From Ischnura elegans (Eukaryota; Arthropoda; Insecta; Odonata; Coenagrionidae): a stretch of DNA of 64,000 nucleotides. The stretch spans positions 110,503,111 through 110,567,110 of the forward strand of contig NC_060247.1 in NCBI RefSeq assembly GCF_921293095.1. The letters run 5' to 3'. The notes under the pieces are model-generated. The model did no database searches. It was given only the letters and a program-made list of their open reading frames with translations, and was not told the origin of the DNA. The stretch's first letter is position 1. The number at the start of each line of letters is the position of its first letter. Position numbers and translations under genes: made by a program. This document shows, in pieces, positions 1 through 64,000 of the stretch.

Positions 1-1388
1 GGCTAAGGTTGATCATGTGGCATATTTCTTAATAAGGGTGATTTGATTGGTTTGAATGGAATCTTAAGACAATATTCACGATTTCCGTTTAGTAGGGTCG
101 TGAAACACCTCTGGCTGAGGTCAGATAAATTATTACATGATATAATTTAAATATCACTTCCCATCACGTGTATCGATTAAGGTACCTGATGATGACTGAA
201 AGGCAATCAAAATACGAGTTGTGAACTGCCAAATAAAATCAGTGTTCAGTACGATGTCTTTATCATTCGATGCACTATTCCACGATATGCGTTCGTTCTC
301 CGGAAGAAGTTGGCTATAGATGTGATAAATAATTCAATATAAATTTTATACCTTATTCTCGCTCAATTTCCATTAAACTAGGTTTTTAATTACTATGTTT
401 TTAATGAAGCCATATTTATTCACATCGAGTTCTCTCTGTATTGCTTTTCAACAAAAAATTAAAACTTTCGACTAATTGTTGATGCAATGAAGGTTTTCAG
501 GTTACAGGGATTTTAAAATTGTTTTCTCCTCGGAGTATTTTTCGCTTTAGCTTATGTAGTCATTCTTTTCAATTAAGAATCATATATTTGTAATGCCTAC
601 ACCATATTGATTTCAAGAAAACTACCCTCGGAGGCTCAACCATATCACTTGTTGCTGTGTTATATGTATACGTGTTTTAAATTTTCCATGGATTTTCATG
701 GCTATGGAATTCCTTATTCGTGAAAACCCAAGTTAGTGGTACGACTTCTAAATAATACCTACGTAAAATATAGAAAACAGTGATATCCTAGAAAAAGAGA
801 TTAATTGCATCGAAATATTCTTGTGGCGTGTCCAATATTTAGCGCAACGCAATTGTTTTCCCGTGTGTGAAAAATTAAGAATTTCATATAGGTTGATTTT
901 TTGCGGTAAATTTATCATCGTTCCTGCGTTTTCTACGGGATAACCAAACTAAGCTAATGAAGTTGTTCTTAAAACCATATTTTTTTTAACAGAGCGTAAA
1001 GCACATTATCTAATAGAAAGTTGAGATCTCCAAGGAAATAGTTCAATACCTTTGCTCAGCTTAGTACCTTTCTATTACTATATAGATTTATAATGTTAAT
1101 TCTTCATTGAACTTTTACTTACATAAAAAAAAACGAATCCTGTTCAAAACTTATTCAATTCATTAATTTATTGTTTGCTGTCTTATCCTAGTTAATATTT
1201 CTTTAACAAACTCATGATTAAACCTAATATTTACCAGTGCTTTTGAGCGTCTCAATTTAGGCAAACTTTTTGAAGCCTATTTTATGAAATAAGGGTATGA
1301 TATATTTTTGTAAACATCTACCATGCGACACGATAAAAAATACAAAGACATGAATTACGTGTTTTAATTTAATTTTTTTCAATTTCAG
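1..1388 (+). other. Probable intron 1 of gene A, no exon found
   Basis: AT-rich sequence ending in a polypyrimidine tract and acceptor AG at 1387-1388. The missing first coding exon should be a short ATG exon ending in one base before GTGAGT, as in the three paralogues. I see no such ATG-to-donor combination here. First introns in B, C and D are 2.8-3.0 kb, so exon 1 of gene A is expected about 1.5 kb left of the window. Nothing else recognisable. Confidence 0.55.
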
Positions 1389-1964
1389 CTGTTTTCCTGG
1401 TTATTTCGACTTTTGTTTTTGCTTCTCCTCCGCCAGGGTATGAAGTAAGTGAGAATTTAGAAGAATGCAACCGATTAGCTGGAGTAAGTATTGCTCGTAT
1501 AACAATTTCACATGTAAATGGAAATATCTGAAGCTTCTCACTAGGCAATAGAAAATGCCAGCTTCATTTAGATCCAAAATAATTATTTATGCTCTTTACT
1601 CGTATCTCTAATTTTAGTCTTTTCCTTTATGAAAGTTTCATTGATTTTTATGTTATCACTGTATGCAAACTCAGAATTACTGCCGAAACGTTTCCTAAAA
1701 TAATTAAAGCCTCTGGCATACTTAATTGATTTCTACGGTATCTTTCTGCAATCCATTAATAAACTACGGCAATGAACCATTATTAAATTTAAAAAAAAAA
1801 CATTAAAAATCAAGTAATTCCCTTCGACTGTCTTTAGCTCAAATTATTCATTAACTCCAGCAAATTGATAATTCAATCTGCCTCTCAATTTCTTGCTTAT
1901 TTCGACAAAACAAAATCTACACTACATCCCAAAACATATCCGATTTCTCGCATCGTGAGTACAG

Positions 1965-2220
1965 CAGGTTGTAGCTTATTTTTATTTTTTCTCGGATTTT
2001 CGATTTTTATCTCTTCATTTATGCTATGGGGTGCAGAATGGATATCCTAAAAAAATCGACTCGATTGTTTAACATTTAGTAGATTAGTTAACATTGAGCA
2101 TAAATGCAATAACATTCGATTTCTCCGATTTTAATAAATAACATCATTGTCAGGGGTAACGCATAGTTTCACAGACCTTTAGAGCCACATTTTTCTCCAC
2201 TTTAACGTCCAGTAAACAGT
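1965..2220 (+). repeat. MITE-like interspersed repeat, copy 1
   Basis: About 250 bp in intron 2 of gene A that reappears in reverse orientation at 51080-51350 in intron 2 of gene D. Shared landmarks are GGGGTGCAGAATGGATATCC, GAGCATAAATGCAATA and TAACATCATYGTYAGGGGTA. No coding potential seen. Class unknown. Confidence 0.6.
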
Positions 2221-3477
2221 TTTCCAGGAAAACCATACTTTTCCGCGAGTTACAGCCGCGGGTCACACCCCTAACGGCAAGCTGGTCGCTCGCAGGTCGC
2301 ATTCACGGTCAGCTGATAGGTTCATCGCCCCTCATTGCCTTACGCTCCACCACTCCCTCGCGCCTTCTCAAGCGAGAGTCGGCGGAAGAAGGGAGGAGTG
2401 ACTATAGAACTTTTTTTGTTCCTTAGAGCAAATCCGCTGGGTGATTGTGATTCAGCTTGCGCGATTGTTTGTTTAATTGTGCTTCAGTTTAATTTTTATG
2501 CATCAACCCATTTTCATCCTTCTAAATTTCCACACAAACCCTCAATTTTTGCCCAGCAAAGAGATTTTCGGGGGAGGTTGGGTTGTGTACATGTTACCTA
2601 TACTGAACCTTTGATTTCCATCCGTGTACATCCATAAATCATACATATCATTAAATCAGCTGTATATTTTGCTTCGCAAATAATTATGAAAGTTAAATTT
2701 CATTAAAACACATTTCCATTTACATGCTATATTTGTCTGACATATGTGAAAAAAGAGGGTAGTTTTTAGATTAAAATGTTGACGTGATAGATAAAAACTG
2801 GGGTCATTTTTTTATCCAGGGACCATAAATTGGTCAAAATCAAGTCGCAGATCCAAGTAAACAACCTTGCCGTTCCCCTGAGTATTTTATTGTTTGTACT
2901 GTTGAACTGGAATTTTTCAGGACCTCTTGGAGCCCGCAATCGACTGTTATCGAAATGAATTATCCGAGGAAATGATGAATGAAACAAGGCGATTGGTCGG
3001 ACAACCACTTGTGTACCATGCAAACATTTTTGCAGGTAAGGATAAATATCCTATCTCTTGTTTTCTTTTTTTAACCATGACCATGTTGAAGTTTAGATGC
3101 ACCTCCTGAGAGAGTATTCAAAAATTAAATTTACACAAATTTTCAAAAGAATTTTCCCTATCATCTACATTTACACCACAATACCATCCCACATATACGC
3201 CTAAAAAGGCGTGTGAAAAGGGATGTTAGGACGCCGTTTACATAAAAATCAAATGCTCTACGAAAATGCTATTAGCATTTATTAAAGTCCTTTATGCTTC
3301 GGAGGAAGTTGTGGGCAATACATCTTCATTGATCATTTGTTATGTTTTTCCACGACATATCCCCAAAGAAAGTTGACAAATGGATGCGATATAACAACAC
3401 ATACCATGCCTTTTATTAAATGTTATATAGTTTCATGCACCAAATTACTGTAACATCGTAACATTGCAACAAAAAAA

Positions 3478-3965
3478 AACAAATAACTCCACGATAAGAA
3501 GGTCTATTTACTCGAAACGACATTCAACAACCCTGAGGATGAGCCCCGAGTTGGAGCTCGAAACGTTGGAAATAATTTAGTTTTTAACCCGTTGGGAATC
3601 GTGAGAGAAGATTAGCCACAGAATTCGATGGGATTGCATCAAATTGTTTTACTGATTGAAACTTTTTTATTTCGCCACCTTCTCATAATTGAGGGGTTGC
3701 GAATCGAAGTGATTTTTTCACAAAACAGTGTTAGGTGCAGAAATTGATGAACGAAATATATTCCGTTTATCAAAAGTACAAAATTTTAGTGGGCAAGGGA
3801 GACGGTTGAATCTCTGTCCTGCTGCTGACATTGAGTGGAAAATCAAATGAACTACTAAATGTCTGCTTGATCTCGTCTGTTTTCTTTACTTAATTATTGC
3901 ACCTAACTCTGTTTAGAAAACAAAATTCTTTGTATCCCTTCACTTCTCACCCCTTTATATCAGAT
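3478..3965 (+). repeat. Penelope-like tail repeat with hammerhead-like motif, copy 1
   Basis: Lies in intron 3 of gene A. It carries CTGAGGAT (3533-3540), then a GAGC/GCTC stem (3541-3544 with 3556-3559), then GAAAC (3560-3564). An inverted, more degraded copy lies at 62560-62990 with the same order of landmarks. Assignment to Penelope-like elements rests on the same motif occurring in the GIY-YIG element at 54374-55849. Confidence 0.5.
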
Positions 3966-5357
3966 CACCGTTTAAAGGCAAATTAATGATTCATTAAATT
4001 ATTATCACTATTATTTATTTTTTTCTTTTCCCTGATCTTAATTTTTTAATCATGACTAACGTCTTGGAGCATAGGCGGATTTAGAGGAGGGGATTGGATC
4101 ATGTCTGTTGAGCAGAATATGCAATTTTTACAGCTTTTTGCTCCAAAGGGTACCTCGGTGATGAAAAAAAGTTTTTATTCAATCATTCACCGTGTGCCGT
4201 TTCTCCGGAGATGAGGAAGACAATGAAATGCAGAGACTCCTTTTTAAGGACTTCCATTGAGGAAAGTAATTATTTGGTTGCTCCACGAGTTTTTAAATAT
4301 TTACAACAAATTTTCAAATTGTATCCACATGAACTAACCATTTTTTTTCTGCTGTGAACTAATATTTGATAATTCTCGCAGGAGGCATGACCAGATCTCA
4401 GCCTGTGTAAGACAAGGTGTTGAACTCGGGAAGGATATCTCGAACAAATCAAAAATCATGATTCCGTTTACCGGCCAGTTAATTGATACTACACTGCATA
4501 TCCTTTGTGACAATGAGGATGAAATGTTTCCTGGTAACTACGTATTTTGTATGAAGATGCGAATTTTCTTGTTTTTTTTTAAGAAAAATCTTCGAATTAT
4601 CAGTTATAAAATGTACTTCTCATTGCATGTTATATTGTTATCATTCTTAAAAAATTTTAATATCATATAAATTTATCTTTTACCTCAAACATTCTGCTGT
4701 CTTCTAATTTTCAGTGGTCACAAAAGAGGAGGCACTATGTTTTCGGAATGCCACAGATACGTGTGATCACCACTTAGATTTCATCCACAATATGGAAGTT
4801 GTTGCATTCTGTGATTCTGCGAATCCTGATACTGATCCTTTCACCCAGGAGTATATGTGTCGGTATGTCTGAAAGCATGTGTGGTAGTGCTATGGTTAAA
4901 TATGATTACCATTAATCGGTTATTAGAATTCCAGTCATTCTGCTGATTTTAATTGAATTCTGTATAACTTTCTACTCTTAGATTCCCTGATTGTTACTGG
5001 TTAAATAATATTGACTCGATAATTTATGGAATTCACAATGTATTTGCTGCAATTATATTTATATTATTCTTTATTCCACAAGATTTACTTGGAGGTCTGC
5101 CAGCGTCGGGCCTTGCCAAGACGCTGCCTCAAGTTACAATTCATTTAAAAACAATCTAACTGTTCTACATGTATCCAGTACTACAGATTTTTGAATGTTT
5201 ATTATTGTGTTTCTTTTAATTTTTAATTGTTCAATTCCAAAATTGAGTGATGAATGTATTATTCCTGTTGATGATATTACTATGGGGATGATGGTGACCA
5301 CGTCCTGTTTCCAGATAGTTTTTATTTGCCTTGCGAGGTCTTGATACTTTTGTTTTA

Positions 5358-5399
5358 TTATTACCATTATTATTACTATCATTATTATTATTATTTTTT
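5358..5399 (+). repeat. (ATT)n microsatellite
   Basis: Imperfect ATT/ATC triplet run in intron 5 of gene A. Confidence 0.8.
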
Positions 5400-5829
5400 G
5401 CATCTTAAAATAGGCAAGCCTGTTCAAGTCACCGTTGAAAATTGTATCAATCGCAAATAGACTGATGGTTTTCTGGTATAACCAGTATTGCACTAAGTCA
5501 CATCGCTTTTCCTCCATTTTTCTGTAATAAAACCTTCCCCTGTCATATACTCTACGATGTGATGCAAGGAAATTTAAAGTTATTCCAATGTAATAATATG
5601 CAAATGAATCCATTATTAGAATTATGGTTTATGCGAATACTTGACGATGTTTATAAATATATTTATGGAGTTGATCTAACTGATTTATAATTTTTTAAAC
5701 AGGAAACTAGCTGATTTTCTGGATTGTTCCAAGGAACTCATTGCATCATGCGCAGAAAATATAGTGAAAACTCTAAGCATATTTAAAACTAAATTGTTGA
5801 ATTCTGATGTCTGCGCTGCATACAACTGA

Positions 5830-6130
5830 CCTAGTCATCTCAGAAGAACATGAAGTGTGCCAATTAAGACACATTTCTCATCAGTAGTATCCCAAAAGTA
5901 AAAAGGATATGGCCATTTGGCTGAAGTTTCTGAAAAAGATCGATGTCCAAAATTGGAGTAAAATTCAATATCTTTCATGATATATATTTGTGAACCTTAG
6001 TTGGTGTCTCCTTATTCTACTCCCGGTGTAAACCCTTGAATTTCCAACCAATAAATTACAAACCATTGATATAAACCTTATTTATTTATAAAACCTATTA
6101 AGATTATGAGAGATTCGTCATTGCTTTAAG
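5830..6130 (+). other. 3' flank of gene A with polyadenylation signal
   Basis: AATAAA at 6050-6055, 221 bp after the stop codon, is the likely poly(A) signal. The segment has two relatives in the window: 9209-9516 continued at 11546-12030 on the + strand, and 30790-31745 on the - strand. The latter also includes exon 6. Confidence 0.55.
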
Positions 6131-6424
6131 AAGCATATACTATTTTGATTTTATATATTCCCTTCTGTAATGTTCAATGTGCAAGAAAATTGTAAAATTC
6201 ATACCACCCAAACTATGAGTCACTAACACCACTCCACTCAGTAAAAATGTCATACAAAAGTAATAGTAATTTGTGATTATTTATTACAGTTTTAATTTTT
6301 ACGAGTGATTTTATGAAAAAAAGAGTCTAAAAACGATGGATTTATGTCAATCAGCAGTGTAACACTTAGAGTGACACTTAAAAATAAAAGGAGGACACAA
6401 TTTTTTGCAACCTCTAAGGGTTAG

Positions 6425-6630
6425 GTGGGAGAGTTCTCGGGTTTTCAGCCGGGTCCAAGGGTTTTTCTACACCGACGTTTCGAAGACTAAGTCTGCCATC
6501 GTCTTCAGGGTGAATCGTGTTCGTTCGTTCGTTTGTTCACCCTGAAGACGATGGCAAACTCAGCCTTCGAAATGTCGGTGCAGAAAAACCCTTGGGCCCG
6601 GCTGGAAACCCGAGAACTCTTCCTCCAGTA
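6425..6630. repeat. Long palindromic (foldback) MITE
   Basis: The left arm 6425-6514 and right arm 6536-6630 are imperfect reverse complements (GAGTTCTCGGG...AAGGGTTTTTCT against its complement) around a loop of TTCG/TTTG repeats. Each arm carries one copy of the CTGAAGAC...CGAAA motif (minus copy 6477-6508, plus copy 6542-6573). Confidence 0.75.
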
Positions 6631-6788
6631 TATCCGACGGGAAAACCATAGATCCTTCGCTAAGGGTTAAATAGCTAATTAACACAAGTCCCTCGTATTT
6701 GGATAGACTAAGGGATCAAGCCTCCGAAGGTTTTTAGCCTCCCCTCCATCCAGTCGACTCCTGCTCCAACGATTCTCATGTCTTCTAA

Positions 6789-7352
6789 AGGCTGGGACAC
6801 AATCAACGCTAACGTGAGACGGTATACGGAATCCGGGAGAACATGAGACGGGGAACGCCACCGTGCGGTCACAATTGAATTTCCCGTGGCCGGAAAGAAA
6901 ATTGACTAACGCCCGCGCAGTGGTTTTGTTTGTAGTCTTCAATATTTTCGTTTGTGTGCAGGATTAGTGTTTGAAGGATGTTCGAAATCTACGAGGATAG
7001 TATGCACGCAAATTAAATTAAGTAATGGCTTACCTTAACTGACTTCTCTTCAGCTCACGTTGCACGACAACAGCAACTGCTATATTCAGCAATGGGCGCC
7101 AACAATGCTGTATCGCCGTGTGATGCCGTAGATACCTTTCTCTGCCAACAGGTGGCTCCCATTTTCGGGCTCTTCTGATTGGCTTTCCGTGTACGGGACA
7201 CGGGAAGGGATGAAAGTTGCCCATCTCTCGCGTTTACGTACTCTCCGTAAACGGTGGTTGTGTCCCTTCCATGAGCTTTCCCTTCCGCCATCTTTTTACC
7301 ACTTCCCGTTAACGGCTCGCGTCTCACGTTAGCGTTCATTGTGTCCCGGCCT
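6789..7352. mobile_element. PIF/Harbinger-like MITE with TAA target duplication
   Basis: Terminal inverted repeats of about 33 bp share GGGACACAAT, AACGCTAACGTGAGACG. They are flanked by TAA at 6786-6788 and TAA at 7353-7355, the 3-bp TWA-type duplication typical of PIF/Harbinger elements. The interior (564 bp in all) has further internal inverted segments and no transposase. Short ORFs inside it have no family features. Confidence 0.6.
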
Positions 7353-7359
7353 TAAGACT

Positions 7360-7985
7360 TAGTACTTCCGACGAATTTGAGGCATTCCCAAAGATCGCTA
7401 TCCTCTTGGTAATATTTCTGATACAGCTTACATCATTATTACAAGTCCTCTCCCCGATATATTTGGCCTTCACTCTTTTGAGTCTTGTACTCTTTATTTG
7501 CACCACTATGCATGGGTCTTCTCTTCCTGACTTTCAGAATACTTCTCATAACTAACTACTAAATATCTAGTGTAGTATCCAGCGATTTCCGCGTATTTAA
7601 AATCTTAAACGCTCCGTTAATTTTTCACAATAGCCCCCTCTAGCTTTTTGTCAATATTATCCTACAGCCCACAAAATAATGAAATATAAACTTTCAGTAG
7701 TCAAAAAATGGTCATATTTTGACCGATTTAAAGATTATAAATTTTATCCCTCAATGACAATTTATCCAAATTGACAAGTCAAGAGAAAAAAAATTTAATT
7801 TAAAAAATAAGATTAAATTAAATTGATTATTTCTTAATATTTATCGGTCTTGTATCATTTTTGGAGCATCTAAGTCCATTTAAGCCTGAGTTTGGTCTAG
7901 TTCACTCAGGCGTGAAATTACAACTACCCATAAAACCTTGGTAGATGTATAAGAAAGCAAAGTTATGATGAAAACGAATTGAAGG
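7360..7985. other. Intergenic, nothing recognised
   Basis: AT-rich intergenic sequence. No splice-bounded ORF, RNA gene or clear terminal repeat seen. Confidence 0.4.
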
Positions 7986-9208
7986 TTTTATATAAAACAC
8001 TGGAAGGTAAAATATGACGAAGGACATAAAATACTTTCCCTCTGGTGTATTACCGAGTTTTTAAAACTCAATAGCTCAACTCAAATTGAACTACAAAGAA
8101 GAATCCTGCATCTGTACAATATGTGTTGGACAAAACTTGAAATCCCAAAGGATTGGAACGTGGCTAATATTGTTTCATTGTTTAAAAAGGGAAAGAGAAA
8201 TAACCCAGAGAATTACAGAGGCATAAGTCTACTAAATACTGCATATAAAATATACAGTATAATAATTAATACTAGGCTACAAGCTATCTCTGATACCATT
8301 TTATTAGAAGAGCAAGCTAGCTTTAGGAAGGGAAGATCTTGCATCGACCATGTTTTTACTTTAAAACAAATCATTCAAAAACGAAGAGAGTTTAATCTAG
8401 AAACGCATCTTGCATTCTTAGATATTGAAAAGGCATTCGATCGTGTTAACAGAGAAATTTTATTGTCAATTATGAAGAAAATAGGGTTTCCTAAACATCT
8501 GATAAAAGCTTCCCAGAGTCTATACAGAGACACCAGAATTGTAATTGACACTAGGAAACAGATCACTCATGAAATTATCATTAACCAAGGAGTTAGACAG
8601 GGTTGCAGCCTATCCCCAGCCTTATTTAATCTATATAAAGATGACGTTCTGAGAATATGGAAGGAGAATAATGTATCACAAGGCATAGAATTGGGACCAT
8701 CTCAATACTTTAATACAATGCTTTTTGCTGACAATCAGGTTATAATACAAAATAAAGAGGGCGAACTGCAGATGGCAGTATACAGACTATACCAATTGAG
8801 CAAACTATACAACCTGAGAATTTCAAAAACCAAAACCAAAGACTATGGCATTTTTAGGAAGCAACCCGATGCGAACAAAAATTGTTATTGAGGATAAAGT
8901 CCTGGAGCAAGTGTCATTAAATGTGTTTTTAAGATCAGTGAAAGGCTGCACAAAATTGGATAAATTAAGAAACACTCAAATAAAAGATGAACTGGGTTTC
9001 CACTGTCCAGGCAGTCACTGATAAACTACAAGACTACTAACACAGATGGAAGGAGCATAGGTATACTTCGAATACCAAATGTATGAATTCCAAAACGAGC
9101 CATGGAATATCAACCATTTGGCAAGAGAAGTATAGGAAGACCAATAAAAAGATGGTAATGTGCAGACGGAACAAGCTTAGTAGCCTAATCCTGGAAGGAA
9201 GAAGAAGA
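7985..9208 (+). mobile_element. RTE-type LINE relic with mutated catalytic box
   Basis: Reverse-transcriptase homology runs from about 7990, with stops, and is clean from 8121 to 8891. Motifs in order are IPKDWNVANIVSLFKKG, NYRGISLLNTAYKI, the AFLDIEKAFDRVNRE box, GVRQGCSLSPALFNLY, and LFADNQVII where an active enzyme has FADD. After a frameshift near 8870 the C-terminal GKRSIGRP region typical of RTE elements follows at about 9100. The loss of the second catalytic Asp, the frameshift and the lost 5' half make it dead. It abuts the gene-A-type 3' flank copy that begins at 9209. Confidence 0.75.
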
Positions 9209-9516
9209 TCTAAAATTGGTGTGCAATTACATTGCTTTTATGATATATATATTGTGAACCTTAGTTACCGTGTCTCCGTTTTCCATTCAAGGTGTTAGCC
9301 TATGAATTTTCAAACTATAAATTACAAACCATTAAGTGTAGCCTTATTAATTATTATAAGTATTCTATTACTTTCATGAAGGAATTCATCATTGCTACGT
9401 GGAAAATATTCATAGAAATGTTTGATTTCGTTAATTTCATCCTCATGTATTTGTCGCCCCAAGCATGGTCGCCGGATTTTTTCAGCTATTTGACAATATT
9501 TCCTGACGTATTGTTT

Positions 9517-11545
9517 GGGGAAAATAGGGGAGGATACGACCAGCAAACCAATGGAAGAGAGTTGGAAAACCATTAGAAGTGGTCTGCAGGCGGCAGCTGA
9601 GGAAGTTCTTGGTAAAAGAAGAGTCGTTATGAAAAAACCATGGATCACGCTGGAAGTATTAGATCTCATTGAAGAAAGAAGAAAATACAAGGCTGCGAAA
9701 ACAGAGGAAGGACAGAATCGTTACAAGAGGATAAGGAACGAAATATGTCGTAAAGCGCGGAAGGCTAGAGAAACGTGGATGAAAAGCATTTGCGAAGACG
9801 TGCAAAACAATCTTAAACATGGAAAAGTAGAGGCCGCTTATAGGATAGTGAGGAACCACTTTAAGGAAAGGGGCGTAAGATGTAATACCCTTAGGGACAA
9901 AAACGGAGAACTATTGATTGAAAACAAAGAAAAAGTGAAGAGATGGAAGGAATATCTGGAATATTTGTACAAAGGAAGTCGCCTCAGAACGAATTCTATC
10001 GAAAACGAGAGGGAAGTGGATGCCGATGACATGGGAGCCCCAATTTTAAGATCGGAATTTGATGCGGCTGTAAGAGACCTCAGGATAAATAAAGCGTCTG
10101 GCATTGATGACATTCGTGCAGAACTAATTAAAAATTCAGGAGAGAAGACGTTGAACCAGCTATACAAAATCATTAGTGAAATATATACAACAGGTGAGAT
10201 ACCAAAGGATTTCGAGAGGAACATTATAATCCCTATTCCTAAGAAGAAACGAGCGGAGAAGTGCGAAGATTTTAGGACCATAAGCCTTACTACACATGCA
10301 TCAAAGATATTGACAAGGATCATCTATAGAAGAATAGAACGAAAAGCAGAAGAGTACTTGGATGAGGACCAATTTGGATTCAGAAAAAACAAAGGCACAA
10401 GGGAAGCAATGTTGGCCCTAAGACTGCTCATAGAAAAGAGAATGGAAAAGAACAAGCCAACATTCGTTGCGTTTGTGGACTTAGAGAAAGCATTTGATAA
10501 CGTGGATTGGAGCACAATGCTTGGAATCCTAAAGGAAATTGGGGTTCTTTATAATGACAGAAGAATCATCCACAGTTTATACAAAAACCGAGTAGCCGTG
10601 ATAAAATCAGGGCCCAGCTGTGAAGAAGCAAGAATTAAGAAAGGAGTGCGACAAGGCTGTACATTGTCACCCGTAATTTTCAACGTTTACATTGAAAAAG
10701 CCATTAATGAAATCAAAGAAAAGGCATTGGGAGTGAATATCCATGGAGAAAAAATAAGCATGCTAAGATTTGCCGATGACATAGCCGTTATAGCGGAAAC
10801 AGAGAAGGATTTGAAAAATATTCTGATTAATATGGGTAGGGTAATGAGTAGATATCAACTGAAAATAAGCACGAAGAAAACCAAGATCTTAGTATGCAGC
10901 AGAAGAGAAGAAGTCAAGACCAACATTAAAATAGGGAGGCAAAAACTGATAGTGGTGGATGAATTCTGTTATTTGGGAAGCAAGATAACTAGTGACGGGA
11001 GAAGCAAGAAAGAAATTATCAGCAGAATAGCCCAGGCGAAGAGAGCATTCCACCAAAGGAGAGACCTGCTTACAGCGGGAAACTTAAATATGGATGTGAA
11101 GAAGCAATTTATAAGAACCTACATCTGGAGTATGCTCCTATGCGGAAGTGAGGCATGGACAATGACCGCAGCGGAGAAGGCAAGGATAGAGGCCTTTGAA
11201 ATGTGGTGCTACAGAAGAATGATGAAAATCAAATGGATCGACCGAGTTAGTAACGAGGAAGTCCTAAGAGGGGTAGGAGAGAGGAGAAGCCTCATGAAAA
11301 CCTTAATAAGAAGACGGAACAACCTTGTAGGCCACATCTTGAGACATGATGGCCTGATGAAGACAATCGTCGAAGGACAGGTGGAAGGCAGGAATGGTAA
11401 GGGGAGACCTCGAACAGAATATATGGAACAAGTAAAGAGAGATGTGAAAGAGAAGAAATACGTAGGAGTGTAAAGATTAGCTGATGGGAGAACTGAGTGG
11501 AGAGCTGCGTCAAACCAATCCTAGGATTGTTGACCGGTGATGATG
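9517..11545 (+). mobile_element. 5'-truncated RTE-type LINE with target-site duplication
   Basis: The insertion is bounded by ATTGTTT at 9510-9516 and 11546-11552. The uninterrupted relative at 30790-31445 (- strand) gives the empty site. The 3' end is a short GATGATG run, as RTE elements commonly have simple-repeat tails. The apurinic endonuclease half is absent. Confidence 0.85.
9548..11473 (+). CDS. LINE reverse transcriptase, RTE-like, open reading frame intact
   Basis: Open throughout from the truncated 5' end; the first ATG in frame is at 9548. Landmarks in order are GEIPKDFERNIIIPIPKKK, the AFVDLEKAFDNVDW box, GVRQGCTLSPVIFNVY, the catalytic FADDIAVI box (about 10770), and the C-terminal AFEMWCYRRMMKIKW and GHILRHDG then GRPRTEYM regions seen in arthropod endonuclease-reverse transcriptases. 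The catalytic Asp pair is present, unlike the neighbour at 8121-8891. Without its endonuclease the copy is unlikely to move on its own, but the enzyme half may still be translatable if transcribed. The lack of stops over more than 600 codons argues for recent insertion. Confidence 0.85.
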   Translation, partial: PMEESWKTIRSGLQAAAEEVLGKRRVVMKKPWITLEVLDLIEERRKYKAAKTEEGQNRYKRIRNEICRKARKARETWMKSICEDVQNNLKHGKVEAAYRIVRNHFKERGVRCNTLRDKNGELLIENKEKVKRWKEYLEYLYKGSRLRTNSIENEREVDADDMGAPILRSEFDAAVRDLRINKASGIDDIRAELIKNSGEKTLNQLYKIISEIYTTGEIPKDFERNIIIPIPKKKRAEKCEDFRTISLTTHASKILTRIIYRRIERKAEEYLDEDQFGFRKNKGTREAMLALRLLIEKRMEKNKPTFVAFVDLEKAFDNVDWSTMLGILKEIGVLYNDRRIIHSLYKNRVAVIKSGPSCEEARIKKGVRQGCTLSPVIFNVYIEKAINEIKEKALGVNIHGEKISMLRFADDIAVIAETEKDLKNILINMGRVMSRYQLKISTKKTKILVCSRREEVKTNIKIGRQKLIVVDEFCYLGSKITSDGRSKKEIISRIAQAKRAFHQRRDLLTAGNLNMDVKKQFIRTYIWSMLLCGSEAWTMTAAEKARIEAFEMWCYRRMMKIKWIDRVSNEEVLRGVGERRSLMKTLIRRRNNLVGHILRHDGLMKTIVEGQVEGRNGKGRPRTEYMEQVKRDVKEKKYVGV

Positions 11546-12047
11546 ATTGTTTAAATTACAGAAGAATTGAAATTTACATGTCGATCAAACTATTTAAATT
11601 TACTGTACGCCATTAGAGTTGCGATCTGTGTGAAGATTTCCTATAGCAAGTAGGTATTTATCGGTGACAGGGAATTCCAATGATATAAATGTAACATGTA
11701 ACTGTAGCAAATCATGGCAACAGTTTTATTTTAACATTAATGATAAAAAATTGGTAGAATAGAAATATTGTGAGGGATTATATGCTGTGTTCGTTTTTCG
11801 TGAACATTTCAGGGTATTATTTTATTTTTTTGGAATTCTTGCACTTAAATTCTTATTACGTTCTTCTATTCCTGGAATTTAATTTCATTTTTTGCCTTCA
11901 TACGGCTGCAAAGGAGGGAAACTTAATAAAATATTAAATCATATAATAAAAATGATAGTTTGAGGCGTGATTTTGTGAAATCGGTTCATGTTAGACAAAA
12001 AAAACTTTGTAAATTTCACATTTGTTAATAACAAAATGTTTCTATGA

Positions 12048-12328
12048 TGTGCGATATCGTTAGGTTCAAATACAGATTACAGGGAGAGTATGACCATACA
12101 TCCATTGAGTCAGTTGGGGTGGAAGGCTGACCAAGGTGGGGAAACTGGGAAAGAGGGTGCGGAGGTCCTTAAGTTATGCAAAGCTACCAAATGCGAGACA
12201 CGCAAGTTTCAAAATTGCTAACAGGGAGGAACATAATGATATAAAATGGAATATGGTCCCTACTGACTTAATGAATATAAGGTCTTACTCTCCCTGTACT
12301 TATCCTGTATTTGTACCTCACGATGTCA
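12048..12328. repeat. Foldback MITE
   Basis: Terminal inverted repeats of about 50 bp: TACAGGGAGAGTATGACC (near 12079) pairs with GGTCTTACTCTCCCTGTA (near 12282), and the outer parts (CGATATCGTTAGGTTCAAAT against ATTTGTACCTCACGATGTC) continue the match. No ORF inside. Confidence 0.7.
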
Positions 12329-12787
12329 AACAGCGACAAAACTGGTTGTTATTAAAATCATATGTGAGATTTACAATGTTTTTACTTAAAATAATTAAAT
12401 AATCAGGTATTTTTTAATAGCATCAATCCGGTTATAACCTAAATAAGCATATCCAGACTATTGGAGCTAAAGCCAAAGCCAAAGCTAACATATATGCTAA
12501 TTGCCAACAATATTTTTCACCAATACAGAAGTTTAACCATAATTTTATCGGATTTTGACACTGTAACTCAAGAAGTCTCGTGGAGGTACATAATAGTTAC
12601 TCTAAGTGTTTCTCCCAAGCTTTGAACGAAGAGGAATGGTTTAAACAAACCATTTGAAAGAAGATGATATTCAAACCATATCGATTACAAACGGTTCTTT
12701 TGGGCCTAAAGGACCATAATAAAAGTTCCCTGGTGTCCTGTGGGTTTTTAATACTTAATGAAAAGTCTGTTGGTTCAGAACAGCGCC
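12329..12787. other. Intergenic, nothing recognised
   Basis: AT-rich. No supported gene or repeat boundary. Confidence 0.35.
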
Positions 12788-14699
12788 CAGTGCACAGTGG
12801 GCGGAAATCAGAAAAAGCCGGACAAAATTACAAAATGGCTTTTTCTGAGTCATAAACTTGCAACTTCGCAGATACACAAAAAATGATTAAAATTTATGAA
12901 TATATACGTCATTTCACATAGATTTTACCCGTTACTGATATACAGAGGCCCAAACGTGAGCAAATTTCCATAAAAACGCCCGTCTTCAAATTTTTCTGAA
13001 AATCTTCCAAAGTAAGTAGACGGTGAAGTTATAAGTGGATTTTTGCGGAATAAAAAAAGCATATAATCTGTTGCCATGGTGTTTTTTCTTTAATTTTCCG
13101 TACTCTTAAAGAATATCATCGATAAATTATTACCATACTGTTACAAAATGTTTTTCGACAAAGTTTTACATTTAGGTAGAGTTTCAAATGGGTTTTCGGC
13201 AAAGTCACGCGGAGTAACTTATATGAGAGCATTCTGTGAAGATTTTTTGAGGTGTTTATGCAGTTATCTTTGAAAAAAGTTTGCGACGCCGGAAATTACA
13301 TTGATTTTTCGATCGCGCGGCAGGGTTTGTCTCCGCGCGTTGGGAGTTGGATTAGCCGCGACACGGTAAGGTTATTGAAGCTTTATGGGTTTTAACGCTC
13401 AGCATTCACCGTTTTTATGTTTTGCTTCAAGACACCGATTCTCAAATGGTCTATGGTGAAGACGTTGGAGGTTTTTCAGCCGACGTAAGTGCACGTTACA
13501 TTGAAGTCCATTTCGTTTTCTTTGGATACGATCGAAGACCATGCTTCTATGAAAAGCGCTCAAACCTCGAAAAAGTGAGTTGTTTTCCTGGGACTCTTAC
13601 AAAAAGACCTACCAGAAAAACACCAGCTGAGACTCTTATACCTTCTTTACTCTCCGATCCCTGACCCCCAGGGTTTTACTGCGAAAACGGTCGTTTTATG
13701 ACACCGCGGAGCCTTTGACCGTCTTAACGGGGTATTTCCGCGGGAACTTCCAGCTATTTTTAAAATGTGCATTATACCCTCAGTTCTACTTTATATCCGT
13801 AAAATAATATGAAATTGGGGGAAAATCATTCACTGAGAAAAAATGTTTGCTGCATTATTTATTGCTGAGGCTGAATTTAAGACAAAACCCTGGTGCTCTG
13901 AAATTTCTCATTGATTTCCTAACAAAACGTATCACATGGTCTTCCATTAAAAAACGAGCAGAGAGTTCCCGAAAAAATGAACGATTTTTGTATTGATACA
14001 AAAATTGGCTCGCTGAATCCATAACATTTCTGGAATATGTTATGCATTACTTTCCCGATGCTTCCACGAGGGCTGGTTGGTATTTTTGTAAGAATCAATT
14101 TCTTTAAAATTTATTAATTAAATACTATTCCACCTTTAGCTCTACGTTAAAAAATTCACACTTTTTTTGCCAGGCTCTCCCGAGCGGCCAGAAAAAAAAT
14201 AATTTCAGTGTGCAGAGGTCCAAAATCGTAAAAAACCGGGCAAAAGCCCAAAATGGCTTTTTTGAGATAGAGACTCAGCATAAATACTCATATATTATTG
14301 AAAATTATGGCTTTACATGTCATTTTACATAAACTTGATCCGTTCCTGAGATACAGTAGCTCAAATATGACCAATTATTCAAAAACGCTAGCGATCTCGT
14401 TTTTTTCCGAAAGTCGTTGAACTCAGGCAGGTGGTGTTGCTGTGGTATGATTTTTATGGAATAAAAAACACAACATTCCTTTGATCAGATGTTTGGGTGT
14501 GTTGTTTATGATTTTTGAAGATTTCGGTGTATATCTGCATGATTTTACAACACAAAATGGCGTACCCATTTTTCGCGTGGAGTTTGAAGTGAAGTAGACA
14601 TTATCTTTCGTTTCGTTTCTAATATGTAACTCGGGAAATCTACATCACAGTGTGAAGTAGAGGTTTCTTAAGAATGCTACGAAGAAATCTTTGAAAAAA

Positions 14700-15815
14700 G
14701 TTTTCGACCAAGGAAGAAAGATCATGCGAATAACATCTCTTGCTCTTTCTTCACAATATTCTCAAATCTGGTGAATCGAAGAGACAAGTTGACGCATTAT
14801 TTCTAGATTTTAAGAAAGCTTTAGACACGGTACCTCTAAACAAACTTTTATACAAATTACAGTCATGCGGATTAATCGAAACAGTGGTAAACTGGATACG
14901 CGACTTTCTGAATGATCGTAAACAAAAAGTAGTTCTTAACGGAATTTGCTCTGATGCAGTTAAAGTGATATCAGGTGTTCCACAAGAAAGCGTGATCAGT
15001 ACCCTTTTGTTCCTTATATACACTAATGACCTCTGCTCCCGAATTAGTAGTAAAATACGTTTATTTGCTGACGACGCCGTGATCAATCGCGAAATCAGTA
15101 ATTATGAAGTATGACTATAAAATTCTATCATCGGATTTAAACAACGTTCATTTGTGGAGCCATAAGTAGGGACTCGAACTTAATCTGAGCAAATGCATGT
15201 CGGAAAATTTCTTGCGGAGTTCGTCCATGTCTATGCTATAACCATATTTATGCTGTGGATGGTATTGACATGAAGGCAACAGACGGAGTGAAGTACCTGG
15301 GAGTAACGATACCATCGAACCACACGTGGGGAACTCATATAAGGAATATCTGTGGCATAGCCCTGAAGAAATCAGGTTTCGTAAAGCGCAATGTGGGAAG
15401 ATTTTCGGGTGAGAAAATAAAAGAAAGGTGCTATTTCGAACTCGTCCGATCGCATCTTGAATATACAGCTTGAATATGCTCCGGTTCAGAAAGCCTTAAT
15501 CCACGAACTGAATAAAATACTAAGGAAGGCTGCGCAGTTCGTCTAAAACTGCTACAAGCGTACAAACAGCGTTACCCAGATCTTAAACGAATTAGGCTGG
15601 GAGCCGCTGGACACTCGGAGGCTGCGCGATAGGCTTAGATTGCTTGAAAAATTGAGAATGGATATCATTAAGAGCGACTCGAAGAACATTATATTAGAGC
15701 CCCACTATATTTCCAGGTCCGATAGAAGCGATAAATTAAGAGAGATGTTTTGCCGAACGGATAGATATGGAAATTCGTTTTTTCCCCGGAACCATAAAGG
15801 ACTTTAATAAATGCT
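14700..15815 (+). mobile_element. CR1/jockey-type LINE relic
   Basis: Broken reverse-transcriptase reading frame. The box with ALFLDFKKALDTV appears near 14800 and the line SGVPQESVISTLLFLIYTNDL near 14970, where active members have GVPQGSVLGP. The catalytic box LFADDAVI is near 15060. Downstream, after stops, KYLGVTIPSNHTW (near 15290) and the C-terminal LRDRLRLLEKLR and SFFPRTIKDFN segments follow. Several frameshifts and stops make it inactive. Confidence 0.75.
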
Positions 15816-15847
15816 AGTCCTAACTTCGTTAGAGCACTTCATTTTTA

Positions 15848-16840
15848 TGTGTAAACGGCTGGCGTCCTATAGTGCTCGCAGAGTTTCTGTGCACTAGAGA
15901 GTTTCCCCGAGCCCATTTGTCCATGGTAGAGGAACTCCGATTGGCTGCCGGCGTCCAATCCCGTTAACCGGTTCTTGACTCAATGCGCGCCGGGTACGAA
16001 CCTTCGAAAGAGGCGACCTGAAAGAATCGCCTAAAGCGAACGTAATCCCTCGCCGACGCGCCGGTCTTTAACATAGAAATTCTATTTATGATTAACTACA
16101 ATAGATATTGGGTCTAAACGTGAAGTGATTCCACTATTCATCGTTGGAGGTTGAGAAGATTATTCTCATCGGCTATCTCCATGACTACGCAAAAATAAAG
16201 CAGAACATAAAATTCTTCACCAACCAATTAAGAAAATCGATTGTAATCAGGTATGGGGTAATCGTCTTTGCGGTTATAAATGAGAACTTTCTCATTTCCA
16301 AACCCTATGAATCTCTAAGACGGATGTAGAAATTCATAATACCAAAATGAACTTATTCCAATGAATTCCAAAATATACGGAATATTTTCATTTCTTTACA
16401 TTTTCCTTTCATTATTCGTTTTTACCTGAAGTCCATTGGTTATAAAATTTCAACACTGATTCGAACCTATGAATTCCACCACCTGATCGTCTGATGTTTG
16501 GGTTTTGGGGGAAAACCCTTGAAACGGAGAATTCTACCGTGGTGATTTTTCGCAGCCATGGTACCACCAACCAAAAGGAGCGACCTTGTTCGATGGCCGC
16601 ATGAAGCTTCAGCACTTCAAATTCTGGGAAAAACTCATTAGCAGGTATTTCCAAGTGCCGTTGGCATGAACCCTTGAGATATTCACGTACGACCGTGAAA
16701 GAAAGGATACGGGGCGCTCCGCGGGGGCGCTTCAAAATGAAGATAATCCGCCGGCAGCCAATCGGAGTTCCTCTACCATGGGCAAATGGGCTCGGGGAAA
16801 CTCTCTAGTGCACAGAAACTCTGCGAGCACTATAACACCC
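15848..16840. repeat. Inverted repeat pair of about 100 bp
   Basis: 15870-15950 and 16745-16830 are reverse complements (GTGCACTAGAGAGTTTCCCC, then CCATTTG-CCATGG-AGAGGAACTCC). The left copy lies just after the LINE relic. The stretch between has no recognised gene. Confidence 0.65.
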
Positions 16841-17523
16841 CCTGCAATACGCCTTTCAGGTGGCTTGCGAGGCATTATGTAAATGTAGATGAAGGAAATG
16901 TGAGCGATTTTTCGATCGCGCGTCAAGTCTGAGCCAAGTGAAGCGGGATCCTGAGGCTCGGTAACTGCGGTCGATTTATCCAGTTTTTTAGATTTATTTC
17001 TTAAAAATCGCCGTTTGAATCTCGGCAAATGGTCAGTATTGACTGTAAGGATTAGATTTTTGTCCGAACCATACGGATAAAAAGCATACTTCGGATATTG
17101 AAGTATCGTTAAAAGATTTAGTCGGAATGCAAAAAAAGTGAGAGAAATAAACAGTTTCTGGGAATGGCAACAACCGTTGCTCTTTGTCCCTACCCTTCCT
17201 TTTCAATCATCGCCGAGAATCGAAAGGGAAGAGACGTTTTATTACGATGAAGAGCCTTGGACGGTATTTCATGGATTCCTCCACAAGGGTTTTTCTTTTT
17301 CCACGTGACCAAGATTCATCGCTATGGTAAAATTTCAGGAAAAAGAAAGCGAAAATTACTATTCTTTGAAGTTATAATAAACATCTCATTTTAAGAGGGT
17401 AAATTCAGAGTTAACTTGAATAGGGAAAATTTCTCTTTCGGTCATCCATTATAAACAAATTTGCTAAGGGAAATATTTTAGACTTTTTTTCCACTCTTCC
17501 CGATTTCGGACCACTGTGCAGCG

Positions 17524-19045
17524 GTATCTTTTGCTAATTGTTGTGGCATTGACATGTTTCCTTGGTCGTAATTATGTTAAATGATAGCAATAATGCATAT
17601 CTGGTTCACGCGCGTAAGCTCAAGTAATTTAAGAGTACAAAGATTCCAAGCCCATTTTCACCATTGGAAAAGTATTAACTTTACTTGAACCTTTGCTATG
17701 TGGGGATGCATAGTGGAATTCCTTTTACAGATTTTTAAAAGGGAGGGTGGGCGATGGTTAACTGTAACGGATCTGTTGATTATATAAAGACGGTTTACGA
17801 TAATTAGCCGTCAATCCTGTGATTTATAGGGCAAAATCCTGTATTGCGGAAATGACGAAATCCCGTTTACAACCAAATGCAACGATGGTCCCCTGAAATT
17901 CGATATAAGCGAGTGCTCATGGATTTCAATGAACCTACACAACATCTCTGAAGCGATCATTCACAGCCCCTTTCATCGGTTCCTATATCATTTCTTGATC
18001 GAATGGTTGAACGTTCAAGAGTTATGGCATATCAAAGAAAAACAGAATGAAATCTGCCAATTTCTTAAGGGTGTAAAAATAACCTTCTTATAACAGGTTC
18101 GAATCCCGGTCAATTCTAATGATTTGTAGATAGGAAAATTAACAACTTTTTACAAATTAAGCTTTAATCATGGGCTATTTTCAATACTCTAACATTTCAA
18201 TGTACTGAAACATTTTAAAGACTAGTAAACTAGTTGACAATGAAAAGCTAAGTTGTAGGAAGAAAGATGATTTTTTTCCTAAGTTAAAATGAAATTCTAC
18301 AATGTTTAATCCTAAACAATTCAGTGAATCCAATGATTTTTTCTTCTTAGAATGATTTGTACTTACGTTGGACTTGTGGGTGGCTTCTTAAAATTTAACC
18401 AATTGGCTATTCCTATGATACGTCCTTTAAAAAAAAGTTTTATTTTATATGGAATGGCTTGATGTTCTATAGAGAAAATAGTGCGACTTTGTTTTCGTGA
18501 TTGATAGGTTTCAGATTATCTTTAGCTTTCATTCTGTGGTCAGAAAAGCATTGTATTTATTTGTGTTCAATTCCCCGAAAATAGCGCATATAAGGTCTTT
18601 GCATCGGGGGAACCTTACAGACAAAAATAGATCAGTATTCATCGCAGTGAGTGACATAGTGCGCATTTTCTCTGGCAAAGATCAGTTTTTACTGCAATTA
18701 GTATATCAAACTGCGATTGGTCTATTACGATTCGATAGGTATGATGCTAAAATTAACCAAAAATAGTTATTTGCAAAGGAAACTCTGAATCCGTTTTTTA
18801 TAGCAAGCAGTTCATTAATCCGCTGATAGTAAAGAAAACTAGAATTTATATTTTTCAAAGGCAATTATTTCAAAGGAATCAGTTTTTAACAATGATGTGA
18901 AGTTAATGGAATGTTTGCAGCACGAATATTCTGTCTAAACTTAATCAAAAGAAGTTACTGATGTTAATTCGCAAAATTCGATAAAAATGAAAAACAAATT
19001 CATCATGTCTAATCGAACAAAGCCTCAGACTAAGGCCATGGATTC
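17524..19045. other. Intergenic spacer upstream of gene B
   Basis: AT-rich. A B-box-like GGTTCGAATCC occurs near 18098 without a convincing A box, so no tRNA is called. No supported coding sequence. Confidence 0.4.
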
Positions 19046-19049
19046 GAGA

Positions 19050-19360
19050 CTTGGACATCATCATATGTTTTTGGAAATGGCTTTCCATACAAAACATATA
19101 ACCATCATCGAAATCATGTTACATTGCAAGATGTTCTGTAAATTGACGTGAAAGTGAGGACAGATACACAAAATAACTGAATACAATAGACTCTATTTTC
19201 CGACACCTGAGATAATGCGCTTAAAACGAATTTTCTCAGGTGTCGGAAAATCGTTTGAAGTACACATGCCATGGAAAGAGACCACCGGCTGAGCGTGACT
19301 CCAACCCGCGACCTTTGGTTTGGAAAGCAAGGATTTTACCACACCGTTATCGAGGCCAGT
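19050..19360 (-). mobile_element. tRNA-derived SINE (family 1), upstream of gene B
   Basis: On the - strand, a B-box-like GGTCGCGGGTTGGAGTCAC and an upstream TAACGGTGTGGTAAAATCC A-box-like stretch head the element. The body (ATCATATG, TTTGGAAATGG-TTCCATAC, AAATTGACGTGAAAGTGAGG) recurs at the same place upstream of gene D (45420-45720) and in reverse at 25270-25540 and 56150-56420. The shared position in B and D dates it before their duplication. Confidence 0.65.
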
Positions 19361-19517
19361 ATTTTTCTTTCTACGATTACAGCTGAATTGGAGCTGGTTC
19401 TATAATGTTTCCTAATCAAAATCGCAATTTCCTTGTTATGCTTTGATTTATTTACGCAACAACATTGAGAATATTCTTGCGTCATTTCTCAATATATTTA
19501 TGCAAAGTACGCGATCA

Positions 19518-19557
19518 TATATAAGATATCAGCTGGTCAATATTGTTAGAATCATTC
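19518..19557 (+). promoter_or_regulatory. Candidate core promoter of gene B
   Basis: TATATAAG at 19518-19525 and the arthropod-type initiator TCATTC at 19552-19557 precede the ATG by about 125 bp. The region is conserved upstream of gene D, where the initiator is kept but the TATA box is altered. Confidence 0.45.
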
Positions 19558-19680
19558 TGGATTGAGCTGAGTTGCTTGCCGAACGGAGAACGCTCGATTT
19601 TCCTCGTGTTTCGGTTTACTTTACCAACATTCTGAAGTTATAATACTATTAACATATACATCATCAAGTGCTGCCAAAGC

Positions 19681-22600
19681 ATGGCGTCAACGATTCAACT
19701 ATTTATATTCGGTGAGTAATCAGTGTTTTAAAAAGTTGCATGCGAATTTGGGATGCATATAATTTTAAAACTTTGCCAGATTTTTTATTATTGAGTCTCT
19801 CAAATCAGTTTTATGCGACTTCCACGACTTATTCTTTTCTTGGAATGCAAATAGGCTGATTATAGTGTAAAAACTACTTTTTTATTAAGAACATAGAGCT
19901 TTGCAACCACTCAGAGTTAATATTTTTATATCCAATATGCAATAGATAATTAAATACTGTCTACTCTATAATACTTATCGACACGTAACCTGCACAATCA
20001 CTCTACAATCGCCCACCGAATCAAATCCGCTCATCCAGAAGACCAACAATACACCTACGCTCAGCTTGTGGTAGGCAGAGCTCAACCGCTAACCGCCGAT
20101 GTTTGTAGAATAAAGTGTGAGTTTTTGTGGTCCGGCTACTGCCAGCTGCATGCATTCGTATTATTTGGCTCCCAGTTGAGCGGCTATGAATCGGTGGACG
20201 ATTTTTGGGCGCCTGAGCGGTGAAGGTATCGTCTTAGAAAGTTTAGAAATGTTAGTAGCGGAAACTTGAAACATGAATTCGTCAGGAAAGGGGGTCAAAA
20301 TTACGATTAGTTATCTTAAACCCGCGCAACTTTGAAGAATGTCGATTAACAACCTAAAATTTAATACCTATGCATTTCTCTCAGTTCTCAGAGAATCTGA
20401 AAGGCGATTTGCTAAATATATATGAATCAAATAGAGTTCTTATGATGCTCGTATATTCTTGTAGGTATTTTGTGCGACTGTTAGTATTATTTAACATTAT
20501 TATACAGAGGTAGATTCTGTCAATGAAATTATTTGTGAAATATATTCTATCTACTATTAAAACATCGTTTTTTGATCCTTGTTTCCACCAACTTTGTCAC
20601 GAGTGGCTTAAAAGGAAAACTGATTCCCGCATTATTTTCTTCGACTGATTACCTTGGGGAACAATTTTGAACACATTTTCTGTTGATTTCAATCTTTGAG
20701 ATACTTTAGGCTAAAAAGGGCAGGCTCATTTCGAAACTGTAGTTAGTTTTCTTCTAAGTTTTTTCGCTGCACCGTATGTGACTATGACCTATAGATATCA
20801 ACATAAATATCATCAATTGCAGCCCAAACATGGCGTCGACGAGACTACTTTTTATATTCGTCGAGTAATCAATGTTTTAAAAATGTTGCATGTGAACATG
20901 ATGCATAGAATTCTAAACCTTTGCCATATTTTTCAATATTAGTCTCTTAAATCATTGTTATGTGAATTCTGGGACATATTCTTTATAAATAATGCAAATG
21001 GGCTGGTTTAGGGCCAGAATTACTTTTTTGTGAAGAATATAGATAGCTCTTTCCAGCCACTGAGGTTTAATTTTTTCATATCCGAGATGCAATCGATAGT
21101 TAAAAAATGTCTACTCTATACTACATACATATGCTTAGAGATTTTAGAGATGTTAGTAGCGGAAATTTTAAACGTGCAATTCGTCTGGAAAGTGAGCCAA
21201 AATTGAACCGATAAAACGGGAATGATGCGTTATCCTAAAACAGCTTAACTTAGGAGAAAGGCGATGAACAACCCAAGATTAAATACTTAAGCATTGAACT
21301 CGTTCTAAGATTATATTGAAGACGATTTGATACCTATAAATGAATCAAAATTTCCCGGTAAAAATAGACGTTGATCCTTGCATAAATTTCCAACAAGCTC
21401 AAAATTTACAGGAAAGTTAGGAATACCACTTTTATGAAGTTCTGAAAAGTCCCCATCGATTCCGTGTGTGCAAAATATTTTTCTCAAGGTGAAAGGTCAC
21501 AAAAATGGGTGTTATGCATTTTTTGGCCAAACGGTTTGTTTAATTATAAAAATTGCTCAGACCAAAATTGTTGATCAGGAAATAATATGCAAAATTGTTA
21601 AAATACTTTTTTCTCTATGATATACCATTTCTGAGAAAAAGCCATTCGAAAGTTGACAGGAACTGTTCAATAATGTTCGGAGATCGCAAAAATATAGTCA
21701 AGCACATAACTGAGTACATTGGATCGAATTTCAGCTTAAGTAGCAAATGAGACGAATCGCAGCGAAATTCATCCCTCGCTTGTTGACTCCAGATCAAAAA
21801 GTGGTACGTGTAGCTGCTTGCCTGTACTTTAGGACACTGCTTCCTCTGCCATCCTACTCACCAGATATTGCACCTTGTAATTTCCTTTTGTTCCTCCGGA
21901 AGACAATGGTGGTGAAAAAAATGCTTAGGACACATTACAGAGGTGAAGAGAAAATCAAAGACAGCACTGTAAGGTATCGGAAACGACGAGAACCAAAGGT
22001 GTTTCGCGGAGTGGAAAATAAACTTGTTAATCAATGTATCAGTGCAAATGGAGAGTACTTCGAAGGTGACTTACGTTTGTTACACAAAAAGTTGAATTTT
22101 GAATTTTCTAAAAATTTTGGCCTGTTATTTTGGGATCCCCCCTCGTACATTTTACATTATTTTGGAACTTAGCTGCAGTTGCACTGGTCGATGCAGTTAT
22201 CATATGAGGGTGTTTGAAGGCAACGAGTACTCGCTATATTGTTTTATATATTGAGTTAGGTATAGAAATTAGATAAAAAAACAAACAAGATTAACTAGAT
22301 ATTTAGTAACGGATTTGATTTTCCACTCGATTTTAGTACGGAAGAGAGACTCACTCGTCAAGTTTTGCATATTTCTTCTATGAGTATCTAATACTAACTG
22401 TAAAAAATATCACTTGTACCACTTGGCTCCTCACTCCCTCATATTTCAAAACAGAAAAAGAAGTTTTAAATATTTTTTTTATTCCTCTGAGTCTTTGGGG
22501 GGAATCTATTATATCAATACCCCCATAGTTACGCCACTGGCCCTCACTATCTATCCTTTTGATCTTCACCATTCTCCCACACCACCACACTTCGAAAGAT

Positions 22601-25600
22601 TCCAACCCGAATACCTCCATAGATATATATGCTACTAATTTAAATTTTATTCTCGATTTCCAGGACTTTTCATAGCATTTACAACGTTCACAGTCGCTGC
22701 ACCTCCGCCAGAACTGATAACTGAGAGCTTTCTGGAATGCCGGAGAAGAATAGCTGTGAGTTATGGATCAGAATCAAATTATGTGTCATTTTTATTTCAT
22801 GAGAGTGTCGCCTCTATCATTAAATTATAATTGCCACTGTAGACTTATTATTGACACCTTGTTCTTCTTGATTCCATTCACTATTCAGTGCGTTGGATGC
22901 TCAAGCATCGCTCTCTTTCCCGTTTAAATTGGACCCCATTATCTCAAAATTACAGTCCAATCTTCCAATCACGAAAATTGCAAAAGAGGAATTAAGCTTA
23001 TAAATCTGTTGTCAGCCATCGCGCACTAAAATGGGTTTACAAAAGTTGCCACTCGCGTCGATGACGGACATATAGATCCGAGTTTCACGATGAAAAATGG
23101 AGTAATTAGCGGTACTAAGCGAAATTTATATATGAGAGGGTGAGAATCCAAGGGATAAAAGTAATGATTTTCCTAAACAGAGCAAAGTACAGAAATTGAT
23201 AAACGTACAAAAATACTAAATATACAAAAACTTGGTTGCAAAGGAAAGGGAATCGCTATTTCTCAAAATTACAAACAAAGTAGGCAGTGAAAAATATTGT
23301 AAAAACTGTATCGCATTGCACTCATATTTTGAAAACCGATTACAATGCGAGCGAAGTGGAAACGGAAATCACCCTTGCATGATATTGGACCTCCTCTATT
23401 CAGTCTCCTTGCTTCCAATCTTTGATGTTTTGTCCCCATGAGCATTTTATTCTCCCTCTTGGGCGCTTTCCTTCATCTCTCCCTTCCAAGATCACACTGG
23501 AAAAATCGTAATTATTACCCTCTTGGAATGTGTCCCAGAGGTGATATTTTTGTCTTCTCTTCCTAAGAAGGCGATCTAGGCCTACTCTATGCACAACCTT
23601 AGTGTTTGAAACAAAGTTGATCCATGAAATTTTGGGAAGCCCTCTGAAGTTACTTTCAGTTGCCTCTGGTCTTTTCATTGATGTTTTCTTCATCCTTCAA
23701 CTTATAATTCTAAAGTTGATATCACCTACACCCTCCAGCAATTTATATTACCATGCTAGGTCTCTTTATTCAGTCAGCCTTTGATAGTGACGTGTAAACT
23801 TTGAATCCGATTTGAGCGAATGAAATTGTATGGAAAATATCTACAGCTGTTTTTATCTTATTACAATAATTTTTTACAAAGAGAACTCTTCAACAATCGA
23901 TGTGAAATTGGCGATAATGTATTCATTTCTGCGATTTGGTGTAGATGCTAATTCTTCTACATTCTGAAGAAATACTTCCAAATGATTTCTTGGGTGAAGT
24001 TTTTCGCGCTTAAATTAATGTCCGCAGCTCTAACATTTTCCCTTTTAAGTACTTAAAATGTAATGATGAGCGATGTTTTTTATTTATGATAAATTACTAC
24101 TCTGATTTTATCTCTCTTAAAATAAGAGTATACTACCGGGAATGCTGTTGCCTTAGTTCATATTAATTGGAATATTTTCACCATCTCAGATGATTCGAAA
24201 AGTGCCGGCACCATTGAACTGCGGATATTCTGCGGAACTGCGGATTGAATTTATTTTTAAAAAAACGTGGTTCAGACTTATAATTTAAATACGCCCTGAT
24301 ATATATGCATGCTGATTTCTTAAGGACTTACACTATTTAAATTAAATTCTCATGCAATATATTCGAGAACAATAGGATCGACCTGAACTTTTAATGAGTC
24401 GTAAAATACGTATAAAATGGGTCGTTAAAAATCGAAAATCGAAATAAAATAAATGACAAAACCACAACGTGTAGTCCAATTTTAACCCATGAATACTGTC
24501 AATTTGACTTTTGAAGAGAAGCTTTCATTTCATATGCATTATCAAATTTAAAAGACGCATTGCGAACAAACAGTCAAATAAATGTTAATTATTAATTGAT
24601 ACAATTATGAAATTTAAGTAAGGTAAAAATTTTTCAGGATCTTTCAGAGCCTGTAATACGATGTATCTCAAATGAATTCTCACCGGACAAGGAGTACAAA
24701 ACAAGAAGTCTTTACAACACAACTACTGCATGTATCCAATGCAAACATGTGTGCAGGTGAGCAGAGATACCTCATTACTTACTTGAGCGTTGCTGATTGA
24801 GATTTGTTGTCCTACTGCATGTAGTGTTTAAGTTAATGTCTGATTGATTATTCTACCCTCAGAGGACTTTTGATTTCACTTTCAGGAAAGAATAAAACTT
24901 TGCATGTTTCACAATAATTTATTCACTTGCGACCGGTTTCTATACGTCCACTCCCCACAGGCTGGGCCACCGATCACATAATATGCTCTAATTCAACCTG
25001 TCTTCTTCAGTATCTTGATTTCATGGAATTACAGTATTGTATTGCGCAAAGAATGCTTATGCCATACTTGAATCTTTCTTCCAGGAGACGAGTGCAGATA
25101 AAAGAGTGTCTGAGACAAGGAGTCAAAACTATGAAGAGAGTCTCCAATAGAGCAAAGACTATGCTTCCATCCAGCGTGTATATGGTTGATACAATCGCAA
25201 ATTATTTCTGTGAAAACGAAGAGGAAATGTTTCTTGGTAATTGGTGATACCTACGTTATTGGATCACTGAAAAGATAACTTCCAATCTGAAGAGAAATTT
25301 CAGCAACACGCCATTACATTTTGAGCGCATTTCTTCATATATGGGATAAAAAGGCGATATTCTATTTGGTTTGTCTCTTTATGTATCTAACTTTCCTCAC
25401 TTTCACGTCAATTTACAGAGCACCATGCAATGTAACATGATTTCAAAGGCAGTTTTAGGTTCGGTATGTAATGCCTTTTCCAAAAGCATTGATGATGACC
25501 AGATCTATAATCCACGAACTTGGTCTGAGGCTTTGTTTGTCTAGCCAATGCCAATTCTTTTTGTGATTTTCAGCGAATTTGGAGAAATAACTTCATTAAT

Positions 25601-28600
25601 TTTGATTGTGATTTTAAATATCTTTCATCTACTTTTCAGGCCTAACCGACGAAGACATGAGTTGTTTCCGCGATAGTTGGGGATATTGTAATCCATGTTT
25701 AGACTTCATCCATAACATGGAAGCTGTTGTGCTCTGCGATTTGGAAGATTCTTATTTTGCTAATCTGTATACGATGGAATACGTGTGCAAGTAAGTATAC
25801 ACTTATAACATTGAAATATAGCATTGAATGGATGGTCCTGACGACCGACTCACGCTTTGGAAATCTTTGGTGTGATCGATTGATGACCAGAATCACCCCG
25901 ACGAACGATACAACCTTTTTTGGGCATTTCTGACCGATTCAGTCGTCCGCGACACCGAAGTCGGTCGTGACTGGCCTAGGTGATGGCCGATTTTGGTCTT
26001 CATTGACATAAGTAGTGACCGGCGATCGATTCTTTGCGATTGACTTATTTAATTGGAAGGTGAACGCTGATCGATATCACTGAACTACCGGCTCTGGTAA
26101 TTCTGGTAGAAATATGCTAAAAACAACTAAGTTAAAAGCATGGCCCATGTGTGCTATAGTGGAGTCAAAGGTCAAATTTTAATATTTTCCAGCTATAGTA
26201 AATCAATTAGCGATAGTTAAATCAAGTATCGAAAGGAACAAACGATACAACCTTTTTTGGGTACTTCCGACTGAATCAGTCGTTCGTGAGAGAGACTATG
26301 GCGGGGTGGGGCAGCATGCGTAGCAAGGTTTTCGGGTTGACCTCCGCGTCGATTCATTTTCATGACGAAAGTTTCGCCGGCGTTGCAGCTGGCGTCTTCA
26401 GGTTCGAAGTGTTTGATGCAGATTACATATTAATGCCTACCTTTGTGTAGTCATTTAGACTCTTATAATCTGTATTTATAGCCTGAATCACATGATTAAT
26501 TTTTCAATCCATCCAGAGGCACATCTCCAGCGATCTCTTCAATGATGTTGGAAAAAAAAATTACCACCATTGGCGATAATTTTTCGCAACTGCTCGGGAA
26601 ATGGAAATCCCATCCCTTCTCCCATCCTTCGGCACGTCCCTTTTTCCGTCGCTGAAACGATCGCTGACACCTTCCTTCAGTCAATTAGAACAGACGGTAG
26701 CTAAAAGCAATTGTAACGCCACGTTTCCCTTTCAATTTAATGACAGTTTTAAATACGGAAAATGATGGAATAAGTTATGATAAATGGGACGGAGGGAATG
26801 GCTCAGAAAATGATGGGTCTAACCATCTCTTTTTTGGTCCCTGAAATTCTATCGGTGGAGCTATCATTCTGAGGGACGCAAAAAAGTGAACGTGTAATTT
26901 AGCCTTAAAGTAACGTCCATTAGTTACGTGAGGTGTTTTTTTGCGCTTTTTGGACAGTCCCAATCTCCTGTGAGTTATCGAGAGATTTCCCCCTCGAGAG
27001 ATCGAGGGATATCCCCCTCGCCCTATCCAACGAAATGATGGGTGGATTTTTCTCTTCTCTTTAATAGGAAAATCCACCAAAATCGTCGGCACATTAATGG
27101 CTGATGCCTGGTTTCGCTATTAGGTGGGCCGTTTCCGCTTCTATAGATAGATGGATAGATAGAAAGATTATTTATTATTCTAGGACTGATGTCCTCTCAG
27201 AACAAAACAATTCACAAAGCATATATACATACTTCAATATATTTGCTCAATTTCTCATTGTGAAGAGTAATAGAGAAAAAAAAATATTATACAATATCCA
27301 ATCAGTGATACAAGTTTTATACAATGTATACAACGGTAAGACATACAATTTAAAATCAAAATTACAGCGTGGCGGTAAGCAATAAGCTATACACCTTTGA
27401 CTTAAATAATTTCAGAGACCGAATTTCTTTCACACTTTTAGGCAACTCGTTCCAGAAATTTGACCCAACAACCTGGAAAGATTTCTGGAAAGAAGTTGTG
27501 CGATGGGCGGGATAGTATTCAAAATTTATATCTGATCTCGTGGTAATCGAAGTAGTTTGTTGCTTAATTTTAAATAGCGTATATAAGTAATCGGGCTGTT
27601 CGTGACGAAACAGTGAGTAGAGAAAAGCTGCTAGGAAATATTTCCGGCGTTTTTTAGTTTGAAGCCAACCAATATTTTTAAGGTAGGGTGAAATATGGGT
27701 ATCTCTTCGGATGTTGAACACAAACCTTACGCAGGAGTTAAGAACTATTCTTCGCTTTTACAGCGGTGAGGTGTTTACCCCGTCCCTTCCCTTCCAAACC
27801 TATCCCTTTCCCAGAGGCGTCGACGGGCTCCTATCGCGGCGGCGCCTCTTTCCTTGTTCCTTCCCATCCAAACCCCTCCCCGGGAGCGCGGGCGTACAAG
27901 TAAATTTGAAGTAAAATTTTGTGAAAACTCTACATAGGTACGGGAAAGTATAGGTTCATGATAAAATAAGAACGATTTTTGAAAAAAAAAAACGCCTGAA
28001 ACTGTCTAGATGGCCCCCGGGATCTATGGTACCAACATCGCAGCACGACGACCACAATATTGATTTCGCTTAAGTTACGCAAATATATTTAATTGTCCGG
28101 CTTTTACATACGCTTAACATATGTTTTGTTTATAAATAAATATATCTATTTGGGATTTCTCAATTTAGATTGTGAACAGTAGGCCAAGGTGTATCATCAA
28201 CAGTTCAGTGTGTAAAGGTTCGATGCAGTGTTGAAATTAGTCGACTAGATTACTCTAAATACCTTGTTTAAAATCATTATTCACGTTTGCATTTTGCTGG
28301 TGCGAAATTGTGCTTAATTTCAGTCCTATATTTAATTGTGTTTAAAAAATTTTCGCAACTCATCTGCGTAAGTAATAAGTAGCCCGAGTTATTCACTTGA
28401 CTTCAGCTATTGCCGCTCCAACAGCCTTCAGCGATGGATGTTACACATCTCGGACATGATGATTGGGGCGCTCGAATTCAGATAATCATGAGTTTGGCCT
28501 CATAATAATAAAGATGAAATAAAATTGCTTCGAAGCGTATAAGTGACGTGACTATTTTTTTATTTATCAAATCACTTGTACTGATTCGAGTGTAACTACT

Positions 28601-28845
28601 CATATCCACGACTTTACTGCTTGACAATTGTAAATTTATGAGAACTGCGAATAACACATCCGACAATGCATTTAATAACTCAAATCTTTTCTTACAGGAA
28701 TTCGGTCGATTTTTTTGATTGCTCAAGTAACTTTACTTCGGCATGTTCAAACCGATTAGCATCGACTTTTGCTACATTAAAATCGACATTATTGACCTCC
28801 GCTTCCTGTGAACAATATTATGAGCTGACTAATGATATATGGTGA
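19681..28845 (+). CDS. Gene B: secreted Cys-rich protein, 27-kDa haemolymph glycoprotein-like
   Basis: Exons 19681-19711, 22664-22755, 24638-24756, 25085-25236, 25640-25790 and 28698-28845; intron phases 1, 0, 2, 1, 2; 693 bp, 230 residues. The ATG starts MASTIQLFIFG, and with exon 2 gives a signal peptide ending near FTVAAPP. The mature part has about 15 Cys: ECRRR and RCISNE, then ACIQCKHVCR, ECLRQG, NYFCENEEEMFLG, SCFRDSWGYCNPC, VVLCD, YVCK, DCSSN, ACSN and a C-terminal SC. N-glycosylation sequons NTT and NFT are present. The layout resembles DUF1397 27-kDa haemolymph glycoproteins, which are secreted into insect haemolymph and whose function is poorly known; other secreted Cys-rich families remain possible. 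B is intact and is closest to gene D. Poly(A) signal AATAAA at 28968-28973. Confidence 0.8.
19980..20225. repeat. GC-richer insertion in intron 1 of gene B
   Basis: Compared with the duplicate at 20990-21140 and with D at 46230-46380, about 245 bp are extra here, beginning near ACACGTAACCTGCAC and ending near GAAGGTATCGTC. An unclassified insertion is likely. Confidence 0.4.
20760..21340 (+). pseudogene. Duplicated exon 1 region of gene B with dead splice donor
   Basis: Within intron 1 of gene B, 20830-20860 repeats exon 1 (MASTRLLFIF). It is followed by TCGAGTAATC where real exon 1 has GTGAGTAATC, so the GT donor is lost. The following 480 bp match the start of intron 1 of B (from 19712) and of D (from 46090). 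The copy is closer to exon 1 of D than to that of B. Confidence 0.75.
21735..22165 (+). mobile_element. mariner transposase relic, internally deleted
   Basis: Translation gives RRIAAKFIPRLLTPDQKVVR, the region before the first catalytic block of mariner transposases. It then joins almost directly to LPSYSPDIAPCNFLLFLRK, the block around the third acidic residue, and ends with CISANGEYFEGD. The part between, with the first two catalytic Asp residues, is missing. The sequence ends with GGGATCCCCCCTCGTA, like a mariner 3' end. It lies in intron 1 of gene B. Confidence 0.8.
22525..22625 (-). mobile_element. LINE C-terminal fragment, very short
   Basis: Read on the - strand, SFEVWWCGRMVKIKRID resembles the AFEMWCWRRM..I.W.D segment of RTE-type LINEs. 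A related short piece lies at 48920-49000 upstream of exon 2 of gene D. Confidence 0.4.
22865..23120 (+). repeat. Interspersed repeat shared by introns of B, C and D
   Basis: Landmarks are ACACCTTGTTCTTCTT, CACTATTCAGTGCG, AAATGGGTTTACAAAA and CGAGTTTCACG. Copies: here, 49255-49515 (intron 2 of D, same position) and 38480-38760 (intron 3 of C). Confidence 0.55.
23400..23700 (-). mobile_element. RTE-type LINE C-terminal remnant in intron 2 of gene B
   Basis: The - strand gives ISWINFVSNTKVVHRVG, YHLWDTFQEGN, VILEGRDEGKRPRGRIK and NIKDWKQ. These match in order the C-terminal IxWxDxxxNEEVLxRxG, HxxR, EGkxxGkRxRGR and dIxdW segments of RTE-like LINEs. The counterpart in gene D is at 50265-50560. 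Confidence 0.65.
25270..25540 (+). mobile_element. SINE family 1, headless copy in intron 4 of gene B
   Basis: Reverse orientation relative to the copy at 19050-19360: CTTTCACGTCAATTTACAGA, then ATGCCTTTTCCAAAAGC and ATGATGACCAGATCTA. The matching copy is at 56150-56420 in intron 4 of D. Confidence 0.6.
26364..26402 (-). ncRNA. Hammerhead-ribozyme-like core motif
   Basis: On the - strand: CTGAAGAC, a GCC...GGC stem with an 11-nt loop, GAAAC, then TTTC and GTC. This gives the CUGANGA and GAA strands of a hammerhead core plus a possible 2-bp stem III before GUC. One extra pyrimidine separates CUGANGA from stem II, so it is not canonical, and no strong stem I is visible. Lies in intron 5 of gene B. 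Confidence 0.35.
27010..27905 (-). mobile_element. GC-rich SINE-like retroposon, copy 1, interrupted by a LINE
   Basis: 27010-27146 and 27764-27905 together match the uninterrupted copies at 30177-30497 and 47838-48180. The terminal hairpin GGTGGATTTTTC...GAAAATCCACC (27033-27078) is conserved. The strand follows the reading in which the AT-rich hairpin end is 3'. The end beyond 27905 is truncated. Confidence 0.65.
27147..27752 (-). mobile_element. CR1/jockey-type LINE 3' end with target duplication
   Basis: The - strand frame 27721-27362 ends with SFQKSFQVVGSNFWNELPKS and LKLFKSKVYSLL, the usual C-terminus of CR1/jockey-type ORF2 (FWNxLP, then FKxxL). The element ends (left side) in a (TCTA)n tail. 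Flanks CGCTTCTATAG (27136-27146) and CGCTTTTACAG (27753-27763) are an 11-bp target duplication with two mismatches inside the SINE-like element. Confidence 0.8.
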
Positions 28846-29765
28846 ATTTTTGATGATAGGTATGTGTTTCTTCACGACAGTTTCCTGTAATGAGAAAGAT
28901 TGGACAAAATGGTGCTAAAATTACATCACTTAATTTTAATTTTGTTTATTGTGTTTTTGGTTCAGACAATAAATTTTCACGATATTTTTACATCAAGATT
29001 TATTTACTCATAGGGGTAACCAAGGGTACTGCCGTCCACCTCACCCTCCCATGAATGAATTTACTGGCATACTTCATTCGCATCCTGTTGAATTGAAATA
29101 TATCTCAATAAAGGTCTGTTGTTCGAGAACAAGATCTCCCAGAGACAAATACTGTTGAAATTTATGCTGTTCATATTGTTTTATTTTCTTATGAAGTACT
29201 ACTACACGTTCACGATACCTAGGACGTGATACCTATAACATAATTCTTTTGTTTATCACCTTTGAGAAATTGCAAATTAGAACAAATACTGGCTACCCCA
29301 TGGACCAGTCCCGCCTCTAATGTAATATTATGATTACTTACTTTCTCGGGAATAGCATATCTGTTAAAGCATTTATAAAACTTAATGATTATTCAATGTC
29401 TCGGGAACAGCATAAGTTGCTCTTATTTTTTTAAAATTTGTGGTCTTTTTATTATGGTTCCTTTTTGCAGTAGAAATTTTTTATTTCTTAAGTTAATAAT
29501 ACAAGATATTTTGTGTCAAATCCGGCTTGGAGATATCCGTTTGCCTATTTTTTACTTATGTTTGATCCATTTGACGTTTTGTAATAAACGAAATGTTAAA
29601 ATATTACACATAGACATTTGTAAAAATTCAATGGTTTTCATTATTAAAATTTTCTATTTTTGAAATTAATTTTCCTGCTAATTTTGCTGTATAATTTTGT
29701 TCTTATGAATTTTATTTTCCTTAACAATAAATATTTTCTATCTATCGTATTCCCTATGATTATTT
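28846..29765 (+). other. 3' flank of gene B
   Basis: AATAAA at 28968-28973 is the likely poly(A) signal. The stretch is colinear with the flank of gene D (60919-61760), with shared landmarks AGGGGTAACCAAGGGTAC and CTGGCTACCCCATGGAC. It marks the right limit of the B/D duplicated segment. Confidence 0.65.
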
Positions 29766-29769
29766 CAAA

Positions 29770-30070
29770 TACAGAGTGTTTCAGGAGGAACCTACAACAC
29801 TTCAGGAGGTGGTATGGGACACAATTCTAAGCAGTTTTCGTCCCATTAACATGGGGTGGAACTTCCTTAGTTACCGAGCTATGGCAACGCAAAAATTTTT
29901 TGGTTTCACTTTTCAGTTGAGCTCCCGGCGGAGGCAAACATTTTTCAGAGATCACCCAATACCTGCTTGGGTGCAGAATGGAAATCATATGAAGTACAGC
30001 GCTCTTTCCGTCGGACGGGACGTTAAGATGTCGTCCTCTTGGCGCCTTTCTTTAAGAGCAGGTTATTAAA
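29770..30070 (+). repeat. Interspersed repeat beginning AGAGTGTTTCAGGAGGAAC
   Basis: A partial reverse-orientation relative lies at 30595-30690 (GTACTTCAGCAGATATCCATTCTGCAC against GTGCAGAATGGAAATC-ATGAAGTAC). The 97-codon ORF inside has no family features. Confidence 0.45.
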
Positions 30071-30176
30071 TGGCATTTTATGATTTTCAATAAAATGTTG
30101 ACCATACTACTATCGGCCAAAAAAAAAAAGATAGATCGCTGAACTTTTGGGTGAAAATTTACTGTAGCTCCATAGG

Positions 30177-30497
30177 AATCTACCGATTCGATCGATAGAT
30201 TTTTCTTCCTTATAGGAAAATCTACTAGAATTGGTAGAATATTAATAGCGTAAGCTTGGTTTCGTTAGTAGTAGGACCCGCCCGCCTTGTGACGGTGCGG
30301 GACTCCTCGTCCCCGCCCTTCCTCTCCCGTCCTTTCCCTGGAGGCGTCGTCGGGCTCTCATCGCGGCGATGCCTCCAATCCTTTTCCCTTCCTCTGCCCT
30401 CCCCCTCTCGAGAGGCACGGTCGTATAAGTCTCCGACTTGGTTACCGGTCCTCGAGAGCGTATCCTTTGCGGGGCCCGCCCTGGGACCCCCGAACCC
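30177..30497 (-). mobile_element. GC-rich SINE-like retroposon, copy 2, perfect target duplication
   Basis: A 321-bp element flanked by a perfect 16-bp direct repeat ACTGTAGCTCCATAGG (30161-30176 and 30498-30513). One end is an AT-rich hairpin (CTACCGATTC...AGATTTTTC / GAAAATCT...GAATTGGTAG); the rest is GC-rich. There is no ORF with family features. Target duplications of this length indicate LINE-type retroposition. I do not see a clear tRNA, 7SL or 5S head. Confidence 0.7.
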
Positions 30498-30789
30498 ACT
30501 GTAGCTCCATAGGGTCCTATATTATATCGTGGCACTCCTTGTCTATTCGACTACAATAATAAATCATTAAACAGCGTTTTAACGCGATCATCTCATTCGA
30601 CGGGCAGGGTTCCGTACTTCAGCAGATATCCATTCTGCACTCAAGCATTCATAAGAATGGATGGGGACTTTTCACGATTTCATTGGAGTGGTATCCTTAA
30701 CGTTCATGCTAATTTTCAGCTTGTTGGGAATTTGTGCCAGGGTACCCCAAATTTTTTGGGCTAATTTGACTGGGCGATATATGATTTAA

Positions 30790-31745
30790 TATGTTGGTAA
30801 GTTTCCTTCATTTTGAGCCGCATGAAGGCAAAAAATGAAATTAAATGACCGGAATAAAAGAACGTAATACGAATTTAAATGCAAGAATTCCGATAAAGTA
30901 AAATAATACCGTGAAATGTTCACGGAAAACGAGCCCAGTGCATGATATCTCATAATATTCCTACTGCACTAATTTTTTATCATTAATATCAATATAAAAA
31001 TTTTACTATGATTTGCAACAATTACGTGTTACGTTCATATCATTGACATTCCCTGTCACAGATGAGTACTTGCTGTTGGAAATCTTCACACAGATCAAAA
31101 CTCTAATAGCGTGGAGTAAATTTGAATAATTTGTTAGATACGATTTTTTCAATCCATTTGTAATTCCAGCAATACATTAAGAAATACTGCCTTATAGCTG
31201 ATAAATTCCGGCACCAATGCTTGGGGCGACTATTATATGGGGATGGATTTAGTGAAGTCGAAATTTTTGTATGATTATTTTCCAGAGAGCAATAGTGATG
31301 ATTCAATCATTAGACTATTACTTATCATAATTAATAAGGTCACACTTAATGACTTGTGATTTATTGATTGTAAATCTACAGGATTACACCTGGAATTGAA
31401 AAAGGAGGCACCAACTAAGGTTCACAAAAGTATGCATCATAAAAGCAATGCAATTGCACGCCAAATTTAGAAATCAATCATAATATCTTTTTCGGTTTGA
31501 ATACAAGGTGTTAGTATCCTAACATTAGATACTTCAGCCAAATGGCCGTATTCTCAGTGCAAATAAGACGCTGACTCTTAGGTGTTTATATGCACCATTC
31601 ATTTTTTTCTGTGATGACTTGGTCAACTGTATGCAGTTCAGGAATCAGAGGTTAAAAACTAGGTCATAAATATGCTCAGAGTTTTCACTATACTTGCTGA
31701 GAATGTTGCAGCGTGTTTCTTGCAGTTATCAAAAAAATAAGTTAT
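30790..31745 (-). pseudogene. Inverted fragment of a gene-A-type copy: exon 6 plus 3' flank
   Basis: Read on the - strand, 31745-31623 aligns with exon 6 of gene A: AGTATAGTGAAAACTCTGAG against AATATAGTGAAAACTCTAAG, ending at CATACAGTTGA against CATACAACTGA. A TAG in frame soon after SIVKTLSIF, indels and the lack of an acceptor show decay. The 3' flank continues colinear with 5830-6130 and with 9209-9516 plus 11546-12030. No exon 1-5 remnant was found beyond 31745. Confidence 0.7.
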
Positions 31746-33195
31746 AATCAAAAAAATATGCTATGAATTAATAATTGCTTAATTTATGCATCAGATTTGT
31801 CTCACAGCGAAAGTGAAACGTTTTTCGTTTTTGGTGATAGAAATATTTTTCTAAAAATTATTTTTGTTTCTCATCAATCGTATTTGAAATTCTAAAAAAT
31901 GTTAGGGGTCGCAGGCAGTTATTTTCTTCTTTTCGAGAACAAGTGGATTTTAGAAAAAATTATTTTTATTCTCAATATTTTATTAGACTTTTTAGTTTTG
32001 TTACAGAGGACTTTTGAAATCGATTAAAATTTTTAGTAAAATTACCAAGTGGTTGTCTCAAATATTGTCTTTAATGCCCGGAATTGATGACAATTACTAT
32101 AATTTCTATCAGCAAGTAAAGTTATCTTACCTATTGAAAACAATACTAGAGCCAGCTTGGATGGTAAAAAAGGATGATTTTTAAATTATACAAGCACATT
32201 AAATCAAGTAAGAGATTATTATTATTGTCATAATTGCTGTATTTACTTCCGTTCACTTCATTTTTTAATCAATAAAAAGAACATTTGTTTCCATTTACCT
32301 TTAATTAACTTGAGGGAGTCTTTTCTAGCATTCTTCTAATAGAATCGTAATTAAGAACGGAAGTGGTTAAGGGGGGTCGGTTAGCAGAGGAGTAGGCTGG
32401 CAGGGGGTTAGGTTATCAGGGGTTTGCTGGAGGTGGGGGGAGGATATAGTTGTAGGGATGAGTCAATTCCACCGTTTTTCGATTCCTATTCTAATATCGA
32501 TTCTTTCAAATCGAATCTCAATTATCGATTCCAATTCCATCCACTCTTATTGATACTAGCAGCTAGGCTATTGATTTATCAGTGGTGTTGCCGTCATTTT
32601 ATTAAAGAATTGAAATTCATGGACACAAGTCAAGGACCGCTTCTCCCGCCAACCTTATCTCATCGCTCTTTTTGCCCAACTGTTCCGTCAATAAAATAAC
32701 AAGGACGATTAAATGGCCCAAAAAGTGTATTTATTAAAAAATAGAAAATTAGTATATAAGTAATGTTCCTCAGCTTAAGTAATACAATGAACATTTTAAC
32801 TGTTCCAGAGATGAATTGTTTACTTAATAATGTACAGCGCATAATGCATGCGGTGAGTGCCAGCCTTTATGCCCAAAGCTTATGGCCAATTTTCAAAATA
32901 TTTATCTTCCTGGAATAGGAATTCACTTTAAGCGATCGATTCTAGATTCCGATTCCGTGCCCGAGAATCGGTGGATGCGAGAATCGTCATTTGAAATCGA
33001 CTCATCATCATCATCGTTGGATGCCATCTTTTCCGTTAAGAGGCTGCTATTTTCAAGATTAGTTCGCCCTCAACCTCACAAGGTCACAACTTCGATAATG
33101 AAGGGGCGACATTTCCTCCTCGCAGAGGATCAGTTTTATGAGTTCATGAGACGCGCAGAAAGGGCACTTGAATCAGTTTGCAGGACACCGGAGTG
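31746..33195. other. Spacer upstream of gene C with GATTC-rich foldback sequence
   Basis: Mostly AT-rich. 32470-32545 and 32935-33010 hold reiterated CGATTCC/GAATCG-type sequence in opposite senses, suggesting a foldback element. The 107-codon ORF at 32882-33205 runs through it and shows no family feature, so it is not called as a gene. Confidence 0.35.
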
Positions 33196-33200
33196 CGTCG

Positions 33201-33234
33201 CATAAATTGTCTTCGACGAATTATTCCGTCACTC
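33201..33234 (+). promoter_or_regulatory. Candidate core promoter of gene C
   Basis: TATA-like CATAAATT at 33201-33208 and initiator-like TCACTC at 33229-33234, at near-standard spacing, about 35 bp before the ATG. Confidence 0.35.
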
Positions 33235-33269
33235 ATTCTTCTACATTGGATTGAGATTTGCCGATCGAA

Positions 33270-36200
33270 ATGGCGCATTCGAGTCATCTGATCTTTATTG
33301 GTGAGTACATACTTTTAAAATTCTCACACGCATCGTTAATACAGATACCTATAAATAGAAATTGAATGCAGTTGACGGATTTAGAGGCTTGGCTTAATGA
33401 AGCGAGGTGCAACCGCAAATAGCTGTATCAAAATATTTATAAAATTTGGTTTCAATTTTATGATTTTTCTCCTAATTATGGGCAACGAAAGTCGGTGGTA
33501 TGCTTGAACTTGTTCAAAAATTGTACTTTTTTTCGCCACTATCCTGATAAATCTATTAGAAAATTTTTTAATAACAAAGTCTAATTAAATGTGCGGTAAA
33601 TGGAACGAGGAATGAAATAACGAATTTGGTGTCCCTTTGCGAGCTTCGCATATTCGTTTTGAGAATCGAGTGAACATTATTTCTGCGACGACAGTAGGTA
33701 ATTATCGCGCACCGCTCCTTAAACATCGAAGATTATGGAGTAATACACAGGTACACCCGTTAGATCCCTGTTGACAAGACAATAGCCCAAACACCGGTCG
33801 TGGTGCAATAGCACCTTGGTATCAATTTCCAACTTTTAATGAGCAGCTTAGTACTCCCAACTTTGATACTAGAATTATTTTGCCTGCACCCCATGATCTC
33901 CGCTTGTCCTCAGAGACAAATTAAGGTCATAGTGGCTGCCGGCAGGCAAATATGCGGACCACACCGAAGTGCTCATACTCAATATTAGAGTGGGAAATGG
34001 AAAATTTTTAAGGACTATGCATGTGCTACATTAAAATTGAGATGAATTCCCATCATAATGAGGGTTTAATGCAATGGATTAGAATTTTGAATTGGGGAAA
34101 ACAACATGTCACCGGAATCAGTCAATCAGCGATCTTCCCAGACAGAGAGAAAGGTCTAGGAGGGATTTTTGGGTAACCAGAGACCAGAGATGTTTCCTTT
34201 CCAGTCCTAGTCGAAGCAAAGAGAAGGGAAATCACTTTGGTTTTTATTTACTCTCTAGATACGCCGTTTTTTGTGCCATATTTCTCCATCGCTGCGGACA
34301 TGTTCGGTGCATTTTTTCGTTAAGGTTCAAGTCTCCAATATTATGATATAAGATTCACCAGTTGGCCGCTAGATGTGTTTTTATCCACGGCGGATTTAAA
34401 TAGACTTGCTTAAGTCGCTACTAAGACACTGATCGCAGAGCAATTCCCATATCATGGAAATAAACTATGATTAGGGGGTGTATTTATTTCCGTAATGATA
34501 AAAAATTCAAATCATAAATATTCAATGCTATTCCTTACCATTTCAAATACTATAATGCGTATATTTCGAATAAATGGATTTCTCAGCACTCAGCGACACA
34601 CTCTGGGCATTTAGAAAACCAATTAAACAGCGCCCAGAGAAGAATCTAAAATTAGATTCGGCGGGACAGACGTTGACCTCTCCTACACAGTTGCATTGCC
34701 GAGAATTATCCTCGGCACAGTACCACATGCTTCCGCCATAATTGCACGTGATTTTACACTCCATTGCTATTTTTTAATTTATTTATGAGGCTGAGAAAGA
34801 CTGAAGGAGGAATTCCGGTTGCTTTGGAAACGAACAACGCGAGGCGCTACGTATTAATTATCCGCTGACCTTAGGCTGTGTTGACGTGGTATATATTTTT
34901 TCCTAATCACGCTTTCCTTATTGGACTTGCTTTCACCCCCCTTTGTTATGATATTTGCACTGAATGATGCTTCCTCCAGAAATATAATCTACATCAACAT
35001 ACAGCCCCGACATCCGCCTCTAAGGCAACATGTAGCCTAGCAAAGTTGACGAAATGTTTGGATGCAAAGAGAAATCGCCGTATTGCCTGGTACCAAATTT
35101 CAATGGAGAGTGGGTGTCGTATTGTATGCCAATTGAAGTGGAAAATATCGAACATCCCGGGCAACAGTGTGTGAATTTTAGCTGGATCACCTTATTGAAA
35201 CACCTCAGTAGGCATTTGAAACGAATAAATGTGTTTCGTTCAGGAATAAAGCCATGATTATCTACGTGCTAAAAAAATTGTTAACTCCATTGGATTGTGA
35301 TAACATAAACATAGCTCTAGTTTTACAGCCTGCATTTCAATTGAATTAAAATCGTTTACATGTACTATTAATTTGAAAAAATAGTGGAAATATATCAAAA
35401 GTATTTGTATATTTTATTTTACTCAAAACTTCACTAATGCGACAATTTTCATTGTTTAGTGGAGCTGCAGAACACAGAATTAATTTTTAGTTTAAATAAG
35501 ATGCGGCGTATCACCCTTAGAGGTCGTCGTGTTACCCACAACATACGAGATAGACGCCGCGGGGTAATGTCTTACAAAAATAATTCTTACAGCTAAGAGA
35601 AGAATGATAAAAGTATACGTTTTTGTGTGCACATCGGAAACGAGACAAGTCACCATATGTACTACTTAGTTGAATCGAAAAAACAAAGTAGGAAGAAATA
35701 TAGTTATTTTACAAAATGTTAGGCATCTCTCCCTAGTTAACCTTATGCTTCACAAATGTATTAATGATCTGACCGACGTATCAACTCTATACGTTGTCAT
35801 TCTCCTTTGAGACAGGTTTCAACACAACACACTAAGTCATACTAGAAGGTGAATGTATGTGGTCTTTTTTGAGAATGAAATAGTGCATAATGCCGTACGT
35901 TATGTTGTACGTAATTGTCGTATGTACCTGTGATTATGTTTTCTGATACAATAAGTTTCAAGTTTTAACGATCTATCTCCTAAAAAGAGAAATCGAGCAA
36001 GAGATATGCATCCTCAAGTCTTTCGTAAATTTCCATTCAATCTAGTTCACATCTACTTGATCATTGATCATTCTTGCATTTGTATCACCACAGGCACTAT
36101 TTTAGTGATTCCTACTCTTATTCTTGCAACGACAACTGAGGAACCGGACTCCATGGAGGCCGCATTCAACGAGTTTTTTGAATGCAGGGGCAGGTCTGAT

Positions 36201-39200
36201 GTAAGTACTTTAACAATCATTATCATATTTATATGTAAAGAACGTTCAAGTATTAGTTGAGCAAATTTTTAAACCCCTCCCTCCCTCTCGTAAGCAAAAA
36301 ATAAACATTTGCCGAACCCCTCCACCACTCCCGATTGCTTGATATTTTCTAATTGAGCATACATATTTTGTATTTTAAAAACCATGTATGTGAAACTATA
36401 AACTACTTTTGAAGACTTTGTTGGTCATTCTCACATAATATCCAGAAAATTATTGGCATTAAATACTTTAATACTATCTATAGGTACTAGCTGACCCGAA
36501 AACGTTTTGTCACATAAATGGTATCTAGTAAATATTTTGGTGGTCAAATAAAAAATAACTAAATTACTCTAAGTGTGTGGGGATGTGGTATGGGACTGAA
36601 AGAGGAAGATGCTGTGAACACTGTTGACCTATACAAAACAGTAAACATTTATTTTTTTTTTCATTGTAATTTTATTATCATTTATATATAAAAAAGAGGA
36701 TTTCTGTTCATCAAAAAAAGTTGGTTCGTAGGTGCATCTCATGCTCCCAAATCAAGTAGTGCTACTTTTGGTTTTTTCCGAAGCGTCCTTTCCGTCCTTA
36801 TTTCATTACCACTAGTTACGTCACGTCATGTAACTTCTTTGGTTGCTAATCCTGCTGGGTAGACAAAATCCTTGACACTGTCTGGTAAAACATAACTAAA
36901 AGGATTCTACTCTTACCTATTAATACTCTTGGTGCAAATCTTTTTCCTGGGGTATGCGTGAGTTCATCCTGTGCGCGAAACACAGAAATCATTGTTTCCA
37001 TTGTTTGCAGTTATGTATGTATACCATCATCAGGTCTGCTTTGTTCTTTTACCTAAAAATTCTGCCATGTGACCATGAATTCCAGGTTCCAAGTTACCCA
37101 CTTCCTTGGGTACTGTACTTCCCGAGCAACACCGGGTGGCTTTCAAGTAATCAATAAATTTCAAATTAAATATCTATCACAAATTATGAGTCTTAAAAAA
37201 CGTTATCAGCCTCTTAGTTCAATGGAGTGTACGATATTTTTAGTAAATCTATCTTTAGCCAAAACAAACAAACTGGATTGTTTACCCATGCGTGAACATG
37301 CCACGCATAATTACCTCGAAGCCACAAAAAGACATCGTTTGGCCTTGAGACTTTTCATTGTGAATGCCAATTTAATTGGAAATTGAACCCGTTTGTATTC
37401 AATTGGTGCGTCTGTTGGAATAATAGGGATTCGTGGTAGTATTATATCTCATTGGAAATTGCCATTCATAATTTATGGTCATAGAAAGAGATTTCAAACG
37501 GCATAAACAATGATGACGTTCGTCAAGGGGACGGTAAAATTTCAGCTTTTTTTGGATGTTTTTTTCTAAATTCACCGTAAATCACGTGGAAAACGAAACT
37601 CGATTGCAAGAATAAGAATTTGCATATCTTTTTCTTTCCAATGGTATATATCTAAACTTAACGTGAACATAATCACTAATTTAATTATGCAAAAGAAAAA
37701 AGGTCTGCAGTCATTTAAAACGGACATTACATGTATTTCTTATGGAAATGACTCAGGGCCCATTCCATAGCCTCATGGGCCCTAGAGAAGAATGAAATAT
37801 AGTTAACAACATATTCTCAGTCCTATTGCACGTACATTCCAAATTTCATAGGAATCGGTCCAGCCGTTGCAGAGGAGTTGGGAAACAAAAAAGGGTGACA
37901 CGAGAATCTTATATATTAGAGATAGAGATTAGAAATGTCAAATTTATAAAAGAATTTGTTGATAAATCAATCACAATGAAACTACAATAAACTCTTTCTC
38001 TCTCCACATTTTTTTCAGTGCTTCTTTCTATATAAAAATCATGTTTAGCGTTTTGTCGTGCGCATACAAATCCATTTTTACGACTTTATCCTTGTCTTAT
38101 AAGCGGGTATAGAAAGCATATATTTACTTAAACACCAGTTACTGTTATGGATTGCATGTATGATAAATAAGAAAATTATGAAAAGGTGTCTTATATTTTA
38201 TTTTCATTGTACAAAGTAATACAGGATGAATGAGAAAAAATATGTATTCTTAGGACTGTCACTTCTGAAAATAATGAAAAATCTATTTTTCCATAGAAAA
38301 GAAAAGAACTAATGCTTGAATGCACTTCAAAACAATACACTGAGGAAAAGATCAATGAGACGATGGCACTTTATAACGAAACTAAGTACGTGAAATCCAA
38401 GCACATTTGCAGGTAAGAAAAATTCAACATATTGTCAATAATATTATAAAAGAGCATATCATCGGTTTGTCTATGCGCTATACATTACCATTCGGCTGCA
38501 TGGATTGCGACGAAAGTTTGCACAAAAGTGCATCGAATGCTCGTGAACCCTATAGTACTTCATTCGGTTGCGTCCGACGCATACTTTGCGTCGTTCACTC
38601 ATTACTATTACCACGAATATTACAAAAGAGGGTCTTTAAGTCGTCCTCTTAATGTGTTGTCACCCACCGCGCATTTAAATGGGTTTACAAAACTCGAAAA
38701 TTGCGTCGCTGACGGACAAATTCACCCGAGTTTCACGGGAAACAAAGTATCAGTACGGATATTATCCAATATTGATAAACATGGTGATGTGATCTATCCA
38801 ATTCAACTTTTAACCGTGCATTGCCGGCAAATCATGTTTTCTTCTGACGTTCTTCCAAAATTTCCCATTGATAGGTCAATATGACCATGCAACCATAACC
38901 AATGTAGCCATGAATTCCAAGTTCTAAGTTCCCCTTCTCTGGATACCATCCTTCCCGAGCAACGCCGGGTTGCCGGCTAGAATGTAATAAATGTTTTATT
39001 TAGTATTTTAAAATCTAAATAAGATAAAATATTGCTATGACTGACCACAAGTATTGTTTCTTTAGTCGTCTGTAATTAAACTCGTTCTTAGTATAGTGAT
39101 TTTCCAGGAGGAGGAATTGAAGCTGATAATTCAGTGTAGGCACAATTTTGTGGGTGAGGTTGGACAGGGTACATCCATTAATTACGTGAGACGTTTAGGG

Positions 39201-42200
39201 GCGGAGGGGTCAAACCAATTCTCACCCTATATCACGTGTGGGAGAGTCCTGGCAAGTATCGCGTAATTTCTTTTCCACAAGAAACAGAGAAAAATTGGGA
39301 TCATAGTAATCTTAAATACAAGTCTTAACTAAACTTCAATAAAAAATAACTATTTTTTTTTAATAATTCAATGCAATATAGCATACTAATCTATCTTATT
39401 TATTTTGAAAATACGTATTTTGAACGATCTCACGAGAGATTAAAGGTAGGGGTCTAAACCAAATCTCACGATATGACACTAATGGAGGAGGAAAGGTTCT
39501 AAAAATCGCATCAAGTAATTAATGTTCCTTTAGCCTGGATGCGTATATTTTTAATGCAAAACACAGAAAAACGAATTTTCTACCTTATTCCAGGAAACAG
39601 GACGAGATCTTCCAATGCCTTAGAGAAGCTGTCGACGATTTTAAGTCATTCTCGAACAAGTCGGTGACCATGGTTCCTTTCGTGGGTGGATTGGTGGAGG
39701 AGAGTATCCGTGCATTGTGTGATAACGACGCCGAATTACTGAGCGGTATGTATTGGAATGTTCCTCGATTTTTCATTCATTACGCGTTCTCAAGCAAGCT
39801 CTCGACCTCGACCAATTAAAGCATATAAGTAAGGAAACAATCCATCAGATACTACATATGTGGCATGTTTATCTATGGATGCGAGGTTTAGACGCTGACA
39901 GCAGCAGATAGGTCAAGAGCGAAAGCATTTGAAATGTGAGGCTATCGAAGCATGATGAAGATAAGAAGGAACGACCGAGCAGGCAATGAGGAAGTGCAAA
40001 GGAAAGTGGGAGATAATAGAAGCCTTCTTACCTCTCGGGTATCCTCCATGGGCCCAAACTTTCATCTTAAATAATATCGCTCGATCTATTGATGTGGGAT
40101 AGCTAAATGGCCGATGTACTAAGATTGGTTTTTACAATATTTTCTCGGGTCTAAATAATACCGTGCACATTTTACCTCATTCATCAACTCTTGAAATTTA
40201 CTCTGTATTTCTGGATTTGGGCTCAAATTTGGATAGCTTTACATATTAGGCCTCGTACGTAGGTCTTAAGTTCAATGAGCAACCGCATAATACGAGCGAT
40301 TTATTGCATGATTTTGAAGACTCACATCTATGAAAGCGGTTCCGTTCCATCATGTCATCATGGTTCCCTCGAGCTTCCACTTCACCATTTGAACGATTCA
40401 TCTTAATACGCAACAGCTCTCCGAATTTGGCAATTTTCACTTGTAAATACGTAATGACCTCCCATATTTCTGTTCCTCGAGTCTTTTACACAGGTCTAAA
40501 GCTGGACTCACCCTGCTACATGGGAAGGAACGATCATAAATTCAAAATTAAGGTCAATAAATAGAAAACAGGCATTTTAAAAAATCTTCCTATTCCTAAT
40601 ACCTGAAGATATTTTTAAGATCTTCCCCGCAAATGCCAAACTGATTAGCAATAAGTGTTAATCGGGTCTTGGTTGATGACAGTATGGTTTATCAATGAGA
40701 GTTTAAAATTGGGTTATTTTGGTCAATATTCATTTTTTAGTTGCATGATATTATGATTAATGTACTATATTTTTACTATGGGTGTATTGTCTGCTTGTTT
40801 ACTTTGTAATTAGGTAGGTAGATTTGTCATTAATGTGTTTAAATGTAGTGGTGTCACGAGAAAATAACCTACTTGCAGTATCATGCAGTAAATAAATAAA
40901 TAACTCTCCGTTTCCAGTGCTCATGAACGAAGATCAAAGCACCTGCTCCTCCAACGTTTCGAGTGAATGTCAATCCAGATTGGGTGGAGCAAATGACTTC
41001 AGCGGGGTAGCCATCTGCGACTACCCAGAGGAGGATATCTTCGACCAAAAATTCATATGTCAGTGAGTATTCTGGCGATCAGTGGCAAATCGGTCTCCAT
41101 TTTAATAAAGGACCGTTCATGTGTAGCCCAAACACACTTTTGATCCCTCTTCCCCCCTCGCCAGCAAAATATGATACTTCTGAATCTCTCCCGGCCCTCT
41201 CTCACTTGAGTATTTTTTTATTACTTTTATATTTGATCCATCCAAAAAAACTACGCCTTTATATAATATTTGTATTGTACCTTGAATTTCAAAAAAGACC
41301 ACCATAAAGCGTAGGCAGAATTGAGGTACATGCATAAATATTGATTATCAATAAGTTGATAACAATACGCGAAATACTACATTCTATCTCTCGATATTGA
41401 CTCTACTCAATAGTAAAAGTTAATAGATCTAAATGATACAATACCATACAACAGCACAATTCAATGGTGTAACACTATACTATTCTCAATATTTTAGAAC
41501 AAAATACTATACCAATACCTAATTATTTTATATAGAGTAAGATTTTCTTATCTATCGTGAGATGTGCTATGACTTTCCACTAGTTCCCATATGCCCACAA
41601 AAGTAAAAACTGTTAACCTCTGTGAATACCTAGTATTTGATCTTCCCCTTATAAACTGCTAGCTGATCTAGAAAACAATCACTTTTCCTTCATGCCCATA
41701 AATTTATTCAATGAAATCTCACAAAAAATGCGCTCATTCCAAAAAAATACATAAGTATATGCACTGGCTTTGATGGGCCTCGAAGGCGATTTTTATGCGC
41801 ATTATATGATAAAATGACAATTTTAAATCGGTTCCACGAAGAGTTTTAACATTTTGCGCGGTACACTCCCTAGTGTTCTTCCCTTCATATACACATCCAG
41901 TCAATTGGTGGTGGGTTAAACCGTTCATTTTGATGAACCGTTCACATTCGAACCTGTTCAGTAAAAATAACATTTCAAAATATCTGTTCATGGCGAACAG
42001 TCAGGGTCATTCAGGTAGAAAATACTGTTTATCGGACGTTTAAAATAAATGAAAGCGTAGTTTGGTATCATATTGTTCGTGCAGTTTGTCATCGTAATTT
42101 CAAGCAAATTCTGTCCCAGGCCTTTGCTTGGTTATCCGTGTGCAGGACATTATCTGCTGCCCACTTGTAGAATAGGCCAGGGATATGACACAGTTAAACA

Positions 42201-43282
42201 ATTTATGTTTAACTTTTCCGTTTGCTGAAATAGTTGTTTGCATTAATACAAGTAATCAAAATAAAGTTTTAACCTAATGTCTAAATTTAGTTTGAACCAT
42301 AGTAAAAATTACGAACAGATAACCGACCCGTAAATTGACCGCGAACCAGAACCATCGCATCCTGTTCATCAAACGCAAATTTTCAAATGAACGCGAAGTC
42401 AAAATGAATGCGAGATCCCAAATAAACAGTAAGAGGAAACGAACAGCCTCCAAAAAAAGAACGCCCTCCGAGAAATGAATACCCTGATAAAACGAACAGC
42501 TAAAACGAATCTAATAACATTTTGAAAACCCGTTCGATCCGTTCAGCAGCTAAACTGTTCATATTCGTGGACCTTGGATGGTCTGCATCGTAACTGCCAT
42601 CTGTTGTACCACGCACTTGCTGGAAAAAGCTGCAGTTCAAAATACCTCTTCGTGAGCATGCCTTCTGGACCGAATTCGCAACAATTTTGCAGCGTAGACT
42701 TGAACAGTGAACAGGGAGTTTTAGAGAACTGTTCATTTTATAACCAGTTCATTTCAGTGAGCAGTTCGTTTTCGCAGTTCGATTCCTTTTGACCCATCTC
42801 TACCTCTTGGTGAGCATAAGCTACCTGTTGGACCGAATACGTCGCACGTGTGCACTGCCGTCATGAACAGTGAACTCGGAGTTTTTTATTACTGCTCATT
42901 TTATAACCGGTTCATTTCAGTGAACAGTTCGTTTTTGCAGTTCGGTTCTTTTTTACCCATCTCTACAGTCAATGTGTTATTCAGTGAAATTAAAAAATAC
43001 CGCTATCCTTGGAAAATGAAAATTTACACGTGGGTTCAGCAGTATACGCAGTGACGTCAATTGGTTTTGATGGAATCTTATCATTTCAGGAAGTACCTCG
43101 ATTTCATGGAGTGCGCAGAAGCAAAGTTTGACAAGTGTTCAGAGGAGATGAAAAAAGCTGTGACCAGGATCATATCGAAATGGAAACAAGAAACCTCTTG
43201 TTCCAATTATCTCGACAATATTCCCAAAAACTACTATTTCAATGGACACGATGTATTGAGTGCCGAATGTGATCAATTGTAA
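33270..43282 (+). CDS. Gene C: divergent secreted Cys-rich paralogue
   Basis: Exons 33270-33300, 36094-36200, 38297-38412, 39594-39745, 40918-41062 and 43090-43282; intron phases 1, 0, 2, 1, 2 as in B and D; 744 bp, 247 residues. The signal peptide MAHSSHLIFIG continues with TILVIPTLILA. Family landmarks are FFECRG, LMLECTSKQY, KSKHICR, FQCLREAVDDF, RALCDNDAELLSG, ECQSRLG, VAICDY, FICQ, DFMECAEAKFDKC and TSC. It lacks the two extra Cys before KHxCR found in A, B and D, and the LDFI(H/S)NM stretch of exon 5. It has a longer C-terminus ending ECDQL. Sequons include two NET sites and NVS. Poly(A) signal AATAAA at 43403-43408. Gene structure is well supported; the 27-kDa haemolymph glycoprotein-like family is inferred. 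Confidence 0.78.
34583..34764 (-). CDS. Candidate small Cys-rich ORF, antisense in intron 1 of gene C
   Basis: An ATG at 34764 opens a frame with Cys at residues 3, 7, 16, 24, 26, 33 and 46 (MECKITCNYGG, then WYCAED, RQCNCVGE, NVCPAE). After residue 46 the frame loses Cys and runs to 34543. A second frame just downstream reads CPECVAEC followed by a stop at 34583, so a frameshift or small intron may separate the two parts. No signal peptide is visible. It could be a broken or partly seen exon of another secreted peptide gene, or chance. I cannot assign a family. Confidence 0.25.
36487..37935 (+). mobile_element. Interspersed element in intron 2 of gene C
   Basis: Starts CTAGCTGACCCGAAAACG and ends near GAATCGGTCCAGCCGTTGCA then TTATATATTAGAGATAGAGA, a start-and-end combination common in arthropod interspersed repeats. 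An inverted piece at 38880-38985 shares CCATGAATTCCA and CCCGAGCAACRCCGGGT. Class not determined. Confidence 0.55.
38480..38760 (+). repeat. Interspersed repeat in intron 3 of gene C
   Basis: Same family as 22865-23120 and 49255-49515 (AAATGGGTTTACAAAA, CGAGTTTCACGGGAA). Confidence 0.5.
39860..40035 (+). mobile_element. RTE-type LINE C-terminal remnant in intron 4 of gene C
   Basis: Frameshifted translation gives ADRSRAKAFEM, YRSMMKIRRNDRAGNEEV and KVGDNRSLL, the same segment as residues near AFEMWCYRRMMKIKW in the LINE at 9517-11545. Confidence 0.6.
41890..42970. repeat. GAACAG/CTGTTC-rich repeat with hAT-like end
   Basis: Many CTGTTC/GAACAG and GTTCATTT words in both senses. A 100-bp unit (AACAGTGAAC...GGAGTTTT, ACCRGTTCATTTCAGTGA, then CCCATCTCTAC) is present twice, at 42695-42805 and 42865-42968. 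The end TAGAGATGGG, read inward on the - strand, is typical of hAT non-autonomous elements. Lies in intron 5 of gene C. Confidence 0.5.
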
Positions 43283-45240
43283 AGCATAAAATATATTTTT
43301 TCATGAACTTATTCTTCATCAAGAGTTCTCTACTTACTTTAAAAATTGTCAACGTCAATTTCTACTGACACAAAGCTGCAGTCTACTGACACATTTGATT
43401 TAAATAAATAACGTTAAATTGAATTTGAAATTTCTTCATATTTATTTGTCTTACATAATGTACGGAGTTTCTGAGTCCATTTTCGCCAGAGTTTATTTTT
43501 TAGCCAGCGCATTACGCATGTGTGAGAAGTAAATACGCAAGAAAACTAACTAAGCCAACTAAAAAGAAGAAAAAAATGTTTTATGTCCATATCTGAGTCT
43601 GATATGAATTGTTACTCAAATGGTGGTGAGATGCTTTATGGCAATCATTACGACCAAAACGAAAAACGTAGTGCGCATGTAATATTACATTTATTATTTG
43701 CAATAGGTGACATTATTCTTAAAAATTCTTACTAAACTGCGATTTGATTTACCAACCATATTCCATTCTAAAATCAACAAATTCGCATAGTTGAAGACTT
43801 CACTGATCTTTGAGAACTAAAACCGAATCAAAAACGCTCAGATAATAAATCTTCAAACATTGCGTGTCAGGTAATAACACATTCATGCACAATATCCTAC
43901 TACTGAAACATTAACTGATGTCTTCTTGAGTATTATCGGATTCTTTTCTGATATCACTCGCTGTGAAGTGAAGCTCATGCACCTAAAATTAATAAATAAG
44001 AAAATACAATGTAAATAACTCCGTCGTTCCATTCCAATTTTAGGAATTTCTGCATGAGAAATATATCTAATGACTTGGCTAGTAAATATAGGAGATAATT
44101 ATATACCTCAATGATTTTTTGTTTAAAACTAGAGCATAAGAAAATTTGAGATGATAAGAGCCGGACGACATTGAATTCCAGTTCATTGCACCAATCACGA
44201 TTGTAAAAGAAAAATGCATATTTCCATTCACGGCGGTTCATACACGCAAAAAACATAAATAAGTTTCTGACGAGACTCGATGAATTTCTTACGATTAAAT
44301 GCTTTCCATGCAACTTGTCAAGTAAGTATCGTTGGTCCTACCAAAAGACACAAAGGCTGAAATTAATCTGAAAGCAAGAATACCTAAAAATGTATGTGCT
44401 TTCCCCGTAATATAAGGTGCTACGCCAAAAATTAAATAACTGGTAATTTTATCGAAAATACCCGAGTATATAACTTATGGCGTAAATAATTCAAATAGCT
44501 TTTCAACTCTAAGTTAAGAATGTATAGTTAAATAAGCATATTTTTCCTGAGTACTGAGTTTCATACGCATAACTCACCAAAGGGCAGGCTAAGAAAGAAT
44601 ATTCGATTCTATAAACATGGCTACTAAATTATAATTCTCAGTAACTCCTTCAACCACACATTTACTGAACGAAATAATACAAAAAAGGCAACTAAAATAT
44701 AATAATTTTCAATTGAAATGCCGCTACAAATTTTAAATCCCCATTTTTAGCACTGGACGTATTCATCAACATCCCCAAGACACATCTAGCTAGAAATGAC
44801 AGCAAAATAATTACGGCTTGAAAGGGTACATAGGTACCTTACTGTTTTTCGTCGAGGTGAAACTGTCTCTTCTGATCGCCCGATTCCACTTGGTCTCCAA
44901 CTCAAGATCTTGTGAAAAGCTAAAAACTTGAACTTTGGGTCCACTCCTGGAGTTTTCTTCGCATCCCGGCACTCTACACGTGAAAGCCATTTTAACAAAA
45001 ATGCCTGCAAACACACATTTCTTAAGCCCTGCGAATGAAATTCATGATATATTCCGAAAACAGAATATGAGAAACATATACAAGACAAGAATAATTTAAA
45101 TTTCATGAAATAAACAGTTAATTATCCATAAATATTACTTTAACGAAATGAAACTACGTCCACAATTACAATGAATACGGCTGTTTTCACGGCAATGTAG
45201 ATATATGACATATATTAACAGTATGTGACTCCGTCGTCTA
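43283..45240. other. 3' flank of gene C and spacer to gene D
   Basis: AATAAA at 43403-43408 is the likely poly(A) site for C. The rest is AT-rich. ORFs of up to 112 codons show no splice pattern or family features. Confidence 0.4.
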
Positions 45241-45250
45241 CTGCGGTCTG

Positions 45251-45408
45251 CTGTTTACGCGGTGGAAACTGAGTTTTCGTTGACAACTCCCGTCGCGTAA
45301 TCTGAAGCACTTACGCGGCGGAATGTTCGAAATGGCTTAGTGAATAGCAACAATGTGATTTTCGCGATTCCGTCGTGAAACCTTTCTTCTTCGCGACCGC
45401 GTAAACAG
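45251..45408. repeat. Short MITE with 12-bp inverted termini
   Basis: CTGTTTACGCGG at 45251-45262 and CCGCGTAAACAG at 45397-45408; GCG-rich interior. Confidence 0.55.
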
Positions 45409-45419
45409 TTACTGAATAG

Positions 45420-45720
45420 CCCTGATGGGCATCATCATATGATCTTTGGAAATGGTATTCCATACGTACTTAGAATCACCATCAAAATCATGCCACATTG
45501 CATTAGGTTCTCTAAATTGACGTGAAAGTGAGGGCGAATACACTGAAAAACCCAATACAATAGCGCCTTTTTTCCCATACAAGAGAAAATGCGCTTAAAA
45601 CGGAGGACACTTGAAGCACACATTCCAATGGAAAGGGGCCATCTACTGAGCGTGACTCAAACCCGCGACCTTTGGTTTGGCAGGCGAGGACTTTATCCCG
45701 CTCTCATTGAGGGCAGTTTT
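45420..45720 (-). mobile_element. tRNA-derived SINE (family 1), upstream of gene D
   Basis: Colinear with 19050-19360 upstream of gene B, including the - strand head with GGTCGCGGGTTTGAGTCACG. Its shared position in both genes shows it predates the B/D duplication. Confidence 0.65.
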
Positions 45721-45874
45721 TTCTTCTTTCGATGCTCATGGCTAGATTGGAGCTGGTTCTATAACGTTTCCTAATCAAAATCGCAATTCTCCTGTTCTCC
45801 TTTGATTCATTTACGCAACAATATTGAGAATATTCTTGCGTCATTCCTCAACCTATTTATGCAAAGTACGCGAT

Positions 45875-45917
45875 CATATTTGAAGATATCATCTGGTCAA
45901 TATTGTTGGATTCATTC
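45875..45917 (+). promoter_or_regulatory. Candidate core promoter of gene D
   Basis: Aligned with that of gene B: initiator TCATTC at 45912-45917 is kept, while the TATA box of B (TATATAAG) is here TATTTGAAG. Confidence 0.35.
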
Positions 45918-46058
45918 TTAGTCGAGCTGAGTTGCTTGCCGAACAAAGAGCACTCGATTGTTCTCAGACATTTCTCCTCTTCTCAGATTAGGTTTACTTT
46001 TCCAACATTCTGAAGCTATAATACTGTTAACGTATATATCATCAAGTGCAGCGTAATC

Positions 46059-49000
46059 ATGGCGTCGACGAAACTACTAGTTATAATCGGTGAGTAACCA
46101 ATGTTTTAAAAATGTTGCATGCGAAGTTGGCATTAATAGAATTCAACATCTTTGCGAGATTTTTGATAATTGAGTCTCTCAGATCAGTGTTATGTGACTT
46201 CTACGACTTATTCCTTATTACGATTGCAAATAGGCTGGTTTTAGTGCCAGAATTACTTTTTTGTGAAGAATACAGCTTTTTCCAGCCACTGAGGTTTAAT
46301 TTTTTATGGGTTGCGATGGATAAATTAAAAAGGTCTACTCTATGCCTAAACGTCTAATACATGCATATGCTTTGAAATTTTGGAGATGTTATTAGCGGAA
46401 ATTTAAGCATGCAGTACGTCAGGAAACCAATCTAAAATTGAACCGATAGAACGGAAATGATTTGTTATCCTAAAGCCGCGCAACTTCGGAGAGTATTCAA
46501 CATCGTTCTCAGAGTATCTTGAAGACGGTTTGATACTTATATGAATCAAATAGTGTGCTAGTGATAATCGTTTACTTTTTTAGGTATTTTGTACGACTGT
46601 TAGTAAAATTTAGTGTTATTATACAGACAGATTCTGTCAGTGAAGTTCTTTGTGAAATATCTTCCATCGAATAATCTCTTATCGTGCCCTTTTCCACCAT
46701 CTGTATCGCAAGTGACACTAGGAGAAATCTCACCACGAGAATGTCGCCAATAAATCTTTTATGGTTACTTTTATTCATTTACATTTTTACCGCGTGAGGA
46801 ACTCGCTTGTCTGAAAATTTGTCAATTATCAAACCAATGTCATGTGAAAATTCGTTACGATATTCTTGTTAGTGTTACTGACCTCTTAAATAAACTGGGA
46901 TAGGAATCACTGTCAGTTCATAGACTGAAAAATAGACTATACCTATTATCTAAGCCCAAGAGCAGTGCATTTTCGGACGAAGTCAGCCACATCGGAAATC
47001 CTCTCGCTGGTGATTGACCACCCTCTGCCAAACACCCTAGAGGTTGCTCGCAGGGTATTATGCAGATGTAGATCATATAATTTATAGCTTGCAATTAATC
47101 CATGGGGAGTTGCGTTCTCTAGTTTATTAAGGACTTGACAACTGATCTGGGTCCCGGTCTGAGTGGCTCCTGAGGTCAACTCGGAAACTCACGAAGCGGG
47201 AGAGTGACCCCCAAATTCCTAAATTTTGTTATAACCCACGCCTATATCGAGTGAGCTCTACCATTTCTTATCCAAATCAACCTTCGGATTGAAGCATTGA
47301 TTATTTGAGTTGAGCAAATACCGGAAAAAGTTTAACGGATTTTTTTATCTATTGGGATGACGTTTTTACTTAAATGTGAACATCATAAATTATGAAGAAG
47401 TACATTGTTGGTAAAAACCACCTGATAATAAATAATCATCTCAGCAGTGGATTTCCGTTCCAATTACACAAATTAATCATCGTCCTGATCTAATTTTACG
47501 GATTCTTTTTATTTATAGAGATGACGTTTTAACTTGAATGTGACCATCCTGGGTTATTAAGGAGTACATTGTGGATACTAGGGTAAGTCAATTATTATGC
47601 GCAAAATAGTCATTAAATTTTATGTAAAATTCATAGCCCGAACTAATTTTCAGACGATGAGCCAGTTCGCCAATAGTTTCTCGTCTGTATAAGAGAATCA
47701 TTTCACGTGAAAGCCCAATGCTTTCTTCATTTGTGGCGGTATACATTTGTCTGGCTCCTTCATTGTGCGACCATTTTGAAATATTTCAACCCGTTTATAG
47801 ACACTCCGTTGTGGCAAAAAACTGTCCTTGTACTGTAACTACTAAACTCCTTCTACCGATTCGATCGATGGATTTTTCTTCTTCATAGGAAAAATCCACT
47901 AGGATCGGTAGAACATTAATTGCTTGTGCTTGGTATCGCTAATAGTAGGGCCCCCTTCGCTTCTATAGCGTTGGGGTGTTTTTCCCTCGTCCCGTCCCTT
48001 CCGTTCCTATCCTTTCCCAGAGGCGTCGGCGGGCTCCCATCGCGGCGTCGCGTCGCCTCTATCCTTTTTCCTTCCTCTCCAGCCCCTCCCCGGGTGATTG
48101 GGCGTATAAGCCACTGGCTTGGTTCCCGGCCCCGGTGCGTTGGATCCTTCGAAGGGTTCACCTAGAACCCTCAAACTCTTTGTCCTTGTACTGTACCGAA
48201 ATTCTTCGATGAATTTTGGCCCCTGATTGGCCTTCCGACCACAAAAATCGATCGTTGAACGTTGCTCAACCTTCGTGAAAATAGAAAGCGGAACAACCAT
48301 GATTACCAGCGCGACTGCGATAACAAAACTAACCTAGCAGCTTGAAACATGCAAAGACATAACAACGAATAAATTAAGCATGCGTCATCAATGTGAAACG
48401 ATATTACTACCAAAATTAACAAATACATAACTAAATATCGGGTAATAATTGACTGGCCCTCCTAAAATGACCTTGTAGTAATAGATCAAGTGAGTAGTGG
48501 ACTTCCTTTCCAATTCCACAACGAATAATCGTCCTTGATTGATTAATATCTTATTAAACCCGTTTGAATTTGCGTCCTTCATATAGAGATACCCAAAATC
48601 AACACTCGTTAATCCTAACATCGGTTTTGACGCTGCGATCCAATCAATTATCCTATCGGCAAATCTTTTTGAAGCTACATAATGCCTCTGCTTTACAACC
48701 TTCATCCCCTGTTTTATGTATATCATCCCTGGGGTACTTTTACCCTTATTCCATCCCACCTGTCGGCCGACTATAAATTTACATTTTACATCATTTTGGC
48801 ACTTAACAGCAGATGCAGTTATTATATGTCGAAGCTAAACGAAGGTGATGAATATTATTTTTTATTTCGCAGAGGCTTTAAGGAGGGATCTATCCTCCTA
48901 ATCCCCGTGTAGTTACGCCACTGGCCGAAACTATCGATTCTCTTGATCTTCACCATTCTTCTATACCACCAAATTTCGAAAGCTTCCAACCTTAATCTCT

Positions 49001-52000
49001 CCATTGATAGATGTACCATTAATTCAAATTTTATTCTCCCTTTACAGGAATTTTTCTAACAGTTACAACGGTCACAGTACTTTTTCTAACATTAACAAAG
49101 TTCGCTGCACATCCGCCAGCCCACCTACTAACTGAGAGCTTCCAGGAATGCCGGAGAAGAAGTGATGTGAGTTATGGCTCAGATTCAAATTATGTGTCAT
49201 TTTTATTACGGTAGAGTGTCGACTTGATCATTACATGATACGGCCAAGGTATACTCATTACTGACACCTTGTTCTTCTTAATGCCGTACACTATTCAGTG
49301 CGATGGCAGCTCAGGCGTCACTCTCTTAGCCGTTGAAATAGGTCCCCATTACCCCATTCAGTCTAATCACGAATATTGCAAAAAAGGATTCTCAAGTCGG
49401 TGGTTGACTACAGGAATCTGTAGTCAATCACCGCGCATGGGTTTACAAAAGTCACTCGCGTTTACTCACGTCACTTACGAACAAATTGATTCGAGTTTCA
49501 GAAGGGAATAAGGTATGATAGGGTGGTTTCCTATTGTTTTTTACTGCCTAAATCGAAAGTTTATTACTCCTGGAGTACGCATTTTACGTTTTTAGATTTT
49601 TAAATGACGATTTCTATTTTTCGCGGTTAAATTAAAAGTGAAAATTTCAAAGCGCGCGAAAACACGACGGCTACGTATGAATTCTGGGAAAAGCCCGTAT
49701 GACATCATTCTGGTTCCCGCTGTCGCCGTGTGAGGAACCGTGGGGAGAGGATGTGTGCTCCGCTGCGATTCAGGGTGCTAGTAGGTAGCAGAGTACCCTG
49801 CTATCAGGTACCATTTGCCTTAGATAAGGATTATTAATACCTTATCAAACGAAGGAAACTTTCCAACTATAGGCAGTTTTAATGGGTGATTATTACGAGA
49901 TGTTTCCCTGAGCTCGGTGCCTCATGCATACATTGGTAATCTCGGACGATGTAAAACTCCTATCTACTCATATAGAAACTAGGTCCCTGTGACGTCACGT
50001 GGAGTGGCATCGCATGGGCGCCAATCTGGCCTTTTTCGAATGCGGATAAAATTGACCATTAACATTCGTCTAAACTGTCATTTCTAAAACCAAATAATTT
50101 GTATATTATGAATACACTAATGGTGGATAGTGAATAGCAACCCATGCCTTTCGTTTCCTTTGATGAAGGAAACTACCCTATTAACGGTTTACACAGATAT
50201 TTACATTTAAAAAGATATCCTATCAATTACCTAAAAGCCTACTACCATTCTACGCAGTCCCCTTGCTTCCAATCTTTGATGTTTTGTCCCCGTGAACATT
50301 TTCTCCTTCCTATTGGGCGCCTTCATTCAACTCCCCCTTCTATAATCACGCTGAAAAATAATGACACATAATTTTTACCCTCTTATAGTGAGTGCAAAAT
50401 GTGCTATTTTCCTCTTCTCTTCCCCGGAAGGTGATCAAGGCCTGCTCTACGCACAACCTAAGTGTTTGAAACGCTCTTGTTCCATGAAAATTTGAGAAAC
50501 CATCTTGAGTTGCTTTCAGTCGCTTCCTGTCTTTTCATTGATGTTTTATTCGACCAACTTCCACTCCATACAATAAAGCCTTTTCGACATGCTCGAATAT
50601 TATATAACATTTCTTATAAAATCAGACAATTATTGCGCACGCATCTTATCTAAAATAGATCATAATTTGGAATTCTAAATTTGATATCACATACACATTC
50701 AAGATACATATTTTACCAGTCTAGCTGTTCTTATTCAGACAGCCCTTGACAAGTACGGGTAAACGTTGAAACCTAGTTGAACGAATGAAATAGTGTGGAA
50801 AAGTTACAGCTGTTTTTATCTTATTACATTGAATTTTCACAATGATCAACTCGTCAACAATCGATATAATAATATCGAAAATTGGCGATTGTGTATTGAT
50901 TTCAGCGATTTGGTGCAGATGCTAAACTATCCACACTCTCAAGAAATACTTCCGAACGATTTCTAGATTGAAGTTTACCGCGCTTAAATTAATGAACGCA
51001 ATTCGCAAAATTTTCCCTTTTAAGTACTTATAATTTAATGATAAGCGATTTTTTATTATGTATTACCCCTTAACAGCACCCGCCCGCGAAGATACTGCCA
51101 GTGCAGTAAAAATGGAGTGAATTTTGGCCCTTAAGGGCTGTAAAGGTGTGCGTTACCCCTAACGATGATGTTATTTTAAAAAATCGGGAAAATTAAATGC
51201 TATTGCATTTATGCTCTTTGAGCAACCTCTGAACGTTAAAAATCGAGCTGAAATTTTTAGGATATCCATTCTGCACCCCACAGCATATTTTAAGAGGTAG
51301 AAATCAAAAATCCGAGAAAAAATAATAAATAAGCAACGCCCCACAGAGCACGATTGCGGTTTTTATTGCCATGCTTAAATATTTTTAGTTTTCCTAAATA
51401 TACATTAAATTGTTAGGGTATTTTATCGCATTTGGATAACTTATAATATTAAAAGCACCTTAAATATTTATTATTTTTGATTTATAGCATAAAAATAAAA
51501 CATATTACTATGCAAATTTCTTCATAAATACCTTGAATAGTTTTTCTTAAGGATTTGCAGAGGCAAATGTTCTTGGTCGAGGAAAAGGTACAGAAAAAGT
51601 ATACCAGAGTGTGCTACCAGTGATCCGAAAGGCAATAATCGCGCTATTTCGAATTTTCGAAAAATGCGGCAAAATTCCCGGAAAGCGTGTGACCAGGGGT
51701 TAACTTACTTTAATAATTTGAATTTCTTTCTATGCAAAAAATGCATACTGCTGGGGATACTGTTGCCTTAGTTCATATTAATTGGAATATTTTCACCATC
51801 TCAGGTGATTCGAAAAGTGCCGGTACGATTGAACTGCGGCTAAATTTATTTCCAAAAAAAGTGATGTAGACTTTTAACTTAAATACGCCGTGATATATAT
51901 ATGCATGTTGATTTCTTAAGGACTTTCACTGGTCAGCCATTTTGTATTTGCACCTGCTTTCATTCCCTCTTTCGATGACTTCTTCAAGGAATATTTAAAT

Positions 52001-55000
52001 TAAAGTCTTTTGCAATATATTCATGAAAATGGGATCGGTATGAATTTTTAATAGTTATATAAAAAACGTATAATTTCGGTCGTTAAAATTCGTCGCTCTA
52101 AAATAAATAACAAAGCCACACCATGTAGAGAAATTTCAATGCATGAATATTGTCAAATTTGAATTTTGAAATTTTTGTTTCATATGCATAATAAGTACGC
52201 TTTGCGAACAAACAGTCAAAAATACTATAATCATGAAATGAGTCAATTTTAAAAAAATTATGTAGCTGAAAAATTTTTCAGGATCTTTCAGAGCCTGTAG
52301 TACGATGCATCTCCAATGAATTATCACCGGACAAGTGGAACGAAACAGCAAGACTTTACAGCACTACTACTGCATGTATCGATTGCAAACACGTATGCAG
52401 GTGAGCAGTAATACCTCATTACTTACTGGAGCATTGCTGAATTGAGATTAATTGTGCAACTGCATGAAATGTTTAAGTTAATGTCTGATTGATTCATCTA
52501 CCCTCAGAGGACTTTTGACTTGAATTGCTCTTTATTCAACACTTTGCTTGCCATGGACGTAATATTACGTCCTGCTAATCCTTCTGAGTATTGCCATGGA
52601 CGTAATGTTACGTCTTTCCATTTAATTGGCTTTGTATGCGTGAAGCCGTAATATTTCGCCGGTGGTACTTTTCCAGTTTACTGCTTAGGGGTTCTGTTTT
52701 TTCAAAAATCAACTCTCGATGGAAAAAGAGTTCACTTTATGTGTTGAGGACGAAAAGTCGTCTGTATCTACCGACATCCTCATCTTAGGCCACTTAGTGT
52801 GAAAATTCTTTGGGTCAATGGGCCGTTCGTTGAGGGTGCATTGACCCTTTTTGTCATCCAGGATTTATAATGCTTTGCTTGGAACAATGCTTTTTTATGA
52901 TTTCCATGCTTTAAATAGTTCAAATTGAGCGTAATAACAAATTATTATGCATGTTATGGCGGTACATCATATGTTGTAACTTTTTTATTTTTCATAAACA
53001 GTAGGTTTTCATTGTTAAATTATATATTTAAAAATTAGCAATAAATGTTATTTAGTTCATTTATAAAGAAGAGCAAAGTCCATTTTTATTGAAATGTACA
53101 TTGATATATATATATTTTTGATGCTAATGTTTTAAAAAATGTGCGAATATAGTAAAAAAGGCTGGATTTTTCAGTAGGGCTTTAAATTTAGCAGCCGGCA
53201 CTCAAAGTGTTAACCAAACCCAGGCGAGGACACAATCCGGGCCCTATTTCCCTGGGCCTTGGCTCTTTCACATGGCTAATTGCTTTCAGTCATTCAGCAC
53301 AGATTTAGATATTTCAATGGTTGACAGATGAGTTTCTCAAATCGACGATTGAGCATATGTCACTTTCATCTCCTGATGCCTAACTTCTTTTGACATCAGA
53401 TTAAGCCGCTCAAGTCATGGTTTTTTACCTAACTCTTTTTAGAAAAAAGAAATCACTTGTACCCCTTGGCTTCTCACCCACTCATATGTTCTTTACAATT
53501 TGTGAGAAAACGTATATTTTTGTGTGATTGATATAGAATATTTTATTGTGTTGTTGTCCAAATATTTTTTACTCGATAAGCCTAGTTACCATCTCTTTAG
53601 AATTGATATAGCAGACCCGGTATATTTTGTCAAAAGAATATTTTTCAAAGTGGAACATTGTATGGATTGTATTCTTTCCTCTTATAGATTTTTCCTGAAG
53701 AATAATATTAATTTCTCAAATTGACGATTGAGCATATGTCACTTTTTTCTTCTGATGCATAACTTCCATTGACATCAAATTGAGTTGTTCAAGTCATGGT
53801 TGAGCCTACTGCCGCTAACATTGCTCTGTAAGCCGGGATAATTGACACAGTTGTATAAAAAAAGAGATAGTGAGCATATATAATTAAAACCACGTTAAAA
53901 TGTATATGAAACACAATAAATAACAAGTAAAATACACTGAGAGGTTGATGATTACTTCATACGATGGTAAAATTTTTATTAATGACCAGATGATAATTTC
54001 AGTCATTTCAAGAAAGAGAGTTCTGTTATTTAAAGACCAAGACTTAGGTTTGTTTACCATTTTTTTGTTGTTATCAAAACTTTCTATTTACGCATTAGTT
54101 TGTTACGATTTGTGTGAAAAAATGTATTTTTCTATTATTGACATAGAAATTTGATTGCGTTGTAGTGCAACATCAACATTTTCTACTTGCTAAGCCTTGC
54201 TATCATTTCTCTAAAACCGAATATTTATTTTTGGTATCCCTTATTTGCTATATTTGACAAAAGCATATTTTTCATAGTAGAGCATTGTATGTATTCTCTA
54301 TTCTTTCCTAATACAGGTTTTTCCCACAGAATAATATATATTCATTCAAAATTTATGCTTCACGACCCCTTATTATATATATATATTTTTTTTAGATCAC
54401 GAGATGTGGGTCAATTGTAAATATTATTTATTTTTTCCAAACTTTGCCAACGTTTCGGACATTATATTTGTCCATCCTCAGGGCTATAAAAATGATAATT
54501 TATGATACAAAAGTAGTTAAATACAGACAATTTTACAGTTGTTATACATTAAAATACATGGAAATACATATTCAAAATTTACCTTTAAGTCTGATGTTGT
54601 TTTTATTTATTTATTTACAATTTGGTTGCTTGGATTTCTTTCTTTGTTGGTTATGTCATTTATTAAATTATGATAAATTTTGCTAAGGTAAGTAATGTCT
54701 GTTCTATTATTGCAGCTTTTTTTATTTCTGGATATGTGGTACATTTCTTTGAATAATCTTTTTGATAAAACTGGTTCTGTATCTAAAATTTTGGCCTCTT
54801 CGAAACGAAATGAGTGACTGTTTGTAATTGCATGATCTGCTAATGCACAAATTTGAATTTTGGTCTTAATTGATGTTTTATGTTGTGAGATCCTATTTTT
54901 TAAATATTGACATGTTTGGCCAATATAATTTTTATCACAGTCTTTACATGGAATTGAATAAATGATATTGCTTCTAAGCTGCATAGGGGTATTTGACTTA

Positions 55001-58000
55001 AGTTTAGAATATATGAGTTTATGTTGGGTTTTATAGTTTTTATGTGCTATTTTAAAATTTGTTTTTTTGAATACTTTGGTAATTTGTTCTGATAATCCAT
55101 TTATATAAATCATTCCTCGATATTGGTCTGTATTTGTGTTTGATATATTTGTTGTAGTTATTAAATTTTAAAATAGCACATAAAAACTATAAAACCCAAC
55201 ATAAACTCATATATTCTAAACTTAAGTCAAATACCCCTATGCAGCTTAGAAGCAATATCATTTATTCAATTCCATGTAAAGACTGTGATAAAAATTATAT
55301 TGGCCAAACATGTCAATATTTAAAAAATAGGATCTCACAACATAAAACATCAATTAAGACCAAAATTCAAATTTGTGCATTAGCAGATCATGCAATTACA
55401 AACAGTCACTCATTTCGTTTCGAAGAGGCCAAAATTTTAGATACAGAACCAGTTTTATCAAAAAGATTATTCAAAGAAATGTACCACATATCCAGAAATA
55501 AAAAAAGCTGCAATAATAGAACAGACATTACTTACCTTAGCAAAATTTATCATAATTTAATAAATGACATAACCAACAAAGAAAGAAATCCAAGCAACCA
55601 AATTGTAAATAAATAAATAAAAACAACATCAGACTTAAAGGTAAATTTTGAATATGTATTTCCATGTATTTTAATGTATAACAACTGTAAAATTGTCTGT
55701 ATTTAACTACTTTTGTATCATAAATTATCATTTTTATAGCCCTGAGGATGGACAAATATAATGTCCGAAACGTTGGCAAAGTTTGGAAAAAATAAATAAT
55801 ATTTACAATTGACCCACATCTCGTGATCTAAAAAAAATATATATATATTCATTCATTCATGACATTACATGCACCAGTTCAACTTGTCTCTTTCAGCATT
55901 TGGATTTCATGGTATAACAGTATTATAACGTAAATAAATGCTTATACCATGCTTGAATCATTCTTCCAGGAGACGAGAGCAGATATGGGAGTGCGTGAGA
56001 CGAGGAGTCGCAAGTATGAAGGATTTATCCCATAAATCGAAGATAATGGTTCCATCCATCGTTAAGTTGGCTGAGAGAATCATAAATACATTCTGTGATT
56101 ATGAAAAGGAATTGTTCCTTGGTAATTTTTGGTGCCGAAATTTGGAAATCACTGTGAAGACAACTTCCTATTTGAAGAGAATTTTTAGAAACAATCCATT
56201 ATATTTTAAGCACATTTTCTCATGTATGGGAGAAAAAGGCGCTATAGTAGTCGGATTGCCTCCATATGTATCTATCTTTCCTCACTTCCACATAAATTTA
56301 CAGAGCACTATGCCATGCAACTTGGTTTTAATGGCGGTTCTAGGTTTGGCTTGGAATGCCATTTCCAAAAATATATGACTATGCCCAGGTCTATAATCCA
56401 CGACCATGGTCTGACGCTTTGTTTGATTAGAGATTATGAATTCGTTTTGCGCTTTTCTCGAATTTTGCGGAATAACTTCAATAATTTTGATTGTGGCGTT
56501 AGGTATAAGATTGCAGAAGAAGTCTCGAATCATAAACTTGACTAACAGTCACCTAAGGTCACTCGAAGTCACACAATTTATGAAGTTTAAAGAAATTTTC
56601 AAAATAACTTCAATGAATCTGATCTATACAAGAGAAAATGTGCTGTATCTCGCTCACAGCAGTGAGTGCTGGTATTTTTTTTAATCTATCATCAACATTT
56701 CAGGCCTAACCGACGAAGACATGAGTTGCCTCAAGAATAGCTGGGAGAATTGTAACAAAAATTTAGACTTCATTAGTAACATGGATGTTCTTGCCTTCTG
56801 CGATGTTGAAGGTCCTGATGTTGCTAATCTGTATACGATGAAATACGTGTGCATGTGAGTATATGCTAATAACATTGATTGTGACCGAACGACTCGCGCT
56901 CCTGATATCTCTTGTGTGATTGAATTATGACCGGAATACAACTATTTTTGCCATTCCCCACCGAATGACTCGTCGATCACCCAAGAAGAAGTCTGTCGTG
57001 AATGGCGAAGGTGGTGGCCGATTTTGGTCTTGAATGGCATAAGTAGTGACCGACGATTGACTATTAACGATTGGCTTATTTAAGACTAATTAAGATTTAT
57101 TACTAATTTATTGGTTAACTAAGATTTATTAACTAATTTATTTTATTATCTACTTATAACGAGTACGTTAAAATCACGGCCCTATTTTCAGTGTTTGTGT
57201 TCTATAATGGTGTAAAATTTGAAATTGTCGCATTTTCCAGTACGTGGGAGCTTTGGTTAAATCAAGTAAACTTTTCAGTAAACGCAAAAAAATAACACGG
57301 TCTTTCTTTTAATGGCTGCGTAGTTTTTATCATCGGGAGAGCGATTACATTTTAATTCTTACAATAATTGAGTCATTTAGACTCTGTATTGTGTGTATAA
57401 AACCTCAAATACAAGATAATTTTTAAATCCATTCTGAGAGACAGCTCTAGCGAACATTCCAATGGCGGTGGGAATGATTGACCACCATTGGCGACTATTT
57501 TCCGCAATTTTTCCAGAAATGGATATCTCATCCAATTTCCCATCCCTTTTTCCGTCGCTGAAACCTTCGCTGACACCTTTCTCTAGCCAATCAGAAGGAA
57601 CATGCGGCAGCTAAAATTAATTGTAACGAAACACTTACCCTTCAATTCAATGACAGTTATAAATACGGAAAATGATGGAATAAGCGATGAAAAAAGGGAC
57701 GGTTGGAATGAATGACTGAGAAAATGATTGGTCGAGTGTTCATTTTTTTGCTAGCTGAAAAGCTGAGACTGAGGGATGGGGAAAATTATCACGTAAATCA
57801 GGCTTTAAGCGGCGTCCATTAATTACGTGTGAAAAGCCGAAGAATAAGGTTTTTTGGCACTTTTGGGACAGCTCCCCTTTCCCCAGCGTATCAGTTAGAG
57901 ATCGTGAGATTTAGTTCCACTTCCTCCCTCTAATTTCACGTGAGATAGTTCAAAATGCGTATTTTCAGTGTAAATACGGCAATATATGTCTCATTGCTTT

Positions 58001-60918
58001 GGTTTTTGTAAAAAAATAACTTGTTTAACTATTTTTATTTAATATTTGCTAAGAATAGTATTTATGACAAATTTTACCGAGTTTCTTGCGGCTATAATAC
58101 AGTCTCTTAGTATAAACAAATCTACATCATGGTCATTTTTTCAATCAATAAATTCGATTTTACTGCGATAAAAGAAATTTGACTACTTTTGGAGGCACTT
58201 TGCAGAGATCTACTCTTAGATATAATAATATATGATACTATAATTAATATATAAGTAAAATTTTAGCATAAATTAATACTGGCTAATCAAAACTCATGCG
58301 ATAAGAAAACAAATTTTACCCCCTTAAAGCTCTCATCAAGCTTTCTAATGATCACTGCACGACCACTGAAATCAACATGATGGAATTACGAAAACTATGC
58401 GCCGCGCGTGGTACCATCTGAAGTCAGTCCTAGACCACTCATATGGCTGATTACATGTATTCAGAATTTGCGCAAAATTCAAATACGAGAATGGTGCTTC
58501 TATACGATTAGCTTAAACTCTTTGCATAAAAGTAACAGAAGCAGGCGTTATATAGTGGAATGACATTCTAAGTTTTAAAAATAACACAAAGGTGGCAATA
58601 TTCCACAGGTTTATTTTCCGTACAACGCGTTTCGACCGTTAGGTCATTATCAAGTACAATGATGAATGGTTGGTTTTGGGGTTGTATTTATATAGAACGG
58701 ACGTGTGACAGGTGGAAGGGGAAGTTGGGGAAGGGTATTTGTCATTGGGTGGAGCGCTTCGGGAATGGTATGGCCAGGAGTGGGGAATGTCCAAAAAAAT
58801 AAACCCGTGGAATATTGCCATCTTTGTGTTATTTTTAAAAATTAAACTCTTTGCGTTGGATCTATAGAAGAAAAAAGTTTAATTATTTTTATTAATGATT
58901 TTTAGATCGCAATTTTACGTTGTCTCTTGTGGAAAGAATATTCTGTGATACCTGCCTCTGATGTGGTAGACAATCGTATTATAAATCAAAAATTCAAGCT
59001 CAATGCGAGATACTTTAGCTTAAAAAACAGTTTAAAAGTTGTACGTCTCTAAACGTAAAGCAAAATTTGTGGTCTGACCAAAGATGGGCGGAAGCTCAAG
59101 TGGGGAGGGGCAATGGACTAGCCGGTAGACAGAAAACTAGAGGAGGTCCGGGGGGTCCGGACCCCACTCCTCTACCCCTCTATGAGAGCAGACAGAATTT
59201 CTTTCCTTCGTAAAAATATTGAAAAATTATGAATTTTCAAAAGATTTATCTGATAAATTGACGAAGAGGTTCTTCGATTATTAAAAGTGATAAAATTACT
59301 TTCAAAGCCTCTATTTAGAAACGTGTTTTAACAAAAATGTTTTCCACCATGTTTTTGGATCCACCCCTCCGAATTGGTTCCACCACTAGGAACTCCAAAT
59401 TCCTGGCAACACCACTGGGGAGGGAGTATCATCAAACCAATAAATTGAGTTTAATCATTAACACGGTCATCACATAAGTTTTTTTACTTAGCTGGATACC
59501 ATTGATATTAGTGAATTTGTTTGCATTTCACTCAGAAAATACTTGCTTTTTTCATCGTTCGTGCTTGATTGGGCGGTAGTTACGATAATGCTTGTGGATT
59601 TAATTTTTAACCTTCCTTTTCCTTAACGTAGTTAGAGCGCTTCGTAAAAAGCAACAAGCATTTGATGAAACTATGGTCTCATATTCATTGAAAGGCCTAT
59701 GTTCCAATGATTCAAAGAAAAAGGGATTCCCAAGAGCCGTTTTTGATATATTTTACAGTAAAATTAGGACAATTTAATTGCGGCTCTTATAAAGAAATAC
59801 GGGTTTTTCGAGCCATGAAAGCCGTTCGTAGCAAGAAGTTGTTGGGACGGCACTCATTTGAAGGAATATTTTGTGAAAAATCCAAACGTGTACGGGAAAG
59901 TAGAGATTCAGTATAAAATATGAAAGATATTTCCAAAAAACTACCTGAAACTAGATCGTCGCCGGAATCTCTGAAACCAACATCGCAGAACGAAAACCAC
60001 AACACTGACTTCGCCTAAATTACGCAAATATAGGTAGTTTTCCTGCTTCGACATACGACTAGCATATCTTATGCTTATAAATACATTCATTTGTAATTTA
60101 CTTCTTCTATTGTGAATATTTATTCAAGGTATATCTTCAATTTCTCAGTGAGCAAAGGTTCGAAGCAGTGTTGAAAGTAGTCAAGTAGATTACTGTCATT
60201 ACTTGCCGATTTTAAATTCATTTTTGACGATTACATTGTGCTGGTGCAAAATTACGCTTCATTTTAGTTCTATGTTTCATTTTGATTATCATTTTTTGCA
60301 ACTCATTCACGTAAATCATAAGTATTCCGAGTAATTCACTTGACCGCTTAACGTCGTTGCCGCTCCAACAGCCTTAGGCAATGGATGTTACAGATCTCGG
60401 ACAGGATAATTGGGGGTGCTCGATTTCCGACAATCATGAGTTTGGCCTCAGAATCAAAATGATGAAATACAATTGCTTCAAAGCACATGAGTGGCGTGAC
60501 TCTATTTTTTTCTCAAATAACCTGTACTAACTAACACCTAGTGCCATGAGCCTCGGTATCATTGTCTAGGAAATTAAAGAACCTAGATAGCGTAGTGGTC
60601 TCCGCAATGGCCCGGAAAGCCTACGGTCCGTGGTTCGATTCCCGGTCCTGGGGATTTTTTTCTCATGGTAATTCTTGTATAAACTGTACTAATTCTAGTG
60701 TATTTCCTCATATCCATGAATTTAATGTTTTATTATTATGAATTTGTGAGAATTGCGAATATTAAAATGCATTTAATAACTCAAATATTTGTTTTAACAG
60801 GAAATCGGTCGATTATTTTGATTGTTCCATTAGAAGTGCTTCAGCATGTTCAATTAGATTGGTCACTACTTTCTCGGCATTAATGACGACAGTAGCAACC
60901 TCTGCTTCCTGTGCTTAA
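46059..60918 (+). CDS. Gene D: secreted Cys-rich protein, close paralogue of gene B
   Basis: Exons 46059-46089, 49048-49166, 52282-52400, 55970-56121, 56704-56854 and 60801-60918; intron phases 1, 0, 2, 1, 2; 690 bp, 229 residues. Starts MASTKLLVIIG. Exon 2 is 27 bp longer than in B because TTTCTAACA(G)TTAACA-type sequence is repeated in tandem, lengthening the hydrophobic core of the signal peptide. Family landmarks are ECRRRSD, VRCISNE, ACIDCKHVCR, WECVRRG, NTFCDYEKELFLG, SCLKNSWENC, LAFCD, YVCM, DCSIRS, ACSIR and a terminal SCA. It ends 13 residues earlier than B after the last Cys. Introns hold several insertions absent from B, which explains its 15-kb length against 9 kb. Best poly(A) candidate is AATAAA at 61048-61053; the signal used by B is mutated here. 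Confidence 0.8.
47838..48180 (-). mobile_element. GC-rich SINE-like retroposon, copy 3, perfect target duplication
   Basis: A 343-bp element between perfect 15-bp direct repeats TGTCCTTGTACTGTA (47823-47837 and 48181-48195). The hairpin end has GGATTTTTC / GAAAAATCC where copy 2 has AGATTTTTC / GAAAATCT. Lies in intron 1 of gene D and is absent from intron 1 of B. Confidence 0.7.
49255..49515 (+). repeat. Interspersed repeat in intron 2 of gene D
   Basis: Counterpart of 22865-23120 in gene B at the same intron position. Confidence 0.55.
50265..50560 (-). mobile_element. RTE-type LINE remnant in intron 2 of gene D
   Basis: Colinear with the fragment at 23400-23700 in gene B; frames more broken. 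Confidence 0.55.
51080..51350 (-). repeat. MITE-like interspersed repeat, copy 2
   Basis: Reverse-orientation copy of 1965-2220 (GGATATCCATTCTGCACCCC, TATTGCATTTATGCTC-like, TTACCCCTAACGATGATGTT). Confidence 0.6.
52537..53213. mobile_element. piggyBac-like MITE
   Basis: Ends CAACACTTTGCTTGCC (52537) and GGCACTCAAAGTGTTAA (to 53213) are inverted repeats of about 15 bp, with TTAA at the right and TTCA at the left. Internal repeats of CCATGGACGTAATRTTACGTC follow the left end. The paralogous intron 3 of gene B lacks the insert. Confidence 0.5.
53320..54340. repeat. Diverged internal duplication in intron 3 of gene D
   Basis: GACGATTGAGCATATGTCAC occurs at 53343 and 53723, and the stretch TTTGTGAGAAAACGTATATT...CATATTTTTCAAAGTGGAAC (53500-53660) recurs in altered form at 54108-54280. 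Unclassified. Confidence 0.45.
54452..54481 (-). ncRNA. Hammerhead-like motif, left Penelope arm
   Basis: CTGAGGAT, stem GGACA/TGTCC with a 7-nt loop, GAAAC, read on the - strand. Confidence 0.4.
54607..55113 (-). CDS. Penelope-like element GIY-YIG endonuclease domain (left copy)
   Basis: 168 codons. YSIPCKDCDKNYIGQT fits the GIY-YIG start of the endonuclease carried at the C-terminus of Penelope-like retroelements; the CxxC before YIG is typical of these elements. Then LKNRISQHK (the conserved Arg), ALADHAITNSHSF (the H-x(n)-H region), and a conserved Glu in FEEAKILDTEP. The upstream reverse transcriptase is missing, so this is a 5'-truncated copy. The frame ends at a normal-looking stop. 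Confidence 0.85.
   Translation of the reverse strand: MIYINGLSEQITKVFKKTNFKIAHKNYKTQHKLIYSKLKSNTPMQLRSNIIYSIPCKDCDKNYIGQTCQYLKNRISQHKTSIKTKIQICALADHAITNSHSFRFEEAKILDTEPVLSKRLFKEMYHISRNKKSCNNRTDITYLSKIYHNLINDITNKERNPSNQIVNK
55239..55616 (+). CDS. Penelope-like element GIY-YIG endonuclease domain (right copy)
   Basis: Identical over 125 residues to the left copy, on the opposite strand. Further 5' truncated: homology starts at 55163, corresponding to KIAHKNYKTQ in the left copy. No substitutions are visible, so the pair is recent or kept alike by gene conversion. Confidence 0.85.
   Translation: MQLRSNIIYSIPCKDCDKNYIGQTCQYLKNRISQHKTSIKTKIQICALADHAITNSHSFRFEEAKILDTEPVLSKRLFKEMYHISRNKKSCNNRTDITYLSKIYHNLINDITNKERNPSNQIVNK
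55742..55771 (+). ncRNA. Hammerhead-like motif, right Penelope arm
   Basis: Same sequence as the left arm, on the + strand. AAAC...GTTT downstream could form a short stem III. Confidence 0.4.
56150..56420 (+). mobile_element. SINE family 1 copy in intron 4 of gene D
   Basis: Colinear with the copy at 25270-25540 in gene B (GGAATGCCATTTCCAAAA, then ATGACTATGCCCAGGTCTAT). Confidence 0.6.
58526..58841 (-). mobile_element. Foldback retroelement with 13-bp target duplication and hammerhead-like motif
   Basis: Direct repeats TTAAACTCTTTGC at 58513-58525 and 58842-58854. Inside, inverted arms of about 42 bp (AAAAATAACACAAAGGTGGC near 58577 with GCCATCTTTGTGTTATTTTT near 58818). On the - strand at 58652-58629: TTGATAAT, stem GACC/GGTC with a 4-nt loop, GAAAC. 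Resembles a terminal fragment of a Penelope-like element. Lies in intron 5 of gene D. Confidence 0.6.
60531..60680 (+). mobile_element. tRNA-derived SINE (family 2) just before exon 6 of gene D
   Basis: A-box TAGCGTAGTGGTC (60588-60600) and B-box GGTTCGATTCC (60632-60642) at tRNA-like spacing, followed by a T-run. Flanked by AACCTGTACTAA (60519-60530) and AAACTGTACTAA (60681-60692). The same site in gene B (near 28575) is empty. The insert ends 120 bp before the exon 6 acceptor. Confidence 0.8.
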
Positions 60919-61760
60919 AATAGTGAGATGGTAAATGACTTGAGGTGGATTTCTATGATGATAGGTATGTATTTCTCAACTCCAGTTTTCCGAAATGAGA
61001 AAAATATGAAACTGTTACTATAATTACATGTAATAAGAAGTGATTTGAATAAATTTCTAAATTTTCATTTTGCTTATTGTTTTTCTGGTTGAGATAATAT
61101 TTTTTTACGAGATTTTTACATCAAGATTTATATACTCCTAGGGGTAACCAAGGGTACAGTCGTTCACCCCACCCCTTTCCATAAATGAATTTCCTGGAAT
61201 ACTTCAATTGTAACCTGCTGAATTGGAGTATATCTCAAGAACTACTCAAAGAAGGAGAGATCTCCTAGAGGCAAATACTGGCTACCCCATGGACTTATTC
61301 CCCGCATCTATTATAATATTATGATTAATTACTTTCTCCGGGAATAGAAACTAATTGAAAATAGTTATGATAACTTTATGCCTCGGGAATAGCATACGTT
61401 GCTCTTATTTTTTGTTTTCTTTTTATTATGGTCCTTTTTTGCTGTACCTTTTTCTTATTTATTAAGTTAAGAATGAAAGAGTTTTATCTGTGTTTGTATG
61501 AAATCTGACTTGGTCTGTTTTATATGTCGTTTTTCTATTTATGTTTCATGCATTGGTTATGTTTTTTTGTCTTATGTTATGTTATTGTAAAATATTACAC
61601 ATAGAAATTTCAAAAAATTCAAGGTTTATCATAATTGTAATTATCTATTTTTTAATTATGTGCCAGCGAATTGTCCAAAATTATTTTTATTTTTATAGAT
61701 TTTTTCCTGTTCAATAAATATTTTTTATCATTCTATCTTACTTGCTATGATCCTTTTCAA
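60919..61760 (+). other. 3' flank of gene D
   Basis: Colinear with 28846-29765 of gene B. AATAAA at 61048-61053 is the first good poly(A) signal. Beyond about 61760 the similarity to B is lost. Confidence 0.55.
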
Positions 61761-62555
61761 ATACCTTTGCGACTAGCCCGGTCGTGCAAGGTCGGATTCC
61801 TTGTTGCCACTGAGGTAACATTTGCAACAAAAAACTATATGAATTGCATATTCTGCTCAACAATCATGATCCACACCTATGAAAAAAAAGTAAATTTACA
61901 TAACAGTGATAATAATAGTAATTTTGATTAACCCCTCGGAGAATCGGTCGTAGTATCATATGCAAAATTTTTTGCCAATGTTTCCATTAATTTTTCATAT
62001 CTTTTACATCCTTATATTCCAAGACTTCCATCCTTATATTCATTATTATTTTATTAAAAAATTGAGGTCATGATATAGAAAAAAGAAATAAAAGTAATAA
62101 ATATTTAATAAAATATTAATTTTCATGTAAACGATTGAAGGTGTCAAGGAATTTTAAATAAGGGGGAGAGAAGAGTAGAAGCAGTTACGATTGTCAGGAT
62201 ATTGAAAAGGAGGGAGGGAGGGTTTACCGGAGATTTCGGGGCCCTTCCGGGGTCTTTGTTAAAAGGGGTTTTTGGGAAAAACCCATGGGCAAAGGCCATT
62301 CAGGGGTCCAACCACGGAAAATTTTGAGATTTATAAAATGTAGAAAACGTGTTTTTTTACTCAAAAACAGTAATGTTTTACGAGTATTATTTAAATAAAG
62401 TAAAAAAGAAATTATATAAAATAAAGTAATGAAGGCACAATGTAACCCGGAAACCCCACTACCCGCGGCTAAGCCAAAGCGTGCCGGCGATTTTGTTTTC
62501 TAAATAGGGTTAGACAAATAAATTAAGTAAAGAAAACAGACGAGATGAAATAGAT
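61761..62555. other. Spacer, nothing recognised
   Basis: AT-rich, with a GGG-rich patch at 62205-62310. No supported gene. Confidence 0.35.
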
Positions 62556-62559
62556 ATTT

Positions 62560-62990
62560 TGTAGTATATTTTATATTCCACTGCATCTGCAAAGGCCACA
62601 GCTTCAGTCATATCCCTTGGCCACCAAGTTTTTGTATATTTCTTTTATCAATTTCTGTACCTAACTTTGTTTATTCCCTCACTTAACAATCACTTATAAA
62701 AAACACTTGTGCCCCTTCGCTTCTCACTCCCTCAATTATGAGAGGGTGGCGAATTAAAAAAAGTGGGAAGCAGTAAAAATATTTGAATCTTTCCCATCGA
62801 ATTATGTGGGTAAACATTGCTCGGGATTTCCTACGAATTAGAAACTACATTTTTTCCAACGATTTGATCTCCAACTCGGGGCTCATCCTCAGAGTTTTTG
62901 AATGCCGTTACGAGTAAATTGACCTTCTTAACGTGGAGTTATTTTTTTTGTTGCTATATCAGTGTTACAGTCATTTGTTGCAAAAAGCAA
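62560..62990 (-). repeat. Penelope-like tail repeat, copy 2 (degraded motif)
   Basis: Inverted relative of 3478-3965. On the - strand CTGAGGATGAGCCCCGAG is intact, but the GAAAC strand reads AAATC, so the motif is damaged. Confidence 0.5.
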
Positions 62991-63084
62991 TAAAAAATTC
63001 ACTAAAATGCATTGTATGAGTTACTATATCGATTCTATTTGTGATTTTTAAAATGATTTATTTCTTTATGCAACGTGACTGATA

Positions 63085-63469
63085 AGCCGGTACGCTATGA
63101 GTTGGTTGACCCCAAAAATCCTCCCTCGTTATTCAATTATTTTTTTAGTTTCGTAACGGTAACGCTGGTAGTATTCGCGGTTTCGCTCGTTTCAGCTGTT
63201 AACCAGGTAAGAAAGTTGCCCTTTTTTATTAGTATTTTTCTCTTTGCTTATTTTTTTGATGGGACACAAGAAAACTCAGAAGAAGAACTCTTAACTGGAA
63301 ATAAAAAAATCGTGTTCTAGGCAGCGGCAAGTATTCAAAATGCAGTGGACAAAACCAGCGTCACATTCACGGCACTTCATTCTGCCGATCTGGAAGTTAT
63401 GACAACAGTTAAGATTTTAGTGAATTCGTTCGTTCGATTGTTTAGGTATTTTATAAAATAAGAATGGAT
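63085..63469 (+). CDS. Putative exon pair of an unidentified gene
   Basis: A hydrophobic frame (LFNYFFSFVTV, then VVFAVSLVSAVNQ) ends at CAG/GTAAGA (63207/63208). A following exon from 63321 (after TTCTAG) stays in frame through AASIQNAVDK and ADLEVMTTVKILVNS to a TAA at 63467-63469. No in-frame ATG precedes the first part, so an upstream exon, or an acceptor near 63084, would be required. One membrane segment is predicted by eye. Intron phase differs from the Cys-rich family, so this is not another member. Could be a chance pairing. Confidence 0.25.
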
Positions 63470-64000
63470 TATATATGATGGTGAGTATTGGTAGCACTTC
63501 AGTTAAATGAACATGGAACAAAAATGCTCTTTCTCCTGTTTTTTTTAATAATTCCACGCGGCATAGCATGCAATTTTTAATTTGTTGGTGCTTTTTTTTC
63601 CACTCAATCTTAAATTACTGTGGCTTCTATTTCAGTAACTTGTCTTCCTTGGGTGGTCCTTATTTTTCACTTATCCTACGGGACACACTTCATCACTTTA
63701 TGTCAATTGGTGTAAAAACATATCCTGCAAAATATTATCACTATTGGACAAAGGGAGGACATCGTACTCAAAGTTGAAAACTTTTGGCAATTTTGACTGT
63801 TTTTCGGACAAGAATAGCGATAAGAAGTCGCTGGTATTTTAAAAATGATTTTCTCTGGCATCCAATGACTTTGGACTTAGATATTTGAAGTGCTGTACCT
63901 AATACTGTAATAATAATGTAATTTTCCAATTGTGACCGTTGGTTCCCGAAATAAGTCCCAAGAGTGGAGCGCGTGCCATCGCGCGTGAAGACAATGTCTT
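63470..64000. other. Right end of window, nothing recognised
   Basis: AT-rich. A 69-codon ORF at 63568-63777 has no supporting features. Confidence 0.35.

Follow-up and report, generated by a model that had tools for sequence, protein, structure and literature searches.

Insect blood contains proteins with the DUF1397 domain (PF07165), whose function is described as unknown (PMC8914287, PMC4224417). In Manduca such a protein occurs in the haemolymph and is produced by the fat body, in Bombyx DUF1397 marks an oenocytoid-like cluster, and in both Drosophila and Anopheles virus infection raises DUF1397 1.7–2.1-fold (as described in PMC8914287), while in Galleria fungal challenge raises a 27-kDa haemolymph protein (PMC4224417). 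Proteomes of the peritrophic matrix list DUF1397 proteins too, in Hermetia and in Aedes, the latter with an Anopheles ortholog (PMC8035744, PMC5865745), and such proteins have been recruited to scutigeromorph centipede venom (PMC6878950). No report of a DUF1397 array in Odonata was found in the part of the open-licence PubMed Central literature that was covered. Here we describe Cys-rich genes from a 64,000-nucleotide stretch of chromosome 2 of the damselfly Ischnura elegans (the window, in whose numbering the exon positions below are given).

The window holds four gene copies, A to D, all on its plus strand. Their fourth exons, 152 bp in each, match one another in tblastn searches of copy against copy (E 5e-7 to 4e-15), and all four are also present in the merged genome-wide list considered below. 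Gene B runs from an ATG in exon 1 (19681..19711), which encodes the first half of a signal-like peptide, through exons 2 (22664..22755), 3 (24638..24756), 4 (25085..25236) and 5 (25640..25790) to a stop in exon 6 (28698..28845), and when spliced encodes 230 aa with 15 Cys. Gene D (46059..46089, 49048..49166, 52282..52400, 55970..56121, 56704..56854 and 60801..60918, the last including the stop) gives 229 aa with 14 Cys, and gene C (33270..33300, 36094..36200, 38297..38412, 39594..39745, 40918..41062 and 43090..43282) gives 247 aa with 13 Cys. Exon 4 of each gene was placed by tblastn between copies and by splicing, exon 3 of C by splicing and copy alignment, and the other exons of B, C and D by splicing. 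The three frames are complete, every junction is GT/AG, and intron phases 1,0,2,1,2 are common to all three. As read from the sequence, the N-terminus of each is hydrophobic and is split by intron 1. The exons are scattered over separate short open reading frames, and none of the genes forms a single long one; the genes may nonetheless already stand in the genome annotation.

Most of the preliminary description of these genes thus holds: four copies on one strand, an invariant exon 4, a signal-like peptide divided by the first intron, 13–15 Cys, invisibility as long reading frames, and the loss of a Cys pair together with the gain of a tail in gene C. In exon 3 of gene C the CxxC pair is replaced by Y and S, and an extended exon 6, which includes the stop, gives it a longer C-terminus. 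The loss looks derived, because a relative of C at 110290087-110296746 has both exon-3 Cys and a shorter end.

The claim that all four genes share the same five intron phases applies to B, C and D but not to gene A. A likely exon 1 of gene A sits before the start of the window, at -1180..-1150, and like exon 2 (1389..1483) was placed by splice signals and frame; it is followed by exon 3 (2921..3035), exon 4 (4382..4533, tblastn between copies and splicing), exon 5 (4715..4862, splicing) and exon 6 with the stop (5703..5829, splicing). Exon 3 measures 115 bp, against 116 bp in the nearest relatives, and because it is one base short the phase after it is 1 rather than 2 and the frame is lost. 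Splicing with the common phases is ruled out by this length, and an in-frame alternative, also set aside, would depend on gtacca, a donor that scores as weak (2 on a simple scale).

What had been described as a cluster of four genes consists of real tandem copies, but these are neighbouring members of a far larger tandem array of about 60 copies. Three genome-wide searches, once merged, gave 63 exon-4 loci, all on chromosome 2, of which 60 fall within 1.26 Mb (36 on the plus and 24 on the minus strand) and the remaining three elsewhere on the same chromosome. With protein D as query, the 1.72-Gb genome returned 126 matches at E<=10, and among the matches listed all were within 1.14 Mb of chromosome 2. 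Across 11 copies, 10 of the 13 Cys columns of exons 3–6 are kept in every copy and 12 in at least 10. Each of the 13 array sequences listed carries one or more NxS/T sites.

Is this array a branch of the DUF1397 family, as the guess of a 27-kDa haemolymph glycoprotein implied? By size and composition B, C and D resemble the family as known from Manduca, Galleria and Bombyx, being Cys-rich, 229–247 aa long (about 26–28 kDa by estimate) and signal-like at the N-terminus. In the suggested HMMER comparison none of the four window proteins (B, C, D and the tail of A) matched PF07165, whose curated Pfam cut-off is 25.7 bits. Among six further array proteins four had no match and the best score, 16.6 bits, lay below the cut-off. 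Over these 10 proteins, eight (the window genes included) thus gave no alignment, one a partial alignment (110179200-110182100; E 0.017, below cut-off), and one, the relative of C at 110290087-110296746, a colinear alignment to profile positions 36–207 of 207 (E 0.0051, likewise below cut-off). Unrelated families reached similar values in the same search (Flagellar_rod, 0.0047, in array copy F; vATP-synt_E, 0.0081, in a copy at 109.84 Mb). When the genome was scanned with PF07165 (seven candidates scored), a single gene exceeded the cut-off, and the sole other match was exon 4 of an array copy (E 4.27).

That gene, the canonical DUF1397 gene of I. elegans, lies on chromosome 1, with exons 3–6 at 29793454-29797919 (200 bits against PF07165) and a probable exon 2 ending near 29786158; its exon 1 was not found. 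The plan of exons 3–6 is that of the array, and the phases of introns 2–5 are 0,2,1,2 in the canonical gene, with its exon 2 only probable, as in B, C and D. Of its 11 Cys in exons 3–6, 7, 8 and 7 lie at an identical offset from the exon edge in B, C and D, respectively. The same test gave 6–8 of 11 in all 11 array copies examined. In 10 of these copies none of 5000 shuffles did as well, and in the remaining one a single shuffle of 5000 did. The two also differ: array Cys columns 32, 35 and 128 have no canonical counterpart, one canonical exon-4 Cys has none in the array, and the canonical gene ends in a hydrophobic tail, possibly a membrane-anchor signal, that the spliced array copies lack. 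It is moreover the one gene above the Pfam cut-off, as against about 60 array copies.

These observations bear on the alternative that the array is an independent family of Cys-rich secreted proteins, unrelated to DUF1397, whose Cys spacing is convergent. The failure of PF07165 to match the window genes would fit this, as would the two sub-threshold array matches, no better than those of unrelated families, and a weak hhalign result (array profile against the single canonical sequence: 5% probability, and 0.6% in global mode, in the wrong register). Of 4931 sequences scored with the array profile, all but the canonical gene itself being shuffles of it, the canonical gene came second, and one shuffle scored higher (13.9 against 13.3 bits). 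A PDB sequence search with gene C and the canonical gene found no solved structure related by sequence. Convergence would, however, hardly produce four common intron phases together with shared exon-edge Cys offsets, nor the colinear full-length profile match of one copy, and we consider it very improbable. The comparison supports the array proteins as distant DUF1397 relatives that stand outside the Pfam family as modelled, so that homology is the part of the original guess that survives and Pfam membership the part that does not. Taken jointly, an expanded array, DUF1397 homology and secretion form a reading to which we assign a probability of roughly 0.7 from the sequences.

The preliminary description also saw rapid divergence that suggested selection. 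Divergence is indeed fast: B and D are 61% identical as proteins, and the suggested comparison of the two gave dN 0.252, dS 0.369 and dN/dS 0.68, with a bootstrap range of 0.46–1.02 that reaches past 1; dN is close to intron divergence. Their exons differ at 157 of 693 aligned bases, slightly more than their introns (922 of 4831). The ratio of dN to non-coding divergence is 0.76–1.13 in five pairs (B-D, D-F, B-F, F-F2 and D-F2, where F and F2 are further array copies); in the B/D/F group amino acids thus change at about the rate of intron drift while the Cys stay fixed. In A- and Z-type pairs dN/dS is 0.25–0.55, and the codon-model mean is near 0.42. No pair with a sound alignment exceeded 1 among those compared. 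The only pair above 1, copies 110404712 and 110432241 outside the window (dN/dS 1.94, 1.10–3.91), was rejected as a case of positive selection, the ratio being affected by alignment: exons 3 and 6 differ in length, and in exon 5, which is equally long in both copies, compensating indels seem to have caused a shift, with mismatches at 55 of 154 positions. A low Fisher value for the pair was set aside because it includes the shifted exon; in exons 2 and 4 by themselves the copies differ at 16 of 187 non-synonymous sites, and in non-coding sequence at 607 of 11537 positions.

Rates of this kind could also mean that much of the array is decaying, in which case the B/D/F group would evolve neutrally because little constrains it, and the genes of the window would be turning into pseudogenes. 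Consistent with this are the near-intronic rates of the five B/D/F-group pairs, the slight excess of exon divergence between B and D, the broken frame of gene A, stops in exon 2 or 3 of two further array copies, and lost Cys in another. Yet in B, C and D the frame, the splice sites and almost all of the core Cys are preserved, and the same holds for F and F2 across exons 2–6; drift would keep all 14 Cys of D at 61% identity to B with a probability near 0.001; and dN/dS is lower in the A- and Z-type pairs. Decay of a large part of the array is unlikely. The best reading is of divergent, DUF1397-like, presumably secreted and disulfide-bonded proteins that evolve by birth and death, in which block duplication would supply new copies and frameshifts or stop codons would remove them.

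In such proteins the N-terminal peptide would be cleaved upon secretion, the Cys of exons 2–6 would build a disulfide scaffold, and the NxS/T sites may carry N-glycans, while the surface between the fixed Cys would either drift or be driven to differ. The products might circulate in the haemolymph or line the gut in a soluble binding role, the likeliest being humoral defence or another extracellular task of binding in which variety is useful. Defence, which we suggest by analogy with the DUF1397 proteins of other insects, is a tentative assignment, less likely than not. Many copies and fast change would fit reproductive or salivary proteins too, and it is quite possible, at somewhat under even odds, that the family serves a non-defence job in the gut lining, reproduction or saliva, its array having grown for dosage, sexual or dietary reasons. 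The occurrence of DUF1397 in peritrophic-matrix proteomes (PMC8035744, PMC5865745) and its recruitment to centipede venom (PMC6878950) point that way, although the most fully described members, in the accounts cited, are haemolymph proteins (PMC8914287, PMC4224417).

It is conceivable, though we regard it as rather doubtful, that the damselfly holds a diversifying repertoire of about 60 genes, derived from a DUF1397-like ancestor and built on one disulfide scaffold, which would constitute a variable humoral recognition or effector system missed by current family models. The domain model has in any case overlooked a large gene family, for in the I. elegans scan no more than a single gene clears its cut-off. 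With some 60 diverged copies on a fixed Cys frame, the array distinguishes the residues that matter from those that vary, and offers a natural test case for DUF1397 function, as well as material for tissue, infection and population data.

The window is part of chromosome 2 of the blue-tailed damselfly Ischnura elegans (C2:110503111-110567110; genome 1.72 Gb, 110 contigs), and a published account of assembly ioIscEleg1.1 lists 110 scaffolds, a chromosome 2 of 148.00 Mb and a longest chromosome of 170,575,982 bases (PMC9975421). Searched with three exon-4 peptides, the window yielded four good exon-4 copies, all on the same (here the +) strand as the preliminary description had claimed, which belong to the Cys-rich genes A, B, C and D. 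Three of these (B, C and D) are complete genes with intron phases 1,0,2,1,2 and encode proteins of 230, 247 and 229 aa respectively; their flanking splice signals were read and they were spliced by hand, before edges were chosen by script for copies outside the window, and the ATG-to-stop check covers these three only. Exon 4 is indeed always 152 bp, in A–D and in 14 of 14 array copies where it was excised. Exon edges outside the window were set by a script requiring the expected phase, and phase constancy there is thus partly by construction.

The claim that all four genes share the same five intron phases stands for B, C and D but not for A, the frame of which is lost on splicing because exon 3 is 115 bp, versus 116 bp in the two nearest A-type copies (the group of array copies to which it is compared). 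Exon-3 length leaves a remainder of 2 on division by three in 12 of 13 copies measured, A being the sole exception. A likely exon 1 of A lies upstream of the window start, at -1180..-1150. Exons 4–6 keep the expected reading frame open, and their translation is little changed relative to the other A copies (dN/dS 0.26 and 0.25); the break is therefore recent, polymorphic or an assembly error.

In the surrounding 302,601 bases (110284200 to 110586800) we found 15 copies: ten with exons 2–6, two with exons 3–6, one with exons 4–6 and one with exons 2–4, while the remaining one, located where this interval ends, has exon 2 alone. Only F, a copy close to B and D, is on the - strand. Three of these copies are plainly disrupted: A, 110364390 (stop in exon 2) and 110463901 (stop in exon 3; no exons 5–6 found). 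Seven more single-exon matches, mostly on the - strand, are isolated in this stretch and are probably relics. Within the window, a weak, stop-containing match to A-type exon 6 (31626-31736, - strand; 49% identity, E 0.003) is probably a relic copy.

As a full extent, the proposed tandem cluster of four proved too small. Genome searches gave 126 matches at E<=10 for protein D, all those listed lying on chromosome 2 (109.81-110.95 Mb), 112 for a copy of the Z-type group, all listed on chromosome 2, and 148 for the 109.84-Mb copy (150 of 169 candidates scored), of which all those listed are on chromosome 2 apart from a single contig-C10 match (E 0.77); these counts are lower bounds and, conversely, weak single matches could be chance. 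Exon-4 matches of the three queries, merged by hand, define 63 loci, which are not proven genes; an ambiguous match at 111000490 was excluded, as was the one on C10. Sixty lie between 109746879 and 111005362 (36 +, 24 - strand; median spacing 18 kb), supported by three queries in 40 cases, two in 16 and one in four; the other three belong to small outlying groups of exon-4-like matches on chromosome 2 at 119.72 and 121.44-121.48 Mb. Orientation is mostly - below ~110.13 Mb and mostly + above, as if two arms diverged from a single point.

Part of the intron length is explained by the ORFs found in the gaps, namely reverse-transcriptase ORFs and an inverted ORF pair. Reverse-transcriptase ORFs (PF00078) lie between A and B at 7983-8888, 9494-11470 (open for 659 aa) and 14734-15111, and two near-identical inverted ORFs occupy 54607-55616 in intron 3 of D; a scan of the - strand ORF revealed a GIY-YIG domain (7.4e-6), and the pair, which resembles the paired ends of a Penelope-like retroelement, may correspond to them. 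B and D derive from duplication of a single block, since 4407 non-coding positions can be aligned between them. A second copy of the B exon-1 region, at 20800-21257, is 79% identical to the D exon-1 region and carries TC in place of the expected donor GT.

The suggested DUF1397 family was borne out as distant homology, though not as Pfam membership. A genome scan with PF07165 (seven candidates scored) rose above cut-off at one gene only, a chromosome-1 gene hit in four exons (29793454-29797817), hereafter the canonical gene, exons 3–6 of which score 200 bits when spliced; one further match, at 110179630 (E 4.27), corresponds to the fourth exon of a copy in the array. Array copy 110290087-110296746 covers profile positions 36-207 of 207 with E 0.0051 and the best array score, 16.6 bits against a cut-off of 25.7, and the partial protein of the 110.18-Mb copy reaches E 0.017. 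In that Pfam search the other four array proteins had no DUF1397 match, nor did any of the four window proteins, for which the preliminary description had proposed it. Such sub-cut-off matches alone would prove little, because other array copies match unrelated Pfam families at E 0.0047 and 0.0081. In reverse, a profile of 13 array proteins placed the canonical gene second of 4931 sequences scored (13.3 bits), the others being its shuffles, one at 13.9; hhalign of array against canonical gene gave 5%.

Gene architecture, in intron phases and Cys offsets, carries the case for kinship. Introns 2–5 of the canonical gene have phases 0,2,1,2, the same as the array, and of its 11 Cys in exons 3–6, seven in B, eight in C and seven in D fall at an identical exon-edge offset. 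Across 11 array copies 6–8 coincide. When residues were shuffled within exons 5000 times for each copy, no shuffle equalled the real count in ten copies, and a single one did so in the remaining copy. From these sequence features we conclude that the array is a distant homologue of DUF1397, not to be filed under PF07165. The canonical gene has a hydrophobic C-terminal tail resembling a membrane-anchor signal (29797703-29797919), whereas the spliced array copies lack it.

Passages of the literature place DUF1397 protein in Manduca haemolymph, with fat body as its site of synthesis, describe it as marking an oenocytoid-like cluster in Bombyx, and report that it rises 1.7-2.1-fold in virus-infected Drosophila and Anopheles (PMC8914287). 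The Galleria 27-kDa protein is described as increasing after fungal challenge, its function being unknown (PMC4224417), and members are also recorded from peritrophic matrices (PMC8035744, PMC5865745) and from the venom of centipedes (PMC6878950; PMC5869384). Given these records we favour over its rivals, with modest confidence, the reading that the array proteins may be secreted binding proteins of haemolymph or gut with a role in defence.
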